Source of the DNA: Luteibacter jiangsuensis
Lineage (GTDB): Bacteria > Pseudomonadota > Gammaproteobacteria > Xanthomonadales > Rhodanobacteraceae
Assembly (NCBI RefSeq): GCF_030812295.1
Contig: NZ_JAUSSK010000001.1
Location: forward strand, 124,001-188,000
DNA: 64,000 nt
Direction of reading: 5' to 3'
In this document: piece after piece, positions 1 through 64,000 of the stretch
How positions within the stretch are numbered: the first letter of the stretch is position 1
How the letters are laid out: every line of letters starts with the position of its first letter
Position numbers and translations under genes: made by a program
Notes under the pieces: model-generated
What the model was told of the DNA's origin: nothing
Database searches by the model: none
The model's input: only the letters and a program-made list of their open reading frames with translations

Positions 1-459
1 CGCGAGTGGCGAGGCGCGAGGAACCAGCCGGCACCGGACGAGAAGGGCGACGTACTGGAGCGGTCGTTCACGACGGAGGTCCTGGCCCTGCGCGATCGCC
101 TCGCGGCGATCTACGCGCAGCCATGGACGGACGAGGCGAAGCGAGTGGCCAAGGCGGAGGAGTTCGAGGACTTCCGCGGACGCTACCTCGCCTGGCGCGA
201 CAGCGAGGCGGGTGGCGACCACCGTTACGACCGCTGGATGAGGCGGCCGCTGAACAACGCGACCCTGCTGCCGTTCGGTCTCTACGATACGTGGGTGGTC
301 TCGTTCGCCGCCTTGTTCGAGCAGGTGGGGGGTGACTGGCGGGCGTTCTTCGCGCGGGTCGATGACCTGGCGAAGCTTGGGCCGGTTGAGCGTACGCGGG
401 AGCTGGAGGCGTTGCGGGACCGGGTTTCGCCGCTGAAGCGGCTCCCAAGGGAGCCCTGA
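1..459 (+). CDS. Putative aminopeptidase, C-terminal part (cut by window edge)
   Basis: The reading frame is open from the first base and ends at the TGA at 457-459; the N-terminal part lies outside the window. The visible 152 residues, including RYDRWMRRPLNNATLLPFGL and the downstream KLGPVERTRELEAL, resemble the C-terminal end of the predicted aminopeptidase family COG4324 (Pfam Aminopep), where an N-N-A-x-L stretch and a final helical segment are typical. The zinc-binding part would be upstream and cannot be checked. The last residues (VSPLKRLPREP) are encoded by a REP-like palindrome at 427-447 that also occurs between genes elsewhere, so the native C-terminus was probably replaced or extended by the repeat. 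The family call rests on remembered resemblance only. Confidence 0.6.
   Translation, partial: REWRGARNQPAPDEKGDVLERSFTTEVLALRDRLAAIYAQPWTDEAKRVAKAEEFEDFRGRYLAWRDSEAGGDHRYDRWMRRPLNNATLLPFGLYDTWVVSFAALFEQVGGDWRAFFARVDDLAKLGPVERTRELEALRDRVSPLKRLPREP
427..447 (+). repeat. REP-like palindrome, class A, inside a C-terminus
   Basis: This copy of the class A repeat (core GCCGCTGAAGCGGC followed by TCCCA) forms the last codons of the aminopeptidase and is read as SPLKRLP. The same core recurs at 1864-1880, 16045-16061, 26397-26413 and, inverted, at 26342-26358 and 60280-60296. Confidence 0.8.
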
Positions 460-583
460 CTGACCAGCCCTCCCTGGAGGATCGGCCCGGGCGTTCACCA
501 GGGGAAACACAGTGTCCGATGATGGACGTCCAGACGGCCAGTCGGCGGTGTAAGGTGGAGCTTCGTGTGAACAGGTGCCATCC

Positions 584-1852
584 ATGCCGCTTATATCTTC
601 GTGGTTACGTATCCGCTTCTGGAAGCGCGTGGCGGCCGGCTTCGTGCTCGGCGCATTCACCGGCTGGCTGCTGGGCCCGGTGGCCGCGACATGGTTCGGC
701 CCGCTGGGGGAACTCTACGTCACCCTCATCAAGATGATCGCGGTACCGCTGGTGTTCTTCGCGGTCCTGCACAGCGTATCGAGCCTGCATGGCGTGAAGG
801 ATGTCGCCGCGTTGGGTGGGCGTACGTTCGCCTGGTTCGCCGCGACGGCGACGCTCGCCGTGTTGGTGGGGTTGCTCGTGGCGCACGTCACCCAGCCCGG
901 CCTGGGCGTGGAAGGACTCACCACGCCGACAGGCTGGAAACCGAAGGTCGTGCCTGAGCCGGTCAAGGTCTTGCTGGATATCGTACCGGCCAATCCCTTC
1001 CGCGCCCTCAGCGAGGGAAAGATCCTGCAGGTGATCTTTTTCGCGGGACTGCTCGGCCTGGCACTGGTGAAGATCGGTGAGAAGTCGGCGCGCTTGCGCG
1101 CACTGGCCACGGAAGCCAACGACGGCATGATCCAGGTTACGCGGTTCGTGCTCGAGGTGACGCCATTGGGCACGTTCGGCCTCATCGCCGCGCTGGTGGG
1201 CGCGTACGGCTTCGAGAAACTGTTGCCGCTGGCCACCTTCGTCGGCGCGCTCTATCTCGCCTGTGCCCTGCAGATCGTCGTGGTGTATGGCGGTTTGTTG
1301 CTCACGCACGGTCTCAGTCCGCTCAAGTTCTTCCGCGCGGCGTTCCCCGCCATGCAGGTGGCCTTCACCTCGTCGTCGAGCTTCGCGGCGATGCCGATCG
1401 CGCTGCGCAGCGTGGTGCGCAACATGGGTGTGAAGGAGGAATACGCGGCATTCGCGGTGCCGCTGGGCGCGAGCATCAAGATGGATGGCTGTGGCGCGAT
1501 CTACCCGGCCATCTCCGCCGTGTTCATCGCGCAGTATTTCCACCTCGACATGCAGCCGGCGCAATACATCGTGATCCTGCTGGCCTCCGTGCTCGGTTCG
1601 TTCGGCACCGCCGGCGTACCCGGCACGGCCATGGTGATGGTCACGCTCGTGCTCAGTTCCGCCGGCTTGCCGTTGGAAGGCATCGGCTACCTGGTCGCGA
1701 TCGACCGCATCCTCGACATGATGCGCACGATGACCAATGTCACCGGTCAGATGGTGGTGCCGGTGCTGGTCGCGCGGGAGCGGGGGATTCTCGACCTGGA
1801 CGTTTACAACCGGGCGTCGAGCGAACTGGTGGTCGAGGGGGAGCGGGCCTGA
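584..1852 (+). CDS. Dicarboxylate/amino acid:cation symporter (DAACS family)
   Basis: The 422-residue integral membrane protein belongs to the GltP/DctA family of Na+ or H+ coupled transporters for C4-dicarboxylates or acidic amino acids in the inner membrane. Visible hallmarks are the serine-rich re-entrant loop TSSSSFAAMP (residues ~265-275), MDGCGAIYPA in place of the usual N-M-D-G-T, and GTAGVPGTAM in the second hairpin. Eight or so hydrophobic segments are evident. ATG 584 is preferred over GTG 575 because AGGTG at 572-576 is well placed as its ribosome binding site. The M-D-G-C-G variant at the cation/substrate site differs slightly from classic GltP. The substrate cannot be assigned. 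The gene stands alone between two REP-like elements. Confidence 0.88.
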   Translation: MPLISSWLRIRFWKRVAAGFVLGAFTGWLLGPVAATWFGPLGELYVTLIKMIAVPLVFFAVLHSVSSLHGVKDVAALGGRTFAWFAATATLAVLVGLLVAHVTQPGLGVEGLTTPTGWKPKVVPEPVKVLLDIVPANPFRALSEGKILQVIFFAGLLGLALVKIGEKSARLRALATEANDGMIQVTRFVLEVTPLGTFGLIAALVGAYGFEKLLPLATFVGALYLACALQIVVVYGGLLLTHGLSPLKFFRAAFPAMQVAFTSSSSFAAMPIALRSVVRNMGVKEEYAAFAVPLGASIKMDGCGAIYPAISAVFIAQYFHLDMQPAQYIVILLASVLGSFGTAGVPGTAMVMVTLVLSSAGLPLEGIGYLVAIDRILDMMRTMTNVTGQMVVPVLVARERGILDLDVYNRASSELVVEGERA

Positions 1853-1861
1853 GGGGCCGAT

Positions 1862-1944
1862 ATCGCCGCTGAAGCGGCTCCCACAGGAAACCTCGCGGAC
1901 CGCCGCCAGCCGTCAGTTTGTGTGGGCGCCGCTTCAGCGGCGAT
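1862..1944. repeat. REP-like inverted pair, class A
   Basis: The left arm at 1862-1885 and the right arm at 1921-1944 are inverted copies of the same 24-base class A unit with one mismatch, separated by 35 bases. The element sits between the symporter stop and the convergent cytochrome gene, where it could act as a bidirectional RNA hairpin. Confidence 0.8.
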
Positions 1945-1947
1945 GGC

Positions 1948-2754
1948 TCAGGGCGAGACCTTCCGCCCCGCCATATGCTTCAGGTAAGCCACCAGATCGT
2001 CGAGGTCCGCATTCGAAAGCACCTTCGAGTCGAACCCCGGCATCTTCGCCTGCGGCCAGCGGCGGAGGTTCTGCGGATTTCGCACCAGCGTGCGCAGCAT
2101 GTCCCCGCGAAGGTATTCGGTCGGACTGTGCGGGATGTTGAGATCCGGCCCCAGCTTCGCGTCGCCCTGGCCATTGAGCGTGTGACAACTGATGCAGTTG
2201 CGTTGAAAGACCGCGAAGCCACGCCGTGCCGGCGCATCGGCGGGTAACCCGGCGGCTGGCCGCATCGCCGGGAAGCGTGCCGCGGGATCGGCCAGCACCT
2301 TGATCGACGCCACCTGGTAAGGCCACTGTTCGGGTCCTACGTGGCCCGCCTCGGGATGCAGCCAGACGAGGTAGAAGGGCCCCGCACCGGGCTTTCCCCC
2401 GCCGAGCTTCGGCCATGGCATGTCTGCCGGCTCGATGGCGAGCCATGCCTCGGCACCGCCGGCGCCCAGGACGAGCGAGGCGGGTATCTCGGCGGTGAAC
2501 CCGTCCAGCGCCACGAATTGCAGGTGGTCGCCGGCCGAGACTCCGTCGAGCAGGGCTTTCAACGGTACCGCGCGATAACGCATGGCGGCGTGATACGAGA
2601 CATCCCCGACGACCTGGATGTCCCGGGCGTCCGGACGCGCAAGCAGTTGTTCCGTACTCAGCCGGCGCGATCCGGTTCCGGTGTCGACGGTAAGTGTGGC
2701 GGCAGGCGTGAGATGGGCGTAAACGAGGAGCATCAGGCCGATGACGAGGCGCAC
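1948..2754 (-). CDS. Secreted c-type cytochrome with N-terminal sulfite-oxidase-like domain
   Basis: The 268-residue protein has an N-terminal signal peptide (VRLVIGLMLLVYAHLTPAA). Next comes a domain of about 130 residues resembling a molybdopterin-binding oxidoreductase fold (VPLKALLDGV, FVALDGFTAEIP, WPYQVASIKV), and then a cytochrome c domain with a C-I-S-C-H haem site and the distal ligand context AKMPGFD. It is predicted to act in the periplasm as an electron carrier. The first domain shows no obvious molybdenum-ligand cysteine, so it is probably structural. GTG 2754 is chosen because AAGGA precedes it at a spacing of 6 and it begins directly before the signal peptide. The frame stays open further upstream, but that extension lacks features. 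The electron partner is unknown. Confidence 0.7.
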   Translation of the reverse strand: MRLVIGLMLLVYAHLTPAATLTVDTGTGSRRLSTEQLLARPDARDIQVVGDVSYHAAMRYRAVPLKALLDGVSAGDHLQFVALDGFTAEIPASLVLGAGGAEAWLAIEPADMPWPKLGGGKPGAGPFYLVWLHPEAGHVGPEQWPYQVASIKVLADPAARFPAMRPAAGLPADAPARRGFAVFQRNCISCHTLNGQGDAKLGPDLNIPHSPTEYLRGDMLRTLVRNPQNLRRWPQAKMPGFDSKVLSNADLDDLVAYLKHMAGRKVSP

Positions 2755-2860
2755 ACGGAATCCTTGAGGCGTTTGGCGAGGGGGCGAGGTGTCGCGGTAC
2801 CCTCGGATTATCGCTCCGGCGACCCCATCTCGCGCATTCGACCCGTTCACGGATTTCCCC

Positions 2861-3244
2861 ATGGCCGATACCAGCGTTCCCGACTTCTTCCAGCGCTTCC
2901 CCATGCGACGCATCGTCGATGTGGCGTTGGACGAGGATCTCGCGGCCGACGACAACCGCATCGCCATCCTGTTCCTGTGGGGGCGCGATTGCCCCAATTG
3001 CGACATCGCGAAACGACAGATCCTGCTCACGCCCGACCGTTTCGTCTGGCCGGAGGTACGCTGGTTGCACGACAACGTCTATGACGATCCGACCATGGCC
3101 ACCCGTTTCGGACTGCACGGCATCCCGGCCTTTTTCCTTTTCCATCGTGGCAGGAAACTCGGCCGCATCACCTCGTGGCCCGGCACCCAGCCGTTCGTGG
3201 ATGCGGTGAACCGCCAGATCGCCGCCACGGGTGCCAGTGCATGA
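2861..3244 (+). CDS. Thioredoxin-like protein (CPNC active site)
   Basis: The 127-residue cytoplasmic protein has a thioredoxin fold. It shows [14 protein letters not shown] (strand plus CxxC, residues ~30-44) and the cis-proline segment [11 protein letters not shown], followed by a closing helix. The C-P-N-C dipeptide differs from the C-G-P-C of classic thioredoxin, so redox potential and partners may differ. ATG 2861 begins just before the conserved domain; an upstream start at 2789 would add an unlikely extension. Its stop overlaps the pncB start (ATGA at 3241-3244), implying translational coupling with NAD salvage, although the functional link is unknown. Confidence 0.8.
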
Positions 3245-4446
3245 TCATCCAGTCGCTGCTCGATACCGATCTCTACAAGTTCACCATGATGCAGGTGGTG
3301 CTGCACCAGTACCCGGCCGCGCAGGTGGAATACCGTTTCCGTTGCCGCACGCCCGGCGTCGACCTGGCTCCGCTGGTGGGACGCATCCGCGAAGAACTGC
3401 GTGGATTGTGTTCGTTGCGCTTCACCGAGGAAGAGCTGGCCTATCTGGGCAGCCTGCGTTTCATCGACAGCGACTTCGTGGATTTCCTCGGCCTGTTCCA
3501 GCTCAATGCGAAATACGTCACCGTCGAGCCGTCGGCGAAGGGCAATGGCGAGATCGAGATCGTGATCGCGGGGCCGTGGTTGCACACCATCATGTTCGAG
3601 GTGCCGCTGCTCGCCATCGTCAACGAGCTGTACTACCGGGCCACATGCCCCGGCCTGGATCTCGACGAGGGCAGGGCAAGGCTGCGAGCCAAGATCGAAT
3701 TGCTGCGCGACACCCGTGGCTATGAAAGTGCCCGCATCGCCGACTACGGCACGCGCAGGCGCTTCTCGCAGGCGTGGCACGAGGAAATGCTGCGGGTCAT
3801 GAAGCGCGACCTGGGTGCGCAGCTGGCGGGCACGAGCAACGTCTGGCTGGCCATGCGGCTCGGGCTGGTCCCGATCGGCAGCATGGCGCACGAGTACCTA
3901 CAGGCTTTCCAGTCGCTGGGGCCGCGCCTGCGCGATTCGCAGACCGCGGCGCTCGAGGCATGGGCGCGCGAGTATCGCGGCGACCTGGGCATCGCGTTGT
4001 CGGATGTCTATGGCCTCGACGCCTTCCTGCGCGACTTCGACATGTATTTCTGCAAGCTGTTCGATGGCGCGCGCCACGATTCAGGCGATCCCATCGTGTG
4101 GGGAGACCGCGTGCTGGCGCACTACGAGGCGAACCGCGTCGACCCGCGGACGAAGACACTGGTGTTCAGCGACAGCCTGGATATCCCGCGCGTGATGGAG
4201 CTGCACCGGCACTTCGCGGGGCGCTGCCTGTTGTCGTTCGGCGTGGGCACCAACCTCACCAACGACGTGGGCCCGGAGCCGATCAACATCGTGATCAAGA
4301 TGACGCGTTGCAACGGCCAGCCGGTGGCCAAGCTCTCCGATTCACCGGGCAAGAGCATGGGAACCGAAGACCCGGACTACGTCGCGTACCTGCGCCGGGT
4401 CTTCGAGATGCCGGCTCAGAATGCGGGCAACACCGCGCCGCCGTAG
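3241..4446 (+). CDS. pncB: Nicotinate phosphoribosyltransferase
   Basis: PncB (401 residues) converts nicotinate, PRPP and ATP to nicotinate mononucleotide in the NAD salvage pathway in the cytoplasm. The N-terminal [20 protein letters not shown], the [13 protein letters not shown] segment and the downstream HDSGDP and [10 protein letters not shown] phosphate-binding motifs are diagnostic. Length is normal for bacterial PncB. It overlaps the thioredoxin-like gene by 4 bases at its start and the convergent metQ gene by 31 bases at its end, so the two C-termini share DNA on opposite strands. Confidence 0.95.
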
Positions 4447-5231
4447 TTCTTCTCGATGAAGGCCTTGACCTCGGGCGAGGTCAGCGCCTTGGCCAGCTTC
4501 TGCACGCGCGGATCGTCCTTGTTGTCCTGTCGCGAGACGAGGAAGTTCACGTACGGCGAGTCCTTGTCCTCGATCAGCAAGGCGTCCTTCACCGGGTTGA
4601 GCTTCGCGGCGAGTGCGTAGTTGGTGTTGATGAGGGCAAGGTCCACCTCGCCCAGCACGCGCGGCAACATCGCCGCCTCGAGCTCACGGAACTTGAGGTT
4701 TTTCGGGTTGGTGGCGATGTCCTTGAGCGTCGCCAGCCGGTCGCCCGGGTTCTTCAGCGTGATCAGGCCATGCTTCGCCAGCAGCAACAACGCCCTGCTG
4801 TTGTTGCTGGGATCGTTGGGAATGACGACGTCCGCGCCATCGGGGAGCTGGTCGATCGAGGTGTACTTGCGCGAGTACGCGCCGAACGGTTCGATATGCA
4901 CCCCCACGACCTTCACCAGGTTCGTGCCGCGCTCGCGGTTGAAGGCGTCGAGGTAGGGCTCGGTCTGGAAGAAGTTCACGTCGAGCTGTTTCTGCGCGAC
5001 CTGCATGTTCGGCTGCACATAGTCGGTGAACACCCGGATCTCCAGGTTCACCCCCTCGCGGGCCAGCAGGGGCTTGATCTCCTTGAGGATCTCCGCATGC
5101 GGCACCGGCGTGGCGGCGACGGTGAGGGTCGCCTCGCCCGGACCTCCCTCCTTGTCGGCACCGCTGCCGCCCGAACAGCCGGCGACCATGAACGTGAGGG
5201 CGGCGGCGAGCGGGAGCAGGTACTTCTTCAT
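4416..5231 (-). CDS. metQ: Methionine ABC transporter substrate-binding lipoprotein
   Basis: MetQ (271 residues, NlpA family) is the periplasmic lipoprotein that captures methionine for the MetNI importer. It has a lipoprotein signal peptide with lipobox VAGC (residues ~16-19), the family stretch [13 protein letters not shown], then VDVNFFQ-like ([13 protein letters not shown]), [14 protein letters not shown] and a C-terminal lobe ending in [13 protein letters not shown] 5231 starts exactly at MKKYLLPL. It is the last gene of metN-metI-metQ, 80 bases after metI. Its 3' end overlaps pncB on the other strand by 31 bases. Confidence 0.93.
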
Positions 5232-5311
5232 GGGAGGCGTCCATCGCGAATGTTGCGGTGCGACAGCATAGACGTCCATACCGCCGGATGCAAAGCCGGC
5301 CCCCCATGCGT

Positions 5312-5986
5312 TCAACGCCGGCTGTAGCGGCTTACCAGGCGATCGCCGAGCGATTGCAGGACCTGCACCAGCACCACGAGCAATGCGACGGTGACGAGCA
5401 TGTAATCGGGTTTGTAGCCGTTGTAGCCGTACTGGTAGGCGAGGGCGCCGAGGCCGCCGGCCCCGACGATGCCACCCATCGCCGTATAGCCGACCAGGGC
5501 CACGGCGGTGACGGTGGTGCTGGCGACCAGGCCGGCACGGGCTTCCGGCAGCAGCACCCGGGTGACGATCTGCGCCGTGGTCGCGCCCATGGCCTGGCTT
5601 GCCTCGATGACCCCGCGATCCACTTCGCGCAGCGCCGTTTCCACCAGCCGCGCAAAGAAGGGGGCCGCGCCGATCACCAGCGGGACGATCGCGCCGCGGA
5701 TGCCGATGCTCACGCCCGTGATGGCCTGTGTGACGGGGATCAACAGGATCATGAGGATGATGAAGGGAATCGACCGCAGCACGTTCACCACGAGCGAAAG
5801 CACGGCATAGAGCTTCGGCCTGGCGTGCAGCTGGCCCTTGGCGGTGAGGAACAGCCATACGCCCAGCGGCAGACCGAGCACGATGGTGAACAGCAGCGAG
5901 CCGCCGAGCATCAGCAGGGTATCGATGCATGCCTGGCCGATCTCGGGCCAGTCGATGTTGGGAAACAGGGCCTGCATGGGGCTCAT
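5312..5986 (-). CDS. metI: Methionine ABC transporter permease
   Basis: MetI (224 residues) is the membrane permease of the D/L-methionine importer. It has five hydrophobic segments and the EAA loop that docks on MetN ([20 protein letters not shown], residues ~137-156). The N-terminus [17 protein letters not shown] starts at ATG 5986, preceded by a strong GAGGAGGT site. This start overlaps the metN stop in an ATGA, so translation of the two is coupled. Length and order match enterobacterial metI. Confidence 0.93.
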
Positions 5987-7020
5987 CGCGCCACCTCCTC
6001 GATGTCGACGCCCGCGTCGCGAATCTGCACGAGTGCATCGTCCAGGCGCTCGCCATGCATGGCGAGCGTCAGCTGGCCGTAGGGCACGTCCTTGATCCGG
6101 TCGACGCGGCCGGACAGGAGGTTGTATTCCACGCCGGTATCGCGGACCACGCGCGAGAGCAGTGGCGAGTACGTGGCCTCGCCTCGGAAGGAGAGCCGGA
6201 ACAACCTGCCCGGCACGCCGGGAAATTCCGCGCCGCGCCCCTCGCGGTGATCCGCCTCGGCCACGAAGCGGCGTGTCGTGGGATGTTGCGGATGCAGGAA
6301 CACGTCGGCCACCGGTCCAAGTTCGACGACGTTGCCGCCGTCGAGCACGGCGACCCGGTCGCAGACGCGACGGATCACGTCCATCTCGTGCGTGATCAGC
6401 ACGATGGTCAACCCGAGCCGGCGGTTGATGTCGGCGAGCAGTTCCAGCACCGATGCCGTGGTCTGTGGGTCCAGGGCGCTGGTGGCCTCGTCGCAAAGCA
6501 GGATCGACGGATGGCTCGCCAGCGCACGCGCGATGCCGACGCGTTGCTTCTGCCCGCCGGACAGTTGCGCCGGGTATTTTCGTGCGTGCGCGGTCAGTCC
6601 GACGAGGTCCAGCAGTTCATCCACGCGCGCGACGATCGCCGCATCGTCCGCGCCGCCCTGGAGGCGCAGCGGGAAGGCGACGTTGTCGGCCACCGTGCGT
6701 GAGGAAAGCAGGTTGAAGTGCTGGAAGATCATGCCGATGCCCGAGCGCAGCTTGCGCAGTTCGGCACCCTGCGCCGCGGTGACGTCACGACCGTCGATGA
6801 ACACCTTTCCCGCGGTGGGGCGCTCCAGCAGGTTGATCAGCCGGAGCAGGGTGGATTTACCGGCACCGGAATGGCCGATGATGCCGAACACCTCGCCCGC
6901 CTCGATGGTGAGGTCCACGGGTTGCAGGGCGGGTACGAGCGCTCCGTCCACACGGTAGGACTTGGACGCGGCGGCGAAACGGATCACGGGCTTTGGCTCT
7001 CCAGCCGGAAAGACATCCAT
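5983..7020 (-). CDS. metN: Methionine ABC transporter ATP-binding protein
   Basis: MetN (345 residues) powers methionine uptake. It has Walker [11 protein letters not shown]-loop MIFQHFNLL, signature LSGGQKQR, Walker [13 protein letters not shown] and the H-loop LITHEMD. The C-terminal NIL domain (about residues 265-345) binds methionine and mediates trans-inhibition in known MetN proteins. ATG 7020 gives a short lead before the nucleotide-binding domain; the frame remains open upstream without a recognisable domain. It diverges from the glutathione peroxidase gene with only 76 bases between starts, and no SAM riboswitch is recognisable there. Confidence 0.93.
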
Positions 7021-7096
7021 GGTATCCGAAGCGGGGGCGGGGGCGCCCCGGCCGGCGTAGACTGCGCGTACCCACCAACGAAGGAAGCGAGCACGC

Positions 7097-7579
7097 ATGG
7101 CCAGCATCTACGATTTCTCCGCCGTCGATATCGAGGGCAACGAGCGCTCGCTCGCCGAGTTCCGCGGCAAGGCGCTGCTGGTGGTCAACGTGGCCTCCAA
7201 GTGCGGATTCACCCCGCAGTACAAGGGGCTGGAAGAACTGCAGAAGACCTGGCACGAGCGCGGCTTCGAGGTGCTCGGGTTTCCTTGCGACCAGTTTGGC
7301 CACCAGGAGCCGGGCAACGAAGCGGAGATCCGCGACTTCTGCTCGCTGACCTACGACGTGAGCTTTCCCATGTTCTCGAAGGTCGAGGTCAACGGCGAAC
7401 GGGCGCACCCGCTGTATCGCTGGCTGAAGGCGGAGAAGAAAGGCGTCCTGGGTACCGAGGGCATCAAGTGGAACTTCACCAAGTTCCTCGTCGACCGCGA
7501 GGGGCAGGTGGTGGAACGTTATGCGCCGACCGACACGCCGGAGAAAATCGGCAAGGATCTGCCGAAAGTGCTTGGATGA
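7097..7579 (+). CDS. Glutathione peroxidase family protein
   Basis: The 160-residue thiol peroxidase (Gpx/BtuE family) reduces hydroperoxides. The peroxidatic cysteine lies in [11 protein letters not shown] (residues ~33-43), with the conserved FPCDQFG (second cysteine) and WNFTKF catalytic tryptophan/asparagine motifs. It is a cysteine rather than selenocysteine enzyme and is probably thioredoxin dependent, as in most bacteria. ATG 7097 is preceded by AAGGAAG. The gene is monocistronic, and a fragment of a REP-like repeat follows it. Confidence 0.93.
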
Positions 7580-7590
7580 GGGGGCTCGTC

Positions 7591-7607
7591 GCCGTTTCAG
7601 CGGCGAT
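7591..7607 (+). repeat. Partial REP-like repeat, class A (inverted)
   Basis: A short remnant of the class A unit (TTTCAGCGGCGAT core) lies between the convergent glutathione peroxidase and dacB stops. The GGAGCC end is lost. Confidence 0.5.
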
Positions 7608-7610
7608 GCC

Positions 7611-9059
7611 CTACAACCGCTCCGTCGCCTCGGCCAGCATCACCGCGATCGCGTCGACATCCGCCGAGGCCGAGGGCAACGGCTCCGCGCTCTTCGCCGG
7701 CGGCCGGTAATTGTTCAGCAGGATCGCGAACGCCAGCCGTTGACCGCTCCTGGTGGTGACGTAGCCGGCCAACGCGTTCACGAAACTCATGCTGCCCGTC
7801 TTCGCCACCACGTGACCTTCGGCCGCCGTGCCACGCATGCGTCCCGCAAGTGTGCCGTCGACACCGGCCACGGGAAGCAGCCCCCGCCAGGTCGCCGCGA
7901 GAGGCGAAGCGTCCATCAGCGCAAGCAGCCGGGTCAACGACGCGGCCGTCGTGAGGTCGTGTCGCGATAGACCGGTACCTTCGTCCAGTGTCGTGGATGA
8001 TGGACCGATGCCGCGCGAGGCCAGCCATGCCGCGAGCGCGGTGGCGGCGTTTTCGCCCGCGGGCGAGCCTTCGGCACCGGGGGATTCGAGACCGGCGAGC
8101 AGGAATACGCTTTGCAGGTAGAGGTTCTGCGAACGCTTCAGCCCGGCGCGGAGCATGTCTGCCAGGGGCGGCGAGGAAAACGAGGCGATGGCCTGGCCGC
8201 CGGGTGCCGGCACGGGCCATTGCACGCTGCGCGCTTCGCCATCCACGCGCAGGCCCTGTCGCTCCAGCGCGGATTGCAGGCGCCGGGCGGCGGTGAGTGC
8301 GGGGTCCGGGATCGACAAGCGCGAGCGGCTGGGCGTTCCGTCTTCGGCCATGCCGCCAAGCACATGCAACGTGGCCGTTCCCGGGGCGCGGTAGAGTTCG
8401 AAGCCTTTCGCCGGTTGCATGGCGACCGTCATGGCCGCGTCCTCGGGCGTCACTTCGATGCCCTTCGCCGACACGGTGGCGGTCATCGTGTTCTCGTCGA
8501 TGTCGAGTCCACCGGCCTGCGCGCCGTAGTACGCCTGCAGGTCGCCCGCCTCCCATCCGTTGCCGATGGACGGGCCGCGGAACACCGTGTCGTCGCCGAC
8601 GATGCCTCCGTCGATGCGGTGGATGCCCTGTTCGCGAAGGGCCACGGCGAGGGTATCGGCCCAGGCGTTGCCGGCCAGTGTCGGATCGCCGCGGCCGCGC
8701 AGGACAAGCGGGCCGCGCAGCCGGCCGCGTCGTCGTTCACCGGCGGCGACGACATCGGTGTGGGTGCGGTAGTCCGCGCCGAGGCGGTCGAGGGCGAAGG
8801 CGGCGGTGAAGAGCTTGGCGGTGGATGCGGGCAGGAGCAGGCGGCCATCGTCGTGGGCGTAGACCGTGCGGCCGTCATCCAGCGAGACCACCGAGATGCC
8901 CCACGATGCGGCGGCGAAGCGGGGCTCGGCCAGGTGCCGGTCGATGCGCCGGGCGAGGGTTTCGGCGTGTGTGATCGTGGATAGCGACAGCAGGAGGGCG
9001 CCGAGGCAGGCGAGGGTGCGGTGCCGCCGGTCGCGACCGCTCCGCTCCGCGACATTCAT
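7611..9059 (-). CDS. dacB: D-alanyl-D-alanine carboxypeptidase/endopeptidase (PBP4)
   Basis: The 482-residue periplasmic peptidoglycan hydrolase is of the S13 family. A signal peptide (TLACLGALLLSLSTITHA) is followed by the serine motif ASTAK (S-x-x-K, residues ~75), the S-x-N motif as SQN within LKRSQNLYLQ, and the K-T-G triad in VAKTGSMSF. The large insert between motifs 1 and 2 is typical of PBP4. It trims or cleaves D-Ala cross-links. ATG 9059 is chosen because it forms an ATGA overlap with the upstream enoyl-CoA hydratase stop; a TTG nine bases upstream is less likely. Confidence 0.9.
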   Translation of the reverse strand: MNVAERSGRDRRHRTLACLGALLLSLSTITHAETLARRIDRHLAEPRFAAASWGISVVSLDDGRTVYAHDDGRLLLPASTAKLFTAAFALDRLGADYRTHTDVVAAGERRRGRLRGPLVLRGRGDPTLAGNAWADTLAVALREQGIHRIDGGIVGDDTVFRGPSIGNGWEAGDLQAYYGAQAGGLDIDENTMTATVSAKGIEVTPEDAAMTVAMQPAKGFELYRAPGTATLHVLGGMAEDGTPSRSRLSIPDPALTAARRLQSALERQGLRVDGEARSVQWPVPAPGGQAIASFSSPPLADMLRAGLKRSQNLYLQSVFLLAGLESPGAEGSPAGENAATALAAWLASRGIGPSSTTLDEGTGLSRHDLTTAASLTRLLALMDASPLAATWRGLLPVAGVDGTLAGRMRGTAAEGHVVAKTGSMSFVNALAGYVTTRSGQRLAFAILLNNYRPPAKSAEPLPSASADVDAIAVMLAEATERL

Positions 9060-9841
9060 CCCAGCCAAGACGGCTGGCCCTTGTCGAGGAAGGCGGAGAG
9101 CCCATCCTGCCCCTCGGCCGAAACGCGAAGACGGGCGATCAGCGCGGCGTTGGCCGCGTCCGTCGTCTCCATGGCCGCGGGTTCCATTCCCGCCATGCCC
9201 AGCGCCAGACGCTTCGCCTCTCGCTGCGCGACGGGGCCGCCCTTGGCCAGGAAGCCCAGGACGCGTTCGACCGCGGCATCCAGTGCCTCGTCATGGACCA
9301 CCTCGTGGAGCAGGCCCATCGACAGGGCGGCCGCCGTATCGAACACCTCGCCGGTGACGAAGAGCCGGCGTGCCTGGCGCAGGCCGATGGCGGCGACGAC
9401 ATAGGGCGATATCACCGCCGGCACGAGGCCGAGTTTCACCTCGGAAAGGGCGAACTTCGCGCCATGCGCTCCGATGGCGATATCGCAGCAGGCGATCAAA
9501 CCCACGCCGCCGCCGAACGCCGCGCCGTTCACCCGGGCGATCGTCGGCTTCGACAGGAACTGGAGGCGGCGCATCAGCGTGGCGAGGCGGAGCGAATCCT
9601 CGCGGTTATCGGCTTCGGAGGCCTGGGCCATGCCGCGCATCCAGCGCAGATCGGCGCCCGCCGAGAAACTGGCACCGGCACCGGTCAATACCACCGCGCG
9701 TACCGTGTCGTCGGCGTCCACGGCCTCGATGGCCGCGATGAGTTCCGCGATCAGGCCGTCGTCGAAGGCGTTGTGCACCTCCGGGCGGTTCATGACCAGG
9801 TGGGCGAGGCTGCCCTGGCGGACCAGTTCGACGGATGACAT
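9056..9841 (-). CDS. Enoyl-CoA hydratase/isomerase family protein
   Basis: The 261-residue crotonase-fold protein shows the oxyanion-hole segments SAGADLRWM (residues ~62-70) and AAFGGGVGLIACCDIAI (~107-123). It ends in the family helices containing EAKRLAL. The pattern ADLRWM and overall length resemble methylglutaconyl-CoA or related branched-chain acyl-CoA hydratases of leucine/isoprenoid catabolism, but no other genes of such a pathway are adjacent, so the substrate is unresolved. It is translationally coupled to dacB by an ATGA, which is probably a compaction effect rather than shared function. Confidence 0.82.
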   Translation of the reverse strand: MSSVELVRQGSLAHLVMNRPEVHNAFDDGLIAELIAAIEAVDADDTVRAVVLTGAGASFSAGADLRWMRGMAQASEADNREDSLRLATLMRRLQFLSKPTIARVNGAAFGGGVGLIACCDIAIGAHGAKFALSEVKLGLVPAVISPYVVAAIGLRQARRLFVTGEVFDTAAALSMGLLHEVVHDEALDAAVERVLGFLAKGGPVAQREAKRLALGMAGMEPAAMETTDAANAALIARLRVSAEGQDGLSAFLDKGQPSWLG

Positions 9842-9988
9842 GGCGGGACTCCTGTTTCGAGCCGCCGATCATAACGGCGCCCGCGGGTGAAAGACTGGCG
9901 GCACCGCTCCGGTCCCGTATCCATGCGGCCCGGGCGGACTGCCGGCCCATAAGTTCTTGCGCTGGATGCAGCCCTCCCGGCAAAGGCA

Positions 9989-9994
9989 TATAAT
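9989..9994 (+). promoter_or_regulatory. Candidate -10 box of the feo operon
   Basis: TATAAT lies 28 bases before the feoA start. A clear -35 hexamer is not visible at the standard distance. Just downstream, 9992-10010 carries an imperfect dyad centred on GAACAGTTC that could be a weak Fur box, but the match to the Fur consensus is poor. Confidence 0.4.
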
Positions 9995-10022
9995 GCGAAC
10001 AGTTCTTATTTGAGTAAGCCCA

Positions 10023-10268
10023 GTGCGCCTCTCAGACGCGCCGAAAGGTGCCCAAGCCGTGGTCCAGTCCGTCACCGATGCCCATCCATCCGATCCGATC
10101 GCGCAGCGCCTGCGCGATCTCGGCTTCGTCGCCGGCGAGCCGGTTCGCCTGGTGGCGCGTGGCCCACTCGGCGGCGACCCGCTGTTGATCCAGATCGGGT
10201 CGACGCGTTTCGCCTTGCGCAAGACGGAAGCCGCGCGCGTGGAAGTCTTCGTGGGCGGTGCGGCATGA
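10023..10268 (+). CDS. feoA: Ferrous iron transport protein A
   Basis: FeoA (81 residues) is a small SH3-like cytoplasmic protein that assists the FeoB Fe2+ permease. The sequence shows IAQRLRDLGFVAGEPVRLV and the closing RFALRKTEA-x-x-V-EV strand pattern of the family. The start is GTG 10023, with no strong ribosome site. It overlaps feoB by ATGA at 10265-10268. Confidence 0.9.
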   Translation: MRLSDAPKGAQAVVQSVTDAHPSDPIAQRLRDLGFVAGEPVRLVARGPLGGDPLLIQIGSTRFALRKTEAARVEVFVGGAA

Positions 10269-12112
10269 GCGCCACGGCCATGCGTATCGCGCTGGTGGGC
10301 AATCCGAACTGCGGCAAGACGGCGCTGTTCAACCAGCTCACCGGCGGCCGGCAGAAGGTGGCCAACTACGCGGGCGTCACCGTCGAGCGCAAGGAAGGAC
10401 GTTTCGTCGCGCCGTCGGGGCGTACGTTGCACATCCTCGACCTGCCCGGTGCGTACAGCTTCGATGCCACGAGCCCGGACGAGGCGATCACCCGTGACGT
10501 CTGCTACGGGCGCTACCCGGGCGAGGCCGCGCCCGACCTCATCGTCTGTGTGGCCGACGCCACCAACCTGCGCCTGCACCTGCGCTTCGTGCTCGAAGTG
10601 CGCCGCCTGGGCCGCCCGGTGGTGCTCGCCCTCAACATGATGGACGCGGCCCGCCGGCGCGGCATCGCGATCGACGTCGAGGGCTTGTCGCGCCGTCTCG
10701 GTGTTCCGGTGGTCGAAACGATCGCCGTGAAGCGCGGCGGCGCGAAGGCGCTGATGGAACGCATCGACGCCAGCGTGCCCCAGGTGACGCCGGCACCGAT
10801 CGACGAGGCCGACGTCGAGCAGCTGCATGCGGAGGTGCGGGCCATCCTCGCCGATACGGTGAAGTTGCCGCGCGACACGGTGGCCCTCGACGACGCCATC
10901 GACCGCTGGGCGCTGCATCCGGTCTTCGGCCTGGCGATCCTCGCCACGCTGATGTTCCTCATCTTCCAGGCCGTGTTCTCGTGGGCGCAGCCGGTGATGG
11001 ATGGCATCGAGGCGGGCATCGCGGCGCTGGGCAACGGGATCACCAGCTTCCTGCCCGCGGACAGCGCGTTGCACAGCCTCCTCAACGACGGCGTGTTCGC
11101 GGGCCTGGGCGCGGTACTCGTGTTCCTGCCGCAGATCCTGATCCTGTTCCTGTTCATCCTCGTGCTCGAGGAATCCGGTTACCTGCCGCGTGCGGCCTTC
11201 CTGCTCGACAAGATGATGTTCCGCGTCGGCCTGACGGGCAGGGCGTTCATCCCCCTGCTGTCGAGCTTCGCCTGCGCCATTCCCGGCATCATGGCCACGC
11301 GCAGCATCCAGGACCCGCGCGACCGCCTGACGACGATTCTCGTCGCGCCGCTGATGACCTGCTCCGCGCGCCTTCCGGTCTACACGTTGCTGATAGCGGC
11401 GTTCATCCCGAACCACGCGGTGTGGGGCATCTTCAACCTGCAGGGCATCGTGCTCTTCACGCTGTATTTCGCGGGCATCTTCAGCGCGCTGGCCGTTGCC
11501 TTCGTGATCAAGCGCATGCGCAAGGACAAGAGCGAACATGCGCTGATCATGGAGCTTCCGTCGTACCGCCTGCCCAACGTGCGCGACATCGGGCTGGGCC
11601 TGTGGGAACGCGCGATGATCTTCCTCAAGCGCGTGGGTGGCATCATCCTGGCGCTCACCGTGCTGCTGTGGTTCCTGTCCAGTTTTCCGGGGCCGCCTCC
11701 GGGTGCCACGCAGCCTGCGATCGACTACAGCATCGCCGGGCGCCTCGGCCGCATGCTCGAGTACGTGTTCTCGCCGATCGGGTTCAACTGGCAGATCTGC
11801 GTCGCCTTGGTGCCCGGCCTGGCCGCGCGCGAAGTGGCCGTCGCAGCGCTCGGCACCGTCTATGCGATGTCGGGAAGCGACGACGCCGTGGCCTCGCAAC
11901 TCGGCCCGGTCATCGCCCACCAGTGGTCGCTGGCCACGGCGCTTTCGCTGCTGGCGTGGTATGTCTTCGCGCCCCAGTGCATGTCCACGCTGGCGGTGAT
12001 CCGCCGCGAAACCAATTCCTGGCGCAACGTCGCCGTGGCGGCCGGTTACCTGTTCGGGCTCGCCTACCTCGCGTCGCTGGCCACCTATCAGATCGCGAGG
12101 GCGCTCACATGA
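10265..12112 (+). CDS. feoB: Ferrous iron transport protein B
   Basis: FeoB (615 residues) imports Fe2+ across the inner membrane. The N-terminal G domain has G1 GNPNCGKT, the switch I segment KVANYAGVTVERKEG, G3 DLPGAYS and G4 as NMMD. A helical GDI-like domain follows (~170-270), then a membrane region with two Gate motifs including FIPLLSSFACAIPG and the second APQCMSTLAV segment. It is at the short end of the family range. It sits between feoA and a small Cys-rich gene, with ATGA overlaps on both sides. Confidence 0.94.
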   Translation: MSATAMRIALVGNPNCGKTALFNQLTGGRQKVANYAGVTVERKEGRFVAPSGRTLHILDLPGAYSFDATSPDEAITRDVCYGRYPGEAAPDLIVCVADATNLRLHLRFVLEVRRLGRPVVLALNMMDAARRRGIAIDVEGLSRRLGVPVVETIAVKRGGAKALMERIDASVPQVTPAPIDEADVEQLHAEVRAILADTVKLPRDTVALDDAIDRWALHPVFGLAILATLMFLIFQAVFSWAQPVMDGIEAGIAALGNGITSFLPADSALHSLLNDGVFAGLGAVLVFLPQILILFLFILVLEESGYLPRAAFLLDKMMFRVGLTGRAFIPLLSSFACAIPGIMATRSIQDPRDRLTTILVAPLMTCSARLPVYTLLIAAFIPNHAVWGIFNLQGIVLFTLYFAGIFSALAVAFVIKRMRKDKSEHALIMELPSYRLPNVRDIGLGLWERAMIFLKRVGGIILALTVLLWFLSSFPGPPPGATQPAIDYSIAGRLGRMLEYVFSPIGFNWQICVALVPGLAAREVAVAALGTVYAMSGSDDAVASQLGPVIAHQWSLATALSLLAWYVFAPQCMSTLAVIRRETNSWRNVAVAAGYLFGLAYLASLATYQIARALT

Positions 12113-12399
12113 GCACGTTCGAACTGGTTCAGGGCGCGATCATCGTGCTCGTCGTCGCGGCGAGCGCGTACGTGGCGTTCCGCAAGCTCTTGCCGAAGAC
12201 TTCGACGCGGATCATGGCGCGGGTGTCGGCCAGCCTGAACCGGCCGGGCCGGGCGGGTGTCGTGCGCTCGCTTGGCCGTCGCCTGCAGCCTGCGGCCGCC
12301 ACCGGCAGTTGTGGCGATGGCTGCGGTTCGTGCGGAAGCTGCGGGCCCGTGACGCCGAAGACCGAAGCCCAACCGCTGCATTTCAAGCCGCGTAACTGA
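12109..12399 (+). CDS. Small Cys-rich membrane protein in the FeoC position
   Basis: The 96-residue protein has one N-terminal membrane helix (ELVQGAIIVLVVAASAYVAF), a basic stretch, and a C-terminal cluster CGDGCGSCGSCG. It resembles small DUF6587-type proteins found after feoB in Xanthomonadales. It is not a winged-helix FeoC, but the cysteine cluster could bind iron or an Fe-S cluster and serve a similar regulatory or chaperone role. The start overlaps the feoB stop (ATGA), so it is the third gene of the feo operon. Confidence 0.75.
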   Translation: MSTFELVQGAIIVLVVAASAYVAFRKLLPKTSTRIMARVSASLNRPGRAGVVRSLGRRLQPAAATGSCGDGCGSCGSCGPVTPKTEAQPLHFKPRN

Positions 12400-12410
12400 G
12401 ACGGATCGCT

Positions 12411-12475
12411 ATCGCCGACAGGGTCGGCTCCCACCAGGCGGCGGCAACCCGGTGGGAGCCGACCCTGTCGGCGAT
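12411..12475. repeat. REP-like perfect inverted repeat, class B
   Basis: Two perfectly complementary 25-base arms (12411-12435 and 12451-12475) flank a 15-base loop, between the convergent feo operon and the cardiolipin-synthase-like gene. It would form a very strong hairpin in either transcript and may act as a bidirectional terminator, although no T-tract follows. The arm at 12451-12475 is identical to 55690-55714 inside the PKS gene. Confidence 0.9.
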
Positions 12476-13954
12476 TCACTCCGAAGGCGGCGCCTGGTCG
12501 GGAGGCGCTGGTGCGCGCTTCCTGCGCTGGCGCAGGCTCCACCAGCTCACCGTCAGGTTCACCGTGAACCACGCGCCGATAAGGGCCAGGGGCCATGCGA
12601 TCGCAGCGGGCCAGAGTACCCCGACAACCGTCAGCACCAGTGCCGCCGTGGCGCCCGCCAGGAGCGGACCCGTTTCCGTGTCGCCGAGCACGCGGTGCTG
12701 GGTGATCGCCGCGCCCACGGTGTTCGCGATGCGCAACGCGCCGGCGGCCGCGCGGCTGGAGCTTCCGCCGCCCCGCCTCGGTCGTGGCGGTCTGGGCGAC
12801 CGGCTCCGCAGGCTCTCGTTGCCGGCACGGGAGCGCCGCCGGCGCAGGAGGATCTCCGTCGCGTTCTCCAGGTCCGCCTCGTACTGCGTGGCCAATCGCG
12901 TGGCGAAACCGGCATCCTCGACCGCGACGTCGATTTCGCGATTGCCCAGCCAGCTCGCGATATTGAGGTTGGACGATCCCACCCGTGCCCAACGGCCGTC
13001 GGCCACGGCCGTCTTCGCATGCAGCATGGACCCGTTCCATTCGAACACGCGGATGCCCGCCTTCAGCAACGGCCGGTAGCCCGAACGCGACATGCTGGCC
13101 ACCATCGGGATATCGCTGCTTCCCGGCACCAGAAGACGCACGTCGACACCGTCGCGGGCGGCGGCGCACAGCGCCTGGACGTACGGCGCCACGCCGACGA
13201 AATAGGCGTCGGTGAGCCACAGCGTCTGCCGCGCCATGGCCGCGACCATCTGGTCCAGGCGATACATGCCTGCCGTGCTGGGTTGGGTGGCGATCACGCG
13301 CAATGAAACATCGCCGGCGGTGGCGAGGCTGCTCAAGGGGCGCAGGCGCTCGTCTTCTGGCAGCGGTTCACCGGCTTCGCGCCAACTGTCGGCAAAGGCA
13401 TGTTCGATCTCTGCGATCGCCGGGCCACGCAACATCACGCCGGTATCGCGCCACGGCGGAACCTGGCGCCCCGGGTCGCCCAGCCATTTCTCGCTGAGGC
13501 ACACGCCCGAGAGAAAGCCGACCTCGCCGTCCACCACCAGCACCTTGCGATGGTCGCGGCTCACCCATCCGAAGGAGCTGCCCAGCGTGGGCGGGTTGTA
13601 GATGCGGACCTGCCCGCCGGCCTCGCGCAACGGTGCCCAGAAGGAGGATCGCGATTGCCCCAGGCAACCGACCCAGTCGGCGATCACCGCGACGAAGACA
13701 CCGGCCTTGGCCCGTTCCACCAGCGCGTCGCGGAAGGCCTTGCCGACGCGGTCGTCGCGGATGATGTAGTTCTCGAGGAATACGTGGCGGCGTGCGGCTG
13801 CGATCGCCGCCAGCCACGCGTCGAAGTGGGCTTGCGCATCGATCAACAGCTCGACCGCGTTGCCGCCGATCAGTGGCGCCCCCGCGCTGCGGCTCAATGC
13901 CTGTTCGGCGAACAGGCGGCTGGAGAATCCAGTACTGCGGTGACGGACGTTCAT
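12476..13954 (-). CDS. Phospholipase D family cardiolipin synthase-like protein
   Basis: The 492-residue protein has two HKD phosphodiesterase motifs: SRDHRKVLVVDGEVGF (residues ~125-140) and SMLHAKTAVADGRWARVGSSN (~310-330). These are the catalytic pair of bacterial cardiolipin synthases, which join two phosphatidylglycerols. There is no N-terminal membrane segment. Instead, two hydrophobic helices lie near the C-terminus (~435-475), giving the ClsB-like soluble core a membrane anchor at the other end, with a basic Arg/Pro-rich linker between. It is divergent from the acetyl-CoA hydrolase gene, and the two share a very short promoter region. Confidence 0.82.
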   Translation of the reverse strand: MNVRHRSTGFSSRLFAEQALSRSAGAPLIGGNAVELLIDAQAHFDAWLAAIAAARRHVFLENYIIRDDRVGKAFRDALVERAKAGVFVAVIADWVGCLGQSRSSFWAPLREAGGQVRIYNPPTLGSSFGWVSRDHRKVLVVDGEVGFLSGVCLSEKWLGDPGRQVPPWRDTGVMLRGPAIAEIEHAFADSWREAGEPLPEDERLRPLSSLATAGDVSLRVIATQPSTAGMYRLDQMVAAMARQTLWLTDAYFVGVAPYVQALCAAARDGVDVRLLVPGSSDIPMVASMSRSGYRPLLKAGIRVFEWNGSMLHAKTAVADGRWARVGSSNLNIASWLGNREIDVAVEDAGFATRLATQYEADLENATEILLRRRRSRAGNESLRSRSPRPPRPRRGGGSSSRAAAGALRIANTVGAAITQHRVLGDTETGPLLAGATAALVLTVVGVLWPAAIAWPLALIGAWFTVNLTVSWWSLRQRRKRAPAPPDQAPPSE

Positions 13955-13979
13955 GGCGTCGAGTGTATCGGCATCTGGC

Positions 13980-15923
13980 ATGATCGCCGCCATGGCATCG
14001 ATACCGCGTGACCGTGACACCGACACCGCCGTCGAGGCGATCCTGCAACGCACCGGCGGCCATCCCCGGGTGGCTGCGCCGCTGGGCCTGGGCAAGCCGC
14101 ATGCCTTGCTCAATGCGCTCTACCGCGCGGTGCAGGGGCGCGACGACCGCTCGCTGACGATTTTCACGGCACTGTCGCTGACCCGGCCGTCACCGGGAAA
14201 GGGGCTGGCCGCGCGCTTCGCCGCACCCTTCCTCGCCCGCCATTTCGGCGAGGGCCACGTGGACCTCGACTATGCGATCGCGCAGGCCCGCGATGCGCTG
14301 CCGGCAAACATCCACGTGCACGAGTTCTACATGCAATCCGGCGCGCTGCTCGGGTCCGGCTCGGCGCAGCGTGACTACATCAGCCAGAACTACACGCACG
14401 TGGCTCGCGACCTGGTGGGGCGCGATATCAACGTGCTGGTCCAACTGGTGGCACGGCGTGACGGCCGGATCAGCCTCTCGTCGAACCCCGACCTGACCTT
14501 CGACCTCCTCGACAACCTGGCGCGGGCGGGCAAGCCGAAACCGTTCTGCGTCGCCGTCGCCCACCCGGACATGCCGTACGTCAGCGGCCACGCCGAAGCC
14601 GGGGAGGGACTGTTCGACCTGCTTGTCGAGCCCGACGTGTCGCCGCCCCTGTTCGCCCTGCCGCGTTCGCCGATCGAACCGGCCGAGTTCGCGCTCGGCA
14701 TGCATGCGAGCGCGCTGGTGGTCGACGGCGGCACGCTGCAGATCGGTATCGGCGCCTTGTCGGATGCCTTGGTGCGTGGCCTCCTGCTGAGGCATGAACA
14801 GAACGGAGCCTGGCGCGAAGGCCTTGGTGCCCTCGATACCACCGGCGGCACGCACCGCTGCATGGATGGCTGGGGCGGAGGCGCCGTCTTCACGACAGGC
14901 TTGTACGGCGCGAGCGAAATGGTGATGGACGGCTTCATGCATCTGCAGCGCGCAGGCATCCTGCGCCGGCGCGCCTTTGACGACCTGGAACGCGAGCGTC
15001 GAGCGGCGGCAGGAGAAGATGTCGGCGCGGCAGGTGGCCATTACCTGCGTGGTGCCTTCCTGCTCGGTTCGCGCGAGTTGTATGCCTGGATGCACCATTC
15101 GGAAATCGACGATCCCGACGCGATCGACATGTGCCGCGTGTCCAACGTCAACCACCTTTACGGCGACCACCAGCCGCTGGCCGCCTTGCAGCGCCGCGGC
15201 GCCCGTTTCTTCAACACCTGCATGATGGCGACATTGACCGGTGCCGCCGTCTCGGATGGGCTGGAGGATGGCCGGGTCGTCAGCGGTGTCGGCGGGCAGT
15301 TCAACTTCGTGGCGATGGCGCATGAACTTCCCGGCGGGCGCTCGATCCTGATGCTGCGCGCCACACGCGGCAAGGGGCGCAAGATGGCCTCGAACATCCG
15401 CTTCAATTATGGCCATACAACCATTCCGCGCCATCTGCGCGATGTCTACGTCACGGAATATGGTGTGGCCGACCTGCGTGGCCTGTCGGACGAGGCGTGT
15501 GTGGAGGCGATGCTGTCGATCGCCGACGCGCGCTTTCTGGACGGGCTGGTGGAAGAGGCACAGAGGGCGGGGAAGCTGCGGCGGGATTTCGTCGTGCCCG
15601 AGGCCTGGCGGGCGCACACGCCCGAGGGCCTGGCGGCCGTGCTGGAACCGATGCGGCGGCGCGGGCTGCTCGATCCTTTCCCCTTCGGCAGCGATTTCAC
15701 CGATGTGGAGCGGCAGCTGCTGCCCGCGCTGGGATGGCTGCGCGACGCGGGGAAGGGGGCGTTGCTGCGGGCGCTGCTGGCGCCTGGCCGGCCGGTGGAT
15801 GGCGAGGGCGAGGCGCTGGAGCGGTTGGGGCTGGAGCGGCCTGGGTCGGTCGCGGAGTGGCTGGAGCGGCGGCTGGTACAGGCGGCGCTGCGGTGGCAGG
15901 GCCGGGCGTTGCCGCAACCCTGA
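13980..15923 (+). CDS. Acetyl-CoA hydrolase/transferase family protein
   Basis: The 647-residue protein belongs to the class I CoA-transferase superfamily. An N-terminal half with YISQNYTHVARDL is followed by a C-terminal half with the acetyl-CoA hydrolase/transferase C domain, including GGQFNFVAMAHELPGGRSIL and the strand ending VTEYGVADLRGLSDEA. It probably transfers CoA between acetate and another acyl group or hydrolyses acetyl-CoA. The C-terminal ~100 residues are an extra helical segment. ATG 13980 and ATG 13992 are both possible and no ribosome site decides between them. A composite REP-like element follows. Confidence 0.75.
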   Translation: MIAAMASIPRDRDTDTAVEAILQRTGGHPRVAAPLGLGKPHALLNALYRAVQGRDDRSLTIFTALSLTRPSPGKGLAARFAAPFLARHFGEGHVDLDYAIAQARDALPANIHVHEFYMQSGALLGSGSAQRDYISQNYTHVARDLVGRDINVLVQLVARRDGRISLSSNPDLTFDLLDNLARAGKPKPFCVAVAHPDMPYVSGHAEAGEGLFDLLVEPDVSPPLFALPRSPIEPAEFALGMHASALVVDGGTLQIGIGALSDALVRGLLLRHEQNGAWREGLGALDTTGGTHRCMDGWGGGAVFTTGLYGASEMVMDGFMHLQRAGILRRRAFDDLERERRAAAGEDVGAAGGHYLRGAFLLGSRELYAWMHHSEIDDPDAIDMCRVSNVNHLYGDHQPLAALQRRGARFFNTCMMATLTGAAVSDGLEDGRVVSGVGGQFNFVAMAHELPGGRSILMLRATRGKGRKMASNIRFNYGHTTIPRHLRDVYVTEYGVADLRGLSDEACVEAMLSIADARFLDGLVEEAQRAGKLRRDFVVPEAWRAHTPEGLAAVLEPMRRRGLLDPFPFGSDFTDVERQLLPALGWLRDAGKGALLRALLAPGRPVDGEGEALERLGLERPGSVAEWLERRLVQAALRWQGRALPQP

Positions 15924-16065
15924 ATCGCCGACAAGGCCGGCTCCCGCCAGCTTGGCGCCTGCCCGCCGGCTTGGCGCACTCCCGGTGGGAGCCGACCTTC
16001 TCGGCGATCCCGCGGCAACGGGCCAGCCCATGCCAAGCTCCCATCGCCGCTGAAGCGGCTCCCCC
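15924..16065. repeat. Composite REP-like element (class B pair plus class A unit)
   Basis: A class B inverted pair (15924-15948 and 15984-16008, with several mismatches) is followed by a linker containing CCCGCGGCAACGGGCCAGC and then a class A unit at 16043-16065. The same linker, inverted, forms the loop of the element at 26337-26418, so these are composite units rather than independent insertions. The element fills the gap between the acetyl-CoA hydrolase gene and ispG. Confidence 0.75.
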
Positions 16066-16115
16066 AACCACAACGATCGGCGAGCGGTCATGCCGATGCG
16101 CTAAAATCGGCGGCT

Positions 16116-17375
16116 ATGACCGAAGACCTCACCAGCCGCCCGCGTCCCGCGGAAGCCGGCACCCGCCGCCCCAGTACGGGAGTCCTGATCGACCGTGTCC
16201 ACGTCGGCGGCGGCGCCCCGATCGTCGTCCAGTCGATGACCAACACGGATACCGAGGACCCGGCATCCACGGCGAAACAGGTGGCCGAGCTGGCCCGCGC
16301 AGGGTCCGAACTGGTCCGCATCACGGTGAATACGCCGGCCGCGGCGGCGGCGGTGCCGCGCATCCGCGAGCGCCTCGACATGATGGGCGTCTCCGTGCCG
16401 CTGATCGGCGATTTCCACTACAACGGCCACCAGTTGCTCGAAGGCGAGCCGGCCTGTGCCGAGGCGCTGGCGAAGTACCGCATCAACCCGGGCAACGTCG
16501 GCTTCGGCAAGAAAAAGGATGCCCAGTTCGCTTCGATCATCGAGATGGCCATCCGCTACGGCAAGCCGGTGCGCATCGGCGCCAACTGGGGCTCGCTCGA
16601 CCAGTCGATGGTCGCGGCGCTGATGGACGAGAACGCCAGGCGCGCGCAACCGTGGGACGCGGGCCACGTGGCCCGAGAGGCGCTCATCCGTTCGGCGCTG
16701 GATTCGGCCGCCCGCGCGGAAGACCTGGGCTTGCCGCGCGATCGCATCATCCTGTCCTGCAAGGTGTCCGGCGTGCAGGAACTGATCGCGGTCTATCGCG
16801 ATCTCGCGCGCCGCGCCGACTACGCGTTGCACCTTGGCCTCACCGAGGCGGGCATGGGCTCCAAGGGCATCACCGCATCCAGTGCGGCGCTGGGCGTGCT
16901 CCTGCAAGAAGGCATCGGTGACACCATCCGTATCTCGCTCACGCCCGAGCCGGGCCAGTCGCGCACGGCCGAGGTGATCGTCGCGCAGGAGCTTCTGCAG
17001 ACGATGGGCTTGCGTGCGTTCACCCCGTTGGTCACGGCGTGCCCGGGATGTGGACGCACCACCAGCGAGTTCTTCCAGGAGCTGGCGAAGACGGTGCAGA
17101 GTCACGTGCGAGAGCAGATGCCCCTGTGGCGCGTGAAGTACGACGGCGTGGAAAACCTCACGCTCGCCGTCATGGGCTGCGTGGTGAATGGTCCGGGCGA
17201 ATCCAAGCACGCCAACATCGGCATCTCGCTCCCCGGCAATGGCGAGGCGCCGTCGGCACCGGTGTTCATCGATGGAGAAAAGGCCATGACCTTGCGTGGC
17301 GACAACATCGCGGACGAGTTCGTCGCGATCCTCGACAACTATGTCGAAACCCACTACGCCACCCGCGGCGACTGA
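16116..17375 (+). CDS. ispG: 4-hydroxy-3-methylbut-2-en-1-yl diphosphate synthase
   Basis: IspG (419 residues) is the [4Fe-4S] enzyme of the MEP pathway that converts MEcPP to HMBPP. The N-terminal TIM barrel shows [13 protein letters not shown] and [16 protein letters not shown]. The cluster ligands lie in CPGCGRT (residues ~309-313) and [14 protein letters not shown]. The length fits the proteobacterial two-domain form, with the extended linker around residues 160-200 common in xanthomonads. No close neighbour is functionally related. Confidence 0.96.
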
Positions 17376-17437
17376 TCGTCACGCCTTGCATGCGGTTACG
17401 TCCGTCACCATGGCAAGCCACCGATCGGCTCGACTGA

Positions 17438-17803
17438 TCAGGGATCCATCGTGACGTCGATCTCCACGGGATAGGGCGCCGGTGCCTTTGGCGGCGTTGG
17501 CAGCGTCCAGGCATTGAACTGGCCGGCGAAGCAGCGGGCGACCGGCGTGGCCGGACGCACTTCCACCTGGCTGGAACGGCCATCGGCGTCCACGTACGCC
17601 ACCAGGGTGAACGGGCGCTTGTCGGCCGGGGCGTTGCTGGCGATACAGTCCTTCAACGCGTCGGTCGCGGGATTGCCCACCCGGTCCCACATGGCCGATT
17701 GCCACCTCTTGCCGTCGACCTTCCGTTCCAGCGCCTTGGCGGCCTGAACGCGTTCTTCGAAACCATCACCGGCGGCGATCGCGAGGGCCAGGGCGAGCAG
17801 CAT
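17438..17803 (-). CDS. Small secreted protein of unknown function
   Basis: The 121-residue protein starts with a short signal peptide (MLLALALAIAAG). Its mature part has two cysteines (DCIASN and ARCFAGQF) likely to form a disulfide. The stretch VAYVDADGRSSQVEVRP followed by FNAWTLPTPP loosely resembles the strand-helix-strand of TonB C-terminal-like domains. GGAGAAG precedes ATG 17803 at a good distance. I do not recognise the family firmly. It converges with ispG. Confidence 0.6.
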   Translation of the reverse strand: MLLALALAIAAGDGFEERVQAAKALERKVDGKRWQSAMWDRVGNPATDALKDCIASNAPADKRPFTLVAYVDADGRSSQVEVRPATPVARCFAGQFNAWTLPTPPKAPAPYPVEIDVTMDP

Positions 17804-17935
17804 GGGCTTCTCCGTGGGGGGAAAGCCGCGAGCCTAGCAGGGCAGCAGGGGAATCACACGATACGGCGACCCGTTCGCATGCTCTTGCGCCGGTGCGCTA
17901 CCATCGACCGGATGCCGTACCGCGCGGGGGTGAGG

Positions 17936-18250
17936 ATGAAACGAGCGATCGCCGTGGCCGTCGTGGCGGCCGGAATCGTCGGATGTCAGGGCATGGCGGC
18001 GAAAATCGCCAGGCTCGATGTGGGCACGCAGCGGGACGAGGTGATCGAACGCCTCGGCCGTCCCGATTCGGACCGCAGCATGGTCGGATACGAGGTGCTC
18101 AGCTGGTTCGACCGTCGGCCGGGCAGGTTTTCGTTCTCCCATAAGGACTACACCGTCGTGCTGAAGGACGGCAAGGTGGTCCAGTTCGGGCCGGGTCTCA
18201 TCCGTCGCGATGGCAAGACCTCCTTGCAGATCGAAACCGGCGATCCGTGA
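17936..18250 (+). CDS. BamE/SmpA-like lipoprotein
   Basis: The 104-residue predicted lipoprotein has a signal peptide ending in lipobox GIVGC. The LDVGTQRDEVIERLGRPDS stretch (residues ~30-48) is the typical first helix of BamE/SmpA/OmlA folds, followed by beta strands including DYTVVLKDGKVVQF. It is shorter than true BamE and not in the usual BamE context, so it is better read as a BamE-like outer-membrane lipoprotein than as the assembly-complex subunit. ATG 17936 follows GGGTGAGG; GTG 17930 is in frame but less likely. Confidence 0.65.
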   Translation: MKRAIAVAVVAAGIVGCQGMAAKIARLDVGTQRDEVIERLGRPDSDRSMVGYEVLSWFDRRPGRFSFSHKDYTVVLKDGKVVQFGPGLIRRDGKTSLQIETGDP

Positions 18251-18340
18251 ACGAAGGTCGGCTTCCACGGAAAAGCTGGCATTACCGAAAAGCCGGCTTC
18301 CACCAGAGCCTTCCCAGGCGACCAAACAAACGCCATGACG

Positions 18341-19051
18341 TCAGGTCCAGCCGCGTTCGCGGTAGATCCACATAGCCACGTATTCGCGCAGGCAGCGTGC
18401 GGTCAACGTGAGCGCATCGCGTCGCGGCAACCACGACGGGGCCCGTTCCAGCATGGCGTGCGTGTCGGCGGTGGGCACGGCGGATACCGTGAGTCCTTCA
18501 TGCCGAAACGCGGCCGCGGCGCGACGCATGTGGATGGGCGAGGTCACCAGCAGGATCTCCGACAAGCCGCTGGCTCGCAGTAGCAGCGCCGAATTGCGCG
18601 CGTTCTCGTGGGTGTTGGTGCTCGTGTCCTCGATCCGCAGGTCGCGGGCCGGCACGCCGGATACTTCATAGCCCTGTGCCAGGGCCTGGGCCTGGTCGCT
18701 GCCTGATACCAGCAGCACGGGAGCGAGGCCGGCCCGCCACAGCGCCAGGCCCTGGCCCGCCCGGGTCGTCGCGCGCGACCAGTCGTTCACGGGCAGCTTG
18801 TCGCCGCCAAGCACCACGATGGCATCCGCGCGTGGCATCGCGCCGGGTGCCGGCGTCACCAGCGCGTCGCGCAAGGCAAGGGCGAATGCGGGCGTGGAAG
18901 CGAACCATATCCATGCCACCGCGACCAGCGCCGTCGCCAGCGCTGGCACCTGCTTGCGCAGGAGCACCAGCAGCATCGACATGCCACCCAGCAGCAAGGC
19001 CTGCAAGGCGGGGTGCAGCAGGCGCGGGGCAATGTCCATGAACTCGGCCAC
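18341..19051 (-). CDS. YdcF family membrane protein (DUF218)
   Basis: The 236-residue protein has two N-terminal membrane helices (residues ~12-60) and a DUF218 domain with ADAIVVLGGDKLP (~75-87), LVSGSD, and the STNTHENARNSALLL and VTSPIHMRRA motifs. Proteins of this family (for example ElyC/SanA/YdcF) act at the envelope and are linked to undecaprenyl-phosphate or peptidoglycan homeostasis in E. coli. It diverges from the exopolysaccharide operon, with 129 bases between starts. A direct role in polysaccharide synthesis is only suggested by position. Confidence 0.8.
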   Translation of the reverse strand: MAEFMDIAPRLLHPALQALLLGGMSMLLVLLRKQVPALATALVAVAWIWFASTPAFALALRDALVTPAPGAMPRADAIVVLGGDKLPVNDWSRATTRAGQGLALWRAGLAPVLLVSGSDQAQALAQGYEVSGVPARDLRIEDTSTNTHENARNSALLLRASGLSEILLVTSPIHMRRAAAAFRHEGLTVSAVPTADTHAMLERAPSWLPRRDALTLTARCLREYVAMWIYRERGWT

Positions 19052-19180
19052 GACTCAAGCATCACCTGAAACGCTTCCGCATACCTTCTGCCGAATGGCA
19101 TAGGCGGGCTGTTGAATAGACGCGTGACCGCATTGAAATGACGATAGCCACCGAGGAAGTCACAGGGGTGGGTGGACGTC
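19052..19180. promoter_or_regulatory. Divergent upstream region of the exopolysaccharide operon
   Basis: The 129 bases between the YdcF-like gene and the export lipoprotein must carry the promoters for both. TTGAAT at 19111-19116 and an AT-richer patch around 19130-19145 are candidates, but no convincing -35/-10 pair is visible. GGTGGGTGG at 19171 is the likely ribosome site of the first exopolysaccharide gene. Confidence 0.35.
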
Positions 19181-19804
19181 ATGAAACAGTGGAACCGTGC
19201 AATCGTACTCGTCGCCGTCGTGTTGTCGACCGCCTGCGCCACCGGTGGAAACACGTCGCCGCCGCCGAGGCCGGACGCCGCCACGCAGGCGGTGGATGCC
19301 TATCTGATCGGCGTGGACGACCAGTTGCAGGTCACCGTCTGGCACAACCCTGACCTCAGCGTCAGCGTGCCTGTGCGGCCGGATGGCAAGGTGACCGTGC
19401 CTTTGGTTGGCGATATTCCCGCAGGTGGCCGTACCACCGACCAGGTCGCCACGGAAATCCAGCAGAAGTTGGGCCAGTACATTCGCGACCCGCAGGTGGC
19501 GGTGATCCTCACCGCGCTGCGCAGCCACGAATACCTTTCGCGTGTCCGCGTCACTGGCGCGGTGCGCAGCCCGATCTCGATCCCGTACCGGCAGGGCATG
19601 ACCGTGCTGGATGCCGTACTCGCCGCTGGCGGAACGACGGAATTCGCCGCGGCCGACCGCACCGAACTCTACCGCCGCAACGAGAGTGGCTCGACGCAGT
19701 CCTATGCCGTGCGCCTGGAGAAGATCCTCCAGCAAGGCGATCTGGCGAACAACTACCCGGTGCAGCCCGGTGACGTGATCACCGTTCCGCAACGCACTTT
19801 CTGA
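19181..19804 (+). CDS. Polysaccharide export lipoprotein (Wza/GumB family)
   Basis: The 207-residue outer-membrane lipoprotein has lipobox STAC and is the secretin-like channel component for polysaccharide export. The Poly_export domain is visible as YLIGVDDQLQVTVWHNPDLS and VPVRPDGKVTVPLVGDI (residues ~45-85), followed by a SLBB-like strand set (VRVTGAVRSPISIPY). The short length matches GumB-type and exosortase-associated export proteins rather than full-length Wza. It heads a plus-strand operon running to 31665. ATG 19181 is chosen over GTG 19172 by the GGTGGGTGG ribosome site. Confidence 0.88.
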   Translation: MKQWNRAIVLVAVVLSTACATGGNTSPPPRPDAATQAVDAYLIGVDDQLQVTVWHNPDLSVSVPVRPDGKVTVPLVGDIPAGGRTTDQVATEIQQKLGQYIRDPQVAVILTALRSHEYLSRVRVTGAVRSPISIPYRQGMTVLDAVLAAGGTTEFAAADRTELYRRNESGSTQSYAVRLEKILQQGDLANNYPVQPGDVITVPQRTF

Positions 19805-19836
19805 CCGGCCCGCCACGGCGGGTGCTAGGGGTACAT

Positions 19837-21369
19837 ATGAGCGGGGAACTCGTTCCTTTCGCGGGCATGCTGCCTGCACTGATCGGCGAAGCGCGCAGGC
19901 GGCGCGTCGTCATGGGCTTCGCCTTCGCGGTCATCGCGCTGGCGGCCCTCGGCGTCGGCTCCATCTGGCCGAAGAAGTACGAGGCATCGACCACGATCCT
20001 CGCCCAGGAGGCGAGCATCATCACGCCCCTGATGGAAGGCGCGGCGACCGCCACCGGTAACAAGAACCGTGCCGGCATCGCCCGCGACGTGATCTTCAGC
20101 AGGAAGGTGCTCGACCAGGTGCTGGAGACCGGCGGCTGGCTCGCCTCGAACCCGTCGCCGCTGGAGCGGGACAAGATCGTCGACGGCATCAAATCGCGCA
20201 CGAAGCTGGTCAACAATCGCGACAACCTGATCACGATCAGCTATTTCGATTCCGATCCGAAGCGCGCATTCGAAGTCACCCGCGCGTTCGGCCAACTGTT
20301 CATCAGCGAAAGCCTGGCCTCGAAGCAACGCGAGAGCCGCGAAGCCTACGAGTTCATCAATAGCCAGGTCGAGGCGTACCGGACGAAGCTCACCGACGCG
20401 GAAGACAAATTGAAAGCGTACCGGGACGCCAATGCGGACGCGCGCCCCGGTAGCGAGACCGACACCAACACGCGGATCAGCCAGCTGCGCACGCAGATCG
20501 AAAACAACCGCATGGACTACATGCAGAGGCAGTCGCAGGCGGCCGTGCTGTCCGCGCAACTCAATGGGGAATCCGAGGTCAACGCCGTGCAGACGGTCGG
20601 GGGCATCTACCAGACTCAACTGGCCGACTTGCAAGGGCAGCTGGACAAGCTGCGCTTGAACTACACCGAGGATTACCCGGACGTGATCCGCTTGCGTCAC
20701 CAGATCGAAGACGTGCGCCGGCAAGCGCAGACCGCGGACGCGCAGCGCGCCTCCGGTGGCGCCATCCCGCTCGACCATGCCGTGACGATGAATCCCGTCT
20801 ACCAACAGATGCGCCTGCAGCTCGCCGCCGTTCGTGGTGACGCGGCGGCCAGCGCCGCACGGGTCGGTGCCAGCGAGGCGATGCTCCAGGCCGAACTGGA
20901 GCGCAGCAAGCGCATCGCCAATTCCGAAAACGTGACCGCCGAGCTTACCCGTGACTACACGGTCAACCGCGACGTCTACCAGGACCTGCTGAAGCGCCGC
21001 GAGAATGCACGCGTTTCGATGAACCTCGATGCCGAACAGCGCGGCCTGACCTTCATGGTGCAGAACCCCGCGATGATGCCCCTGGTGCCGTCCGGCCTGC
21101 GCTTCATGCACTTTGGCCTCGCAGGGCTGGCGCTGTCGCTGGCGATCCCGCTCGGCCTGCTGTTCGCGGTGGCGCGGTTCGATCCGCGCGTCCGGTCGGT
21201 CGCCCAGCTCGAACAGGCGACGGGCTTCCCGGTGCTTGCCGCGATTCCGTTCTACCCGACCCCGCGCGATCGTCGCCGCGAGCATCTGCACAACATGATG
21301 CTGGCGTTGACCATCGTCGGCGTCGCCGCCGTGTACCTCGTGGTGTTCTGGCTGAGGATGAAGGGCTGA
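19837..21369 (+). CDS. Polysaccharide chain-length determinant (Wzz/PCP family)
   Basis: The 510-residue inner-membrane co-polymerase controls polysaccharide chain length. A first membrane helix is at ~24-45. A periplasmic part rich in coiled coil follows (about 160-380, with repeated Q/R-rich heptads), and a second helix lies at ~418-438. An unusual third hydrophobic segment closes the protein (MLALTIVGVAAVYLVVFWL). There is no fused kinase domain; the next gene supplies a separate ATPase-like partner. This layout resembles the exosortase-A-associated chain-length family. ATG 19837 follows TAGGGG. Confidence 0.85.
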   Translation: MSGELVPFAGMLPALIGEARRRRVVMGFAFAVIALAALGVGSIWPKKYEASTTILAQEASIITPLMEGAATATGNKNRAGIARDVIFSRKVLDQVLETGGWLASNPSPLERDKIVDGIKSRTKLVNNRDNLITISYFDSDPKRAFEVTRAFGQLFISESLASKQRESREAYEFINSQVEAYRTKLTDAEDKLKAYRDANADARPGSETDTNTRISQLRTQIENNRMDYMQRQSQAAVLSAQLNGESEVNAVQTVGGIYQTQLADLQGQLDKLRLNYTEDYPDVIRLRHQIEDVRRQAQTADAQRASGGAIPLDHAVTMNPVYQQMRLQLAAVRGDAAASAARVGASEAMLQAELERSKRIANSENVTAELTRDYTVNRDVYQDLLKRRENARVSMNLDAEQRGLTFMVQNPAMMPLVPSGLRFMHFGLAGLALSLAIPLGLLFAVARFDPRVRSVAQLEQATGFPVLAAIPFYPTPRDRRREHLHNMMLALTIVGVAAVYLVVFWLRMKG

Positions 21370-21371
21370 CA

Positions 21372-22139
21372 ATGAACAAGATGGCCGCTGACAATATCGA
21401 GATGGGCGACATGGTTGTCGACCACGACGGCGAAACCCGCACGTCGCCCGGACATTCCATCGCGCGGATGCGCGAAGAGGGCGGCGCCCTGGCGCCGATC
21501 GACTGCGAGCGCAAGCGCCTGATCCATCGTGAGGAGTCGGTCCGCCAACAGTCCGATGCGTTCCGCGGCATCCGCACGCGGCTGCTGGAGATGGCTGGCG
21601 AGCACAACTTCGTGACCCTGGTGGTTTCCGTGAGTCCGCGTTCGGGCGGCAGCTTCGTGGCACGGAACCTGGCCACCGCCTTCGCTTTCGACGAATCCAA
21701 GACCAGCCTCCTGGTGGATTGCAACCTTCGTTACCCCAACCAGCACAAAGCCTTCGGCGTGGAACCGCGTACCGGAGGGCTGATCGATTTCCTGGAGCAT
21801 CCCTCGCGCGGCATCGCGTCGATCATGTACCACACCGGGGTTCCGCGCCTGCGCCTCATACCCGCTGGCAAGTCGCGCGAGAACAGCGGTGAGTACTTCT
21901 CCTCTTTCCGCATGCGCGCGGTGCTCGATTCGCTGCGCTGCCGCTATTCGGACCGGTACCTGTTCCTCGATGGCCCCCCGATCAAGGGTTCGCCGGATGC
22001 CCGGATTCTTTCGGACCTGGCGGATTTCGTCGTGATCGTCGCCGGTTACGGTCGCGATACGCCGGCGACGATCAACCAGGCCGTCGCCAACTTCGACCCG
22101 GCGAAACTCGCCGGCGTGGTGTTCAACCAATCGCCGTGA
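21372..22139 (+). CDS. CpsD/CapB-like tyrosine-kinase-family protein with degenerate P-loop
   Basis: The 255-residue protein has the fold of bacterial tyrosine autokinases that regulate exopolysaccharide polymerisation. Walker A-prime is present (LLVDCNLRYPNQHKAFG) and so is Walker B (YLFLDGPPIKG). In contrast, Walker A reads SPRSGGSFVARNLA, lacking the G-K-S/T lysine, and there is no C-terminal tyrosine cluster. It is therefore probably unable to phosphorylate as classic BY-kinases do and may be a structural partner of the chain-length protein encoded 2 bases upstream. Known family members contact the cytoplasmic tails of Wzz proteins. Confidence 0.75.
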   Translation: MNKMAADNIEMGDMVVDHDGETRTSPGHSIARMREEGGALAPIDCERKRLIHREESVRQQSDAFRGIRTRLLEMAGEHNFVTLVVSVSPRSGGSFVARNLATAFAFDESKTSLLVDCNLRYPNQHKAFGVEPRTGGLIDFLEHPSRGIASIMYHTGVPRLRLIPAGKSRENSGEYFSSFRMRAVLDSLRCRYSDRYLFLDGPPIKGSPDARILSDLADFVVIVAGYGRDTPATINQAVANFDPAKLAGVVFNQSP

Positions 22140-22201
22140 GCGCGGCACCCTGGCACGCGGCCGGCAGGCGTCGTGCGCCAACAGGGGTAAAGGGAGGGAA
22201 T

Positions 22202-23560
22202 ATGCCGGCACCGTCCAGGCTCGCCCGCGCCATCGTGCTCGCGCTCGTGTCGGCACCCGGCGTGGTGCTGGCCGGTACGCTCGACTACACGCTCTATGCA
22301 GGATTGGAGCACAGCAACAATATCGCCCTCTCGTCGGAGCGGCCCGTCAGCGAGAACGTACTGACCCCGGGCGGCACCTTCCAGTTCACCCAGATGGGCT
22401 CGACGTTCCAGGCAAATGTGGCCGGCACCTTCGAGTACCGCAAGTACCTGGGCAACCATTTCGATTCGCAGGCGCAAACCCAGCTGGCCGGGCAGGGCAA
22501 CTGGACGATCGCACCGGACCGTCTCGATTTCTCGGTGGAGGACTATGCCGGCGTGCAGCCGGTCGACCAGCTATCGAGCAACTCCCCGGACAACCAGCAA
22601 CAGACCAACGTACTGGTGCTCGGGCCGACCCTGCGCATGCGCTTCGGGGATGCCGCCCGCGGCCAGTTCGAGCTGCGCTACATCAACAGCTACGCGTCGA
22701 AGGTGGACGACTTCGATTCCTCGCGCGGCCTCGCCGCGTTCCGTGTCTACCGCGATCTCAGCCCTACCGACCAGTTGTCGGGCAATGTCGAGTTCCAGCG
22801 CGTGGACTTCACCAACCAGCCCAGCGAGGCGAACTACGACCGGAAGGAAGCCTTCGTCCGCTATACCAGCACGCTGGCGCGTTTCGACGTCGACGTGCTG
22901 GCGGGTGGCACTCGCCTCGAATTCGACGATGGTTCCAGCAAGTCGGCGCCGCTGGCCCGTCTCAGCCTCGGCTGGCGGCCCAGCGCACGCAATACCGTGT
23001 CCGTCACCGGTGCCTACCAATACGCCGATGCGGCGCAGGACATCATCACCACGCCCGGCGTGTACGACGCCACGGTGGCCGATCGCGTCGAGGCATTCGA
23101 TCCGTTCGCCGCCACGGGCGGCCTGGGCCGCGGCAACGGCACGGGTGTGGGCGTGGGCAGCGCGGTGATCGGTTCGCAGGTCTACAAGGAGAAGCGGCTG
23201 GAGGCCACGTGGAACTGGCGTTCGGAACGCATCGTGCTGACCGTGTCCCCTTCCTTCAACAAGCTGCGCTATATCGGCGATCCCACCTTCGACCAGACCG
23301 ACAAGGGGGTCAGCATAGGCGTGGGTTACAGGATCCGCCCCACGCTGACCCTCACCGGCTACGCCACGGGAAGCCGCCTCACCTACGACAGCCTCGAGCG
23401 CAAGGACACCACGGTGCGCTTGGGCCTCGATCTTGGCCAGCAGGTGAACCGGCACTGGAGCTGGCATGTTTCCGTGTCCCGGGAGCGGCGTAACAGCGAT
23501 GCCGTGGGCCAGGACTATCGAGAGACCCAGTTCTTCGTCGGCGTGGTCTACCGGAGATGA
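22202..23560 (+). CDS. Outer-membrane beta-barrel protein of exopolysaccharide locus
   Basis: The 452-residue protein has a signal peptide (ARAIVLALVSAPGVVLAG) and then alternating amphipathic strands throughout, ending with YRETQFFVGVVYRR, a typical aromatic/hydrophobic barrel end. The N-terminal TLDYTLYAGLEHSNNIAL matches the beginning of putative beta-barrel porin families (BBP2/TIGR03016-like) that accompany exosortase-type polysaccharide loci. It is likely an outer-membrane partner in secretion. GGGAGGG precedes ATG 22202. It overlaps or abuts the following hydrolase. Confidence 0.72.
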   Translation: MPAPSRLARAIVLALVSAPGVVLAGTLDYTLYAGLEHSNNIALSSERPVSENVLTPGGTFQFTQMGSTFQANVAGTFEYRKYLGNHFDSQAQTQLAGQGNWTIAPDRLDFSVEDYAGVQPVDQLSSNSPDNQQQTNVLVLGPTLRMRFGDAARGQFELRYINSYASKVDDFDSSRGLAAFRVYRDLSPTDQLSGNVEFQRVDFTNQPSEANYDRKEAFVRYTSTLARFDVDVLAGGTRLEFDDGSSKSAPLARLSLGWRPSARNTVSVTGAYQYADAAQDIITTPGVYDATVADRVEAFDPFAATGGLGRGNGTGVGVGSAVIGSQVYKEKRLEATWNWRSERIVLTVSPSFNKLRYIGDPTFDQTDKGVSIGVGYRIRPTLTLTGYATGSRLTYDSLERKDTTVRLGLDLGQQVNRHWSWHVSVSRERRNSDAVGQDYRETQFFVGVVYRR

Positions 23561-23562
23561 CC

Positions 23563-24339
23563 ATGCGAACCGACGCCGAGATCCCTTTCTACTTCGGTCC
23601 CGCCGGCGATCTCTTCGGCATGTACCACGCACCCGCCCCGCCGGCGCGCCGCGCGTTGCTGATGTGCCCACCGCTGGGACAGGACCTGATCCGTTGCCAT
23701 CGTCTCTATCGGCAGCTGGCGCAGGCGCTCGCCGCGCAGGGGCTGGCCGTGTTGCGCTTCGACTACTACGGCACGGGTGATTCCGCGGGTGGCAGCGCCG
23801 AGGTGGATTGGGAACGTTGCGTCGCCGATGCGGGGGTCGCCTCCAACGAACTGCGCGCGCGTGCGGGCATCGACCGCGTGGTGGCCTTCGGTGCGCGCCT
23901 GGGCGGCAGCGTGGCGCTCGCTGCCGCGGAACGTGCGCGTTTCGCCGAAGTGATCGCCTGGGATCCCGTGCTGGATGGCGGCGATTATGTTTCCGCGCTC
24001 GATGATTTGCAGGTGGCGCTGCGTGACGATACCGAACGCTTCACCCGTCCACGCAGCGACGCCGACATCGCCGAGCAATGGTTGGGCTTCGACATCGGCG
24101 ACCACCTGCGCCGGCAGCTGTCCGCGCTGCACCTGCATGCCGCGAACGTGCCCACCCTGGTGCTCGATTCGTTGCCTGCGGCGCCGGCATCACGCTGGGA
24201 GCGCATCGTCTCGCCGCGTGGCGCGGTCGCTTCGATCACCCCGCCCACCCCATGGAATGACTTGCGCCGGCTGGAAAGCGCGATCCTGTCGCAGCCGCTG
24301 ATCCAGGCCGTCAGCGGCCGTCTGAAGGAGACCGCGTGA
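23563..24339 (+). CDS. Alpha/beta hydrolase-like protein, exosortase-system type
   Basis: The 258-residue alpha/beta hydrolase fold is seen in RALLMCPPLGQDLIRCHR (oxyanion region, residues ~27-45), LAVLRFDYYGTGDSAG and the elbow FGARLGGSVAL. At the elbow, the position of the nucleophile serine (G-x-S-x-G) is arginine (G-A-R-L-G), so it may not be a hydrolase at all. This agrees with what I recall of the exosortase A-associated hydrolase 2 family. ATG 23563 is favoured by GGAGA at the right distance; ATG 23557 would overlap the previous stop. It probably acts with the next gene on precursors of the polysaccharide. Confidence 0.68.
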   Translation: MRTDAEIPFYFGPAGDLFGMYHAPAPPARRALLMCPPLGQDLIRCHRLYRQLAQALAAQGLAVLRFDYYGTGDSAGGSAEVDWERCVADAGVASNELRARAGIDRVVAFGARLGGSVALAAAERARFAEVIAWDPVLDGGDYVSALDDLQVALRDDTERFTRPRSDADIAEQWLGFDIGDHLRRQLSALHLHAANVPTLVLDSLPAAPASRWERIVSPRGAVASITPPTPWNDLRRLESAILSQPLIQAVSGRLKETA

Positions 24340-25172
24340 TGCGCGAGGAAGCCCACCGGTTCGGCCGCGGATGCCATCTCGTCGGCATCGCCGGCGTACC
24401 TGCGGCGGCGACCGGTGAAACCGGCGTCATCGTGGTGAACGCGGGCCTGGTTCATCGCATCGGCCCCTTCCGCCTGCATGTCGAACTGACCCGGCAGCTC
24501 AATGCCAGCGGCTATCCCACGCTGCGCTTCGACCTGTCCACGCTGGGCGACAGTGCCGCCACCGGAGGTGGCCAGACACGGACCCAGCAGGTGTGCGCCG
24601 ATCTGGACGACGCGATGAGCCTGCTCAAGGCCCGCGCCGGCTGCGAGCGCTTCGTGCTGGTGGGGTTGTGTTCGGGCGCCCAGAACGCTCACATCGTCGC
24701 CGCCACCGATCCGCGGGTGTCCGGCGCGGTTTTCCTCGACGGGTACGCGTACCGGACGATCGGCTACAAACTGCGTCATTACCTGCCGCGCATCGTCGAT
24801 CCCGGCCGCTGGGCCCGCTTGCTACTGCGGCGCGGTGGCGCGAACGGTGGCGGCAAGCCGGTCTCCGAGCCGGTGTTCGCGGTGGCACCCGCACCGCGCG
24901 AGGAAGTCATCGCCGATTTCACCGGCATGGTGGCCCGGGGCATGAAGCTGTACCTGGTCTATTCGGGCGGCATCAGCAATTACTTCAACCACGCGCGGCA
25001 GTTCCGCGAGTGCTTCGGCAAGGTGATGAGCCACCCGGCGGTGACCACGCGGTACTCCGCCGAGTCCGATCACACCTACATCCTCACCGGCGACCGTGCC
25101 CGTCTGCTCGACGGCATCGGCGGCTGGCTCACGCAGAATTTCCCGCCGGCCGCGGCCGGGAGGCATCCATGA
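24339..25172 (+). CDS. Alpha/beta hydrolase-like protein with Cys at the elbow
   Basis: The 277-residue protein has a second alpha/beta hydrolase fold: YPTLRFDLSTLGDSAATGG and the elbow VGLCSGAQNAHI (G-L-C-S-G), where cysteine takes the nucleophile place. A late histidine (ESDHTYIL, residues ~245-252) could complete a Cys/Asp/His triad. It resembles exosortase A-associated hydrolase 1. AAGGAG lies 8 bases before ATG 24339, and its ATG shares one base with the previous stop. The substrate is unknown; a thioester or acyl-transfer role is possible. Confidence 0.66.
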   Translation: MREEAHRFGRGCHLVGIAGVPAAATGETGVIVVNAGLVHRIGPFRLHVELTRQLNASGYPTLRFDLSTLGDSAATGGGQTRTQQVCADLDDAMSLLKARAGCERFVLVGLCSGAQNAHIVAATDPRVSGAVFLDGYAYRTIGYKLRHYLPRIVDPGRWARLLLRRGGANGGGKPVSEPVFAVAPAPREEVIADFTGMVARGMKLYLVYSGGISNYFNHARQFRECFGKVMSHPAVTTRYSAESDHTYILTGDRARLLDGIGGWLTQNFPPAAAGRHP

Positions 25173-26173
25173 ACTCGGTCCTGGTCACGGGTGGCGCCGG
25201 TTACATCGGTAGCCACACGGTGCAACAGCTGGTCGAACGCGGCGATCGTGTCGTGGTGATCGACAACCTCTCGACCGGCTTCCGCGAGGCGGTCCGCGGC
25301 GCGTCCTTCGTGGAGGGCAACGTCGGCGACGCCGACCTGGTGGCACGCGTGCTCGAGGCGCATCGCGTGGATGCCGTGTTGCACTTCGCCGCGCACACGG
25401 TCGTTCCCGAATCGATGAGCGACCCGCTCAAGTACTACGCCAACAACACGGGTAATACGCGGAGTCTGCTTGCATGCTGCGCACAGGCGCGCGTGGACAA
25501 GTTCATCTTCTCCTCCACCGCGGCCGTCTACGGAACGACCGAGGCGGGCATCGCCGACGAGGACACACCCACCCAGCCGATCAATCCCTACGGCCGGTCG
25601 AAGCTGATGTCCGAGACGATGCTGCGTGACTGGTGCGCCACCGGGGCGATGCGCCATGTGATCCTCCGCTACTTCAACGTAGCCGGTTGCGATCCCCAGG
25701 GCCGGATCGGTCACTCGACGCCGGAGGCCACGCTGCTGATCAAGGTGGCCTGCGAACATGCGGTCGGGAAGCGGCCCTGCGTGGCGATCTATGGCACGGA
25801 CTACGACACCCCGGATGGTACGGGCGTGCGCGATTTCATCCATGTGGAAGACCTGGCGGCGGCGCATCTGCGCGCACTGGATCACCTGCGCGAAGGCGGC
25901 GCGTCACTTACCCTCAACTGCGGCTACGGCCATGGATATAGCGTGCGCGAAGTCATTCACGCCGTGGCCCGTGCGGCGGGCCATCCCCTGAACGTGCTGG
26001 AATTGCCGCGCCGTCCGGGCGATATCCCGCAGCTGATCGCGCGCAGCGACAGGTTGCGCCGCGAGCTCGGCTGGGAACCCTGCTACGACGACCTCGACGT
26101 CATCGTCCGCACCGCTTTGTCATGGGAATACCGGTTGGCTGGCAGCGCCTTGCCCACCGCGTCCGTGGCATGA
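25169..26173 (+). CDS. galE: UDP-glucose 4-epimerase
   Basis: GalE (334 residues) interconverts UDP-glucose and UDP-galactose (or the N-acetyl forms), supplying nucleotide sugar to the polysaccharide. It has the NAD-binding GGAGYIGSH (residues ~8-16), the STAAVYG strand with catalytic serine/threonine, the YGRSK Y-x-x-x-K pair, and the typical GTDYDTPDGTGVRDFIHVED substrate loop. Length is standard. It overlaps both neighbours by ATGA, consistent with membership in the exopolysaccharide operon. Confidence 0.94.
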   Translation: MNSVLVTGGAGYIGSHTVQQLVERGDRVVVIDNLSTGFREAVRGASFVEGNVGDADLVARVLEAHRVDAVLHFAAHTVVPESMSDPLKYYANNTGNTRSLLACCAQARVDKFIFSSTAAVYGTTEAGIADEDTPTQPINPYGRSKLMSETMLRDWCATGAMRHVILRYFNVAGCDPQGRIGHSTPEATLLIKVACEHAVGKRPCVAIYGTDYDTPDGTGVRDFIHVEDLAAAHLRALDHLREGGASLTLNCGYGHGYSVREVIHAVARAAGHPLNVLELPRRPGDIPQLIARSDRLRRELGWEPCYDDLDVIVRTALSWEYRLAGSALPTASVA

Positions 26174-28062
26174 GCGTCCGTTGTCACGTGTCGCTGCGCG
26201 AGCGCAGGCGCGCGTCGCGCCGCCTCGATGTATCGCTGCCACCGTCATCGGTGCTTCCGCGCCATGTGCTCTGGATACTTGGCGTGTTCCTGGGATTGGC
26301 TGCCGCTTTTCTCCCGGTGAGAGCGACCAGCTCTTCTGTGGGAGCCGCTTCAGCGGCGATGGGTGCTTGCGTCACGCTGGCCCGCTGCCGCGGGATCGCC
26401 GCTGAAGCGGCTCCCACAAGAGCTTGCACTGAAGGATCCTCGAGGGCATCCGAAAGGGCGTCCTCAAGGGCTTCCGCAGGGGCTTCCGCAGAGGCTTCCG
26501 CAGGGGCTTCGAGAAGGGATTCCACCAAGGCTTCCACGGAAGCCATTCGAAGGATCGAGGTGCATCGGCTGGCGGGACGTGGCGACGATTTGCCGGTGAC
26601 CGTGGGAATTCCGTTCCCGCCGCGCCTGCTGCGCGATCCGAGGCAGGTTCGTATCGTCGACGGCGACGGCCGCGAGATTCCCGCCGCCGTCGCTTCCACC
26701 CTTGCCTGGCATTTCCGCGACGGCAGCGTGCGTGCCGTACGCGTGCAATTCCACGCGGCACCCGGCATCTACTATTTCACACTCGACACCTCGCGCAAGG
26801 CGGACATCGGCGGCTGGCCGTATGCCAGCGGCCTCGTCGACGGCCGGCTCGCCGCTATCGCGACGTTGACGCCGGAATGGCTCACCGCTTCGCTCATCGC
26901 CGGGCCGCAGTCCGTGGCGGCGGCCGATGAGCCCTACGCCCGCTATGTCGACGGCCAGTTCCGCTGGGCGTCCGCGCTGCCGACGAAGGATACGACGGCA
27001 TGGCTGTTCGACCGGCCGTCGACCTTGTTCAAGGCCTATGTGCGCACGGGCAGGGCGGATTACCTCGAAGCGGCCGAGATGAGCTACCGCTGGTACATGG
27101 CCGGGATCAAGCGGGATGGCATGCCGGTGAGCCCATCCTGTGGCGGGGGTTGGCTCCCCGACGGCAAGCCGTGCGACGTGAAATACGTGTATATCGAGCC
27201 GGTGCTGCTCGCCGTGGCGCTCACGGGCGACGACTCCATGCACGATGCGGCGACCGTGGCGAAAATGGCCGGGTTGTGGGACAGCGGCGGCTGGAACGGT
27301 GCGCCGGGGCCATACCGGCATCCGGAAGACTATTTCACCGAACGCCTCGCCGGCCTCGGACTGGTCGAGACAGTGGCGGCCTATGAACTCACCGGCGACG
27401 CGCGTTTCCGGCAGCGCATCGACGCGCGCGTGGGCTGGCTGCACGATCACCAGCGGATGAATCCGGATGGTCTGGGCGACGACGGCTCATGGCGCAACAG
27501 CTGGAACGTGCATGAAAACGATCCGCACGGCGGTGGCGACGTACGCGGCGCCTCGCCGTGGATGAGCGAGAACATCGTCGACGGCCTGTGGCACGCGTGG
27601 CTGGTCACGGCCGACCCGCGCATCCCTGGCATGCTCACCGATTTCGGACGCTACCTGGAGCGATACGGCTGGATCGATCCGCAACGGCTCGTGCCGCCGC
27701 ACGACTGGCGCAACGATTGCTCCGGTCCACACGGACAGATCGCATGGTATTGGTCGTCGTCGCAGGCCAAAGCCGATGCGTTGATGAAGATCCAGGATAC
27801 CGAGGGCTGGTACAGCGATGGCCACACGGTCGAACTCGGCTTGCCGGTGGCGGCCGCGTGGTATTTCGAGACGGATCCTGCGAAAGCCGCCGCCTTGAAG
27901 AAGCGCTTCCAGGCGATCGCCGCGTCGTACAGCCCTGCGTGCGCGGCGATATCGGACACCTTGCGCCGCTTCAACTGGAACAACCGTGGCGCCGGCGTGG
28001 CGCAGTGGATGATGGCGCAACCCGCCGGCGCCGGCATGCGACAACGGACGACATCGCCATGA
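26170..28062 (+). CDS. Secreted/anchored polysaccharide-active enzyme with repeat-derived stalk
   Basis: The 630-residue protein starts at ATG 26170, overlapping the galE stop. It has a basic N-terminus and a hydrophobic signal anchor (HVLWILGVFLGLAAAFLPV, residues ~32-50). Residues ~56-83 are encoded by a REP composite and ~89-125 by nine 12-bp repeats (x-x-A-S tetrapeptides). The remainder has a beta domain beginning VTVGIPFPPRLL and a long alpha/alpha-toroid-like catalytic region with CGGGWLPDGKPC, WNVHENDPHGGG and DWRNDCSGPHGQ. It looks like the exo-rhamnogalacturonan-lyase-like proteins and may trim or release the polysaccharide in the periplasm. The catalytic class is inferred, not shown. 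Confidence 0.6.
   Translation: MSVRCHVSLRERRRASRRLDVSLPPSSVLPRHVLWILGVFLGLAAAFLPVRATSSSVGAASAAMGACVTLARCRGIAAEAAPTRACTEGSSRASERASSRASAGASAEASAGASRRDSTKASTEAIRRIEVHRLAGRGDDLPVTVGIPFPPRLLRDPRQVRIVDGDGREIPAAVASTLAWHFRDGSVRAVRVQFHAAPGIYYFTLDTSRKADIGGWPYASGLVDGRLAAIATLTPEWLTASLIAGPQSVAAADEPYARYVDGQFRWASALPTKDTTAWLFDRPSTLFKAYVRTGRADYLEAAEMSYRWYMAGIKRDGMPVSPSCGGGWLPDGKPCDVKYVYIEPVLLAVALTGDDSMHDAATVAKMAGLWDSGGWNGAPGPYRHPEDYFTERLAGLGLVETVAAYELTGDARFRQRIDARVGWLHDHQRMNPDGLGDDGSWRNSWNVHENDPHGGGDVRGASPWMSENIVDGLWHAWLVTADPRIPGMLTDFGRYLERYGWIDPQRLVPPHDWRNDCSGPHGQIAWYWSSSQAKADALMKIQDTEGWYSDGHTVELGLPVAAAWYFETDPAKAAALKKRFQAIAASYSPACAAISDTLRRFNWNNRGAGVAQWMMAQPAGAGMRQRTTSP
26337..26418. repeat. REP-like class A inverted pair inside a reading frame
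   Basis: Perfect 24-base arms (26337-26360 and 26395-26418) surround a 34-base loop. The loop is the inverse of the linker in the 15924-16065 element. The 82-base unit is translated in frame as part of the N-terminal stalk of the polysaccharide-active enzyme. Confidence 0.92.
26436..26543 (+). repeat. 12-bp tandem repeat (nine units) coding for x-x-A-S
   Basis: Nine imperfect 12-base units follow one another exactly in phase. The central ones are TTCCGCAGGGGC, TTCCGCAGAGGC and TTCCGCAGGGGC. Each encodes a tetrapeptide of the pattern x-x-A-S (for example SRAS, ERAS, AGAS, AEAS), giving a flexible Ser/Ala-rich spacer. Copy number could change without a frameshift. Confidence 0.88.
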
Positions 28063-29606
28063 ATCGCCGCGTCGCCGTCCTGCGCAGCATCGGCATCGTC
28101 ACGGTGTCCACGTACATCGAGTACGCGCTCGGCTTGCTCATGAGCGTGTGGATCGCCCGCTCGCTGGGTCCGTCCGACTTCGGCCGTTATGCCTTCACCG
28201 TGTGGTTGTGCGGTTGGCTGATCGTCTGCTCCAACCACGCGCTGACCACCTCGTCGACGAAGTTCATCGCCGAGGCCGACGGCATGGGCGATGCATCGCT
28301 CGCGTCGCATCTGGCCGCGCGTTTCTCGCACATCCAGACCTACAGCTCGTTGGCGGTCATCCTCCTGTTCGTCCTGATCGGGTGGTTGTTCCGTCCGTCC
28401 GAATGGGACCACTCCCTGTTGCCGATCATGGCCTTGGTCGTCGTGGCCGTGGTCGCGAAAGCCAACTACGCCATGCTCGTCGCCATCGGCAAGGGTCAGG
28501 AGCGCTTCGAGCCGGAAGCCGTAGCCACCGTGGCCGCCGGCATCGTCGGCATGCTGCTCGTCCTAGGGGCGATGATCGTGCACGCGGACCTCGTGTCCTT
28601 CGTGGCGCTGTTCGCGGTGGCGTGCCTGCTGCTGAACCTGATCAACCGCATGGCCTATCGTCGCTGCTGCCGCCCCTACGCGCCGGGCCCGATCCCGCCG
28701 GACGTGAACACACGGGTGAATCGCCACCTCCGCCTCACCGCGGCCCTGGTCCTGATGGGATCGTTCCGCGTCGGCACGATCGAGGTGTTCCTGCTCAATG
28801 CCTTCGCCGGGTCGGTCGCGGTGGGCTATTTCGCGATCGCCGGGACGCTCACCCGCGGCGCCGTGCAGTTGTTCTCGGTGGGGCTCACGTCCACCTTGCT
28901 GCCGTACATGGCCAAGACCTATGGCGAGAGCGGAACAGCGCGCGCCGCGCGTTTCCTTTCCGAAGCCACGCGCTTCTACTGGGCCGTCGGCATCGCCATC
29001 GCCGGGCTGGGTCTCGTCACCACGCCGGAGATCGTCCGGCTGATGTACGGCAACCGCTACGTCGATGCGATTCCCGCCATCGAGGCCACCCTGGTGCTGG
29101 GCGGCCTGTTGCTCATCGGTAACGGCATCGCGGCCTTCCAGACAGTGGTCGACCGGCAGGACGACCGCATTCGCATCGCCGTCGTCGCGCTGACCGCCAA
29201 TGCCGTGCTCGGCGCCGCGTTGATTCCGCCGCTCGGCCTGGCCGGAGCTGTCGTCACCTATGCCAGTACGCGCATCGTCGAAATGGCACTGGCGATCCAC
29301 TACCTGCGCAAGGCGACCAGCGGCGCCCTGCCGGTGGCGGCCATGTCGCGCCTGTTCGCGGTGGGTTTGGTCGCCACGCTCGCCGCCTGGGGAGCCACCG
29401 CCGCCACGCCGTCGCGACTCGGCTTCCTGGTTGGCGCGGCCGTGTTCATGGCCCTGTACCTGCCAGGCAGCATGCTCGTTCGCTATTGGACCGGCGACGA
29501 CCTCAACCTGATGACGGGTATCAGCCGTCGCCTCGGACCGCCCGGACGGTTGCTGATCCGGGGGCTCCAGTTCGTCCAACCTTCCTCGGCGAAGGCCAGC
29601 CCATGA
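28059..29606 (+). CDS. Oligosaccharide flippase family protein (Wzx-like)
   Basis: The 515-residue membrane protein has about 12-14 hydrophobic helices and belongs to the MOP superfamily of lipid-linked oligosaccharide flippases. The N-terminal pattern VWIARSLGPSDFGRYAF is typical of the family, and LMYGNRYVDAIPAIEATLVL matches the later helix boundary seen in Wzx/RfbX proteins. It would move lipid-linked repeat units across the inner membrane. ATG 28059 overlaps the previous stop by ATGA, and its own stop overlaps the next gene the same way. Confidence 0.85.
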   Translation: MNRRVAVLRSIGIVTVSTYIEYALGLLMSVWIARSLGPSDFGRYAFTVWLCGWLIVCSNHALTTSSTKFIAEADGMGDASLASHLAARFSHIQTYSSLAVILLFVLIGWLFRPSEWDHSLLPIMALVVVAVVAKANYAMLVAIGKGQERFEPEAVATVAAGIVGMLLVLGAMIVHADLVSFVALFAVACLLLNLINRMAYRRCCRPYAPGPIPPDVNTRVNRHLRLTAALVLMGSFRVGTIEVFLLNAFAGSVAVGYFAIAGTLTRGAVQLFSVGLTSTLLPYMAKTYGESGTARAARFLSEATRFYWAVGIAIAGLGLVTTPEIVRLMYGNRYVDAIPAIEATLVLGGLLLIGNGIAAFQTVVDRQDDRIRIAVVALTANAVLGAALIPPLGLAGAVVTYASTRIVEMALAIHYLRKATSGALPVAAMSRLFAVGLVATLAAWGATAATPSRLGFLVGAAVFMALYLPGSMLVRYWTGDDLNLMTGISRRLGPPGRLLIRGLQFVQPSSAKASP

Positions 29607-30736
29607 GTTACGTCTGTTCCACCTTGCATACCCTGGACGCCCTTCGCGGCCTGCGCGATGAACTGGCGCGCGTCGCGGAACAGCCGGGCGCGGCTAGCGG
29701 CATCGTGCAACACCCGGACTGGATCGAGTACGAGGTGGTCAGCCGTCACGACGGCACCGTGCCGCACGTGATCGTCGTACGCGATGCGGAGGGCAGGGTG
29801 GCGGGCTACGCGCCGCTGCTGGCCATCGATCACACGGCGCGGCTCGACCTCGCGGGGCGGCGGTTGCAGCTCTATCGCGGCGCGGCCCTGCGCATGCTGG
29901 GTGCCGGCGTCGTCGCGAACGAAGGGGAGCGTTCCGCCGTGGAACTGCTGGTGTCCCGGCAGATCGCCCATGACCCGGGTATCCGTGTCGTCCGCATCCA
30001 GGAAGCGGACCTGCCCAATCGCTTCGCCGCCTCGTTGTCGCATGGCGGTGGCTTTCGTACCGTGGTGGCTCACCTGCTCGACCAGGTGCACTGGTCGGTC
30101 GACCCGCAGCCATCCTCCGAAACATGGCTTGCCGCCATGGACAAGAAGAAGCGTGCCGACCTCGTGCAGAGGGTCGGCCGCGCCTACCGCAAGCTCGGCG
30201 GTGACGCGGCGCTGCGCGTGTTCGATCGCGGAGAAGACATGGCCGAGTACGGCCGCCTCATGAACGAGCTGTATCCGAGGACCTGGCATCACGCCGACCT
30301 GCCGATCGACTGGGAGGCCCCCGAACGTGTCGCGCTATTCCAACGCCTCGCCGAGGCGGGCCAGCTGATCGGCCATGTGGTGGTCCGTGACGGACGGCCG
30401 CTGGCGTATGTGCACGGCTATCGCATCGCGGGCACGTATCTCGTCGACGATCTCGGCTACGACGAGGAGGTCGCGAAGATCGGCATCGGGTCGGTGGCCG
30501 TGTTCCAGGCGGTACGTGGGTTGCTCGACCGCTTCCCCGGCGAGCGGATCAGCTTCGGCTACGGCGACAACCAGTACAAACGGCTGCTGTCGACGCGAGC
30601 GGAGCCGTGCGGGTCGCTCTACGTGGTGCGTGCCACCCGTGCCACCGCCGGATTTCACATGTATGCGCCGCTTCGCTGGCTGTACCGCGGCTTGCACCGC
30701 GTGCGTTCGGACATGCAGGCCCGCCGCCAGGGTTGA
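29603..30736 (+). CDS. FemAB/GNAT-like acyltransferase
   Basis: The 377-residue protein resembles FemAB-like acetyltransferases of exosortase-type polysaccharide loci. The N-terminal lobe contains HPDWIEYE and PHVIVVRDAEGRVAGYAPL. A central helical hinge carries MDKKKRADLVQRVGRAYRKL. The C-terminal GNAT core has GHVVVRDGRPLAYVHGYRI and IGIGSVAVFQAVRGLL. Family members move acyl or aminoacyl groups from CoA or tRNA onto amines, so it is a candidate for attaching an acyl or aminoacyl decoration to the saccharide. Start ATG 29603 overlaps the flippase stop (ATGA). Confidence 0.78.
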   Translation: MSYVCSTLHTLDALRGLRDELARVAEQPGAASGIVQHPDWIEYEVVSRHDGTVPHVIVVRDAEGRVAGYAPLLAIDHTARLDLAGRRLQLYRGAALRMLGAGVVANEGERSAVELLVSRQIAHDPGIRVVRIQEADLPNRFAASLSHGGGFRTVVAHLLDQVHWSVDPQPSSETWLAAMDKKKRADLVQRVGRAYRKLGGDAALRVFDRGEDMAEYGRLMNELYPRTWHHADLPIDWEAPERVALFQRLAEAGQLIGHVVVRDGRPLAYVHGYRIAGTYLVDDLGYDEEVAKIGIGSVAVFQAVRGLLDRFPGERISFGYGDNQYKRLLSTRAEPCGSLYVVRATRATAGFHMYAPLRWLYRGLHRVRSDMQARRQG

Positions 30737-30837
30737 TCTCCCCAGCCTCTTGGCCGGATGGACTAGGCCTCTGGACGATGGGCAGGACGGACATTGAGGC
30801 GCAGGCTTAGGGTCGCAGGATCCGCCCAGAGGTGCTC

Positions 30838-31665
30838 ATGAACACGCAAGTCGACTCCCGGCCGTACCAGGAGGCGACGGCAAGGTTGCCGTTGATCCGT
30901 TCCTTTCTCGAAGCGCGATACACACGGACGTTCTTCGCGCACCGGGCACTGACCCACCATCTGTATCGTGGCGTGTTCCCCACGTTCGACGAAGCCCAGG
31001 CCAGCATTCCCGCGGCCAACACCAGCGGCTACGACAATACCGATTCGGCCGAACTCTACCGTGAGCGGACCCGACGGATCTTCATCAACGACTATCCGAT
31101 GATGTACTGGCTCGGCCGCTTCTTCGCCGACGGCGCGCGTACCGTGTTCGACATCGGCGGACACATCGGCATCGCCTATTACGCTTATCAGAAATACCTT
31201 GCCTACCCGGCGGGTCTGCGCTGGACGGTGATGGACGTGCCGGCCGTGAATGCCGCGGGCGAGCGGTGGGCGAAGGAGCATGACCCGGCCGGACGCCTGC
31301 ATTTCGCCGGGGACTTGGCGAAGGCATCCGGGGTGGATGTGCTTTTCGCGGCGGGCTCGTTGCAGTACCTGCGTTACTCGCTGGTCGAGGCGTTGCAGGC
31401 GATGGAGCGGCGGCCACGCTTCCTTCTGCTCAACTCCGTGCCCGTCCACATGCGTGAGTCGTACTTCACCGTGCAGAACATCGGCACCGCCTGCTGTCCC
31501 TACCGTGTGACCGCCGAGCGCGAATTCCTCGGCGGACTCTCGTCGCTCGGTTACGAATTGCAGGACCGCTGGGAGAATCCGCAACGGTCCTGCATGATTC
31601 CATTCCATCCGGAGCGTTCGCTGGACCGCTACTTCGGCTTCGCTTTCCGCTCCATCCAGTCGTAG
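30838..31665 (+). CDS. Methyltransferase of TIGR04325 type
   Basis: The 275-residue protein shows the distinctive pattern GVFPTFDEA, GYDNTDSAELYRERTRRI, VFDIGGHIGIAYYAYQKYL (SAM-binding glycine loop), WTVMDVPAV and LQYLRYSL. A run to LLNSVPVHMRESYFTVQNIG follows. This fits the putative methyltransferase family TIGR04325 common in LPS and capsule loci. It may O-methylate a sugar. It stands 101 bases after the FemAB-like gene, the largest gap in the operon. Its end overlaps the convergent RND pump gene by 37 bases. ATG 30838 is preceded by AGAGGTG; GTG 30832 is also possible. Confidence 0.82.
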   Translation: MNTQVDSRPYQEATARLPLIRSFLEARYTRTFFAHRALTHHLYRGVFPTFDEAQASIPAANTSGYDNTDSAELYRERTRRIFINDYPMMYWLGRFFADGARTVFDIGGHIGIAYYAYQKYLAYPAGLRWTVMDVPAVNAAGERWAKEHDPAGRLHFAGDLAKASGVDVLFAAGSLQYLRYSLVEALQAMERRPRFLLLNSVPVHMRESYFTVQNIGTACCPYRVTAEREFLGGLSSLGYELQDRWENPQRSCMIPFHPERSLDRYFGFAFRSIQS

Positions 31666-34600
31666 ACGACCGGCAGCAGCACCAGGGTCAGCAGGGTGGA
31701 GGTAACGAGGCCGCCCACGACCACCGTCGCCAGTGGCCGTTGCGTCTCCGCCCCCACGCCGCTGGACAGCAGCATGGGCACGAGGCCGAGGATCGCGACG
31801 CTCGCGGTCATCAACACCGGCCGCAAGCGCAGGGACGTGCCACGCAGCACGGCGTCGCGTACGTCGAGTCCCGCGGCGCGCTGCGCATCGAGGAAGCTCA
31901 CCAGCACGATCCCGTTCAGCATCGCCACGCCGAAGACGGCGATGAAGCCGATCGCCGAAGGTACCGAGATGTACTGGCCGGTGATGTACAGACCGAAGAT
32001 CCCGCCGATGATCGCGAAGGGCACGTTGGCCAGGATCAGGCTCGCGCGGCGCAGTGAATTGAAGGCGGTGTAGAGCAATACGAAGATGAGGAAGATGGTC
32101 GCCGGGACGATCAGGGCGAGGCGTCGGAGCGCCCGCTGCTGGTTCTCGAAGGCGCCGCCCCATGCGGTGTAGTAGCCGGTGGGAAGGGTGACCGACGCGC
32201 CCATGCGTTCGTTCGCCTCGCGGACGAAGCCGTCGATGTCGCGCCCGCGTACGTCCATGGCGATCACGGCGTAACGCTGCAAGGCCTCCCGGCGGATGAA
32301 CGAATACCCTTCCGCCGTGGTCACCTTCGCCACCTGGCCGAGCTGGACCAGGGCGCCGGACGGCGCCCGGATCGGAATCCGCCCGATCGCGACAGGCGAC
32401 GCCCTGCTGGCATCGTCCAGGCGTATCGCGATGTCGAAGCGGCGCACGCCTTCGAGCAGGGTGCCCACCGCTTCGCCGCCGATGCCGTTGCGCACCACGG
32501 TGAGCACGTCGTCCGCGTTGAGGCCGTACCGGGCCAGGGCGTCACGGTCCACCTCGATGCGCAGTTGCGGCTTGCCCATGTTGGCCTCGAGCGCGAGATC
32601 CGCCACACCGGGTATGCGAGCCAGCACGTCCTTCATGCGCGAGGCCAGCCTGTCGAGTTCGCCCAGGTCGTCGCCGTAGATCTTCAGCGCCAGCGTGGCG
32701 CGCACGCCGGAGATCAACTCCTCCACACGCATCTGGATCGGCTGGGTGTAGCTCACCACCGCGGTGGGCAGGAGCGCGCCGAGGTCGTCCTGCATGGCTT
32801 GTTCGATCGACTCCAGGGTCTGTCCGGCGCGCCACTGCGATCTGGGTTTCAGCGGCGTATAGACCTCCATGTAGTTCACGTCCGCCGTCTCGCCTTTCTC
32901 GGCGCGCCCGATCATCGCCAGCGTGGTTTCCACTTCGGGGAAACGGTTCCTGATCCGCTCGGCGACGCGCTTCGATATGCCGATCGATTCTTCCAGCGAG
33001 GCCGACGGAATCGAGGTGATCCGCCACATGATCGCGCCCTCGCGCAGGTTGGGCATGAATTCCTTGCCCAGGAAGGGAAACAGGGCGAGCGCCGCCAGGA
33101 GGGCGGTCCCCGCGAGACCGATCACGATCGGCCGGTGTGCGAGCGACCAGCGCAGCACGCGCGCATAGCCGCGTTTCAGCCAGGCGACCAGGCGGGTGTC
33201 CTTTTCCTCGCCGGGCTTGAGCAGCAGAGCCGCCAGGACGGGAATGAGCGTGAGCGCGAGGACCAGGGACCCCGCCATGGCGAAGCCGATGTTGTAGGCC
33301 ATGGGCCTGAACATCTTGCCTTCCAGCCCCTGCAGGCCGAAGAGCGGCAGGAACACCACGATGATGATGAGGATGGCGAAGGCGATCGGCGTGGCGACCT
33401 CGCGCGCCGCGTCGCGCACGGCCGCCGTGCGGTCCTCCGGTTCGCCGCGCGCCTTGCGCTCGGCCATGAGGCGGAACGCGTTCTCGACCATCACCACGGC
33501 GCCGTCCACCATCATGCCGATGCCGATCGCCAGTCCGGCGAGCGACATCAGGTTCGCGGAAAGCCCGACCTGTGCCATGCAGATCACGGCGATCAGCAGG
33601 GCCAGCGGCAAGGTCGCGACGACGATCAGGGCGCTGCGCAGCTCGCCCAGGAAGAGGAACAACACCACGGCGACGAGGATCGATCCCTCCACCAAGGCGC
33701 GCGTCGCGGTACCGACGGCAGCGTCGACGAGGTCGCTGCGCTCGTAGACCGGACGGACGACGACGCCCTCCGGCAGGGCCCGCGTCAGTGTCGCCAGCTT
33801 CGCCTTCACGGCGTCGACCACGTTGCGCGCGTTTTCGTCGATGCGGGCCAGCGCCTGTCCCATGACCACCTCCTTGCCGTCGCGGGTCACCGCTCCGGTC
33901 CGGGGTGCTCCGGCTTCGACGACGGTCGCCACGTCGCGCAGGTAGACCGGGGTGCCATCCGTGGCTTTAAGGACGATGCCGCCGATATCGGCGGCATGCC
34001 GCACCAGGCCGAGGCCGCGCACGAGGTATTGTTCGCGGCCGGCATCGACGACGTTGCCCCCGACCTGGGCATTGTTCGCTTCCACCGCCTGCATGACGTC
34101 CTTGATGCCGAGCCCGTGGGCGAAGAGCCGGATCGGATCGACGCGCACCTGGTACTGCTTCTCCTGCCCACCCCAGGACGTGACGTCGTCCACGCCGGGA
34201 GCGGTGCGCAACACCAGGCGCAATGTCCAGTCCTGCAGGCTGCGCAGGTCCATGTCGGAGGGCGCCTTGGCTGTCGCCTCGCCTTTGCGCTCGACGGTGT
34301 ACCAGAACACCTGTCCGAGCCCCGAGGTGTTCGGCCCCATCTCGGGCTTGCCATAGCCCGCGGGAAGCCGGTCGCCCACCTGTTGCAGGCGCTCGTTCAC
34401 GAGCTGGCGTGCGAAGTAGATGTCCGTGCCGTCGTCGAAGTACACCGAGACATACGACAGGCCGAACAGGCTCACCGACCGGATGTCCTCGACGCCGGGC
34501 AGTCCGGCAAGCGCCGATTCGACGGGCGTGCTGAGCAGCCGCTCCACATCCTCGGCGGCGAGGCCGGCGGCCTCGGTGTAGACATTGACCTGTACCGGCG

Positions 34601-34727
34601 TCACGTCGGGAAACGCGTCGATGGGCAAGCCACCGGTGGCCCGGATGCCGAGCAGGGCCACGACGGCGAACGCGATCAGCACGAGTGGCTTGTATTGCAG
34701 CGAGAGTGCGACGAGGCGTTGCAACAT
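31629..34727 (-). CDS. Heavy-metal efflux RND transporter (CzcA/CusA family)
   Basis: The 1032-residue inner-membrane proton-driven pump has 12 helices and two large periplasmic loops. Family markers include the N-terminal GGLPIDAFPDVTPVQVNV, GLAIGIGMMVDGAVVMVEN in helix 4, and GRAEKGETADVNYMEVYTPL in the pore domain. The helix-4 motif is I-G-x-x-x-D rather than the D-F-G-x-x-x-D of zinc/cobalt CzcA, and the CusA methionine triad is not obvious, so the metal is unassigned. It starts at ATG 34727 sharing one base with the adaptor stop (TGATG). The 3' end overlaps the methyltransferase gene on the other strand. Confidence 0.9.
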   Translation of the reverse strand: MLQRLVALSLQYKPLVLIAFAVVALLGIRATGGLPIDAFPDVTPVQVNVYTEAAGLAAEDVERLLSTPVESALAGLPGVEDIRSVSLFGLSYVSVYFDDGTDIYFARQLVNERLQQVGDRLPAGYGKPEMGPNTSGLGQVFWYTVERKGEATAKAPSDMDLRSLQDWTLRLVLRTAPGVDDVTSWGGQEKQYQVRVDPIRLFAHGLGIKDVMQAVEANNAQVGGNVVDAGREQYLVRGLGLVRHAADIGGIVLKATDGTPVYLRDVATVVEAGAPRTGAVTRDGKEVVMGQALARIDENARNVVDAVKAKLATLTRALPEGVVVRPVYERSDLVDAAVGTATRALVEGSILVAVVLFLFLGELRSALIVVATLPLALLIAVICMAQVGLSANLMSLAGLAIGIGMMVDGAVVMVENAFRLMAERKARGEPEDRTAAVRDAAREVATPIAFAILIIIVVFLPLFGLQGLEGKMFRPMAYNIGFAMAGSLVLALTLIPVLAALLLKPGEEKDTRLVAWLKRGYARVLRWSLAHRPIVIGLAGTALLAALALFPFLGKEFMPNLREGAIMWRITSIPSASLEESIGISKRVAERIRNRFPEVETTLAMIGRAEKGETADVNYMEVYTPLKPRSQWRAGQTLESIEQAMQDDLGALLPTAVVSYTQPIQMRVEELISGVRATLALKIYGDDLGELDRLASRMKDVLARIPGVADLALEANMGKPQLRIEVDRDALARYGLNADDVLTVVRNGIGGEAVGTLLEGVRRFDIAIRLDDASRASPVAIGRIPIRAPSGALVQLGQVAKVTTAEGYSFIRREALQRYAVIAMDVRGRDIDGFVREANERMGASVTLPTGYYTAWGGAFENQQRALRRLALIVPATIFLIFVLLYTAFNSLRRASLILANVPFAIIGGIFGLYITGQYISVPSAIGFIAVFGVAMLNGIVLVSFLDAQRAAGLDVRDAVLRGTSLRLRPVLMTASVAILGLVPMLLSSGVGAETQRPLATVVVGGLVTSTLLTLVLLPVVYDWMERKAKPK

Positions 34728-35824
34728 CACTCTTCCCCCAGCTGCGAGCGCAGGAGCCTTGCCTTCAGTGCGAAGGCGCCCTTGCTCACATAGACGTCGC
34801 CGGCACGCAGCCCTTGCCGGATCGGGGTCCAGCCATTGACGGTCGCGTCCGTTTCCACGGGAACGGCGTCGAACCGGCCGGCCGCGCCCCGGCGTACGAA
34901 GACGGTGGGCTGATCTTGCAGAAGCAGTACGGCTTCCGACGGCACCGCCAGCCGCTGGGTGGGAAGGCCGATGGCGATACGGCTTTCCACCAGCTCGCCG
35001 GGATGCAGCAGGTCGTCGCGGTTGTCGACCTGGATGCGTACGGCCACCGTGCGCGTCGTCTCGTCGGTCTGGTGCGAGCGCTGGAGCACCTTGCCCGGAA
35101 GCTCCGTACCGTGGGCGCCCACGGTCACGGCATCTCCTTGTTTTACGCCCTTCGCCACGGCGGGAGGCAGCCGTGCCTCGACCCAGATGGAATCCTCGGT
35201 CACCAGGGTGAACAAGGTTTGCCCGGGTTCCACGCGCTGGCCGACGAGGAAGTCGTCGGTGGTGATCCGCCCGGCGCGTGGTGCCAACAATTCGAAGCGG
35301 CCATCGGCGGCTGACGAACCACGCTTGATCACGCGCGCGATCTGGCCCTCCGAGAGGCCGAACGCGCGCAGTTTCGCCCGGGCCTGGTCGCGGGCCACCA
35401 GCGCTTCGTTGTAGCGCCGGGCGGACACGGCCTGGGGGCCGAGTGCCGAGACGCGTTGCCAATCCTGGCTGGCGACGAGCAGTTGTCCCTGCGTCTCGGC
35501 CACCTCCACGCCGGAGAGCTCGACCAACGGCGTGCCGGCGGCCACCACGTCGCCCAGCTTCGCCCGACGTGCGATGACTTGTGCCGCGATGCGCGGGGAA
35601 ACCAGCACCGTGGAATATGCATCCACCTTCACTTCACCGGGTGCGACGATCAGGTCGTTCATCGCGCGGGGGCGCAGGGTGTCGACGACGATACCGGCTT
35701 CCTTGACGGCGGCCTCGTCGAGGGCGAGCGGATCGTCGCGCGTCTCGGTGCGTGCCTGGGCATGACCGGGTACGATCGCCAGGAGAGTGAGTACGAGGAT
35801 GAGTCGACGGAGTTGAGCGTTCAT
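34727..35824 (-). CDS. RND efflux periplasmic adaptor (CzcB family)
   Basis: The 365-residue membrane-fusion protein has a signal peptide (LILVLTLLAIVPGHAQA), a lipoyl/barrel-sandwich half LVSPRIAAQVIARRAKLGDVV, an alpha-helical hairpin (residues ~120-180), the second half FELLAPRAGRITT and beta-barrel domains with SIWVEARLPP. It links the RND pump with the TolC-type channel. The start at ATG 35824 overlaps the upstream czcC-like stop (ATGA). No metal-binding His-rich N-terminus is present. Confidence 0.88.
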   Translation of the reverse strand: MNAQLRRLILVLTLLAIVPGHAQARTETRDDPLALDEAAVKEAGIVVDTLRPRAMNDLIVAPGEVKVDAYSTVLVSPRIAAQVIARRAKLGDVVAAGTPLVELSGVEVAETQGQLLVASQDWQRVSALGPQAVSARRYNEALVARDQARAKLRAFGLSEGQIARVIKRGSSAADGRFELLAPRAGRITTDDFLVGQRVEPGQTLFTLVTEDSIWVEARLPPAVAKGVKQGDAVTVGAHGTELPGKVLQRSHQTDETTRTVAVRIQVDNRDDLLHPGELVESRIAIGLPTQRLAVPSEAVLLLQDQPTVFVRRGAAGRFDAVPVETDATVNGWTPIRQGLRAGDVYVSKGAFALKARLLRSQLGEE

Positions 35825-37095
35825 CGGGCGGTATCCAGCGGAGCGCCGTCGATCCAGTCGTCGAGACGGCCGGCGGCGGCGAGGTAGTCGAACCAGGCTT
35901 GCCAGGCCTGGCTTTCGAGGGCGAGACCGGACAACGCGGTATCGAGGCTTTGCTTCAGCTGCACGAGGTAATCGGAGGTGCCGATCTCCCCGGCTTGCCA
36001 CAGCCGTTCCAGCAAGGCGGTACGCTCGTCGAGCGCGCTTGCGCGGCTTCCACGGAAAGCACGGGCGGCGGTGAGCAAGGCGCCGTATGTGGCCTCCTGC
36101 TGTCGAAGCGCGGCCTGTGAACGCAGCAACACGGCACGACGGTTGGCGCTGGCCGCGTCCGCCTCCGCGTGTGCCGCCGCGATCTCGGCTCGTCCCGTGT
36201 TCAGTACGGGCAGCGGAATCGATACGCTCAGTCCGAAGACGCGATCGCTGCGAGCGCCATCGCGCACGTGTCCGCCGGTGAGGCTCAAGGTCGGATCGGG
36301 GCGGCGGGCGCGTTCCACGACGACGACGCCGGCTTCCGCTCGCTCCTGCCCCGCACGCGCTTCGACCATCTCGGGCCGAATGTCCGCCGGGAGCGGCGCG
36401 ACCGCGGCCGGCTCGGGTGGCAAGGCGGTGGGAAAGGGTGGCAGTGTCGACGCCGCATCCACGTCTACAGCCTCTAACGCGGCGTGCGCCATCGCTTCCT
36501 GCCCGGCGAGCGATGCCTGTTGGATCTGCGCTTCGCCCAGTGCCAAGGCTGCGAGGTCGCGTTCCGTACTGCCGATGTCGCCGACCGCGAGCCGCTGCGC
36601 GGCGAGCCGGTCGAAACGTTGCATCAGGTCCACGCGTTGCCGGCCCAGGCCGCTTTGCCGCGCGGCCAGCCGCGTGGCGCACCAGGCTTTCAGCCACTGT
36701 ATTGCCACGTCGCGCCGCTCGAGCGCGTAGCCAGCCTCGCTTACGCGCAAGGCCGCGTCGCCTTCGGCCGCGCGTGCGCGGCGTTTGCCACCGAGGTCGA
36801 GTGCGAGGCTTGCTCCGGCCGTACGCCGATCGACGTCCGCGTTCTCGCCTTCGAATGTCAGCGAGGGGTTGTATACCGGCTGCGCGGCGGCACGGGCGTT
36901 GGCCAGCGCGGCACGCCGGACGGCATCGGCCGACTGGATGCGTGGATGGTTTGCCAGCACCCGGTGCACAGCGTCACGTACGGCGGGCGGGGCGGAAAAG
37001 TTGGCCGGTAATGCGGCAAGCGCCTGCGGGGCGAATGCACACAGGGACAACCACAGGCACACGGCGCCACGGGGCGCGGTACGCGGGGAAAACAT
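35821..37095 (-). CDS. TolC family outer-membrane channel (CzcC-like)
   Basis: The 424-residue outer-membrane efflux protein has a signal peptide (GAVCLWLSLCAFAPQALA) and two repeats of long helices typical of OEP domains. The first repeat contains NHPRIQSADAVRRAAL and the second VFGLSVSIPLPVLNTGRAEI. It provides the exit duct for the RND pump encoded by the following genes. AGGAG precedes ATG 37095. Gene order C-B-A matches czc-type operons. Confidence 0.88.
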   Translation of the reverse strand: MFSPRTAPRGAVCLWLSLCAFAPQALAALPANFSAPPAVRDAVHRVLANHPRIQSADAVRRAALANARAAAQPVYNPSLTFEGENADVDRRTAGASLALDLGGKRRARAAEGDAALRVSEAGYALERRDVAIQWLKAWCATRLAARQSGLGRQRVDLMQRFDRLAAQRLAVGDIGSTERDLAALALGEAQIQQASLAGQEAMAHAALEAVDVDAASTLPPFPTALPPEPAAVAPLPADIRPEMVEARAGQERAEAGVVVVERARRPDPTLSLTGGHVRDGARSDRVFGLSVSIPLPVLNTGRAEIAAAHAEADAASANRRAVLLRSQAALRQQEATYGALLTAARAFRGSRASALDERTALLERLWQAGEIGTSDYLVQLKQSLDTALSGLALESQAWQAWFDYLAAAGRLDDWIDGAPLDTAR

Positions 37096-37165
37096 GGGTG
37101 GATCTCCTGGAGTCGGACACGAATCGACACGGCCGCTCAGGCGGCCGGTGCCGGGCAGTCGGATG

Positions 37166-37534
37166 TCAGGCGATCGGGGGGCGCAAGGGAGAGCGAGTGA
37201 AGGCCGGCGGCGCCATGACGGGCAGCGCGGGGTGTACGCGGGAGACCAGCGAGGGAACGATCACGCTGGCGATGCTCGTCGGCAACGCCACCGCGTGGGC
37301 ACACGTGCAATGGCAACCCTTGCCTTCGTCGAGCACGCAGAGGTCGCCGTCGCCGAGCGTCGTGTCCGAAACGGCGGTGGCGCCCGCGGCATCGCCGGAG
37401 AACGCGACACGTGGGCCGTCGAGCACGCAGAAGGTCGACATCGCGACCTTGAACAGCAGTACCGCGAGCGCGAGCATCCACACGCCGCGATGGCGGCGCA
37501 GGTGGGTGAACAGGCGTGGCGTAGTGCGGCGCAT
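37166..37534 (-). CDS. Small membrane protein with Cys/His cluster, metal-efflux associated
   Basis: The 122-residue protein has one hydrophobic helix (VWMLALAVLLFKVAMSTFC) and a periplasmic tail containing DLCVLDEGKGCHCTCAHA, a probable metal-binding cluster of four cysteines and two histidines. It lies 70 bases upstream of the czcC-like gene on the same strand, so it is likely the first gene of the efflux operon and could sense or buffer the metal. It resembles the small DUF2946-like proteins near metal pumps, but I cannot assign a family with certainty. It begins only 10 bases after the end of the polysaccharide/NRPS operon. Confidence 0.6.
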   Translation of the reverse strand: MRRTTPRLFTHLRRHRGVWMLALAVLLFKVAMSTFCVLDGPRVAFSGDAAGATAVSDTTLGDGDLCVLDEGKGCHCTCAHAVALPTSIASVIVPSLVSRVHPALPVMAPPAFTRSPLRPPIA

Positions 37535-37544
37535 GGCCGCGATC

Positions 37545-38729
37545 CTAAAGGACCGCGGCAGTGTTAGACAATTCCACCTCGGTGCCGTGCGGTCTGGCCA
37601 GCTCGAAATCGCGATACGCGCCGGGGTCGCCGGCCATGCCGGCTTCGGCGGCCTTCGCGATGTTGTACATCTCGCGCGCCGTTACGTAGTGCAGCACGTG
37701 TCGCTTGCCGTCGTTGTAGGCGGATTCGAGGTAGGCGTGCATGTCGTCGACCGGCTTGCCCAGCAACGTGTCCATGTCGCCTTCCTGCGTGCCGTGCGTG
37801 TGAACCTTGATGAATACCCATTCCGGCCGTCCCTCGACATGGATGCCGGTCCGAACCCACTGGTCCACGCGGGACGGCGTGGGCGGGCAGCCGCGACGGA
37901 TATCCGAATTCTCGATGCGTGGAACGATGCCGAAGCGACGGTTCTTCCAGTTGAGGCCGAGCACACCCTGGATGATCAGGAGGTCGCCTGACGGCTTGCC
38001 GCCCACCCGCATGGGAACGCCGGTATCGTGTGACTTGCACTTATGCGGGTCGTCTGTCGCGTAGTAGATCGCGTTCGACATGCGTGTCTGCGTGTCGCTG
38101 GGCGCGGAGGGCAGGGTGAAGTCGGCATAGCAACCCAGCTCGCGCAGCAGGATGAGTTCGTTGTCGATGCCGCACCAGCGGCCGTCGGCGCGCGAGTTGT
38201 CCAGGCACCAGTTGCCGTGGATGAAAGCGAAGCGAAGCTGTCCGGTGACCGGATCGCGTGGCAGCGCACCGTGCTTCTCGTGCAGAAGCCGGTTGAAGCG
38301 GTCCATCGTGGCGACGAAGTTTTCCGGCGTGTCGTTGTCGTGATGCAGGTGGATCTCGATTTCACCGTAGCCGTCGGCGCAGAGCGCGGCGATCTTGTCC
38401 AGGTGCTCCTCGACGTATTCCTCTTCGGGATAGAAGAAGCTGTGCTGGGGTACGCGCCCGTCGGCGTCACGGTGGCGCGATGCCATGGCCCGGTACTCGT
38501 CGCACCAGCGGTCGACACGGCGGCGCTGGGTATCCATGTCGACGCGGCCCCAGTTCGGCTCGAAATGGTCGACGAAGCAGAACAGTACGTGCACGGGGCC
38601 CTCGACCTTCGGCGGCGCGCGCCGGGTCAGGTATCCCCACAGCCAGTACTGCATGTTGCGCGCGCGGATCGCCGCGGTCACCGCGATGGCGACGAGCAGG
38701 ATGAAGGCGAGAAGAACGATGGCGATCAC
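37545..38729 (-). CDS. Polysaccharide deacetylase-like protein, membrane-anchored
   Basis: The 394-residue protein starts at GTG 38729, which overlaps the upstream glycosyltransferase stop (GTGA) and puts the anchor VIAIVLLAFILLVAIAVTAA at the N-terminus. The soluble part has VLFCFVDHFEPNWG (candidate catalytic Asp/His), EIEIHLHHDNDTPENF (metal-binding H-x-H-H), HGNWCLDNS and a later NDPHKCKSHD-like stretch. This resembles distant CE4-type deacetylases. It could act on N-acetyl groups of the exopolysaccharide from the periplasmic side. Family assignment is by motif resemblance only. It is the last gene of the 23-kb operon. Confidence 0.62.
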   Translation of the reverse strand: MIAIVLLAFILLVAIAVTAAIRARNMQYWLWGYLTRRAPPKVEGPVHVLFCFVDHFEPNWGRVDMDTQRRRVDRWCDEYRAMASRHRDADGRVPQHSFFYPEEEYVEEHLDKIAALCADGYGEIEIHLHHDNDTPENFVATMDRFNRLLHEKHGALPRDPVTGQLRFAFIHGNWCLDNSRADGRWCGIDNELILLRELGCYADFTLPSAPSDTQTRMSNAIYYATDDPHKCKSHDTGVPMRVGGKPSGDLLIIQGVLGLNWKNRRFGIVPRIENSDIRRGCPPTPSRVDQWVRTGIHVEGRPEWVFIKVHTHGTQEGDMDTLLGKPVDDMHAYLESAYNDGKRHVLHYVTAREMYNIAKAAEAGMAGDPGAYRDFELARPHGTEVELSNTAAVL

Positions 38730-39892
38730 GCGGATGCTCCGGTCGGGACCAGGGTGAGCAACTGCTCGGCATTGTTGCGCCACTGCCGCTCGCTGGCGAT
38801 ATAGGCTCGTGCGGCATGGCCGACACGTTTGCGCTCGTCGGCACGCTGGGCCAGTTCGAGCACGCGTTCGACGCAAGCCGTCGCATCGCCGCGCGGGAAC
38901 AACCAGCCGGTATGGCCGTCGACGATCACTTCCGCCACCGGCGCGTAGTCCGGCGCGACCACCGCCACGCCCATGCCCATGAACTCGAACAACTTCATGG
39001 GGGAGCCATAATGATTGGAATTCGGCAGCACGGCGTAGTCCATGCAGGCGATCCAGCTGGCCACCTCCTCGTGCGGGACACGGCCCGGCAGGAGCACGCG
39101 ATCGGAAAGCCCTCGCGCCGCGATCAGTTCGCGCACCGCCGGCAAGGTCTTGCCGTCGCCGACGAAGACCAGGGCGAGATCGGGTACGCCGTCGAGGCGA
39201 TTGGCGATGGCCTCGACGAAGCTGTCCATGCCGTGCCAGTGGGCGAATGCCCCGATGTGGCCGCAGACGGTGCGGCCGGTGAGCCCGCGCTCGGCGCGCA
39301 GGCGGTCGCGATCGAAACGGGCGGGATCGAAGCGGGGCAGGTCCACGGCATTGGGGGACACGACGGAGGGAGCGATATCGCCATACGCCTGCCCGGCGAT
39401 ATCGCGAAAGTAGCTGGAGATGAAGACGAGACCGGTGGCGTTGCGCAGGCACCAGCCTTCGATCCGGCGTGCCAGGGCTTTCATCGTCAGCGGGCGCACG
39501 CGATCGACCAGGGCGGAATCGTTGATCTCGAGCACCAGCGGAATACCGCGCTGGCGCGCCAGCCAGACGGTGGCGAAGAGGAACAGCGAATAGCGTTCGT
39601 AGATGAGTTCCGGCGCGGCGTGGCGCCATGCCCGGCCCATGCGCAGGAGGGTGACCGCGTTGTAGAGCAGTTCGAAGGCCTCGAAGACGATCCCGGGAAG
39701 CCGTGTCACCAGGCCGGCGATCCTCCCGCGGCCGGACGAGGCCGCGGTATCGGTTTCCCTTTCAGGATCGGCGCCCGGAAACGACATCACGTCCACGTGG
39801 TGGTCCAGTTCGCGGAGTGCGCCCACGATGCCGCGGATATGCACGCCTTCGACATGGCGGCCACGCGTGCGGTGATGATAGAGGATCCTCAC
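38726..39892 (-). CDS. Glycosyltransferase family 4 protein
   Basis: The 388-residue cytoplasmic GT-B glycosyltransferase has an N-terminal acceptor-side domain (RILYHHRTRGRHVEGVHIRG) and a C-terminal nucleotide-sugar domain with VCGHIGAFAHWHGMDSF, VFVGDGKTLP and the KLFEFMGMGVAVVAPD E-x7-E-like donor motif. It adds one sugar to the growing repeat unit; the sugar is unknown. GTG 39892 overlaps the upstream deacetylase stop (GTGA). Confidence 0.85.
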   Translation of the reverse strand: MRILYHHRTRGRHVEGVHIRGIVGALRELDHHVDVMSFPGADPERETDTAASSGRGRIAGLVTRLPGIVFEAFELLYNAVTLLRMGRAWRHAAPELIYERYSLFLFATVWLARQRGIPLVLEINDSALVDRVRPLTMKALARRIEGWCLRNATGLVFISSYFRDIAGQAYGDIAPSVVSPNAVDLPRFDPARFDRDRLRAERGLTGRTVCGHIGAFAHWHGMDSFVEAIANRLDGVPDLALVFVGDGKTLPAVRELIAARGLSDRVLLPGRVPHEEVASWIACMDYAVLPNSNHYGSPMKLFEFMGMGVAVVAPDYAPVAEVIVDGHTGWLFPRGDATACVERVLELAQRADERKRVGHAARAYIASERQWRNNAEQLLTLVPTGASA

Positions 39893-40527
39893 GACGCGGT
39901 TCCCGGCAGGGCGGCGAAGCGCATGCCCTCGCCGAGCCACTCCGGCAGGAGCACGTCCAGTGCCAGGGCCGCCTTGTCGCTGTCGTCGTGCATGAGCACG
40001 ATATCGCCGGCGGCTGGCGGATCGCCGCGCAGACGCGCGATCAGCGCTTCCGTCGGCCTGTCCTGGTAGTCGAGGCTGTCGTATGACCAGTAGACGAAGC
40101 TGCGCTTGTGCCGGACGAAGTGCGCGAGCAGCGGCGCGCCCACATAGCCATGTGGCGGGCGCATGCGGTGGTGCGGACGGTCGTCGAACAGGCGCAGCAG
40201 CGCATCGGTGCGATGCACCTCGTCGAGCTGCCTGGCCAGGGTCATGTTACGGAAGGACCAATGGCTGTACGAGTGGTTGCCGACCATGTGTCCTTCATCC
40301 ACGATCCGCTGGACGATGTCCGGATGCCGTTCGATCTTTTCGCCTACCAGGAAGAAGCTGGCCTTCACTCCATGCTTGGCCAGGGTATCGAGAAGCCGCG
40401 GCGTGTAGCCGGGCTCCGGACCGTCGTCGAAGCTGAGGTAGCGCAGCGCCGAGTCGCGCGTGCGGGTCAGCACGAGGTTCTCCGGCAGCAATCCGAGCAG
40501 GTCGTGCTTCTTGAGTTTCCAGTTCAT
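39889..40527 (-). CDS. Polysaccharide deacetylase (NodB/CE4 family)
   Basis: The compact 212-residue CE4 protein carries all five motifs: LSFDDGPEPG (motif 1, D-D metal/catalytic), GNHSYSH (motif 2, His metal ligands), RPPHGY (motif 3), DSLDYQ (motif 4) and IVLMHDDS (motif 5 His). No signal peptide is visible, so it may act on a lipid-linked intermediate at the cytoplasmic face or be exported otherwise. It overlaps both neighbours by 4 bases. Confidence 0.9.
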   Translation of the reverse strand: MNWKLKKHDLLGLLPENLVLTRTRDSALRYLSFDDGPEPGYTPRLLDTLAKHGVKASFFLVGEKIERHPDIVQRIVDEGHMVGNHSYSHWSFRNMTLARQLDEVHRTDALLRLFDDRPHHRMRPPHGYVGAPLLAHFVRHKRSFVYWSYDSLDYQDRPTEALIARLRGDPPAAGDIVLMHDDSDKAALALDVLLPEWLGEGMRFAALPGTAS

Positions 40528-41696
40528 GCGTTGGCGCCAAGGTGGGCGGGGGCTTCGGCGGCGACACGGCCGAGCACGCGCTCGAGCCGGTCGATATTCT
40601 CGTCCCAGCGGAAAGTCGCGGCGTGCGCCGCGATGGCGGCGGGATCGAAATGACGCTCGAACACCTCCACCAGCGCCGTTCCGAGTTCATGGGGCTGGTG
40701 TGGCGGCACGAGGATGCCCGCGTGGTGGGGCACCACTTCGGGAATGCCGCCGACCGCGGTCGCGACGATCGGCGTGCCGCATGCCATCGCCTCGAGGATC
40801 ACGTTCGGCACGCCTTCGTTGTGGCTGGGCAGGCAAAGCACGTTCGCGGCCTGGAACCAGTCCGCCAGCGCGGCGTGATCCACCGCACCTTCGAAATGCA
40901 CGGCCGGTGCGCAGCACAGGGAAGCCGCGCGGTCCTCGAGGTTGGCACGGCTCGCGCCTTCGCCCACGTAGACCAGGCGCGCGTCGTGGTGCCGTTTCGC
41001 GAGGATGGGAAACGCCTCGATCAGGTCGTGACAGCCCTTGGTCGCCTTGAGATTGCCCACGTAGAGCACGATCGGTACCTCGGGCGGCAGGCCGAGGCGC
41101 AGCCGTGCGGCGGCCCTGTCGCCGCGGTGGAAGATGCGCGTGTCGACGCCGTTGTAAATCGTCTCCACGCCCTCGGGGCGCGCACCGAGTTCGATGGCCT
41201 TGCGCGCGAGTGCCTTGCTCACCGTGATCACGGCGCCCGCGCCACGCAGGGCGGATCTGATCTGCGGCCGGCGCAGGCGCGCGGCGGCCTGCATGTTGAG
41301 GTCGCTGCCGTGCACCTTGACGACGTAGGGGATGCCGAGCAGGCGCGCCACCCAGGCTCCACCTGCCGCGTCCGGATATGCCCAGCTTGCCAGGATCACG
41401 TCGTAGCGGGCACGGCGCAGGTCGCGGCCGCGCTGCCACATCACGCAAGCGAAGAAGCAGAGCGCGTTGAGGAAACGGCCGATGCCGGGCGGGTGGTAGA
41501 ACGTGAAGTGGTCACGCCGGATGCCGGGGACGTCCACCGTGCCCTTCACTCCGCCCATGCGCTCGCGGAAATCGACGGCCGTGAGCACGTCCACCTCGTG
41601 GCGCTCCGCCAGGCGCTGGAATTGCTGCCGGTTGAACGTGCCACGGCGGGGATCCCATGGCGTGGGAAAGAGATTGGTGAGCACCAGGATCTTCAT
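40524..41696 (-). CDS. Glycosyltransferase family 4 protein
   Basis: The 390-residue GT-B transferase has KILVLTNLFPTPWDPRRGTF at the N-terminus, KVHGSDLN acceptor-side motif, ETIYNGVDTRIFH, VLYVGNLKATKGCHDL, and the donor motif HNEGVPNVILEAMACGTPIV. It is probably involved in building the exopolysaccharide repeat unit. ATG 41696 overlaps the upstream glycosyltransferase stop (ATGA). It is similar in outline to the sugar transferases of exosortase-type loci. Confidence 0.88.
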   Translation of the reverse strand: MKILVLTNLFPTPWDPRRGTFNRQQFQRLAERHEVDVLTAVDFRERMGGVKGTVDVPGIRRDHFTFYHPPGIGRFLNALCFFACVMWQRGRDLRRARYDVILASWAYPDAAGGAWVARLLGIPYVVKVHGSDLNMQAAARLRRPQIRSALRGAGAVITVSKALARKAIELGARPEGVETIYNGVDTRIFHRGDRAAARLRLGLPPEVPIVLYVGNLKATKGCHDLIEAFPILAKRHHDARLVYVGEGASRANLEDRAASLCCAPAVHFEGAVDHAALADWFQAANVLCLPSHNEGVPNVILEAMACGTPIVATAVGGIPEVVPHHAGILVPPHQPHELGTALVEVFERHFDPAAIAAHAATFRWDENIDRLERVLGRVAAEAPAHLGANA

Positions 41697-42811
41697 GACG
41701 CATGCTCCATGTCGCCGAAGTAGAGCCGGCCATAGCGCGCGGCCATGGCTTCCATCGATCCGTGCGCCTCCACCCAGGCACGCGCCGCGAGGCCCAGCGT
41801 GGAGGCACGCTGCGTCGCATGCAACAGGTCGAGGATGGCCGCGGCCAGCGCCGACGGATCGCACGGCGGTACCAGGTGCCCGGTGGTCCCATCGTGCACG
41901 ATCTCCGCATTGCCGCCCACGTCGGTCGCGACGATGGGCAGGCCGGCGGCGCAGGCTTCCAGGAGGGCCATGGAATAGCCTTCGGTCACCGAGGAGAGCG
42001 CGAACAGGTCGAAACCCTGGAGCAGGTCGCGCACGTCGTTGCGATCTCCCAGGAAGTGCACGCAACCGGCCACGCCTTCGTCGAAGGCGGCGGCGCGCAA
42101 GGTCTCGCGCAACTCCCCGTCGCCGACCAGGACCAGCGCGGTATCCGGCCGGGTATGGCGGACGATGCGGAAGGCGCGGATCAGGCTCATCTGGTCCTTG
42201 GCCCAGTTCAGCCGACCCACGCTTCCGATGATGCGGGTGCCACGCGGTACCCGGATCAATCGGGTGAGACGTTCGTGCATGATGTCGGAGGCGATGTCGA
42301 AGCCGTCGAGCACGATGCCATTCGGCACCACGCAGGTCTTCGCCGCCGGCGCGATGCCGCGCCTTACCGCATCCACGCGCGCGGCTTCGCAGACGGCGAC
42401 GACGGCATCGGTGGCCTTGAGCGCGCGGCGGAAAAGCCATTCGCGGCGACCAGGCTTCCTTTGCGCGCCCATGCCGTGGCGGGTGTTCACCACCTGGCGG
42501 ATACCCATGCCCGCGCTGGCGAGCACCGCCTGGTAATGCGCCACGGCGTTATGCGTGTGCAGCACCTCGGTGTGGTGCGCGGCCAGCAGTTGACGCGCGC
42601 GGCCAAGGGCGCGCAGGTCGAAACCGGTGCGCTTATGGCAGGCGGCGACGGGAATGCCCAGTGAGTCCAGCTCACCCGCCAGCGAACCGCGCTCGAACAG
42701 GCACACCACCTGCACCTTGTGGCCTTGCCGATGCTGTTCCTTGACCAGGTCCAGGACCATGCGTTCGAGGCCGCCGCGATTGAGGTTCTCGACGAAGTGG
42801 GTGATGTTCAC
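41693..42811 (-). CDS. Glycosyltransferase family 4 protein (exosortase-locus stp2-like)
   Basis: The 372-residue GT-B glycosyltransferase begins ITHFVENLNRGGLERMVLDL, a signature start of the sugar transferases (TIGR03088-like) in exosortase-A polysaccharide loci. It has VVPNGIVLDGF, IIGSVGRLNWAKDQ, LVLVGDGELR and SVTEGYSMALLEACAAGLPIV donor motifs. It starts at ATG 42811, overlapping the CapK-like gene's stop by ATGA. Confidence 0.87.
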   Translation of the reverse strand: MNITHFVENLNRGGLERMVLDLVKEQHRQGHKVQVVCLFERGSLAGELDSLGIPVAACHKRTGFDLRALGRARQLLAAHHTEVLHTHNAVAHYQAVLASAGMGIRQVVNTRHGMGAQRKPGRREWLFRRALKATDAVVAVCEAARVDAVRRGIAPAAKTCVVPNGIVLDGFDIASDIMHERLTRLIRVPRGTRIIGSVGRLNWAKDQMSLIRAFRIVRHTRPDTALVLVGDGELRETLRAAAFDEGVAGCVHFLGDRNDVRDLLQGFDLFALSSVTEGYSMALLEACAAGLPIVATDVGGNAEIVHDGTTGHLVPPCDPSALAAAILDLLHATQRASTLGLAARAWVEAHGSMEAMAARYGRLYFGDMEHAS

Positions 42812-44163
42812 GAGGCCAGCTCCGAAACGGTGACACGCAGCTTTCCACTGCGGGTCAGCGGGATGTCGTCGACGAAGTGGCAGTGCAGTTCGGCGCTGTC
42901 ACCCAGCACCTTGCCCACTTCGCGGCGAATGTAGTCGAGCGAGGCATCGTCGAATCCACGGCCTCGCACGATCGATAGGTCGAGCCGGTCGAGCCGTCGC
43001 TGGACGAGCTGGAAGCGTGCGAGCCCCGGGACGTCCTTGAGCATGTGCGGGAAGAATTCGCCCGGAAGGATGTGGCCGGCGGGAGTCCGTATGGCGTCGA
43101 GCTTGCGGCCGTCGACCGAGGCAAGCATGGGCAGGCCCCGGCCACAGGCGCATGTGGAGGTGGCGTACGTGGCCATGTCGCCGTTGACATAGCGGATGAA
43201 TGGCATGCCGTAATTGAACAGGTCGGTGATGGCGACCTCGCCGCTTCCGCCGACGGCCGGCATGCCTTCGTGGTCGAGTGTCTCGACCACGAGGTGGTCC
43301 GCGTTCACGTGCAGGCCCTGGCGATGCTCGCATTCGGAAGCGATCAGCATGAATTCCCGACAGCCGTAGGTGTTGTAGGCGGGTGCGCCGAAGGCCCTCT
43401 CGATGAGGTCGCGTTGGAACGGATGCAGGGCTTCGGCGGCGCCGATGACGGAGACCGGGCGCGCCACCTGGCGATTGTTCGCCAGCAGCCATTCGGCCAG
43501 GCGGACAAGCGGCCCGACATAGCCGACGACGACCTCCGGACGGTAGGCGTCGATGGCGTCGGCGTAACCGGCCATGTTCGACTCGTTCATGTGGAAACTG
43601 TCGAGCAGCTTGCGTGCGAACACGGCGTTGTAGACGCGGTCCTTCAAGCGGTGCATCGCGCTGGGATTGCCGACGGCGCCACCCCAGAGGAACAGCGTCC
43701 GGCGGCCCATCCGCGAACCGGCCCAGCCGTAGCCGCGCCACATCACGGCCACGCGGCGGTCGTTGCTTTCGCGGGTGAACCCGAAACGCAGCGGTTCGCC
43801 CGTGGAGCCGCCGGTGGCCTTGTAGCCCAGCGATGCCTTCAGCGGCGTGGCCTTGATTTCGTCGGCGTTGTCGCGGATATCCGCCTTGGTCAATACGGGG
43901 AGCCTTGCATAGTCGTCCATGTCACGGATGTCCCGCGGCACGATGCCCAGCGCGTCCCAGCGACGCCTGTAGTACGGCACCTCGCGATAGCACCAGTCGA
44001 GCAGGCGTTTCAGCCGCTGGAACTGCAGGGCCTGCACTTCCTCGGGGGCCAGCCACTGGTCCCGCTCGTAGCGGCGCATGTACGTGGGCGTGTCGCGACG
44101 ACGCAGGCCGCCTTCGTATGCGGGCCAGACGATGCGGCGAAAGGCGGTCTCGTAGAGATTCAT
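42808..44163 (-). CDS. CapK/phenylacetate-CoA ligase family AMP-ligase
   Basis: The 451-residue member of the ANL superfamily of adenylating enzymes has the P-loop KATGGSTGEPLRFGFTRES (residues ~118-136), the aromatic YGCREFMLIASE motif and the C-terminal lysine context PLTRSGKLRVTVSEL. CapK-like proteins occur in capsule loci and probably activate an acyl or amino acid for attachment to a sugar, although no product is proven here. It is flanked by a glycosyltransferase and the ligase, each with ATGA overlap. Confidence 0.82.
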   Translation of the reverse strand: MNLYETAFRRIVWPAYEGGLRRRDTPTYMRRYERDQWLAPEEVQALQFQRLKRLLDWCYREVPYYRRRWDALGIVPRDIRDMDDYARLPVLTKADIRDNADEIKATPLKASLGYKATGGSTGEPLRFGFTRESNDRRVAVMWRGYGWAGSRMGRRTLFLWGGAVGNPSAMHRLKDRVYNAVFARKLLDSFHMNESNMAGYADAIDAYRPEVVVGYVGPLVRLAEWLLANNRQVARPVSVIGAAEALHPFQRDLIERAFGAPAYNTYGCREFMLIASECEHRQGLHVNADHLVVETLDHEGMPAVGGSGEVAITDLFNYGMPFIRYVNGDMATYATSTCACGRGLPMLASVDGRKLDAIRTPAGHILPGEFFPHMLKDVPGLARFQLVQRRLDRLDLSIVRGRGFDDASLDYIRREVGKVLGDSAELHCHFVDDIPLTRSGKLRVTVSELAS

Positions 44164-45422
44164 ACGGTTCGCAGGAGCACGGCGACGAGGACGAACAAGG
44201 CGAAGACGCTGCATGCCCCCGCGGGCAGCCAACGCCATCCTCCGTTGGAGAGCCGGAACATCGGCAGGGTCGGCCAGCGACGGCGCGCACCCACGTAGTA
44301 GCCGGCGACCATGGCGGCGATCAGGTAAAGCACCACCATGTAGCTGCGGCTGAGGAAGAACGCCGCCGCGAACAGGCCACACAGGGAAAGCAGAAGGGTC
44401 AGAGCCATCTGCCGCTCCGCGGCCCATTCGGCCTCGACTGTGGGATCGGCACCGGTGGGGCCATGGTGGCGGACGATCGTCAGCATCATCCAGAAGCCGT
44501 AGCCGACGAAGGCGAGCCAGAGCACGAAGCCGATGAAGCCGGTCTCCGCCAGCACGAGCACGAACGAGTTGTGCGCGGTCAGGTCGTTGTACTCGGTGAA
44601 ATTGCCCGGGCCGACGCCGAACGCGGGATGCTCGCGGAACATCTCCAGGCCGGAGTACCAGGCGTCCACGCGACCCGCGGCCGACTCCTCGCCGGCATCC
44701 AGTTCTTCCATCCGCGAGGAGAGTAGCTTCATCGCGGCAAGTCCGACGACGCCGATCGCGCCCGCGACAAGGGCTCCCTTGCGGTACCAGACATAGCAAC
44801 CGGCGACGACCAGCACCGCCAGCATGGCGCCGCGCGAGTTGGTGAGATAAGTGCCATAGAGCAGGAGCAGGGCCGCCCCGAGCCAGACCGGGCGCATCGC
44901 GCCGGCGCCGCGTCTGCCAAGGAACACCGCCATGGGCAGGGTCGCCGCGAACAGGAGGCCGAGATCGTTCGGATCGTTGAAGATGCCCACGTACTGGATG
45001 CGCCCGCCTTCGCTCAACGGCGTGCCTGTCCAGCCCACGCCGGTGCTCGCCTGCTCGACGCCGTGCAGTGCGAGCACCGTTGCACAAGCCACGAACACGC
45101 CCATGGCGATGCGCACCCGCTTCTGCGTGCCGCACGCGGCACCGAAGACGAAGAAGGCGATCACCACCGGACCGAAGCGGGCCAGTTCGTCGAGCGCGCC
45201 GCCGGCCCAGCCGTTGCTCATCTGCGAGATCATCAGGATCAGCAGGAAGGCGGGCAGGATCACGAACTGCGGTGCTTCGAAGGTCTTCGACCGCGATGCC
45301 AGCCACATGGCGAAGGCCATCAGCAACACCACCGGGAGGATGGGCACGGTCTCCAGGCCGGCTATGTAGTCCTGGGGACGGATGATGGTAAGTACGACGT
45401 AGAGGAGGATCAGGGGGAACAT
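44160..45422 (-). CDS. O-antigen ligase/polymerase-like protein (exosortase-type O-ligase)
   Basis: The 420-residue polytopic membrane protein has about 10-12 helices with a large periplasmic loop. The stretch YIRPQDY-like (LTIIRPQDYIAGL) at the start and the motif IQYVGIFNDPNDLGLLF (residues ~140-156) are highly characteristic of the probable O-glycosylation ligases seen with exosortase A; AHNSFVLVLAETGFIGFVLW is the Wzy/WaaL periplasmic histidine region. It likely polymerises repeat units or transfers glycan to an acceptor. ATG 45422 lies 13 bases inside the upstream deacetylase gene. Confidence 0.82.
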   Translation of the reverse strand: MFPLILLYVVLTIIRPQDYIAGLETVPILPVVLLMAFAMWLASRSKTFEAPQFVILPAFLLILMISQMSNGWAGGALDELARFGPVVIAFFVFGAACGTQKRVRIAMGVFVACATVLALHGVEQASTGVGWTGTPLSEGGRIQYVGIFNDPNDLGLLFAATLPMAVFLGRRGAGAMRPVWLGAALLLLYGTYLTNSRGAMLAVLVVAGCYVWYRKGALVAGAIGVVGLAAMKLLSSRMEELDAGEESAAGRVDAWYSGLEMFREHPAFGVGPGNFTEYNDLTAHNSFVLVLAETGFIGFVLWLAFVGYGFWMMLTIVRHHGPTGADPTVEAEWAAERQMALTLLLSLCGLFAAAFFLSRSYMVVLYLIAAMVAGYYVGARRRWPTLPMFRLSNGGWRWLPAGACSVFALFVLVAVLLRTV

Positions 45423-46519
45423 GGTTGTTCCCTCGGTCCGGCCGCCTGGTGGGCGGGGGTGGGATAGCTCATCAGTTGCGGCAAGGCGAGCATCGCGGCG
45501 AACCAGCCGGGGCCCATGTTGCTTTCCACCGGCAGACGGTAGAGCGAGTAACGGTTCTCGCTGGGTTCCGCGTTGGTTCCACAGACGTAGCTGCAGGCGA
45601 GCTGGAATCCGGCATGGCGGGTAGCCGAGATCACGTCGTCGTTATAGGCGCGGTCGCCACCCACCGGATAGGACATCAGCACGGCGGGATTGCGCAGTTC
45701 GCGGTCCAGCGTGGCCTTGGATGCGCGGATCTCGCGTTCCATCTCTTCGCGCGGAAGACGTGCGAGCATGCGGTGGTGCACGCCGTGCGAACCGAATTCG
45801 AACCCGGCCGCCTCCATTTCGCGTGCCTGGTCCCAGGTCATGGGGCGGCAGTCGACGGGGCGGGCGGTCGCCGAAGGCATGTCCCACTCCACTTCGAGCC
45901 TCTCGATCATCGCGCTCTGCGCGAACGCGTCGAGCCATTTCATGCGCAGGAGCACGTTGCCGGCGATGCGGCGACGCGCCGACCGGTCAGGTGGCAGCAC
46001 CACGTCGATCGACAGTTCCGGAAGGACGAGCCGCGCCGCCGTCGTGAGCAGGATCATGTGCACCAGCCAGTCGTACGCATACGGACGGCCCGTGTCGATG
46101 TGTCCGGTGGAGACGAAGAACGTCGCCGGCACGCCGACCTCGTCCAGGATCGGGGCGGCGATCCGGTAGTTGTCGTCATAGCCGTCATCGAAGGTCACCG
46201 CCACGGTGTCCGGCGGCAAGGCCTCGCCCGCGTCGAGGGCAGCCACGATGTCGGTCAGCCGCATCGGCCGGAAGTATTTCCTGATACGCATCATCTGCTC
46301 GCGGAACTCGGCGGGCGGCGTGCTGATGAGTTCGAGGTCGAAGCCGAACGTGTCCGGGTCCGGCAGCGGCATCACGCGGTGGTAGGCGAGGATGCGCAAG
46401 TCGCGTTGCCACCACGCGCGCACACGTTGCAGCGAATGCAGCAGGCCGCTGGAATAGCACAACTCGCCGAGCCGGCCACGAATACCGGGAGCTCCGCGCG
46501 GGGGCATGGGGGTCACCAT
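45410..46519 (-). CDS. Polysaccharide deacetylase family protein
   Basis: The 369-residue CE4-like protein has ILAYHRVMP, VAVTFDDGYDDNY (motif 1), FEFGSHGVHHRML (motif 2 histidines), LMSYPVGGDRAYND and a long insert (~155-225) between motifs. It has no signal peptide. It is the third deacetylase-type gene in the operon. ATG 46519 overlaps the GT2 stop by 7 bases; GTG 46516 would give a 4-base GTGA overlap and is equally plausible. Confidence 0.85.
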   Translation of the reverse strand: MVTPMPPRGAPGIRGRLGELCYSSGLLHSLQRVRAWWQRDLRILAYHRVMPLPDPDTFGFDLELISTPPAEFREQMMRIRKYFRPMRLTDIVAALDAGEALPPDTVAVTFDDGYDDNYRIAAPILDEVGVPATFFVSTGHIDTGRPYAYDWLVHMILLTTAARLVLPELSIDVVLPPDRSARRRIAGNVLLRMKWLDAFAQSAMIERLEVEWDMPSATARPVDCRPMTWDQAREMEAAGFEFGSHGVHHRMLARLPREEMEREIRASKATLDRELRNPAVLMSYPVGGDRAYNDDVISATRHAGFQLACSYVCGTNAEPSENRYSLYRLPVESNMGPGWFAAMLALPQLMSYPTPAHQAAGPREQPCSP

Positions 46520-47643
46520 AGGTGCAGCCTTCGATTGCGTGCGAAGGCCAGTAGCGCCTGCGCCGCGAAGAGGTTGAGGTAGAAGAAGGCGACCGCTATC
46601 CGCAGGGGCAGCAGGCGTCCCAGTGGTGGTTGCAGGCGTGCGAGCGCGACCAGCAGCAATCCTCCGATCAGTCCGCCGAAGGCCAGGGCGTACATGGGAT
46701 GACGGGTGAACAACAGGCCGGTGCTGACCGTGAGGGCCAGGATCAGCCACGGCGCGAACAGGCGCAGGAGCTTATGGCTGACGAAGCGGAACCAGAGGGG
46801 ATTGCGCCACGGCGCGAGCAACCATGGTGCGAGCTGGATCAACTGGTAGTTCCCGGCGAGTGTGCGGATCTTGCGCCGCCGCTCTTCCTCGGGCAGTTGC
46901 GACGGTTGGTCCCACGCCATCGCCTTGGGCTCGAAGACCACGCGCTTGCCCTGCGCCGCCACGCGCATGGGTACGAGCACGTCGTCCAGCACGGTGCCTG
47001 CGGGCAGTGGCTGGAACAGCGACCGGCGTATCGCGTACAAGGCGCCACTGACGCCGATCGTCGAGCCGGAGAGGCTTTCCGCATGGCGGATGCCCTTCTC
47101 GTAGCGCCAGTAGAAGTCAACGCCCTGGGCGAAGCCGCTGCGCACGTTTTCCATGTGCAGTTCGCCACCCACCGCGCCCACGGTGGGGTCGCCGAGGTTG
47201 GCGACGAGTTCTTTCAAGGCCACCGGGGAGAGCTTCTGGCGGACGTCGGTGAAGAGCAGCACCTCGCCGCGTGTCAATGCCACGGCGTCGTTGAGGCAGG
47301 CCGCCTTGCCGCGCCGGTTGGGAAAGTCCAGCACGGTCACCCGGGGATCGGTCGAGCGCCGTGCCGTCGTCACCGTCGTGTCGTGGCAGCCGTCGCAGGC
47401 GATGACGATGTCGATCAGCTCGGCGGGGTAGTCCAGCTGCCGCAGGCTGGCCAGCTTCGCGCGGATGAAACGCTCGCCGTCGTGCACGGCCATGACGATG
47501 CTGACCGTGGGAAGGATCGCGCGTCGCGCCACCGGCAATGGACGCAGGCGGGCCTGCATCCACACCAGCAGCGGATAGCCGATGAAGACGTGCGCGAGCA
47601 GTGCCGCCGAACTCCAGCAGATGAACCAGGCGATATGAGTCAT
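46513..47643 (-). CDS. Glycosyltransferase family 2 membrane protein
   Basis: The 376-residue processive-type GT2 has an N-terminal membrane segment (AWFICWSSAALLAHVFIGYP), SIVMAVHDGERFIRAKL, VIACDGCHDT (D-x-D-like region), the second aspartate in LLFTDVRQKL, VLDDVLVPMRV, and Q-x-x-x-W-related RRKIRTLAGNY. Three helices follow at the C-terminus. This is the layout of polymer-forming or polyprenyl-linked transferases. GGGGGGAA precedes ATG 47643, which is 25 bases after the synthetase gene's end. Confidence 0.87.
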   Translation of the reverse strand: MTHIAWFICWSSAALLAHVFIGYPLLVWMQARLRPLPVARRAILPTVSIVMAVHDGERFIRAKLASLRQLDYPAELIDIVIACDGCHDTTVTTARRSTDPRVTVLDFPNRRGKAACLNDAVALTRGEVLLFTDVRQKLSPVALKELVANLGDPTVGAVGGELHMENVRSGFAQGVDFYWRYEKGIRHAESLSGSTIGVSGALYAIRRSLFQPLPAGTVLDDVLVPMRVAAQGKRVVFEPKAMAWDQPSQLPEEERRRKIRTLAGNYQLIQLAPWLLAPWRNPLWFRFVSHKLLRLFAPWLILALTVSTGLLFTRHPMYALAFGGLIGGLLLVALARLQPPLGRLLPLRIAVAFFYLNLFAAQALLAFARNRRLHLW

Positions 47644-47668
47644 GTCGGCGTTCCCCCCGGGCGCCAGG

Positions 47669-50600
47669 TCAACCGCGCCCAAGAAGGCGACTTAGCAGGC
47701 CACGTTTCGTGGCGGGCGCCGTGGCGGCCGGGATCGCTACCGCCAGCTCCGCGGCCAGCGTGCCGAGCGTGCCATTGGCGATGTCGAGCAGGTTGAGTTG
47801 CACACCCGTGAGCTTCTGGATGCGGACGGCCATGTCCACCGCGAGCAGGGAATGACCGCCCACGTCGAAGAAGTTGTCGCTGGTGCGTATGCGCGACATG
47901 CCAAGCAGTTCGGTCCATACCGACGCCAGCAGCCGCTCGCTTTCGCTGCGCGGTTCCGTGCTTTCGGCCGACGCGCCCACGTAAGGTTCCGCGGGAAGCG
48001 GCAAGGCCGCGATGTCCACTTCGCCCGTTGCCAGCAGCGGCAAGGCATCGAGCACGACGAGGTGCGCGGGCATGGACCAGGCCGGTAGCGACGTGGCCAG
48101 CGCGGCGCGCAGGTTTTCGGCGTCCGGCGGATTGCCCGGAGCGCCGACCGCATAGGCATCGACGCGGAAGAGGCCGGCATGGTCCGTCCGCGACACCGCC
48201 ATGGCGCGCACGATGCCTGGCTGGGCGACCAGCAGGGCTTCGATCGCCGCAGGCTCCACGTCCAGGCCGCGGCTGCGGATGCGCCGGTCGTCGCGCCCGA
48301 TCACCTGCAACTGGCCATCGGCCAGCCAGCGTCCGCGGTAGCCGGTGCGCAGCAGGCAGCCGTCTCCCGGCTGCCGTTCCGCGTTGGCTCGCTGGCCGAA
48401 CGGCATGGCGAGGGTGCGGCCGGCGACACCGAGTTCACCGGTCGCGCCGATCGGGCAGGGCTCGCCGTCTTCGTCGATGATCCAGATCTCCGCATGGGTG
48501 GCCGGGCGGCCTTCATGCAAGGCGTCGGCGATGTGTTCGACACGGCCGCATGTCGCGACGGGAGCCGATGCCGCGTCACCGAACAGTGTCCACAGCTCCG
48601 CCGTGGAAGCGGCGATGCGAGCCGCCATGTCCGGCGTGGGCGTACCGCCGACGACGACCGCGCGCAGATGGCGGTCGCCCGGCCACCGCGTGTCGACGAG
48701 CGTGTGCCAGGTCTCGGGATTGGCGATGAAGGTATCGAGGTTGCCGAGGTCGCCATGCGCGAGAGCGTGGGCGTCGGCGATCCGCCAGGTGGCGCCATGG
48801 GCCAGGGCGAGCAGGGGTGCGATGACGGACATCGGATCGACAGGCAGGGCATCGCCGGAAACACGCTGCTCGGCGTCGAAGGCGAGTGCGTCGGCAAGAC
48901 CTTCCACGGCTGCGGCGACGGCCCGGTGCGAAAGCGCCGCGCCTCGCGCCTTGCCATCGGGGCCCAGGGTGTGAAAGGCGATGGCCGCGCCATCGGCATC
49001 GGGGCGCGCGATGAAATCGCCGTCGCCGACGATGGCGGCATCGAGTTCCGCGTGGTCCGCGTCGAGCCAGAGGGCGCACGCGCGCGGCCAGTCCAATGTC
49101 GTTTCGAGCGTGGCGTCGCCGACCAGTACGGTCATCCGTGCATCGGCGAGGATGTCGCGCAGCCTCGCCGCAGGGTCGGCGCGGTCGAGCAACAGGGCGG
49201 TGCTTCCGGTCCTGGCGATGGCCAGGAGGGCGGCGAGACGCTCGGTGCCGGGATCGACGCAGAGGCCGACGACACTTCCGTTCTTCGCGCCGCGTTCGCG
49301 CAAGAGTGACGCCATGCGGTCGACACGACGCAGCAGCGACGCATAGGTTGTTTCACGGCTCCCTTGCGCGATGGCGACGGCATCGGGGGAGATCGCGGCG
49401 CCCCGGGCAACCAGGGCGTAGAGGTCCGCGGGCAGGCGGGCGTCGGCACCGGAAGCATTCCAGTCGCGCATGCGTTCACGTTCGGCCGCCGTGGCCGCCG
49501 TGAGCGTACCCACGGCGATCGCGGGATCGATGGCGACCTTGCGCATCATCCCGAGGTAACGCTCGCGCATCAGCCGCGCCGTATCCGCCTGCAGCAGGTC
49601 GGCGTTATAGGTTACGCCGCCGACCATGCCCGCGTGGCCTTCCAGGAACCAGAGCCCGAGGTCTTCCGTGGCACCGCTCTGGAATAGCAGGATCTGTTCA
49701 TGGGCGAGGCCACCCCAGTCCACCACGCGCTGGCGGGCATCCTGGAACGAGAACAGCGCCTGGTAGAGCGTGGCGCCCGCGCCATGGCCGACCTTCAGTT
49801 CGCGTTGCAGGTATTCCAGCGGAACGTCGGGATGACCGAAGGCCTCGATGGCGGTGCGTTTCACGTGACGGACGAACTCGAGGAACGACAGTGCCGGATC
49901 CACGCTCACATGAAGCGGTAACAGGTTGTTGAAGTAACCCATGACCGATTCCAGCTCGGTCTGGTTGCGTCCGCGCACGGGCGTGCCGACGACGAGGTCG
50001 TGCTGGCCGGCCGAACTGGAAAGCATCGCGAAATACAGGGCGAGCAAGGTCATGTTGAGCGTGGCGTCCGCCTGGCGGGCCACCTCGTGCATGGCGTCGG
50101 TGTCCTCGCGCGACACGCGGATCCACTCGGTCCGGCCGAGGCCGGACATGCCCGGACGCCGTGGATGGTCGGTGGGCAGCGCGCGTATGTCGCCCATCTG
50201 CGCGAGGCGCTCACGCCAGTATCCAAGCTGGACCTGGAACGCGGGCGATTCGAGCCACTCCGCATGCCATTCGGAGAAATCGCCATAGGTCACGGGCAGC
50301 GGTGCCAAAGGCGAGGGCTGCCCCGCGGCGAAGGCGCGATACAGCGCGGAGAGTTCGTTGTAGAGGATGTCGAACGACCAGCCGTCCCAGATGATGTGGT
50401 GCGGCATGAAGAAGAGCGCGTGCTCGTCGTCGGCCAGGCGGAACATGCGCGCGCTGAACAGCGGCGCGGCGCCGAGATCGAATGGCGTGTCGGTCAGTTC
50501 CTGCAGGCGCTGCATCAAGCGGGTCTCGCGTTCTTCCGGCGGCAGGTGGCTCAGGTCCTCCGCGGGGAAGAGGGGATATTCCAGCTGCGGCGCCACGACC

Positions 50601-53600
50601 TGCGCGATGTCGTTGCCGAGGTCGCGGAAGGCGGTGCGCATGATCGGCTGCCGCTGGATCAGGGCCTGGAACGCCATGTCGAACGCATGCTCGTCGAGCT
50701 GACCACGCAGGCGGTGCGCCGACGGCGCGTTGTAGGTGACGCGGCCGGGATGCATCCGTTCCAATGCCCACAACCGGCGTTGCATCAACGAAAGCGGAGC
50801 GTGGTCTTGTTCCGTGGCGGGGCGATGGCCGACGGGCGCGGTGGCGGGCGCGCTCCCGCTGGCCACTTGCGTGCCGATGGCGGAGGCGAGCCGTTCGATC
50901 GTGGGGGCGTCGAACAGCGTGCGGAACGACAAGGTGACGCCGAACTCGCGATTGAGGCGGGCGGTGAGCTGCGCGGCCAGCAACGAATGACCGCCCAGAG
51001 CGAAGAAATCGTCGCGGATGTCGAGGTCGGGCAGGCAGAGCACGCTTTCCATCGCCGCGGCGACGCGTCGTTCGTCCTCGTTGCGTGGCGCGATGCGCTC
51101 GCCGGACGTGGAGATGGAATGGGCGATCGGCGGCGGCAGGGACTTGCGGTCGGTCTTGCCGTTGGGCAGCAGCGGAATGGCGTCCAGCACCAGGATATGT
51201 TGCGGAACCATGTAGTCGGGCAGGCGTGCGCGCAGGCGTGCGCGCAGGTCGTCCTCGTCGAGCGCGGCGGCGCCGTCGCGGGCTACGACATAAGCGACCA
51301 GGCGCACGTCCCCGGGGCGGTCCTCGCGCGCCATCACCACCGCGCGGGCGACCTCCGGCGCATCGGCAAGCACGCTTTCGATTTCGCCCGGCTCGATGCG
51401 GTAGCCGCGTACCTTCACCTGGAAGTCGAGACGGCCCATGTGCTCGAGCAAACCGTTGCTGAGCCAGCGGCCACGATCGCCGGTCTTGTACATGCGCGAA
51501 TCGGGCGCTTCCGACCAGGGGTCGGCGACGAACTTTTCGGCCGTGAGTTCGGGGCGGTCGAGATAACCAAGCGTGACGCCGGCGCCGCCGATGTGGATTT
51601 CGCCAGGCACGCCCAGCGGGCAGTGGTTGCCGCCTTCATCGAGGATGTGCACGGTGGTATTGGCGATCGGACGGCCGATGTAGATGCCGCCGCGCGGGTC
51701 GGATACACGCCAATAGGTCGAATACACCGTGGTCTCGGTGGGGCCATAGCCGTTCCACACTTCGCCACAACGGTCGAGCAGGGCTTCCGCCAGGTCGACG
51801 GGCAGCGGTTCGCCGCCGGAGACCGCGCGAAAGGCGGGCCGACCCTGCCAGCCCGCGTCCACGAGCAGGCGCCAGCCGGCCGGCGTGGCCTGCATCATGG
51901 TGGCGTCGCATTCTTCGATCAGCCTGCGCAGCTGTCCACCATCGCGTACGTCGTCGCGGCCGGCGACGACGATCTCCGCGCCGCTGGTCAGCGGCAACAT
52001 CAGTTCCATGAAGGCGATGTCGAACGACAGCGTGGTCACCGCGACCAACCGGTCGTCAGGGGCGATGCCCGGCACCCGCTGCATGCTGGTGAGGAAATTC
52101 GCTGCCGCGCGGTGCGGTACGCGCACGCCCTTGGGCCGGCCAGTGGAGCCGGAGGTGAATATCACATAGGCGACGGAGTCGGGCGTGGCGGCGCGGCGGT
52201 TGCGCTCGGGCCGTTCGAAGGATGCATCGACGATCTCCCCGCTGTTCAGCGCGATCACGCGCGCGGCATCGAACTCGAACGCCAGCGGCGTATCGTCGTC
52301 CACCACCAGCGCGGCGAGCGACGCATCCTCGGCCATGAAGGCGAGCCGGTCGGCGGGGAAGGTCGGGTCCAGCGGGACATAGCCGGCACCGGATTTCAGT
52401 ACGCCAAGCACGGCCGCGACCATGTCGAGGCCGCGCGCCAGCGACAGGCCGACCAGGGCGCCATGGCCGATGCCGCGCGCGCGCAACGCGTTGCCGATGC
52501 GGTTGGCTCGCGATTCCAGTGCGGCATAGCTGAGCGAGCGGTCGGCATGACGGACGGCGGCGCGCTCCGGCGCGCGGTCCACCTGTTGTTCGAAGAACTC
52601 GTGGGCGAGGCGGAGTTCCGGGAACGGAGTGGGCGCAGGCTGCAGCGCGGCCAATTCGCGGTACACGGCGTCGGAGACGATCGGCAGCGCGACGGCGGCT
52701 TCCGTCGGGTCAAGCGCGGCATGGCGTAGCAGCGTCGCGTACGCGTCGAGCCAGCCTTGCACCGTGGCACCCTCGAAAAGGTCGGCGTTGTACTGGCATT
52801 CGAGGCGTAATCCGCCGTCCACCTGCACCGCATTGATGAACATCTCGAAATTCTCGAATTCACGCGGCACCGCTTCCACATTGAAGCGAAGGCCCGGGAA
52901 ACGTACCGTGGTCTCGTCCAGTTGCGCGTCGAGGTTGAACAGCACCGCCACCAGTGGCAGGCGCGATGGATCGCGTGCCAGCGAGAGCCGGGCGAGCAGG
53001 CTGCCAAGCGTGTAGCGCTGGTGGTCGAAGGCGTCGAGCAGGTCGTTGCGCACGGTGCCCAGCACCGTGGCGAAGCTCGCTTCGTCGTCGATGCGTGCAC
53101 GCAGGGGCAATACGTTCACGCAGTGGCCGACCAGCGTCTGCTGGCCTTCGGCCGCCTGGCCAGCCGTGGGAATGCCGATCACCACGTCGTCCTGCCCCGC
53201 CAGCCGGCGGAGCAGGACAGCGAACGCGGCGAGCAGGGTCGCATAGAAACTGGCGCCGTGGGCGGCGCCCAGGCGCTTGATCGCGGCGACTTCCGTCGGG
53301 TCCAGCATGCGGTCTTCGCGCCGTGAGGTGAACGTCCGCCGGCGGGGGCGGGAACGGTCCGTTGGGAGGTCCAGTACGGGGACCGGGCCGGCGAACCGGT
53401 CGAGCCAGTACTGTTCGTCCTCCCGGGCCGTCTCGCTGCCGGCGTGCGCAGCCTCGGCCAACGCGAAGTTCGAGAACGCGCCCGCGGGTGCCGGGCCGGG
53501 GCCCTGGCCTGTCCGCTGCGCGTAAAGAGCGGCGAGATCGCTCACGATCACGCCGAACGACCAGCCGTCGCAAACGATATGATGCGCGGCGATGGTCAGG

Positions 53601-54052
53601 ATATGTCGGTCGGTGCCCAGGCGGAACAATTCCGCGCGGACCAGGGGACCGTTCTCGAGATCGAACGGCGTCGTGACGATGCGCGAGAACGCGGCCATGA
53701 TCCGTGCATCGCTCTCGAACGGAGCCAGCAGGGAAAGATCGTGGAAAGCGATCGGCAGCGTGGTATGGCCGGCGACGAAGAGGCCTTCGCCATCGCCGCT
53801 GAAGGTCGCGCGCAAGGCTTCGTGGCGATCGACGATCGCCTGCAGCGCCCATTCGAGAGCCGGCACGTCGAGCAAGCCCTTGAGGTCGAGCGAAACCGCT
53901 TCGTTATAAGCCAGCGAGGCTTCCGGCTCCAGCCGGGATGCCAGCCACACCTCGCGCTGCGGTGCCGTCGTCGGGACGAGCCGCGTGAGCGGCGCGCCTG
54001 CGAACGGATCGTAGTCGACCGCCGTGGCGGCGGCCAGCTCATTGTGCGTCAT
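47669..54052 (-). CDS. Nonribosomal peptide synthetase, C-A-PCP-C-A(degenerate)-PCP
   Basis: The 2127-residue synthetase contains C1 (HHIVCDGWS, ~residue 159) and A1 (FTSGSTGRPKG ~634, NGYGPTETT, TGDRGRW and the A10 lysine motif NGKTDRK ~966). PCP1 (GGHSLLAAQ ~1022) and C2 (HHIIWDGWS ~1220) follow. The second A domain (~1540-2020) has lost its core: AFHTLGPDGKARG for the P-loop, TGYRGRW for A7 and ATGEVDI for A10, with no lysine. The final PCP2 is GGHSLLAVD (~2065). The chain then ends, with no thioesterase, reductase or docking domain. By my alignment A1 has pocket residues D-I-M-Q-V-G-G-V-Y, whose start (D-I-x-Q-x-G) recalls glycine codes; this is weak. ATG 54052 overlaps the PKS stop (ATGA). 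No PPTase gene is present in the window. Confidence 0.93.
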   Translation of the reverse strand: MTHNELAAATAVDYDPFAGAPLTRLVPTTAPQREVWLASRLEPEASLAYNEAVSLDLKGLLDVPALEWALQAIVDRHEALRATFSGDGEGLFVAGHTTLPIAFHDLSLLAPFESDARIMAAFSRIVTTPFDLENGPLVRAELFRLGTDRHILTIAAHHIVCDGWSFGVIVSDLAALYAQRTGQGPGPAPAGAFSNFALAEAAHAGSETAREDEQYWLDRFAGPVPVLDLPTDRSRPRRRTFTSRREDRMLDPTEVAAIKRLGAAHGASFYATLLAAFAVLLRRLAGQDDVVIGIPTAGQAAEGQQTLVGHCVNVLPLRARIDDEASFATVLGTVRNDLLDAFDHQRYTLGSLLARLSLARDPSRLPLVAVLFNLDAQLDETTVRFPGLRFNVEAVPREFENFEMFINAVQVDGGLRLECQYNADLFEGATVQGWLDAYATLLRHAALDPTEAAVALPIVSDAVYRELAALQPAPTPFPELRLAHEFFEQQVDRAPERAAVRHADRSLSYAALESRANRIGNALRARGIGHGALVGLSLARGLDMVAAVLGVLKSGAGYVPLDPTFPADRLAFMAEDASLAALVVDDDTPLAFEFDAARVIALNSGEIVDASFERPERNRRAATPDSVAYVIFTSGSTGRPKGVRVPHRAAANFLTSMQRVPGIAPDDRLVAVTTLSFDIAFMELMLPLTSGAEIVVAGRDDVRDGGQLRRLIEECDATMMQATPAGWRLLVDAGWQGRPAFRAVSGGEPLPVDLAEALLDRCGEVWNGYGPTETTVYSTYWRVSDPRGGIYIGRPIANTTVHILDEGGNHCPLGVPGEIHIGGAGVTLGYLDRPELTAEKFVADPWSEAPDSRMYKTGDRGRWLSNGLLEHMGRLDFQVKVRGYRIEPGEIESVLADAPEVARAVVMAREDRPGDVRLVAYVVARDGAAALDEDDLRARLRARLPDYMVPQHILVLDAIPLLPNGKTDRKSLPPPIAHSISTSGERIAPRNEDERRVAAAMESVLCLPDLDIRDDFFALGGHSLLAAQLTARLNREFGVTLSFRTLFDAPTIERLASAIGTQVASGSAPATAPVGHRPATEQDHAPLSLMQRRLWALERMHPGRVTYNAPSAHRLRGQLDEHAFDMAFQALIQRQPIMRTAFRDLGNDIAQVVAPQLEYPLFPAEDLSHLPPEERETRLMQRLQELTDTPFDLGAAPLFSARMFRLADDEHALFFMPHHIIWDGWSFDILYNELSALYRAFAAGQPSPLAPLPVTYGDFSEWHAEWLESPAFQVQLGYWRERLAQMGDIRALPTDHPRRPGMSGLGRTEWIRVSREDTDAMHEVARQADATLNMTLLALYFAMLSSSAGQHDLVVGTPVRGRNQTELESVMGYFNNLLPLHVSVDPALSFLEFVRHVKRTAIEAFGHPDVPLEYLQRELKVGHGAGATLYQALFSFQDARQRVVDWGGLAHEQILLFQSGATEDLGLWFLEGHAGMVGGVTYNADLLQADTARLMRERYLGMMRKVAIDPAIAVGTLTAATAAERERMRDWNASGADARLPADLYALVARGAAISPDAVAIAQGSRETTYASLLRRVDRMASLLRERGAKNGSVVGLCVDPGTERLAALLAIARTGSTALLLDRADPAARLRDILADARMTVLVGDATLETTLDWPRACALWLDADHAELDAAIVGDGDFIARPDADGAAIAFHTLGPDGKARGAALSHRAVAAAVEGLADALAFDAEQRVSGDALPVDPMSVIAPLLALAHGATWRIADAHALAHGDLGNLDTFIANPETWHTLVDTRWPGDRHLRAVVVGGTPTPDMAARIAASTAELWTLFGDAASAPVATCGRVEHIADALHEGRPATHAEIWIIDEDGEPCPIGATGELGVAGRTLAMPFGQRANAERQPGDGCLLRTGYRGRWLADGQLQVIGRDDRRIRSRGLDVEPAAIEALLVAQPGIVRAMAVSRTDHAGLFRVDAYAVGAPGNPPDAENLRAALATSLPAWSMPAHLVVLDALPLLATGEVDIAALPLPAEPYVGASAESTEPRSESERLLASVWTELLGMSRIRTSDNFFDVGGHSLLAVDMAVRIQKLTGVQLNLLDIANGTLGTLAAELAVAIPAATAPATKRGLLSRLLGRG

Positions 54053-57000
54053 GCGGTCACCCTCAGGTACTTGCCCGGCGCATCCGGGTTGGGAACGAAC
54101 CACGCGGGACGCCCTTCAGGATCCTTGCCAAGCCGCGCGCCGGGTATGGGCGGATGCTCGGCATCGAAGGAGGCCGTCTCGCGGCGGCGCGGCAGGAATT
54201 CCGCTTCCTGCATTTCAAGGATCGATTCGCGGAAGGCGCTGGCGATCGCGGCAAAATCCGTCTCGTCGTGCGCCGTGGTGAAGAAGCAGGGGAAGTTGTC
54301 GAGGATATGGATGCCGCGGCTGCGCATCATCGCGAAGAGCAGGTCCTGCAGCGGATGGTCCTCGGTGAAGACGGTCTTCCACACCGACGAGAAGTGGACG
54401 ACGTGGACCGGGGCGCCAACGCTTGCGCAGAAGGCGTTCAGTTCATCGGCCATGGCCGTGACCTTCGCGTTGAGCGAGGCCTGCAAGTCTGGACCTTCCT
54501 GTTTCAGGTGCGTGAGCACGGCATGCGCCGCGGCCAGGGCCAGCGGATGGCGGACGAAGGTGCCGGCGAAATAGGTGACGCCGACGGTGGGAGTGGAATC
54601 GTCGCCGAACTGCCAGTGGCCGCCGTCGAGCGCATCCATGAAGCGGCGCTTGCCGGCGATGACGCCGATGGGGAAGCCACCGCCGACCACCTTGCCGTAC
54701 GAGGCCATGTCGGCATCGATGCCGAGCATCGCCTGCGCGCCGCGCGGATGCGAGCGGAAACCGGTGACCACTTCATCGAAGATGAGCAAGGAGCCGGCTT
54801 CCTCGGTGATCGCGCGCAGCTCCTGGAGGAATTCCACCGGCTGGAAATCGGGCCGGCGGCTCTGCACAGGCTCGACGAGCACGGCGGCGATGGACGAGGC
54901 GCGTTCGCGGATGATCGCCAGCGACTCGGGCGTGCCGTAGTCCAGGACCAGGACGTTCTCAGCCGTATTGCGCAGGATGCCCGGCGCGGCGGGAACGGAC
55001 TTGAGTTTCCTGGTGCCGCGGACGATCACCTCGTCGAAGATGCCGTGATAGGAACCGGTGAAGATCACCAGGGTGTCGCGGCCGGTGACGGTCCGCGCCA
55101 CGCGCACGCACCCCATCACCGCTTCCGAACCGGTGTTGCACAGTGCCGCGCGGTCGAAGCCGGTGAGCTCGCATACCTGCTTCGCGACCACGCCGGCGAG
55201 GGGATGTTGCGGGCCGATCTCGTAGCCCGCGTCCAGCTGCTTGCGCACCGTATCGAGCACGAAGTCGGGCTGCCAGCCGAACAGGTTCATGCCGAAGCCG
55301 TTCAGCGCGTCGACGTACATGTTGCCGTCGAGATCCCAGACCTTCGAACCCTTGGAACGTTCGATCACGATCTGGTAGACGATTTCCTTCAGCAACGGGC
55401 GGAAGCCGTTCACCACACGCGGATCGGCGAGGTGCGGGCGGTGCTCTTCCGTATAGGCCTTGGAAGCCTTGCTGCGCTCGATGTAGCGGCGCATGAACGC
55501 GTCGAGGCGGGCGCGCTGCCTCGCGGAGAGACTGGTGTTCGTGGAATGGATCCGGGCGATCGCGCCGAAGGCCTTCTTTACATCGTAGGTAGTGTGGGCG
55601 AGCGCCGCTTCCTCGTCGTTCGCAGCCCCGGATTGCTCAGAAGAAGCCCCCTGCCTGGCGGCATCCCCTTGCGGGGTGGATGCCGCTCTGGTGGGAGCCG
55701 ACCCTGTCGGCGATACGGCGGTTCCATCGCCGGCAGGGCCGGCTCCCACCTGAGCGGTCCCCAACAAAGCAGCTCCCGCGGGAGCGGTGGCTCCCGCCAG
55801 CAACGCCAGCTGTTCCCGCATGATCTGCATTTGCTGCGCGATCACGTCCTGGACCAACCCGCCGCCGGAGGCGATTGCCACCGGCGCCACCGCCGCGGCC
55901 GGCACGGCGACAGCCGCGGCCACGGGCGCCACCGGCTGGGCTTCAGCCGGCAACAGGCGATCGATATGCGCCGCGAGCCGTTCGAACGAGGAACATCCGT
56001 CCATCAGTTCGCGGAAGGTGATCTTCAGTGCATAGGTCTTCTGTAGTTGCAGTGCCACCTGGGTCAGCGACAACGAATCGAGCCCCAGTTCGACGAAGGT
56101 CGCCGCCGGGTCCACGCCCTCGAGTTCGGTGCCGGAGACGTCCTCGAACAAGGCGGCGAGTTCGCCGACGAGACGTTGCGGACGAGCGGTGGTGGCGGGT
56201 GCGGAAGGCATCGGCATGGGGAGAAGCTCCGGTACGGCGGCAGTGGCGGTGACAGACGGCGCGACAGGCGCCGCCGCGGCGATGGGTGTGACGGACGCGG
56301 GAAGGCGCGCGTCGATCCAGTGCCGCTTGCGTTCGAAGGGGTAGGTGGGCAGCCGCACGCGGCGCCGGCTTTCGCGGTGGTCGAAGGCTCCGGTATCGAT
56401 GGCGGCGCCAGCCGACCACAACGCTCCGGCGGCACCCAGCCACGCGGTCCGTTCGTCGGTGGGGCCATCGCCGAGCGAGGCGACGATGGTGCGGCCGCGG
56501 CTTTGCGCGTGCTGCCGGGCGAGCAATGCGAGGCTGGGGCGCGGGCCGACTTCCAGGAAGGCGTGGGTGCCTTCGTCCAACACGTGCAGCAGCGCCGGCG
56601 AGAAGCGCACCGTGTGGCGCATATGCCGCGCCCAGTAATCGGGCGAGGTGGCTTCGGCATCGGTCAGGGGCAGGCCGGTCAGTGTCGAGACGATGCGCAT
56701 GCGTGGCGCGGCCAGCGGCACGGCGGCGACTTCGGCGCGGAACGCGTCGAGCACGGGGTCCATCATCGCCGAGTGGAAGGCATGCGAGGTATGCAGCAGG
56801 CGGCACGCGACGCCTTCGGCTTCGAGCGTGGCGCGGAAGGATTCGACGGCATCGGTATCGCCAGAGACGACGCTCGCGTTCGGCGCGTTCTCGGCGGCGA
56901 GCGATAGAGTGTCCGGGAGCCGGCCACGGAGCTCGGCGGCTCCCAGGCGAACCGAAAGCATGGAACCCCCGGGCAACGCCTGCATCATGCGGCCACGGCG

Positions 57001-60000
57001 CGCGACGAGTCGGGCCGCGTCGGCCAGCGGCATGATACCGGCCAGCGCGGCGGCGGCGAACTCGCCGACGCTGTGGCCGATCATCGCGACGGGTTCCACG
57101 CCGAGGCTCATCCACAGGCGGGCCAGCGCGTATTCCAATGCGAAGGTCGCAGGCTGGGTCAGTGCCGTCGCCTTGAGCGCGTCGGCGTCGCCGGCGAACA
57201 TCCGGTCGCGCAGATCGAAGCCGAGCTCCTCGCGCAGCGCGCCTGCCACTTCGTCGAGCGCGGCGCGGAACACCGGCTCCGTGGCATGCAGTTCGCGGCC
57301 CATGCCAGCATATTGCGAGCCCTGGCCAGGGAAGAGGAAGACCATGCCCGGCGAGGGACTCGCGCAGGCACGGCACATCGCCGCGGCCGCGACGTCGCGC
57401 AGCTTCGCCATCGCGTCGTTGGTGGAGAGGGCGACGACATGGGTGCGCTGGACGAAGGCCTTGCGGCCGCATGCCAGGGTCCACGCCGCATCGGCGAGAT
57501 TACCGTCGGGATGTGCCGCGAGATGGTCGGCGAGACGAGCGGCGGCGTGACCGAGCGCCGTCGGCGTGCGTGCCGACAGCAGTAGCAATTGCGCGCCGCT
57601 GGCCGCGTCGGACGGCGCGCGCTCCGGTGCTTCCTCGAGGATCAGGTGGGCGTTCGTGCCACCGACGCCGAACGAACTCACGCCTGCGCGCAAGGGCCCG
57701 CCAGCGGTTTGCCATGGGCGCAGCGTGTCATTCACCACGAACGGGGAGTCGGCCAGGTTGAGGCGAGGATTGGCGGCCTTGTAATGCAGGGACGGCGGTA
57801 AGCGGCGTTCGTGCAGGGCGAGCGAGGTCTTGATGACACTCGCCGCCCCGGCCGCCATCACCAGGTGACCGACGTTGCTCTTCAGGGATCCCAGCGCGCA
57901 GAAGCCCTTGTCCGTGGTGCCCTGGCGGAACGCCTGTGTCAGTCCTTCGAGCTCGATCGGGTCGCCCAGCGGCGTGGCCGTGCCATGCGCTTCGACATAG
58001 GAGATGTCGCGTGGTGACACGCCCGCATCGTCGAGGGCCATCGTGATCACGGCGGCCTGGCCGGAGGCATTCGGTGCGGTGAAGCTCGCCTTTACCCCGC
58101 CGTCGTTGTTCACGGCCGCACCGCGGATCACGGCGTAGATAGGGTCTCCGTCGCGCAAGGCATCGGACAGGCGCTTCAGCAGGACGACGGCGGCACCGTC
58201 ACTGAACACCGTGCCTTGTGCGTCCGCATCGAACGTGCGCGTATGCCCGTCGGGCGAGAGCATCGATCCTTCCTGCGCGACGTAGCCACTGTTCGGGGGA
58301 CAGGCGATCGACGAACCTCCCGCGAGCGCCATGCCACAACGTCCCGCGCGCAAGGCGTCGAAGGCCTGGGCGATGGCGACCAGCGAGGTGGAGCAGGCGG
58401 TGTTCAGGCTGATCGCCGGACCCGTGAGGTTGAGCTTGTGCGCCACGCGCGTGGCGAGGTAATCCTTCTCGTTGCCGAGCATCACCTGGAACGCGCCGAG
58501 CTTGTCGATCAGGTCGGGCCGGCCACTGACATGCCGCTGGTAATAAGTCGCGTTGTGCATGCCACCGAACACGCCCACGGGTACTTGCTGCGCATCGGGC
58601 ACATAGCCGCCGCGCTCGAGGCATTCCCAGCACAGCTCCAGGAACAGGCGCTGCTGGGGATCGGTCAGTTCGGCCTCGCGTGGAGACATGCCGAAGAAGC
58701 CCGCGTCGAACTGTTCCACGTCGTCGACCACGCCACGCGCGGCGACATAGGCCGGATCGTCGCGATCGGCTGCGCTCACGGCGGGATCGAGTTCGCCCGG
58801 CGCGAAGAAGCGGATCGATTCGCGGCCGGCACAGAGGTTGTCCCAGAATGTCTCGACGTCCGGTGCACCGGGGAAACGTCCCGCCATGGCGATGATCGCC
58901 ACCGCTTCCCCCACCGCCTGCGCGCCACCCGCGAGGCGTCCTGCCAACGCTTGCCGGGTGGCGCGCCCCTCGATCGTGGCCGCCACGGCGGCCGGGGTCG
59001 GTTCGGCGAAGAAGCCGACCAGGGTTGGGGTCGGCGACAGTTCTTCATGCACGCGAGTCATGGCACGCGTCGCAAGAAGGGAGCTGCCGCCGAGGTCGAA
59101 AAAGTTGTCGTCACGGCCGACCGCGTCCAGGCCGAGGGTCTGGGCGAAGATGGCGCAGAGCCGGGTTTCGATATCGCCACGCGGCGCGACGAAGGGTGCG
59201 GCCAGTTCGGGGCGATCGCTGCCGGGGACAGGGAGGGCGCGACGATCGAGCTTGCCGTTGTCGTTGACCGGCAGCGCATCGAGGCGCATCCAGGCGACGG
59301 GCAGCATGTACTCGGGAAGCGTGCGGGCCAGCGCGTCCCGCAGGTCGCGCGCGCTCACGCTGTCGTCGTGGCCGACGTAATAGGCGACCAGGCGCTTTTC
59401 GCCGGGAACATCCTCGCGTGCGACGACGGTGGCGGCGGTGACGCCTGGAAGCGCGCGCAACGCGATGTCGATCTCGCCGGTCTCGATGCGATAGCCGCGG
59501 ATCTTCACCTGCCCGTCGGCACGCCCGACGAAGGCGAGATTGCCGTCGGGCAGCCAGTGCACGAGATCGCCGGTACGGTACAGCGTGCCACCGGCGACGA
59601 AACGCTCCGCGGTGAGTTCGGGCCGGTTGAGATAGCCACGGGCCACGCCGCTGCCACCGATGAAGAGTTCGCCGGTGTCACCGGCGGCGACCTCGTTGCC
59701 TTCACCGTCGAGCACATGCAGCGAGGTTTCGCCGATGGGCTTGCCGATGGGGATGGCCCGGAGGCCGTCGGGCAGTTCGCGCGGTATCGGGTAGGTGGTC
59801 GCGAAGGTGGTGCACTCGGTCGGACCGTAGCCGTTGATCAGTGCGGTGGAAGGCAGCGCGGCGTAAGCCTTGCGCACGTGGGGCACGGACAGCGCCTCAC
59901 CACCCGTCAGCACCACGCGCAGGCCCGCCAGGTTGGTGGCATCGTCGTCGACGATGGCGTTGAACAGCGCGGCGGTGAGCCAGGCGATCTCCGCTCCATG

Positions 60001-60741
60001 CATGGCGACGGTGCGTGCGATGCCGCAGCCCGTGGGCACGCGCTCGTTGTAGACCACGCATGTGCCGCCATTGAGCAGCGGAGCGAAGATCTCGAAGGTG
60101 GAGGCGTCGAAGCCCAGCGGTGCCGCATGCAGCACTTTCGGTGCATCGAAGTCGATGTAATCGGAGCGCAGGACGAGACGCAGGATCGACGTGTGCCGGA
60201 TCTCGACGCCCTTGGGCGTCCCCGTGGACCCGGAGGTGTACATGGCATAAGCGAGGTCGTCGCCCGAGCCCGCATGTGGGAGCCGCTTCAGCGGCGACGA
60301 GCGCTTGCCAGTCCAACCGCCGGTCTGGGTTTCCAGGGCGGCGACCGTGAACAGCGGAACGTCATCGGAAACGAAGTCCAGCGTTTCGTCCGCCACGATG
60401 GCCGCGACGTCCGCGTCGCGCAGCGCGAAGGCCACGCGCTCGGCAGGCCAGCGTGTGTCGATGGGCAAATAGGCCGCGCCGGCCTTCAGTACGCCGAAGA
60501 GGGCGACGATCGCCTCGACCGAACGTTCCATCAGCAAGGCCACGTAACTGCCGGGTTCCACACCCGCCGCCAACAACCCGGCCGCCACGCGGTCGCTGCG
60601 TGCATCCAGCTCGCCGTAGGTCAGGCTTGAGGCATCCGATGCCACGGCGGTCCGTTCCGGGCACGCTTTCGCCACGGCGGCGAAGCGACCGTGGACGGTG
60701 CCGGCGTCGTGCCCGGCGGCGGAAAGTGTCTGGTTCATCAT
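54049..60741 (-). CDS. Hybrid NRPS-PKS, A-PCP-KS-AT-ACP-aminotransferase
   Basis: The 2230-residue multienzyme contains an A domain (YTSGSTGTPKG ~170; NGYGPTECT), PCP (GGSS ~552) and KS (TACSTS Cys ~783, EAHGT ~918, KSNVGHL ~957). Next come AT (GHSVGE ~1222; HAFH ~1320 implies malonyl), ACP (GLDSLSL ~1555) and a class III PLP aminotransferase (SYGKVVGGGFPIG, Lys ~2017). The A pocket by my alignment is D-A-F-W-L-G-G-T-F, one residue from a published valine code. The expected product is a valine-derived chain extended by malonate and converted at the beta carbon from keto to amino, as in mycosubtilin/iturin-type MycA. Two REP-like repeats are translated in frame (A2-A3 linker at 60275-60297; ACP-aminotransferase linker at 55690-55750). 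ATG 60738 is an alternative start. It is the first gene of the operon. Confidence 0.93.
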   Translation of the reverse strand: MMNQTLSAAGHDAGTVHGRFAAVAKACPERTAVASDASSLTYGELDARSDRVAAGLLAAGVEPGSYVALLMERSVEAIVALFGVLKAGAAYLPIDTRWPAERVAFALRDADVAAIVADETLDFVSDDVPLFTVAALETQTGGWTGKRSSPLKRLPHAGSGDDLAYAMYTSGSTGTPKGVEIRHTSILRLVLRSDYIDFDAPKVLHAAPLGFDASTFEIFAPLLNGGTCVVYNERVPTGCGIARTVAMHGAEIAWLTAALFNAIVDDDATNLAGLRVVLTGGEALSVPHVRKAYAALPSTALINGYGPTECTTFATTYPIPRELPDGLRAIPIGKPIGETSLHVLDGEGNEVAAGDTGELFIGGSGVARGYLNRPELTAERFVAGGTLYRTGDLVHWLPDGNLAFVGRADGQVKIRGYRIETGEIDIALRALPGVTAATVVAREDVPGEKRLVAYYVGHDDSVSARDLRDALARTLPEYMLPVAWMRLDALPVNDNGKLDRRALPVPGSDRPELAAPFVAPRGDIETRLCAIFAQTLGLDAVGRDDNFFDLGGSSLLATRAMTRVHEELSPTPTLVGFFAEPTPAAVAATIEGRATRQALAGRLAGGAQAVGEAVAIIAMAGRFPGAPDVETFWDNLCAGRESIRFFAPGELDPAVSAADRDDPAYVAARGVVDDVEQFDAGFFGMSPREAELTDPQQRLFLELCWECLERGGYVPDAQQVPVGVFGGMHNATYYQRHVSGRPDLIDKLGAFQVMLGNEKDYLATRVAHKLNLTGPAISLNTACSTSLVAIAQAFDALRAGRCGMALAGGSSIACPPNSGYVAQEGSMLSPDGHTRTFDADAQGTVFSDGAAVVLLKRLSDALRDGDPIYAVIRGAAVNNDGGVKASFTAPNASGQAAVITMALDDAGVSPRDISYVEAHGTATPLGDPIELEGLTQAFRQGTTDKGFCALGSLKSNVGHLVMAAGAASVIKTSLALHERRLPPSLHYKAANPRLNLADSPFVVNDTLRPWQTAGGPLRAGVSSFGVGGTNAHLILEEAPERAPSDAASGAQLLLLSARTPTALGHAAARLADHLAAHPDGNLADAAWTLACGRKAFVQRTHVVALSTNDAMAKLRDVAAAAMCRACASPSPGMVFLFPGQGSQYAGMGRELHATEPVFRAALDEVAGALREELGFDLRDRMFAGDADALKATALTQPATFALEYALARLWMSLGVEPVAMIGHSVGEFAAAALAGIMPLADAARLVARRGRMMQALPGGSMLSVRLGAAELRGRLPDTLSLAAENAPNASVVSGDTDAVESFRATLEAEGVACRLLHTSHAFHSAMMDPVLDAFRAEVAAVPLAAPRMRIVSTLTGLPLTDAEATSPDYWARHMRHTVRFSPALLHVLDEGTHAFLEVGPRPSLALLARQHAQSRGRTIVASLGDGPTDERTAWLGAAGALWSAGAAIDTGAFDHRESRRRVRLPTYPFERKRHWIDARLPASVTPIAAAAPVAPSVTATAAVPELLPMPMPSAPATTARPQRLVGELAALFEDVSGTELEGVDPAATFVELGLDSLSLTQVALQLQKTYALKITFRELMDGCSSFERLAAHIDRLLPAEAQPVAPVAAAVAVPAAAVAPVAIASGGGLVQDVIAQQMQIMREQLALLAGATAPAGAALLGTAQVGAGPAGDGTAVSPTGSAPTRAASTPQGDAARQGASSEQSGAANDEEAALAHTTYDVKKAFGAIARIHSTNTSLSARQRARLDAFMRRYIERSKASKAYTEEHRPHLADPRVVNGFRPLLKEIVYQIVIERSKGSKVWDLDGNMYVDALNGFGMNLFGWQPDFVLDTVRKQLDAGYEIGPQHPLAGVVAKQVCELTGFDRAALCNTGSEAVMGCVRVARTVTGRDTLVIFTGSYHGIFDEVIVRGTRKLKSVPAAPGILRNTAENVLVLDYGTPESLAIIRERASSIAAVLVEPVQSRRPDFQPVEFLQELRAITEEAGSLLIFDEVVTGFRSHPRGAQAMLGIDADMASYGKVVGGGFPIGVIAGKRRFMDALDGGHWQFGDDSTPTVGVTYFAGTFVRHPLALAAAHAVLTHLKQEGPDLQASLNAKVTAMADELNAFCASVGAPVHVVHFSSVWKTVFTEDHPLQDLLFAMMRSRGIHILDNFPCFFTTAHDETDFAAIASAFRESILEMQEAEFLPRRRETASFDAEHPPIPGARLGKDPEGRPAWFVPNPDAPGKYLRVTA
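55690..55750. repeat. REP-like class B inverted pair inside the PKS gene
   Basis: Arms at 55690-55714 and 55726-55750, with an 11-base loop, form an imperfect palindrome. The first arm is identical to 12451-12475. It encodes part of the Gly/Ala/Ser/Thr-rich linker between ACP and aminotransferase (residues ~1664-1684) on the minus strand. Confidence 0.92.
60275..60297. repeat. REP-like class A unit inside the adenylation domain
   Basis: A single class A unit is read on the minus strand as SSPLKRLP and sits just before the A3 P-loop. It has the same sequence as the arm at 26337-26359 and is in frame. Confidence 0.9.
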
Positions 60742-61014
60742 GCGACCTCGTACTCGTTGGGAGAGCGCGAAGGCATAGGCCGAACGGTCGAGGCAGCCAT
60801 GGCGCGGCCGAACGAGGCGCGTTGCGCTTCGCGTCCGCTTGCCCGCTTGCCCCTGCCGTTCCTCGACGATCTCGCCGTGCCTTCGGCTTTCATGCGATCC
60901 CCCGTCACGCGTGGTGGGCCGGATGACCCTTCCGCGTCTGTGGAATCTTTATATCTCCCGGGTCGTCGAGGGCATATACAACTGGCGTGCTAGCCGCCTT
61001 GGGCAAATGGCCGA
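60742..61014 (-). promoter_or_regulatory. Upstream region of the NRPS-PKS/exopolysaccharide operon
   Basis: No gene is seen between the PKS start and 61015. On the minus strand the AT-richer part around 60940-60985 has TATAAA (complement of 60948-60953), a plausible -10, and TTGTATA further upstream at a spacing too long for a standard promoter. GAGGT before ATG 60741/60738 is the ribosome site. No operator is recognisable. Confidence 0.35.
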
Positions 61015-61034
61015 GGTGGGATTTTTTTCCCACC
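61015..61034. other. Hairpin with T/A loop
   Basis: GGTGGGA and TCCCACC form a perfect 7-bp stem with a six-T loop, directly upstream of the PKS promoter region and downstream of the minus-strand terminator. Its role is unknown. Confidence 0.6.
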
Positions 61035-61036
61035 AC

Positions 61037-61065
61037 AAAAAAGGCGCCCCCAAGATGAGGACGCC
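61037..61065 (-). terminator. Intrinsic terminator of the minus-strand fragment
   Basis: On the minus strand GGCGTCC (61059-61065) pairs with GGGCGCC (61043-61049) around a 9-base loop and is followed by six T residues (complement of 61037-61042). It ends the reading frame at 61087-61389 and insulates the NRPS-PKS operon. Confidence 0.8.
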
Positions 61066-61086
61066 AATCAAGGCAACGGTCCAAAC

Positions 61087-61389
61087 TTATCGCGGCGACC
61101 GGAACTTGAACGAATCCAGCCGGATCACTTCAAGCGAACGGATCTCCACATGCCTGATGCGACCACGGCCCTGGTCGTCGTACCTGACCTCGGTTTGCCT
61201 TTCTTCGGAACCGGGCGGAATGGTCACGATGCTACCGATCACGTTCAGGCCAGCATCCTTGAACGACACGGTGACCTCGCGATCGGCGGATGTCACCGCG
61301 AAGCGCACGACATCCCATGGCTGGTCGAAATTGATGAAGACGATGTTCTTGTTCGTCGTGCCGCTGGGATACACGTCGAACCTGTCGTT
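61087..61389 (-). pseudogene. C-terminal fragment of an unrecognised protein
   Basis: About 100 residues remain open on the minus strand up to a stop at 61390-61392; the only start candidate is GTG 61374. The sequence (VYPSGTTNKNIVFINFDQPW, then alternating hydrophobic strands to RLDSFKFRSPR) looks like the end of a beta-sandwich domain rather than random translation, and a good terminator follows it. I read it as the 3' end of a gene whose 5' part was lost where it now meets the autotransporter fragment. A genuine small protein starting at GTG is the alternative. Confidence 0.5.
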
Positions 61390-62158
61390 TCAACGATACG
61401 GCTACGATTTCGACCAGCAGGTCAATGCGTTGCAGCTGGGCGGTGGACTGGTCGCGCTGGACGGCGACAACGGAACACTGCGTGCGGGCTGGGCCGCCGA
61501 CCATGGCACGACCCGCGTCACGCCCAAGGCCGCGGACGGCAACAGTTCGGCCAAGTATCGCGCCAACGGCGTGTCCGCCTGGATCACCTGGCAGCAAGGC
61601 AATGGCCTCTGGGTGGACGGAGTGATCGGTTCCACCCGGTTCCACGGCGACGTGGGAACGGACCTGCGTGGCGCGGACGTAGGCCGCATACGGGCGAACG
61701 CCTGGACCATGTCGGTGGAGGTGGGGATGCCGTTCGCGCTCGGCAACGAATGGACCGTCGAACCGCGCTTCCAGCTCAAGCACCAGTCCCTGAACTTTCG
61801 CGATTTCGTCGACGGCGATGGCCTGGCGGTGAAGCTCGGCACGGCGAAACAGACCAGTGCACGCCTGGGTGGCCGCATCGCGAGAACGGCCAATCCCGTG
61901 TTCATGCCTTACGCTAGCCTCGACCTCACGCATACGGGCAACGGTGATCCGAAAGCCAATGTTTCCAGTGAAGACTGGGGTATCGCCGAGCGCTTCGGCT
62001 CCGGCCGCGTGGGTAACGCATATCGTGTGGCGGCGGGTGCGACAAGCCAGTTGGGCGAGCATGTGCAGGTTTATGGCGAAGGCACCTACCAGCACTTCGT
62101 CGGCGGCTATGGCATGCGCGGCTGGGCAGGCAACGTGGGCATTCGCGTCACCTTCTGA
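61382..62158 (+). pseudogene. Autotransporter beta-barrel domain fragment
   Basis: About 258 residues form a typical type V secretion barrel: GYDFDQQVNALQLGGGLVAL at the start, then alternating strands (YRANGVSAWITWQQGNGLWV, WTVEPRFQLKHQSLNF, AYRVAAGATSQLGEHVQVYG) and a terminal phenylalanine in VGIRVTF. The signal peptide and passenger are missing: upstream in frame there is only unrelated sequence running into the opposite-strand fragment. It is therefore a decayed autotransporter that lost its 5' part at about 61380-61392. It is unlikely to be secreted. Confidence 0.78.
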
Positions 62159-62469
62159 ACGGTCGACACCGCGGGGCCGCGGGCGAGGTCCTCCTCCCTC
62201 GCTTCCTGGCGCATCCTTGCGCATCCGTGCTTCCTGCATCGTCCGTGGCGTCCTGCTCGTCCCGCCGCGGCCTCGTGGTGTCGGGAATCAAAGCTATCTC
62301 CCTGTAGCAGCGAGGAAAATAGCCCTATGGTTGTAGGCGCCGACGTCCGTTTCCGGACACCCTCGCGACGCTTTTCGCAGTGGGGTGTCCGGAAACGGAC
62401 GCATGCCCCGCGCTGGCGCGCTTCACCACGCCAGCCGTGCCTGCGACCTGTCCGGATCCGGACGATCCC
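62159..62469. other. Intergenic region with an inverted repeat, no gene seen
   Basis: The 311 bases between the autotransporter remnant and the convergent secreted-protein gene carry no convincing reading frame. The one notable structure is the perfect 18-base inverted repeat listed separately. Confidence 0.6.
62345..62400. repeat. Perfect 18-base inverted repeat made of two dyads
   Basis: 62345-62362 and 62383-62400 are exact inverse complements with a 20-base spacer. Each arm is itself a dyad of the form TGTCCG-GAAA-CGGAC, so the structure can be read either as a large hairpin or as two operator-like sites facing each other. Confidence 0.85.
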
Positions 62470-63192
62470 CTAGCGTATGGCGATGAGCCAGAGCGCCGCC
62501 CCCTGCACGGGCGCGGCTGTCCAATGCACACGGTAGGTGCCCGCGGCGGTCACCTGTCGCCATGCCACGGCACCCTGCACACCGCTTTCGTCGGGCAGTT
62601 CGACGAAGGCATCGATCAGCTGGAATCCGTCGCCAGGGACGACACTCATGCGTTTGACGCCACCGTCGCCCCACCAGAAGGCAAGCAACGTGGCGGGGCC
62701 GTCGACGTGGATCTCACCGCTGGCGACTACCAGCGACGGTTCGGCGTACGACTGGGCTAGCGCCTGCACGCGGCTGGCGTTGCGTACCTCGATGAAGGGC
62801 AGGGATAGCTCGCCACGCGGTTCCCCCCGCTTGATGATGGAGACGGAGTGGTTGGCTCCGCCCTTGCCGTCCAGAGCGACATAGGCTTTCACGTCGAAGC
62901 GATCGCCATAGTTCGCATAGGTCATCGCACGGCCCAACATGTTCCAGCGATTGCCGTAGGTGTCGCGCGGCGAGGCATCGTTGCTTGCGTATCCCGCGTT
63001 GAAAACGACGAACACACTGCCCTTGGACCGGGTGTCCATCGGGGGCGTCATGGCGGGACTGCTACCCAGGCCCTCGCCCTGGCCGAGGAACACGTGCGCA
63101 CCGAGGGAGGGGGGTGGTGGATCGCCAGCCGCCACCTGCGGTGCTATCGAGAACAGGGCCGCGGCGGCCACGGTGGCGCGAAGACGGTGCAT
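62470..63192 (-). CDS. Secreted protein of unknown function
   Basis: The 240-residue protein has a signal peptide (LRATVAAAALFSIAPQVAAG) and no cysteine in the mature part. It has a Pro-rich start, a beta-rich middle (SVFVVFNAGYASNDASPRDT, FDVKAYVALDGKGGANHSV) and an end of strands (YRVHWTAAPVQGAALWLIAI). Repeated Trp/Tyr/Gly positions suggest a beta-sandwich. I do not recognise the family. Its promoter lies between 63193 and 63302, divergent from the J-domain gene. Confidence 0.65.
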   Translation of the reverse strand: MHRLRATVAAAALFSIAPQVAAGDPPPPSLGAHVFLGQGEGLGSSPAMTPPMDTRSKGSVFVVFNAGYASNDASPRDTYGNRWNMLGRAMTYANYGDRFDVKAYVALDGKGGANHSVSIIKRGEPRGELSLPFIEVRNASRVQALAQSYAEPSLVVASGEIHVDGPATLLAFWWGDGGVKRMSVVPGDGFQLIDAFVELPDESGVQGAVAWRQVTAAGTYRVHWTAAPVQGAALWLIAIR

Positions 63193-63302
63193 GTCGCTTC
63201 TCCAAAAGTTGTACTTGTCAGCGCGATGGCTGTGAGCGACGCTCGGCGTGCGGACCGCCCGCCTGACGATACGTCACGCGCGCCGCGCAAGGGGGCTCCA
63301 CC

Positions 63303-63983
63303 GTGACGGACGAAACCGACTTCCTCGACCTGTACGCGAAGTTGCGCCTGGACCCCGGCTGCTCGCTTGAAGACTTCAAGCAGGCGTACCGTCGCCATGT
63401 GGCGATGTGGCACCCCGACCGCCGCCGCGGCTCGCGCGCCGACCAATTGGCGGCGGCCCGGCTGCAGCGGCTGACGGCACAGTACGGTGCCGCGATGGAT
63501 TTCCATCGCAGGCACGGACGCCTGCCCGGCGCGTCGCAGGCGGCGCGTGCCGTCGATGCGGTGCCGGTCGTGCCTGAAACGGCGGTTCCTCTCCATGAAA
63601 CCCCGCGAAAGGACACCGTACCACCACGCGCAACGCAGCGTGCGGTGGTGACTCGCTGGTGGCTCGCATTCGCCGTGGTGGCCATCGGAGGCGTGGCATG
63701 GTCGACGTGGCCTGCCAGCGAGGCGAGCCAGGGACTGGACGGGGAAACCGCGGAGGATGTCGCGATATCCGGGGGCGCGAGCGCTCCCTCCGCATTGAAG
63801 GCACTTACCCTCGGCATGATGCCGGACGAGGTGATCGGTATCGAAGGAGAGCCCACGCGGCGTGCCGATGGCCGTTGGGAATACGGTCCTTCCTGGATAC
63901 GTTTCGAGCAGGGCGTGGTCGTCGACTGGTACAGCTCGCCGTTGCGCCGCCTTCGCACGGAATCGCCACGCCCGCGATCGTAG
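63303..63983 (+). CDS. J-domain membrane protein with BamE-like C-terminus
   Basis: The 226-residue protein starts at GTG 63303. Residues ~5-70 form a J-domain with the H-P-D motif in VAMWHPDRRRGS, which stimulates Hsp70 ATPases. A Pro/Thr linker and one membrane helix (RWWLAFAVVAIGGVAWSTW, ~117-135) follow. The C-terminal part has LTLGMMPDEVIGIEGEPTRRADGRWEYG-type spacing like a small SmpA/BamE fold. It may recruit DnaK to the inner membrane. It is divergent from the secreted unknown. A complete end is present at 63983. Confidence 0.75.
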   Translation: MTDETDFLDLYAKLRLDPGCSLEDFKQAYRRHVAMWHPDRRRGSRADQLAAARLQRLTAQYGAAMDFHRRHGRLPGASQAARAVDAVPVVPETAVPLHETPRKDTVPPRATQRAVVTRWWLAFAVVAIGGVAWSTWPASEASQGLDGETAEDVAISGGASAPSALKALTLGMMPDEVIGIEGEPTRRADGRWEYGPSWIRFEQGVVVDWYSSPLRRLRTESPRPRS

Positions 63984-64000
63984 ATCGCCCGTCGCATCCG

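Follow-up and report, generated by a model that had tools for sequence, protein, structure and literature searches.

An eleven-gene array on the minus strand

The window, meaning the whole 64,000-nucleotide stretch of DNA analysed from the soil bacterium Luteibacter jiangsuensis, carries eleven genes on the minus strand between 60741 and 37545, which form one tight array. Rechecking of the open reading frames and their coordinates confirmed the gene order and overlaps described in the original prediction. The array consists of two synthase genes followed by sugar and tailoring genes:

54049–60741, minus strand: NRPS-PKS synthase 1, A-PCP-KS-AT-ACP-AMT (equivalently A-T-KS-AT-T-AMT), from Pfam and our own domain models
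47669–54052, minus strand: NRPS synthase 2, C-A-T-C-A-T with the last A dead (Pfam: C-A-PCP-C-A-PCP)
47993–49405, minus strand: degenerate third A domain of the line, synthase 2 residues 1550–2020, positioned with our own domain models
46513–47643, minus strand: GT2 glycosyltransferase (PF00535)
45410–46516, minus strand: CE4 polysaccharide deacetylase (PF01522)
44160–45422, minus strand: Wzy_C/O-antigen-ligase-type protein (PF04932), resembling TIGR03097 ('O-glycosylation ligase') below cut-off
42808–44163, minus strand: PaaK/CapK-type AMP-forming ligase, below cut-off in NCBIfam; matches phenylacetate-CoA ligase 2y4o at E 2.5e-28
41693–42811, minus strand: GT4 glycosyltransferase (Pfam and NCBIfam), resembling TIGR03088 below cut-off
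40524–41696, minus strand: GT4 glycosyltransferase (Pfam and NCBIfam)
39889–40527, minus strand: CE4 polysaccharide deacetylase (PF01522)
38726–39892, minus strand: GT4 glycosyltransferase (Pfam and NCBIfam), resembling TIGR04063 below cut-off
37545–38729, minus strand: conserved last gene outside known families, with homologues in stretches from L. rhizovicinus, Dyella, Frateuria, Dokdonella and Lysobacterales 63-13

Seven of the ten junctions are 4-base ATGA/GTGA overlaps (at 54052, 44163, 42811, 41696, 40527, 39892 and 38729), and the junction at 45422 is a 13-base overlap. Synthase 2 and the GT2 gene are separated by 25 bases (ATG at 47643) or overlap by 14 (TTG at 47682), and the GT2 and CE4 genes lie 5 bases apart or overlap by 4; all junction lengths rest on the likeliest start of each gene, with alternative in-frame starts present. 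A terminator-like hairpin lies upstream of the first gene (61065–61043, minus strand), and is weak evidence, since 11 such sites were observed in the region against 8.3 expected by chance. Pfam gave nothing over cut-off for the PaaK/CapK-type ligase. Downstream of it, the predicted three GT4 enzymes and one CE4 deacetylase were borne out, while the label 'deacetylase-type' for the last gene is unsupported, as a Pfam scan at E≤5 gave no family and solved structures gave no convincing relative.

Modules with KS-AT-ACP and an AMT of the iturin/mycosubtilin type build a beta-amino acyl chain, and synthase 1 shares this arrangement. The closest solved match of its AMT is mycosubtilin synthase A (6kfm, E 1.7e-111), with a score of 377 bits against 169 for the next molecule, which places it in the mycosubtilin type. 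The line differs from such synthases in its starter, its context inside an EPS locus, and its termination. Instead of a fatty-acid ligase, the first domain is an amino-acid adenylation domain (TIGR01733, 402.8 bits, over cut-off), which rules out a fatty-acid starter, and a Pfam scan of the assembly line at E≤0.001 found no thioesterase family. The code of this first domain (A0) is DAFWLGGTFK, which we take to be Val-like, and the AT motif HAFH is presumably of malonyl type; all substrate readings for A and AT domains rest on general rules. The KS motif, read by eye from the translation, is NTACSTS.

In synthase 2, HHxxxDG is intact in both C domains and GGHSL is present in both T domains. The motifs of the third A domain read FHTLGPDGKARG (A3), TLFGDAASAPV (A5) and LATGEVDI (A10), and by these motifs the domain is dead; three working A domains in the line are thus ruled out. 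The domain is lacking in 32 of 66 complete homologues, a set that includes the window protein and is confined to proteins in which two C domains occur and the second is followed by a carrier; partial proteins, gene-finder misses or wrong-strand calls (for example L070 and L024), L031 and L048 were left out. The A1 codes differ among relatives, in a table of 75 rows of which two are mislabelled (L068_3 is a starter domain, and L082_3 is unrelated).

Export genes and a hydrolase pair

The array is half of a larger locus, whose other half comprises XrtA-type EPS export genes on the plus strand (19172–31665):

19172–19804, plus strand: XrtA-type EPS export protein (TIGR03027, 209.5 bits, cut-off 180)
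19822–21369, plus strand: XrtA-type chain-length determinant (TIGR03007, 383.2 bits, cut-off 278.85)
21372–22139, plus strand: tyrosine autokinase, resembling TIGR03018 below cut-off
22136–23560, plus strand: outer-membrane beta-barrel-like protein, resembling TIGR03016 below cut-off
23557–24339, plus strand: HYD2, alpha/beta-hydrolase fold without a Ser nucleophile (GARLG), TIGR03101-like (84.5 bits, cut-off 202.75)
24336–25172, plus strand: HYD1, alpha/beta-hydrolase fold with Cys (GLCSG) and His, TIGR03100-like (83.3 bits, cut-off 168.45)
27558–29606 (open frame), plus strand: Wzx-type flippase (PF01943)
29606–30736, plus strand: FemAB/GNAT-type protein (PF13480), with a start picked by us inside frame 29486–30736
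30832–31665, plus strand: TIGR04325 methyltransferase (NCBIfam), whose relatives adjoin the synthase in other genera

The PF01943 match begins at frame residue 174, so the flippase probably starts near 28060–28080. Exosortase A/PEP-CTERM (XrtA) EPS loci (Haft 2006, PMC1569441) likewise have export, chain-length, kinase and outer-membrane genes together with HYD2-HYD1. In contrast to those loci, the exosortase search (PF09721) gave no match in the window's own genome, and the best score for the TIGR03098 ligase was 240 bits against a cut-off of 592.35. Exosortase was likewise not found in 11 of 15 relatives searched, several of them draft assemblies; PEP-CTERM sorting is therefore unlikely in these genomes and was rejected as the context. 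The description of the glycosyltransferases as 'exosortase-type' accordingly fits only their families, whose likeness to XrtA-associated models stays below cut-off. The same search bears on the idea that the peptide ties the EPS to another surface partner, such as a lipid or protein anchor. The FemAB/GNAT and Wzy_C proteins of the locus, the latter with its likeness to an 'O-glycosylation ligase', would suit such a role; with an amino-acid rather than lipid type of first domain in synthase 1 and no exosortase found in the genomes just named, we consider it unlikely.

The original prediction overlooked the hydrolase pair, which probably performs release, as well as the dead third A domain and the missing starter lipid and thioesterase. 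Structure models of HYD2 and HYD1 (pLDDT 91.2 and 87.0) were placed by fold comparison only in the broad alpha/beta-hydrolase class, so that a thioesterase role is not singled out by fold; the DcsB thioesterase ranks 17, 22, 27, 32 and 50 in the HYD1 comparison. The HYD1 nucleophile position is Cys in 21 of 21 proteins of a first set and 34 of 34 of a second, with three loci common to both. At the same position HYD2 has no Ser in any of 22 proteins of the first set, and has Arg in 20 of those 22 and in 33 of 34 in the second. The window pair shares these Cys and Arg positions with loci whose TIGR03100 score exceeds the cut-off.

In the window, 22 kb separate the pair from synthase 2, which is encoded on the opposite strand. 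Many relatives carry two hydrolase-fold genes homologous to 23557–25172 just behind the synthetase. In loci of Dokdonella, Lysobacter, Rhodocyclaceae and some Myxococcota, HYD2-HYD1 comes either straight after the synthetase or with a phosphopantetheinyl transferase gene in between. Among 29 HYD loci (18 extended from 22 places with TIGR03100 over cut-off, plus 11 below it), four (L144, L145, L147 and L151) have HYD2 fused to the C-terminus of an NRPS, behind its last T, and the fetched stretch shows no A domain in 11. The neighbours of the fused proteins in L144, L147 and L151 look housekeeping by eye. One XrtA-type locus (L141) has HYD1 over and HYD2 below cut-off, alongside the TIGR03098 ligase, the TIGR03099 PLP decarboxylase and TIGR03097, all three over cut-off; it also holds an 83-residue ORF that looks ACP-like by eye, for which a family search gave no match. 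We tentatively propose, as one possibility, that the Cys enzyme HYD1 and the Arg pseudo-enzyme HYD2 form a general two-part device that off-loads carrier-bound acyl, aminoacyl or peptidyl groups onto XrtA-type polysaccharides, with the ligase/ACP/decarboxylase cassette and the NRPS-PKS as alternative sources. Ribosome-free peptide decoration would then be a widespread layer of EPS chemistry.

Synthase and EPS genes in relatives

Relatives were collected by a scan with the ACP-AMT end of synthase 1, of which the best 80 of 275 were used, and 15 synthase genomes were our own pick from these 80 loci. The pairing of synthase and EPS genes, which the original prediction proposed to look for in other genomes, recurs. 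A TIGR03007 chain-length gene scores over cut-off in 12 of the 15 genomes, compared with none of 14 named control genomes, and in 9 of the 12 it lies within 50 kb of the synthase on one contig; the chance of such linkage would be ~1e-12 for independent genomes, which these are not. Among the 59 of the best 80 loci that are at least 17 kb long, 41 contain EPS-type genes (28 of them from Luteibacter, Dyella and near kin), seven more have the HYD pair only, and 11 have neither; glycosyltransferase labels in this count are loose, since each gene was named after its closest match among the window's genes and a small number of locus genes. Relatives of the TIGR04325 methyltransferase occur in 11 of the 59.

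L. rhizovicinus, Dyella and Frateuria have the same gene set, and there too the export operon shares the region. The composition of the array is common to Luteibacter, Dyella and Frateuria, and less exact in Dokdonella. A chance adjacency of a secondary-metabolite cluster and an EPS cluster is very improbable given this sharing by three genera, the operon-like overlaps and the same-contig linkage, even if AMT-type synthases are common: 15 of 66 family-search matches are only 42–55% identical, and these are probably other AMT synthases.

Co-encoding is kept well beyond the window's own genome, and the locus reaches the export operon, both of which favour an assembly line tied to EPS. A strict link is weakened by Lautropia, where seven loci have the synthase with neither EPS-type genes nor the HYD pair found within the fetched 10 kb, and by a Variovorax locus (L070), where HYD is present and the tested neighbours are not EPS genes. 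Synthases standing apart in this way would fit a free secreted small molecule (for example an aminostatine-like protease inhibitor, a signal or a metallophore) merely co-regulated with EPS. Val-malonate-AMT chemistry would yield an aminostatine-type unit, and a general exporter could carry a small product that bears no lipid out of the cell. Against this stand the EPS linkage in several genera, including a Thiomonas locus (L059) whose chain-length gene is 26% identical to that of the window and whose synthase reaches 74% in the best segment, and the lack of a dedicated exporter noticed, in passing, beside the synthase. We regard the free molecule as a real possibility, short of a probable one.

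A proposed pathway and its precedents

The retention of the gene combination in distant relatives suggests a peptide hung on a sugar chain. Our preferred reading, held with about as much doubt as confidence, is an XrtA-type EPS superlocus of Wzx/Wzy style with its own peptide assembly line, whose small diamino-acyl peptide is released by the HYD pair and joined to the EPS. In this pathway, A0 would load a valine-like amino acid, followed by addition of malonate by the KS-AT-ACP module and conversion of the beta-ketone to a beta-amine by the AMT, giving a 3,4-diamino acyl chain. A Gly-like residue would come next, added by synthase 2 via A1, and C2 would attach one further unit on the last carrier. 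Since the A domain belonging to that carrier is dead, its loading must occur in trans, with A1 as the simplest source. HYD2, the pseudo-hydrolase, would then dock this carrier, and HYD1, the Cys enzyme, would receive the chain and hand it on. The likeliest acceptor is an amino sugar in the EPS repeat, made available through deacetylation by a CE4 enzyme, and the outcome would be a cationic EPS bearing the peptide. Against this pathway, no enzyme joining peptide to sugar was identified.

If this is correct, an assembly line of a kind normally tied to antibiotics would be part of matrix building, and a function would be suggested for two 'exosortase A system-associated hydrolases', which are NCBIfam models of hypothetical type. 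The ligase and PLP genes of XrtA loci would also be explained, since the NRPS-PKS may supply what the ligase and PLP decarboxylase may supply in other such loci. A strict swap of the NRPS-PKS for the TIGR03098/TIGR03099 cassette was rejected: in three of the 15 genomes (G004, G005 and G015) a TIGR03099 gene over cut-off shares the contig of the synthase and lies no more than 20 kb from it. The proposal predicts that Luteibacter, Dyella and others make a cationic EPS that bears peptide, which ordinary sugar analysis could check.

The original prediction knew of no described system with just this composition. We found no open-access paper describing such a synthase-EPS system; the gene set itself is not unique, being common to relatives. 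The EPS-cluster passages of PMC11340318 and PMC2907700 do not name an NRPS. A cluster listed in the literature for a sister species is probably the same as the one here, and its entry gives the cluster type only, with no EPS link.

The peptide in the sheath of Leptothrix accounts for its thiol, carboxyl and amino groups. This sheath glycoconjugate, whose groups are named in a passage of PMC8264430, is an extracellular bacterial glycan and a possible chemical precedent for a peptide-bearing EPS; the term 'thiopeptidoglycan' appears in a reference title in PMC11412304.

The minus-strand array and the plus-strand exopolysaccharide genes

The original prediction, an NRPS-PKS assembly line within a tightly overlapping, same-strand exopolysaccharide (EPS) array, was borne out in gene order. 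A run of 11 genes, all on the minus strand, extends from 60741 to 37545; taking the likeliest starts, 7 of its 10 junctions are 4-base start/stop overlaps, the others being a 13-base overlap, a 25-base gap (or 14-base overlap) and a 5-base gap (or 4-base overlap). The two synthases are followed, in order, by GT2, CE4, Wzy_C, PaaK-type ligase, GT4, GT4, CE4, GT4 and a family-less gene. One of the "two more deacetylase-type" genes predicted is indeed a CE4 gene; the other is this last gene, for which a search found neither a Pfam family nor a convincing solved relative. An autotransporter-barrel look was noted by eye for the gene at 60839-62158, divergent from the synthase.

54049-60741, minus: synthase 1, domain order A-T-KS-AT-T-AMT
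47669-54052, minus: synthase 2, domain order C-A-T-C-A-T
37545-38729, minus: last array gene, with counterparts in stretches from L. rhizovicinus, Dyella, Frateuria, Dokdonella and Lysobacterales 63-13
23557-24339, plus: HYD2, alpha/beta-hydrolase fold
24336-25172, plus: HYD1, alpha/beta-hydrolase fold

The predicted extent, 37545-60741, holds for the array itself, but the locus is larger, since plus-strand EPS genes at 19172-31665 belong to it. Two of their products, an export protein and a chain-length protein of the exosortase A (XrtA) type, score above the NCBIfam cut-off; a kinase and an outer-membrane protein fall under it. Also encoded there are HYD2, HYD1, a Wzx flippase, a FemAB/GNAT protein and a TIGR04325 methyltransferase. 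A search of the 4.32 Mb genome for an exosortase gave no match. A large gene without a Pfam family (26122-28062, plus) accompanies the locus in several genera. Between the EPS halves, 31629-37534 carries a CzcA/CusA-type metal efflux gene, with ZneA and CusA as closest solved relatives. The interval also holds a gene that by eye resembles one for an outer-membrane efflux protein, and a CopL-like gene that scores below cut-off; neither efflux protein was matched in 23 comparison stretches (L160-L182).

Conservation of the synthase with EPS genes

A single search of the genome collection, with the terminal ACP-AMT part of synthase 1 as query, gave 275 relatives, of which the best 80 were carried forward. 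Within the window's family, this query matches 66 of 147 genomes at E<=1e-100, 51 at identities of at least 69% and 15 at 42-55%. Among the best 80 of 275, most of the same EPS genes continue after the synthase in Luteibacter, Dyella, Frateuria and Rhodanobacter loci. The comparison was widened with 20 more stretches from nine of the genomes. Dyella, Frateuria and L. rhizovicinus proved to have almost everything: the synthetase is accompanied by GT2, CE4, Wzy_C, ligase and GT4 genes and the last gene, and further on by genes for Wzx, HYD1, HYD2, the outer-membrane protein, the kinase, and the chain-length and export proteins. Within these stretches, Dyella gave no match to the third GT4, and Frateuria none to the second CE4. 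Dokdonella carries HYD2-HYD1 directly after the synthetase, with EPS genes in the next 50 kb.

The XrtA-type chain-length model TIGR03007 scored above cut-off in 12 of 15 synthase-bearing genomes, hand-picked from the best 80 of 275 loci, versus 0 of 14 named control genomes. For 9 of the 12, the matching gene and the synthase are no more than 50 kb apart; in the other three they are on separate contigs. The chance of such linkage is ~1e-12 with genomes treated as independent, a strength overstated by their kinship. The pairing of synthase and EPS genes, whose conservation the original prediction had proposed to check, is real and conserved across several genera.

The tally was limited to loci of 17 kb or more, 59 among the best 80 of 275. 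EPS-type genes occur in 41 of them; Luteibacter, Dyella and their close relatives account for 28 of the 41, and 10 of the 41 also carry the HYD pair; 7 have the HYD pair alone, and 11, seven of them from Lautropia, have neither. No EPS genes were found among the tested neighbours of one Lautropia and one Variovorax locus, and Lautropia dentalis has a chain-length gene above cut-off, but on a different contig from the synthase. Absence from relatives, named beforehand as counter-evidence, applies to the Lautropia and Variovorax loci; the pairing is kept in Luteibacter, Dyella and Frateuria. Because the Thiomonas synthase is 74% identical in its best segment but its chain-length gene only 26% identical to that of the window, sequence comparison suggests that the synthase entered EPS loci more than once.

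That the peptide is attached to the glycan ranks first among several readings, at about even odds. Searches of an open-access library yielded no description of a synthase-EPS system; a PKS/NRPS cluster is listed as "novel" in a Luteibacter paper, whose passages on it assign no function.

Predicted product and the third adenylation domain

The first adenylation domain (A0, in synthase 1) has the code DAFWLGGTFK, conserved as D-A-x-W-x-GGTFK in 54 of 61 A0 rows and presumably Val-like. In synthase 2, the A1 code is DIMQVGGVYK in the window and varies among relatives; the commonest, DILQLGMVWK (18 of 75 rows, and 9 of 39 for the second domain, A2), we take to be Gly-like. The AT domain carries HAFH, which we assume to be malonyl-type, and the AMT is of the mycosubtilin type. 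From these features we infer a product in which one or two Gly-like residues come after a 3,4-diamino-5-methylhexanoyl group. The starter unit varies among loci, since three myxobacterial A0 codes deviate (DVQF-I/V-AHV-type).

A2, the third A domain overall, has lost motifs A3, A5 and A10 in the window, including the catalytic lysine. Across 66 complete synthase-2 proteins, the window's own and 65 from relatives, it is absent in 32, degenerate in 24 (window included) and intact in 10; Pfam confirmed the absence in all five A-less proteins checked. In the window, the carrier and C domain flanking the dead A domain retain their motifs, so the module is probably functional, receiving its unit in trans. 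A Cupin_8/JmjC-type gene, immediately upstream of the synthase in one relative locus (L046, 3455-4375), has relatives in 29 of the 59 long loci; its protein may hydroxylate the product. No such gene was noticed next to the window's synthase.

The HYD pair and its probable role in release

No thioesterase was found in the synthases. HYD2 and HYD1 are adjacent or fused in all 29 extended loci, selected by HYD1 matches; the retrieved stretch contains an A domain in 18 and lacks one in 11. In four (L144, L145, L147 and L151), HYD2 is fused behind the last NRPS carrier, in the place of a thioesterase. Predicted structures of both are alpha/beta hydrolases. The HYD1 nucleophile position is Cys in 21/21 sequences of one set and 34/34 domains of another, with three loci common to both, and its His is invariant (H246 in a 25-sequence alignment). 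The corresponding HYD2 position is never Ser (22/22), being Arg in 20/22 of the first set and 33/34 of the second. Single-protein HYD2-HYD1 fusions (L143, 5917-7758; L149, 8029-9849; L133, 8298-10151) support joint action of the two.

In L141, the sole XrtA-type locus annotated, the pair lies beside TIGR03098 (ligase) and TIGR03099 (PLP decarboxylase). The pair also occurs outside EPS loci, since the surroundings of L144, L147 and L151 resemble housekeeping genes by eye. A minimal version, L145 (8096-15470), comprises class-III aminotransferase, A-T-HYD2, HYD1, CE4-like and Wzx-like genes in a short run.

Follow-up and report, generated by a model that had tools for sequence, protein, structure and literature searches.

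Dead adenylation (A) domains are already known in nonribosomal peptide synthetases (NRPSs). One module of the albicidin NRPS contains an A domain whose core motifs are not conserved and nevertheless supplies a residue (PMC8949500); a stand-alone A-T protein complements this domain in trans. Module 9 of syringomycin SyrE (PMC8949500) and the A*-containing module of the kutzneride synthetase, the latter as cited in PMC10587159, have no working A domain, and each depends on a dedicated separate A enzyme. In the terminal module 13 of glidonin (C-A*-T-TE), A* lacks the N-terminal core part, and T13 cannot be dispensed with in vivo, even though the chemistry is that of C13 (PMC10587159). In another case one A domain, that of AmbB, charges two carrier (T) domains, including T2 of AmbE (PMC4357302).

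Here, we analyze an NRPS of Luteibacter jiangsuensis encoded in a window of 64,000 nucleotides, the window being the whole stretch of DNA studied (Table 1). A placement in Luteibacter, family Rhodanobacteraceae, also follows from its named relatives. The likeness to albicidin is an inactive A domain (A2) within a module, but the Luteibacter system is without a separate A-T protein. What the synthase shares with glidonin is a final module whose A domain does not function but whose C and T domains are needed; judged by its motifs, it has the same terminal C-A*-T arrangement with C and T intact. However, A2 has a full predicted fold and no thioesterase (TE) follows; indeed, none was found among the domains of the 2127-aa protein. 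The likeness to AmbB/AmbE is a second carrier in a module without its own working A domain, loaded, as we propose, by a shared one; the differences are that the Amb A domain is on another protein, that an A domain is missing altogether from the AmbE T2 module, and that AmbE has a TE. The kutzneride and syringomycin modules resemble the Luteibacter module in the missing A activity but rely on dedicated enzymes. A literature search for Luteibacter NRPSs, for such a polysaccharide-linked cluster, or for specificity codes found nothing relevant. What is new in the present system is that decay and deletion form a graded series, that module exchange has restored an intact A2, and that no stand-alone partner exists.

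Table 1. Features of the NRPS locus (positions in the window; residue numbers as in GrsA)
Feature	Coordinates	Strand	Remarks
NRPS gene	47669..54052	-	2127 aa, C1-A1-T1-C2-A2(dead)-T2
C1 condensation domain	52652..53977	-	HHIVCDG intact
A1 adenylation domain	51128..52594	-	every core motif intact; code DIMQVGGVYK
T1 carrier	50876..51067	-	GGHSLL
C2 condensation domain	49553..50800	-	HHIIWDG intact, 50372-50401
A2 pseudo-adenylation domain	47993..49477	-	catalytic residues replaced, fold kept (predicted structure)
A3 P-loop remnant of A2	48941..48979	-	AFHTLGPDGKARG; T190 position is Asp
A4 substrate aspartate of A2	48833..48835	-	D235 to Pro, from alignment with intact A2s
A5 remnant of A2	48560..48586	-	LFGDAASAP; Mg2+ glutamate (Glu327) is Ala
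A7 of A2	48335..48346	-	TGYR; ribose aspartate (Asp413) is Tyr
A10 of A2	48011..48031	-	ATGEVDI; catalytic lysine (Lys517) is Glu
T2 carrier	47738..47935	-	GGHSLL intact, 47831-47860
Upstream synthase	54049..60741	-	2230 aa, A-T-KS-AT-ACP-class III aminotransferase; A code DAFWLGGTFK
Glycosyltransferase (GT2)	46513..47643	-	directly downstream of NRPS, first in polysaccharide gene run
CapK/PaaK-like AMP-forming ligase	42808..44163	-	within same polysaccharide gene run

The catalytic residues of A domains, numbered as in GrsA, are the Thr of the P-loop, Asp235 (substrate amino group), Glu327 (Mg2+), Asp413 (ribose), and Lys517 of motif A10. In an alignment of the window A2 with the intact A2 domains of relatives, all five columns are invariant in the latter (23/23; 22/22 for K517, as one sequence is truncated), and each of the five residues is replaced in A2. 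Nearly all of them are also missing from the 33 degenerate rows of the alignment, which correspond to 32 distinct genomes (G014 and L080 are one genome). A2 retains Arg428, the Gly-x-x-Gly-Lys skeleton of the loop, and 57 of the 130 columns that are near-invariant in the intact domains. Its TIGR01733 score is 171 bits, far below the cut-off of 317, whereas A1 reaches 419 bits and the upstream protein's A domain 407. These sequence features strongly support the loss of adenylation activity. The earlier note, made from the letters of this DNA, had reached the same view from motifs A3, A5, A7, and A10; all of them were found at their places on the minus strand, and the A4 replacement is an addition to that list. 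Its statement that C2 and the final carrier keep their key residues also holds.

The body of the domain, according to the structural model, is preserved while its chemistry is gone. An AlphaFold model of A2, built with 24 homologues as input, has pLDDT of 87.6, and its top Foldseek matches are NRPS A-T modules, with EntF among the best solved structures; the match to 4d4g has TMt of 0.86 at 3.0 Å, and GrsA (1amu) is also among the matches (E 2e-39). The two-subdomain ANL fold is thus recovered both in the predicted structure and by Pfam, where A2 still matches AMP-binding (123 bits) and AMP-binding_C. Product prediction from domain presence would therefore list A2 by its AMP-binding match, although the domain is very probably unable to act.

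The dead A2 is real, old, and conserved. It is observed across most of the genus Luteibacter as well as in numerous Dyella and allied lineages (32 genomes aligned), with homologous reading frames open throughout, so that the decay is shared among orthologs, a comparison that the earlier note had proposed. The replacements at the same positions vary by lineage: LFGDAMSAP, LFGADDSA, and VSGCADGA, for example, are found instead of YGPTE, a pattern to be expected after selection for catalysis has ceased. The median dN/dS within Luteibacter is 0.33 for A2, vs. 0.09 for A1, 0.12 for C2, and 0.13 for T2; selection on A2 is relaxed, yet the domain is still constrained. Sequencing error and recent pseudogenization were rejected, as the decay is kept in many genomes and dN/dS is below one. 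The possibility, raised in the earlier note, that resequencing would restore canonical motifs is ruled out by the same sharing of the dead domain. It is also hardly credible that A2 adenylates by some unusual mechanism, or that its motifs are artifacts: A2 does retain the predicted fold, Arg428, and some of the loop, but identical replacements recur among numerous genomes that were sequenced independently, and lineages differ in what they substitute at the same positions.

If A2 is inactive, which A domain could load T2? At or above the TIGR01733 cut-off, the window genome contains only two NRPS A domains, A1 and that of the upstream synthase, whose code we take to be valine-type. The count is likewise two in 13 further Luteibacter and Dyella solisilvae, all of which have a dead A2, and in four A-less genomes (G021 and three others). 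A stand-alone A domain as the loader of T2 was thus rejected for the 15 dead-A2 genomes searched, including that of the window, and the four A-less ones. The separate A domain of albicidin has no counterpart here, since both A domains of the genome belong to this synthase. The intact A2 domains of relatives mostly have the code DILQLG(L/M/V)VWK, and in many relatives the A1 code is nearly identical to the intact-A2 code; a DILQ-like code is present in A1 and in 22 of the 23 intact A2 domains. We take A1 and these A2 domains to be glycine-type, by comparison with published codes, so that an A domain with a suitable predicted substrate is present. One A-less group (L082, L106, L114, L119, and L122) has an A1 that is presumably serine-type, and hence the substrate redundancy is not general. 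The identity between T1 and T2 is about 30%, no higher in dead-A2 than in intact forms; therefore, convergence of T2 toward T1 after the loss of A2 was rejected, and T2 shows no sign of having adapted to A1. We also looked for an MbtH partner and found none.

A shared glycine-type code and the lack of a stand-alone A domain are most simply, and most likely, explained if A1 serves both carriers. We assign to the charging of T2 by A1 of the same polypeptide a probability of just under one half. According to this scheme, A2 would be an ancient pseudo-adenylation domain that has stopped activating any amino acid and persists for its structural role, as a spacer or platform between C2 and T2. T2 would carry phosphopantetheine and receive glycine, most likely from the neighboring intact A1, whose predicted substrate is that of the lost A2, and C2 would add the T2-borne residue to the T1-bound chain. 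Charged in this way with glycine, T2 would yield the same product as an intact A2. With A2 made redundant by A1, several lineages could then let it degenerate, shorten it, or lose it altogether and still make the product. The interpretation offered in the earlier note is thus partly supported: its choice between loading of T2 in trans and no loading was too narrow, as it left out an A domain of the same polypeptide with the predicted substrate of the relatives' intact A2. A changed product does not follow either, as it would be unchanged if A1 charges T2 and changed if the chain is released by an amine as in glidonin.

Multiple states of A2 can be observed in the relatives: intact (23 sequences), dead but full-length, shortened (G015, G017, G018, and G032), and absent, with the domain order C-A-T-C-T. 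In the last form, seen in L. rhizovicinus, Frateuria, and some Dyella and Rhodanobacter, C2 is followed by T2 within about 30 residues. The C2 motif HHxxxDG and a GGHSL-type T2 motif are retained in the compared forms, the A-less ones included. On the C2 tree, A-less forms repeatedly fall among dead-A2 forms. A thioesterase comes after the A-less module in Lysobacter (C-T-TE), a hint that the chain gets as far as T2. Separately, a form from Lysobacter soli (L103 11249-12838) has a T-TE end plus a second carrier match, apparently C-T-TE-T, and an intact form from Luteimonas (L110 12950-14023) has about 300 residues behind T2 with no Pfam match.

The reverse process is demonstrated by Dyella jiangningensis and two relatives (L115, L117, and L041). 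Their C1-A1-T1 part nests within the dead-A2 Dyella with support of 100, whereas their C2-A2-T2 is intact, with a C2 that clusters with those of intact forms. The AU test rejects a common origin of this C2 and that of the dead-A2 Dyella (p 1.7e-13). From the conflict between the two trees, the intact module was restored by recombination. As the deep branching of the larger tree is unsure because of long-branch rows, we relied only on the well-supported nesting within Dyella, which a smaller sequence set reproduced. Tentatively, this polysaccharide-linked synthase family may have given up one of two glycine-activating domains, the other now serving both carriers, with the product unchanged and with every stage still extant. 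If the sharing of A1 is true, the series is a natural record of a colinear assembly line that lost a domain while keeping its product; it could then serve as a guide when A domains are to be taken out of engineered assembly lines, and help to test the contribution of a folded dead A domain.

Another scenario, which we consider rather unlikely, is that C2 acts as in glidonin, where C13-A*-T13 adds putrescine (PMC10587159). Here, C2 would join a free amine, putrescine or another one, to the T1-bound chain and thereby release it, with A2 and T2 serving as a scaffold; the amine might perhaps be an amino sugar from the neighboring polysaccharide pathway, and the product would differ from that of the intact relatives. 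Such release agrees with the terminal position of module 2 and the lack of a thioesterase, but intact relatives, e.g., Rhodanobacter, also have no room for a thioesterase and must solve release otherwise. Some A-less forms do have one, which speaks against amine release, though glidonin has one too. On the tree, the C2 domains of dead and A-less forms are separate from those of intact forms, which could mean a different acceptor, and dead forms differ from intact ones by fixed residues, e.g., N1333, N1375, and H1381. Amine release would also fit the A-less synthases with a serine-type A1. On the other hand, T2 is strongly conserved, and an intact glycine module swapped into a dead-A2 lineage would then alter the product. 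If C2 does use a free amine, the series provides new examples of termination modules that add an amine, from another bacterial order.

Charging of T2 in trans by a non-NRPS ligase, such as the CapK/PaaK-like protein, or by an aminoacyl shuttle is improbable. The CapK-like gene shares a gene run with the NRPS, but it occurs at loci with intact, dead, or absent A2 and is missing near many A-less loci; as its presence does not track the state of A2, it was rejected as the compensating loader. Candidates for a shuttle are alpha/beta hydrolases encoded beside these synthases in other lineages, and precedents are the TEII enzyme LgnA, which moves aminoacyl groups between carriers (PMC8748450), and, in kutzneride (cited in PMC10587159), a non-functional A* required for the activity of a stand-alone A domain. 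Even less can be said for an idle module 2, in which T2 is never charged, the chain leaves from T1, and A2 drifts to deletion. The rate of evolution of A2 is indeed two to three times that of its neighbors, and several lineages have shortened or deleted it; however, decay of the whole module would then be expected, and C2 and T2 are instead under strong constraint and keep their key motifs even where A2 is gone.

The NRPS and the upstream synthase are adjacent, the start of the former overlapping the stop of the latter in ATGA. The only two condensation domains in this Luteibacter genome are those of the NRPS. The parts of the upstream synthase suggest a beta-aminated, two-carbon-extended valine unit handed to two glycine-type steps, and synthases of this type adjoin polysaccharide genes in several genera. 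The run downstream of the NRPS also encodes deacetylases, an O-antigen ligase-like protein, and GT4 glycosyltransferases. An exosortase system was rejected as the context of the locus since exosortase is absent from the genome, and the claim is therefore limited to a polysaccharide cluster with related genes. The CapK/PaaK-like ligase is duplicated in L096. Two alpha/beta hydrolases encoded at 23557-25172 of the window (plus strand) are relatives of exosortase-A-associated families, with scores under the curated cut-offs, and their homologues are found directly behind the NRPS in other genera.
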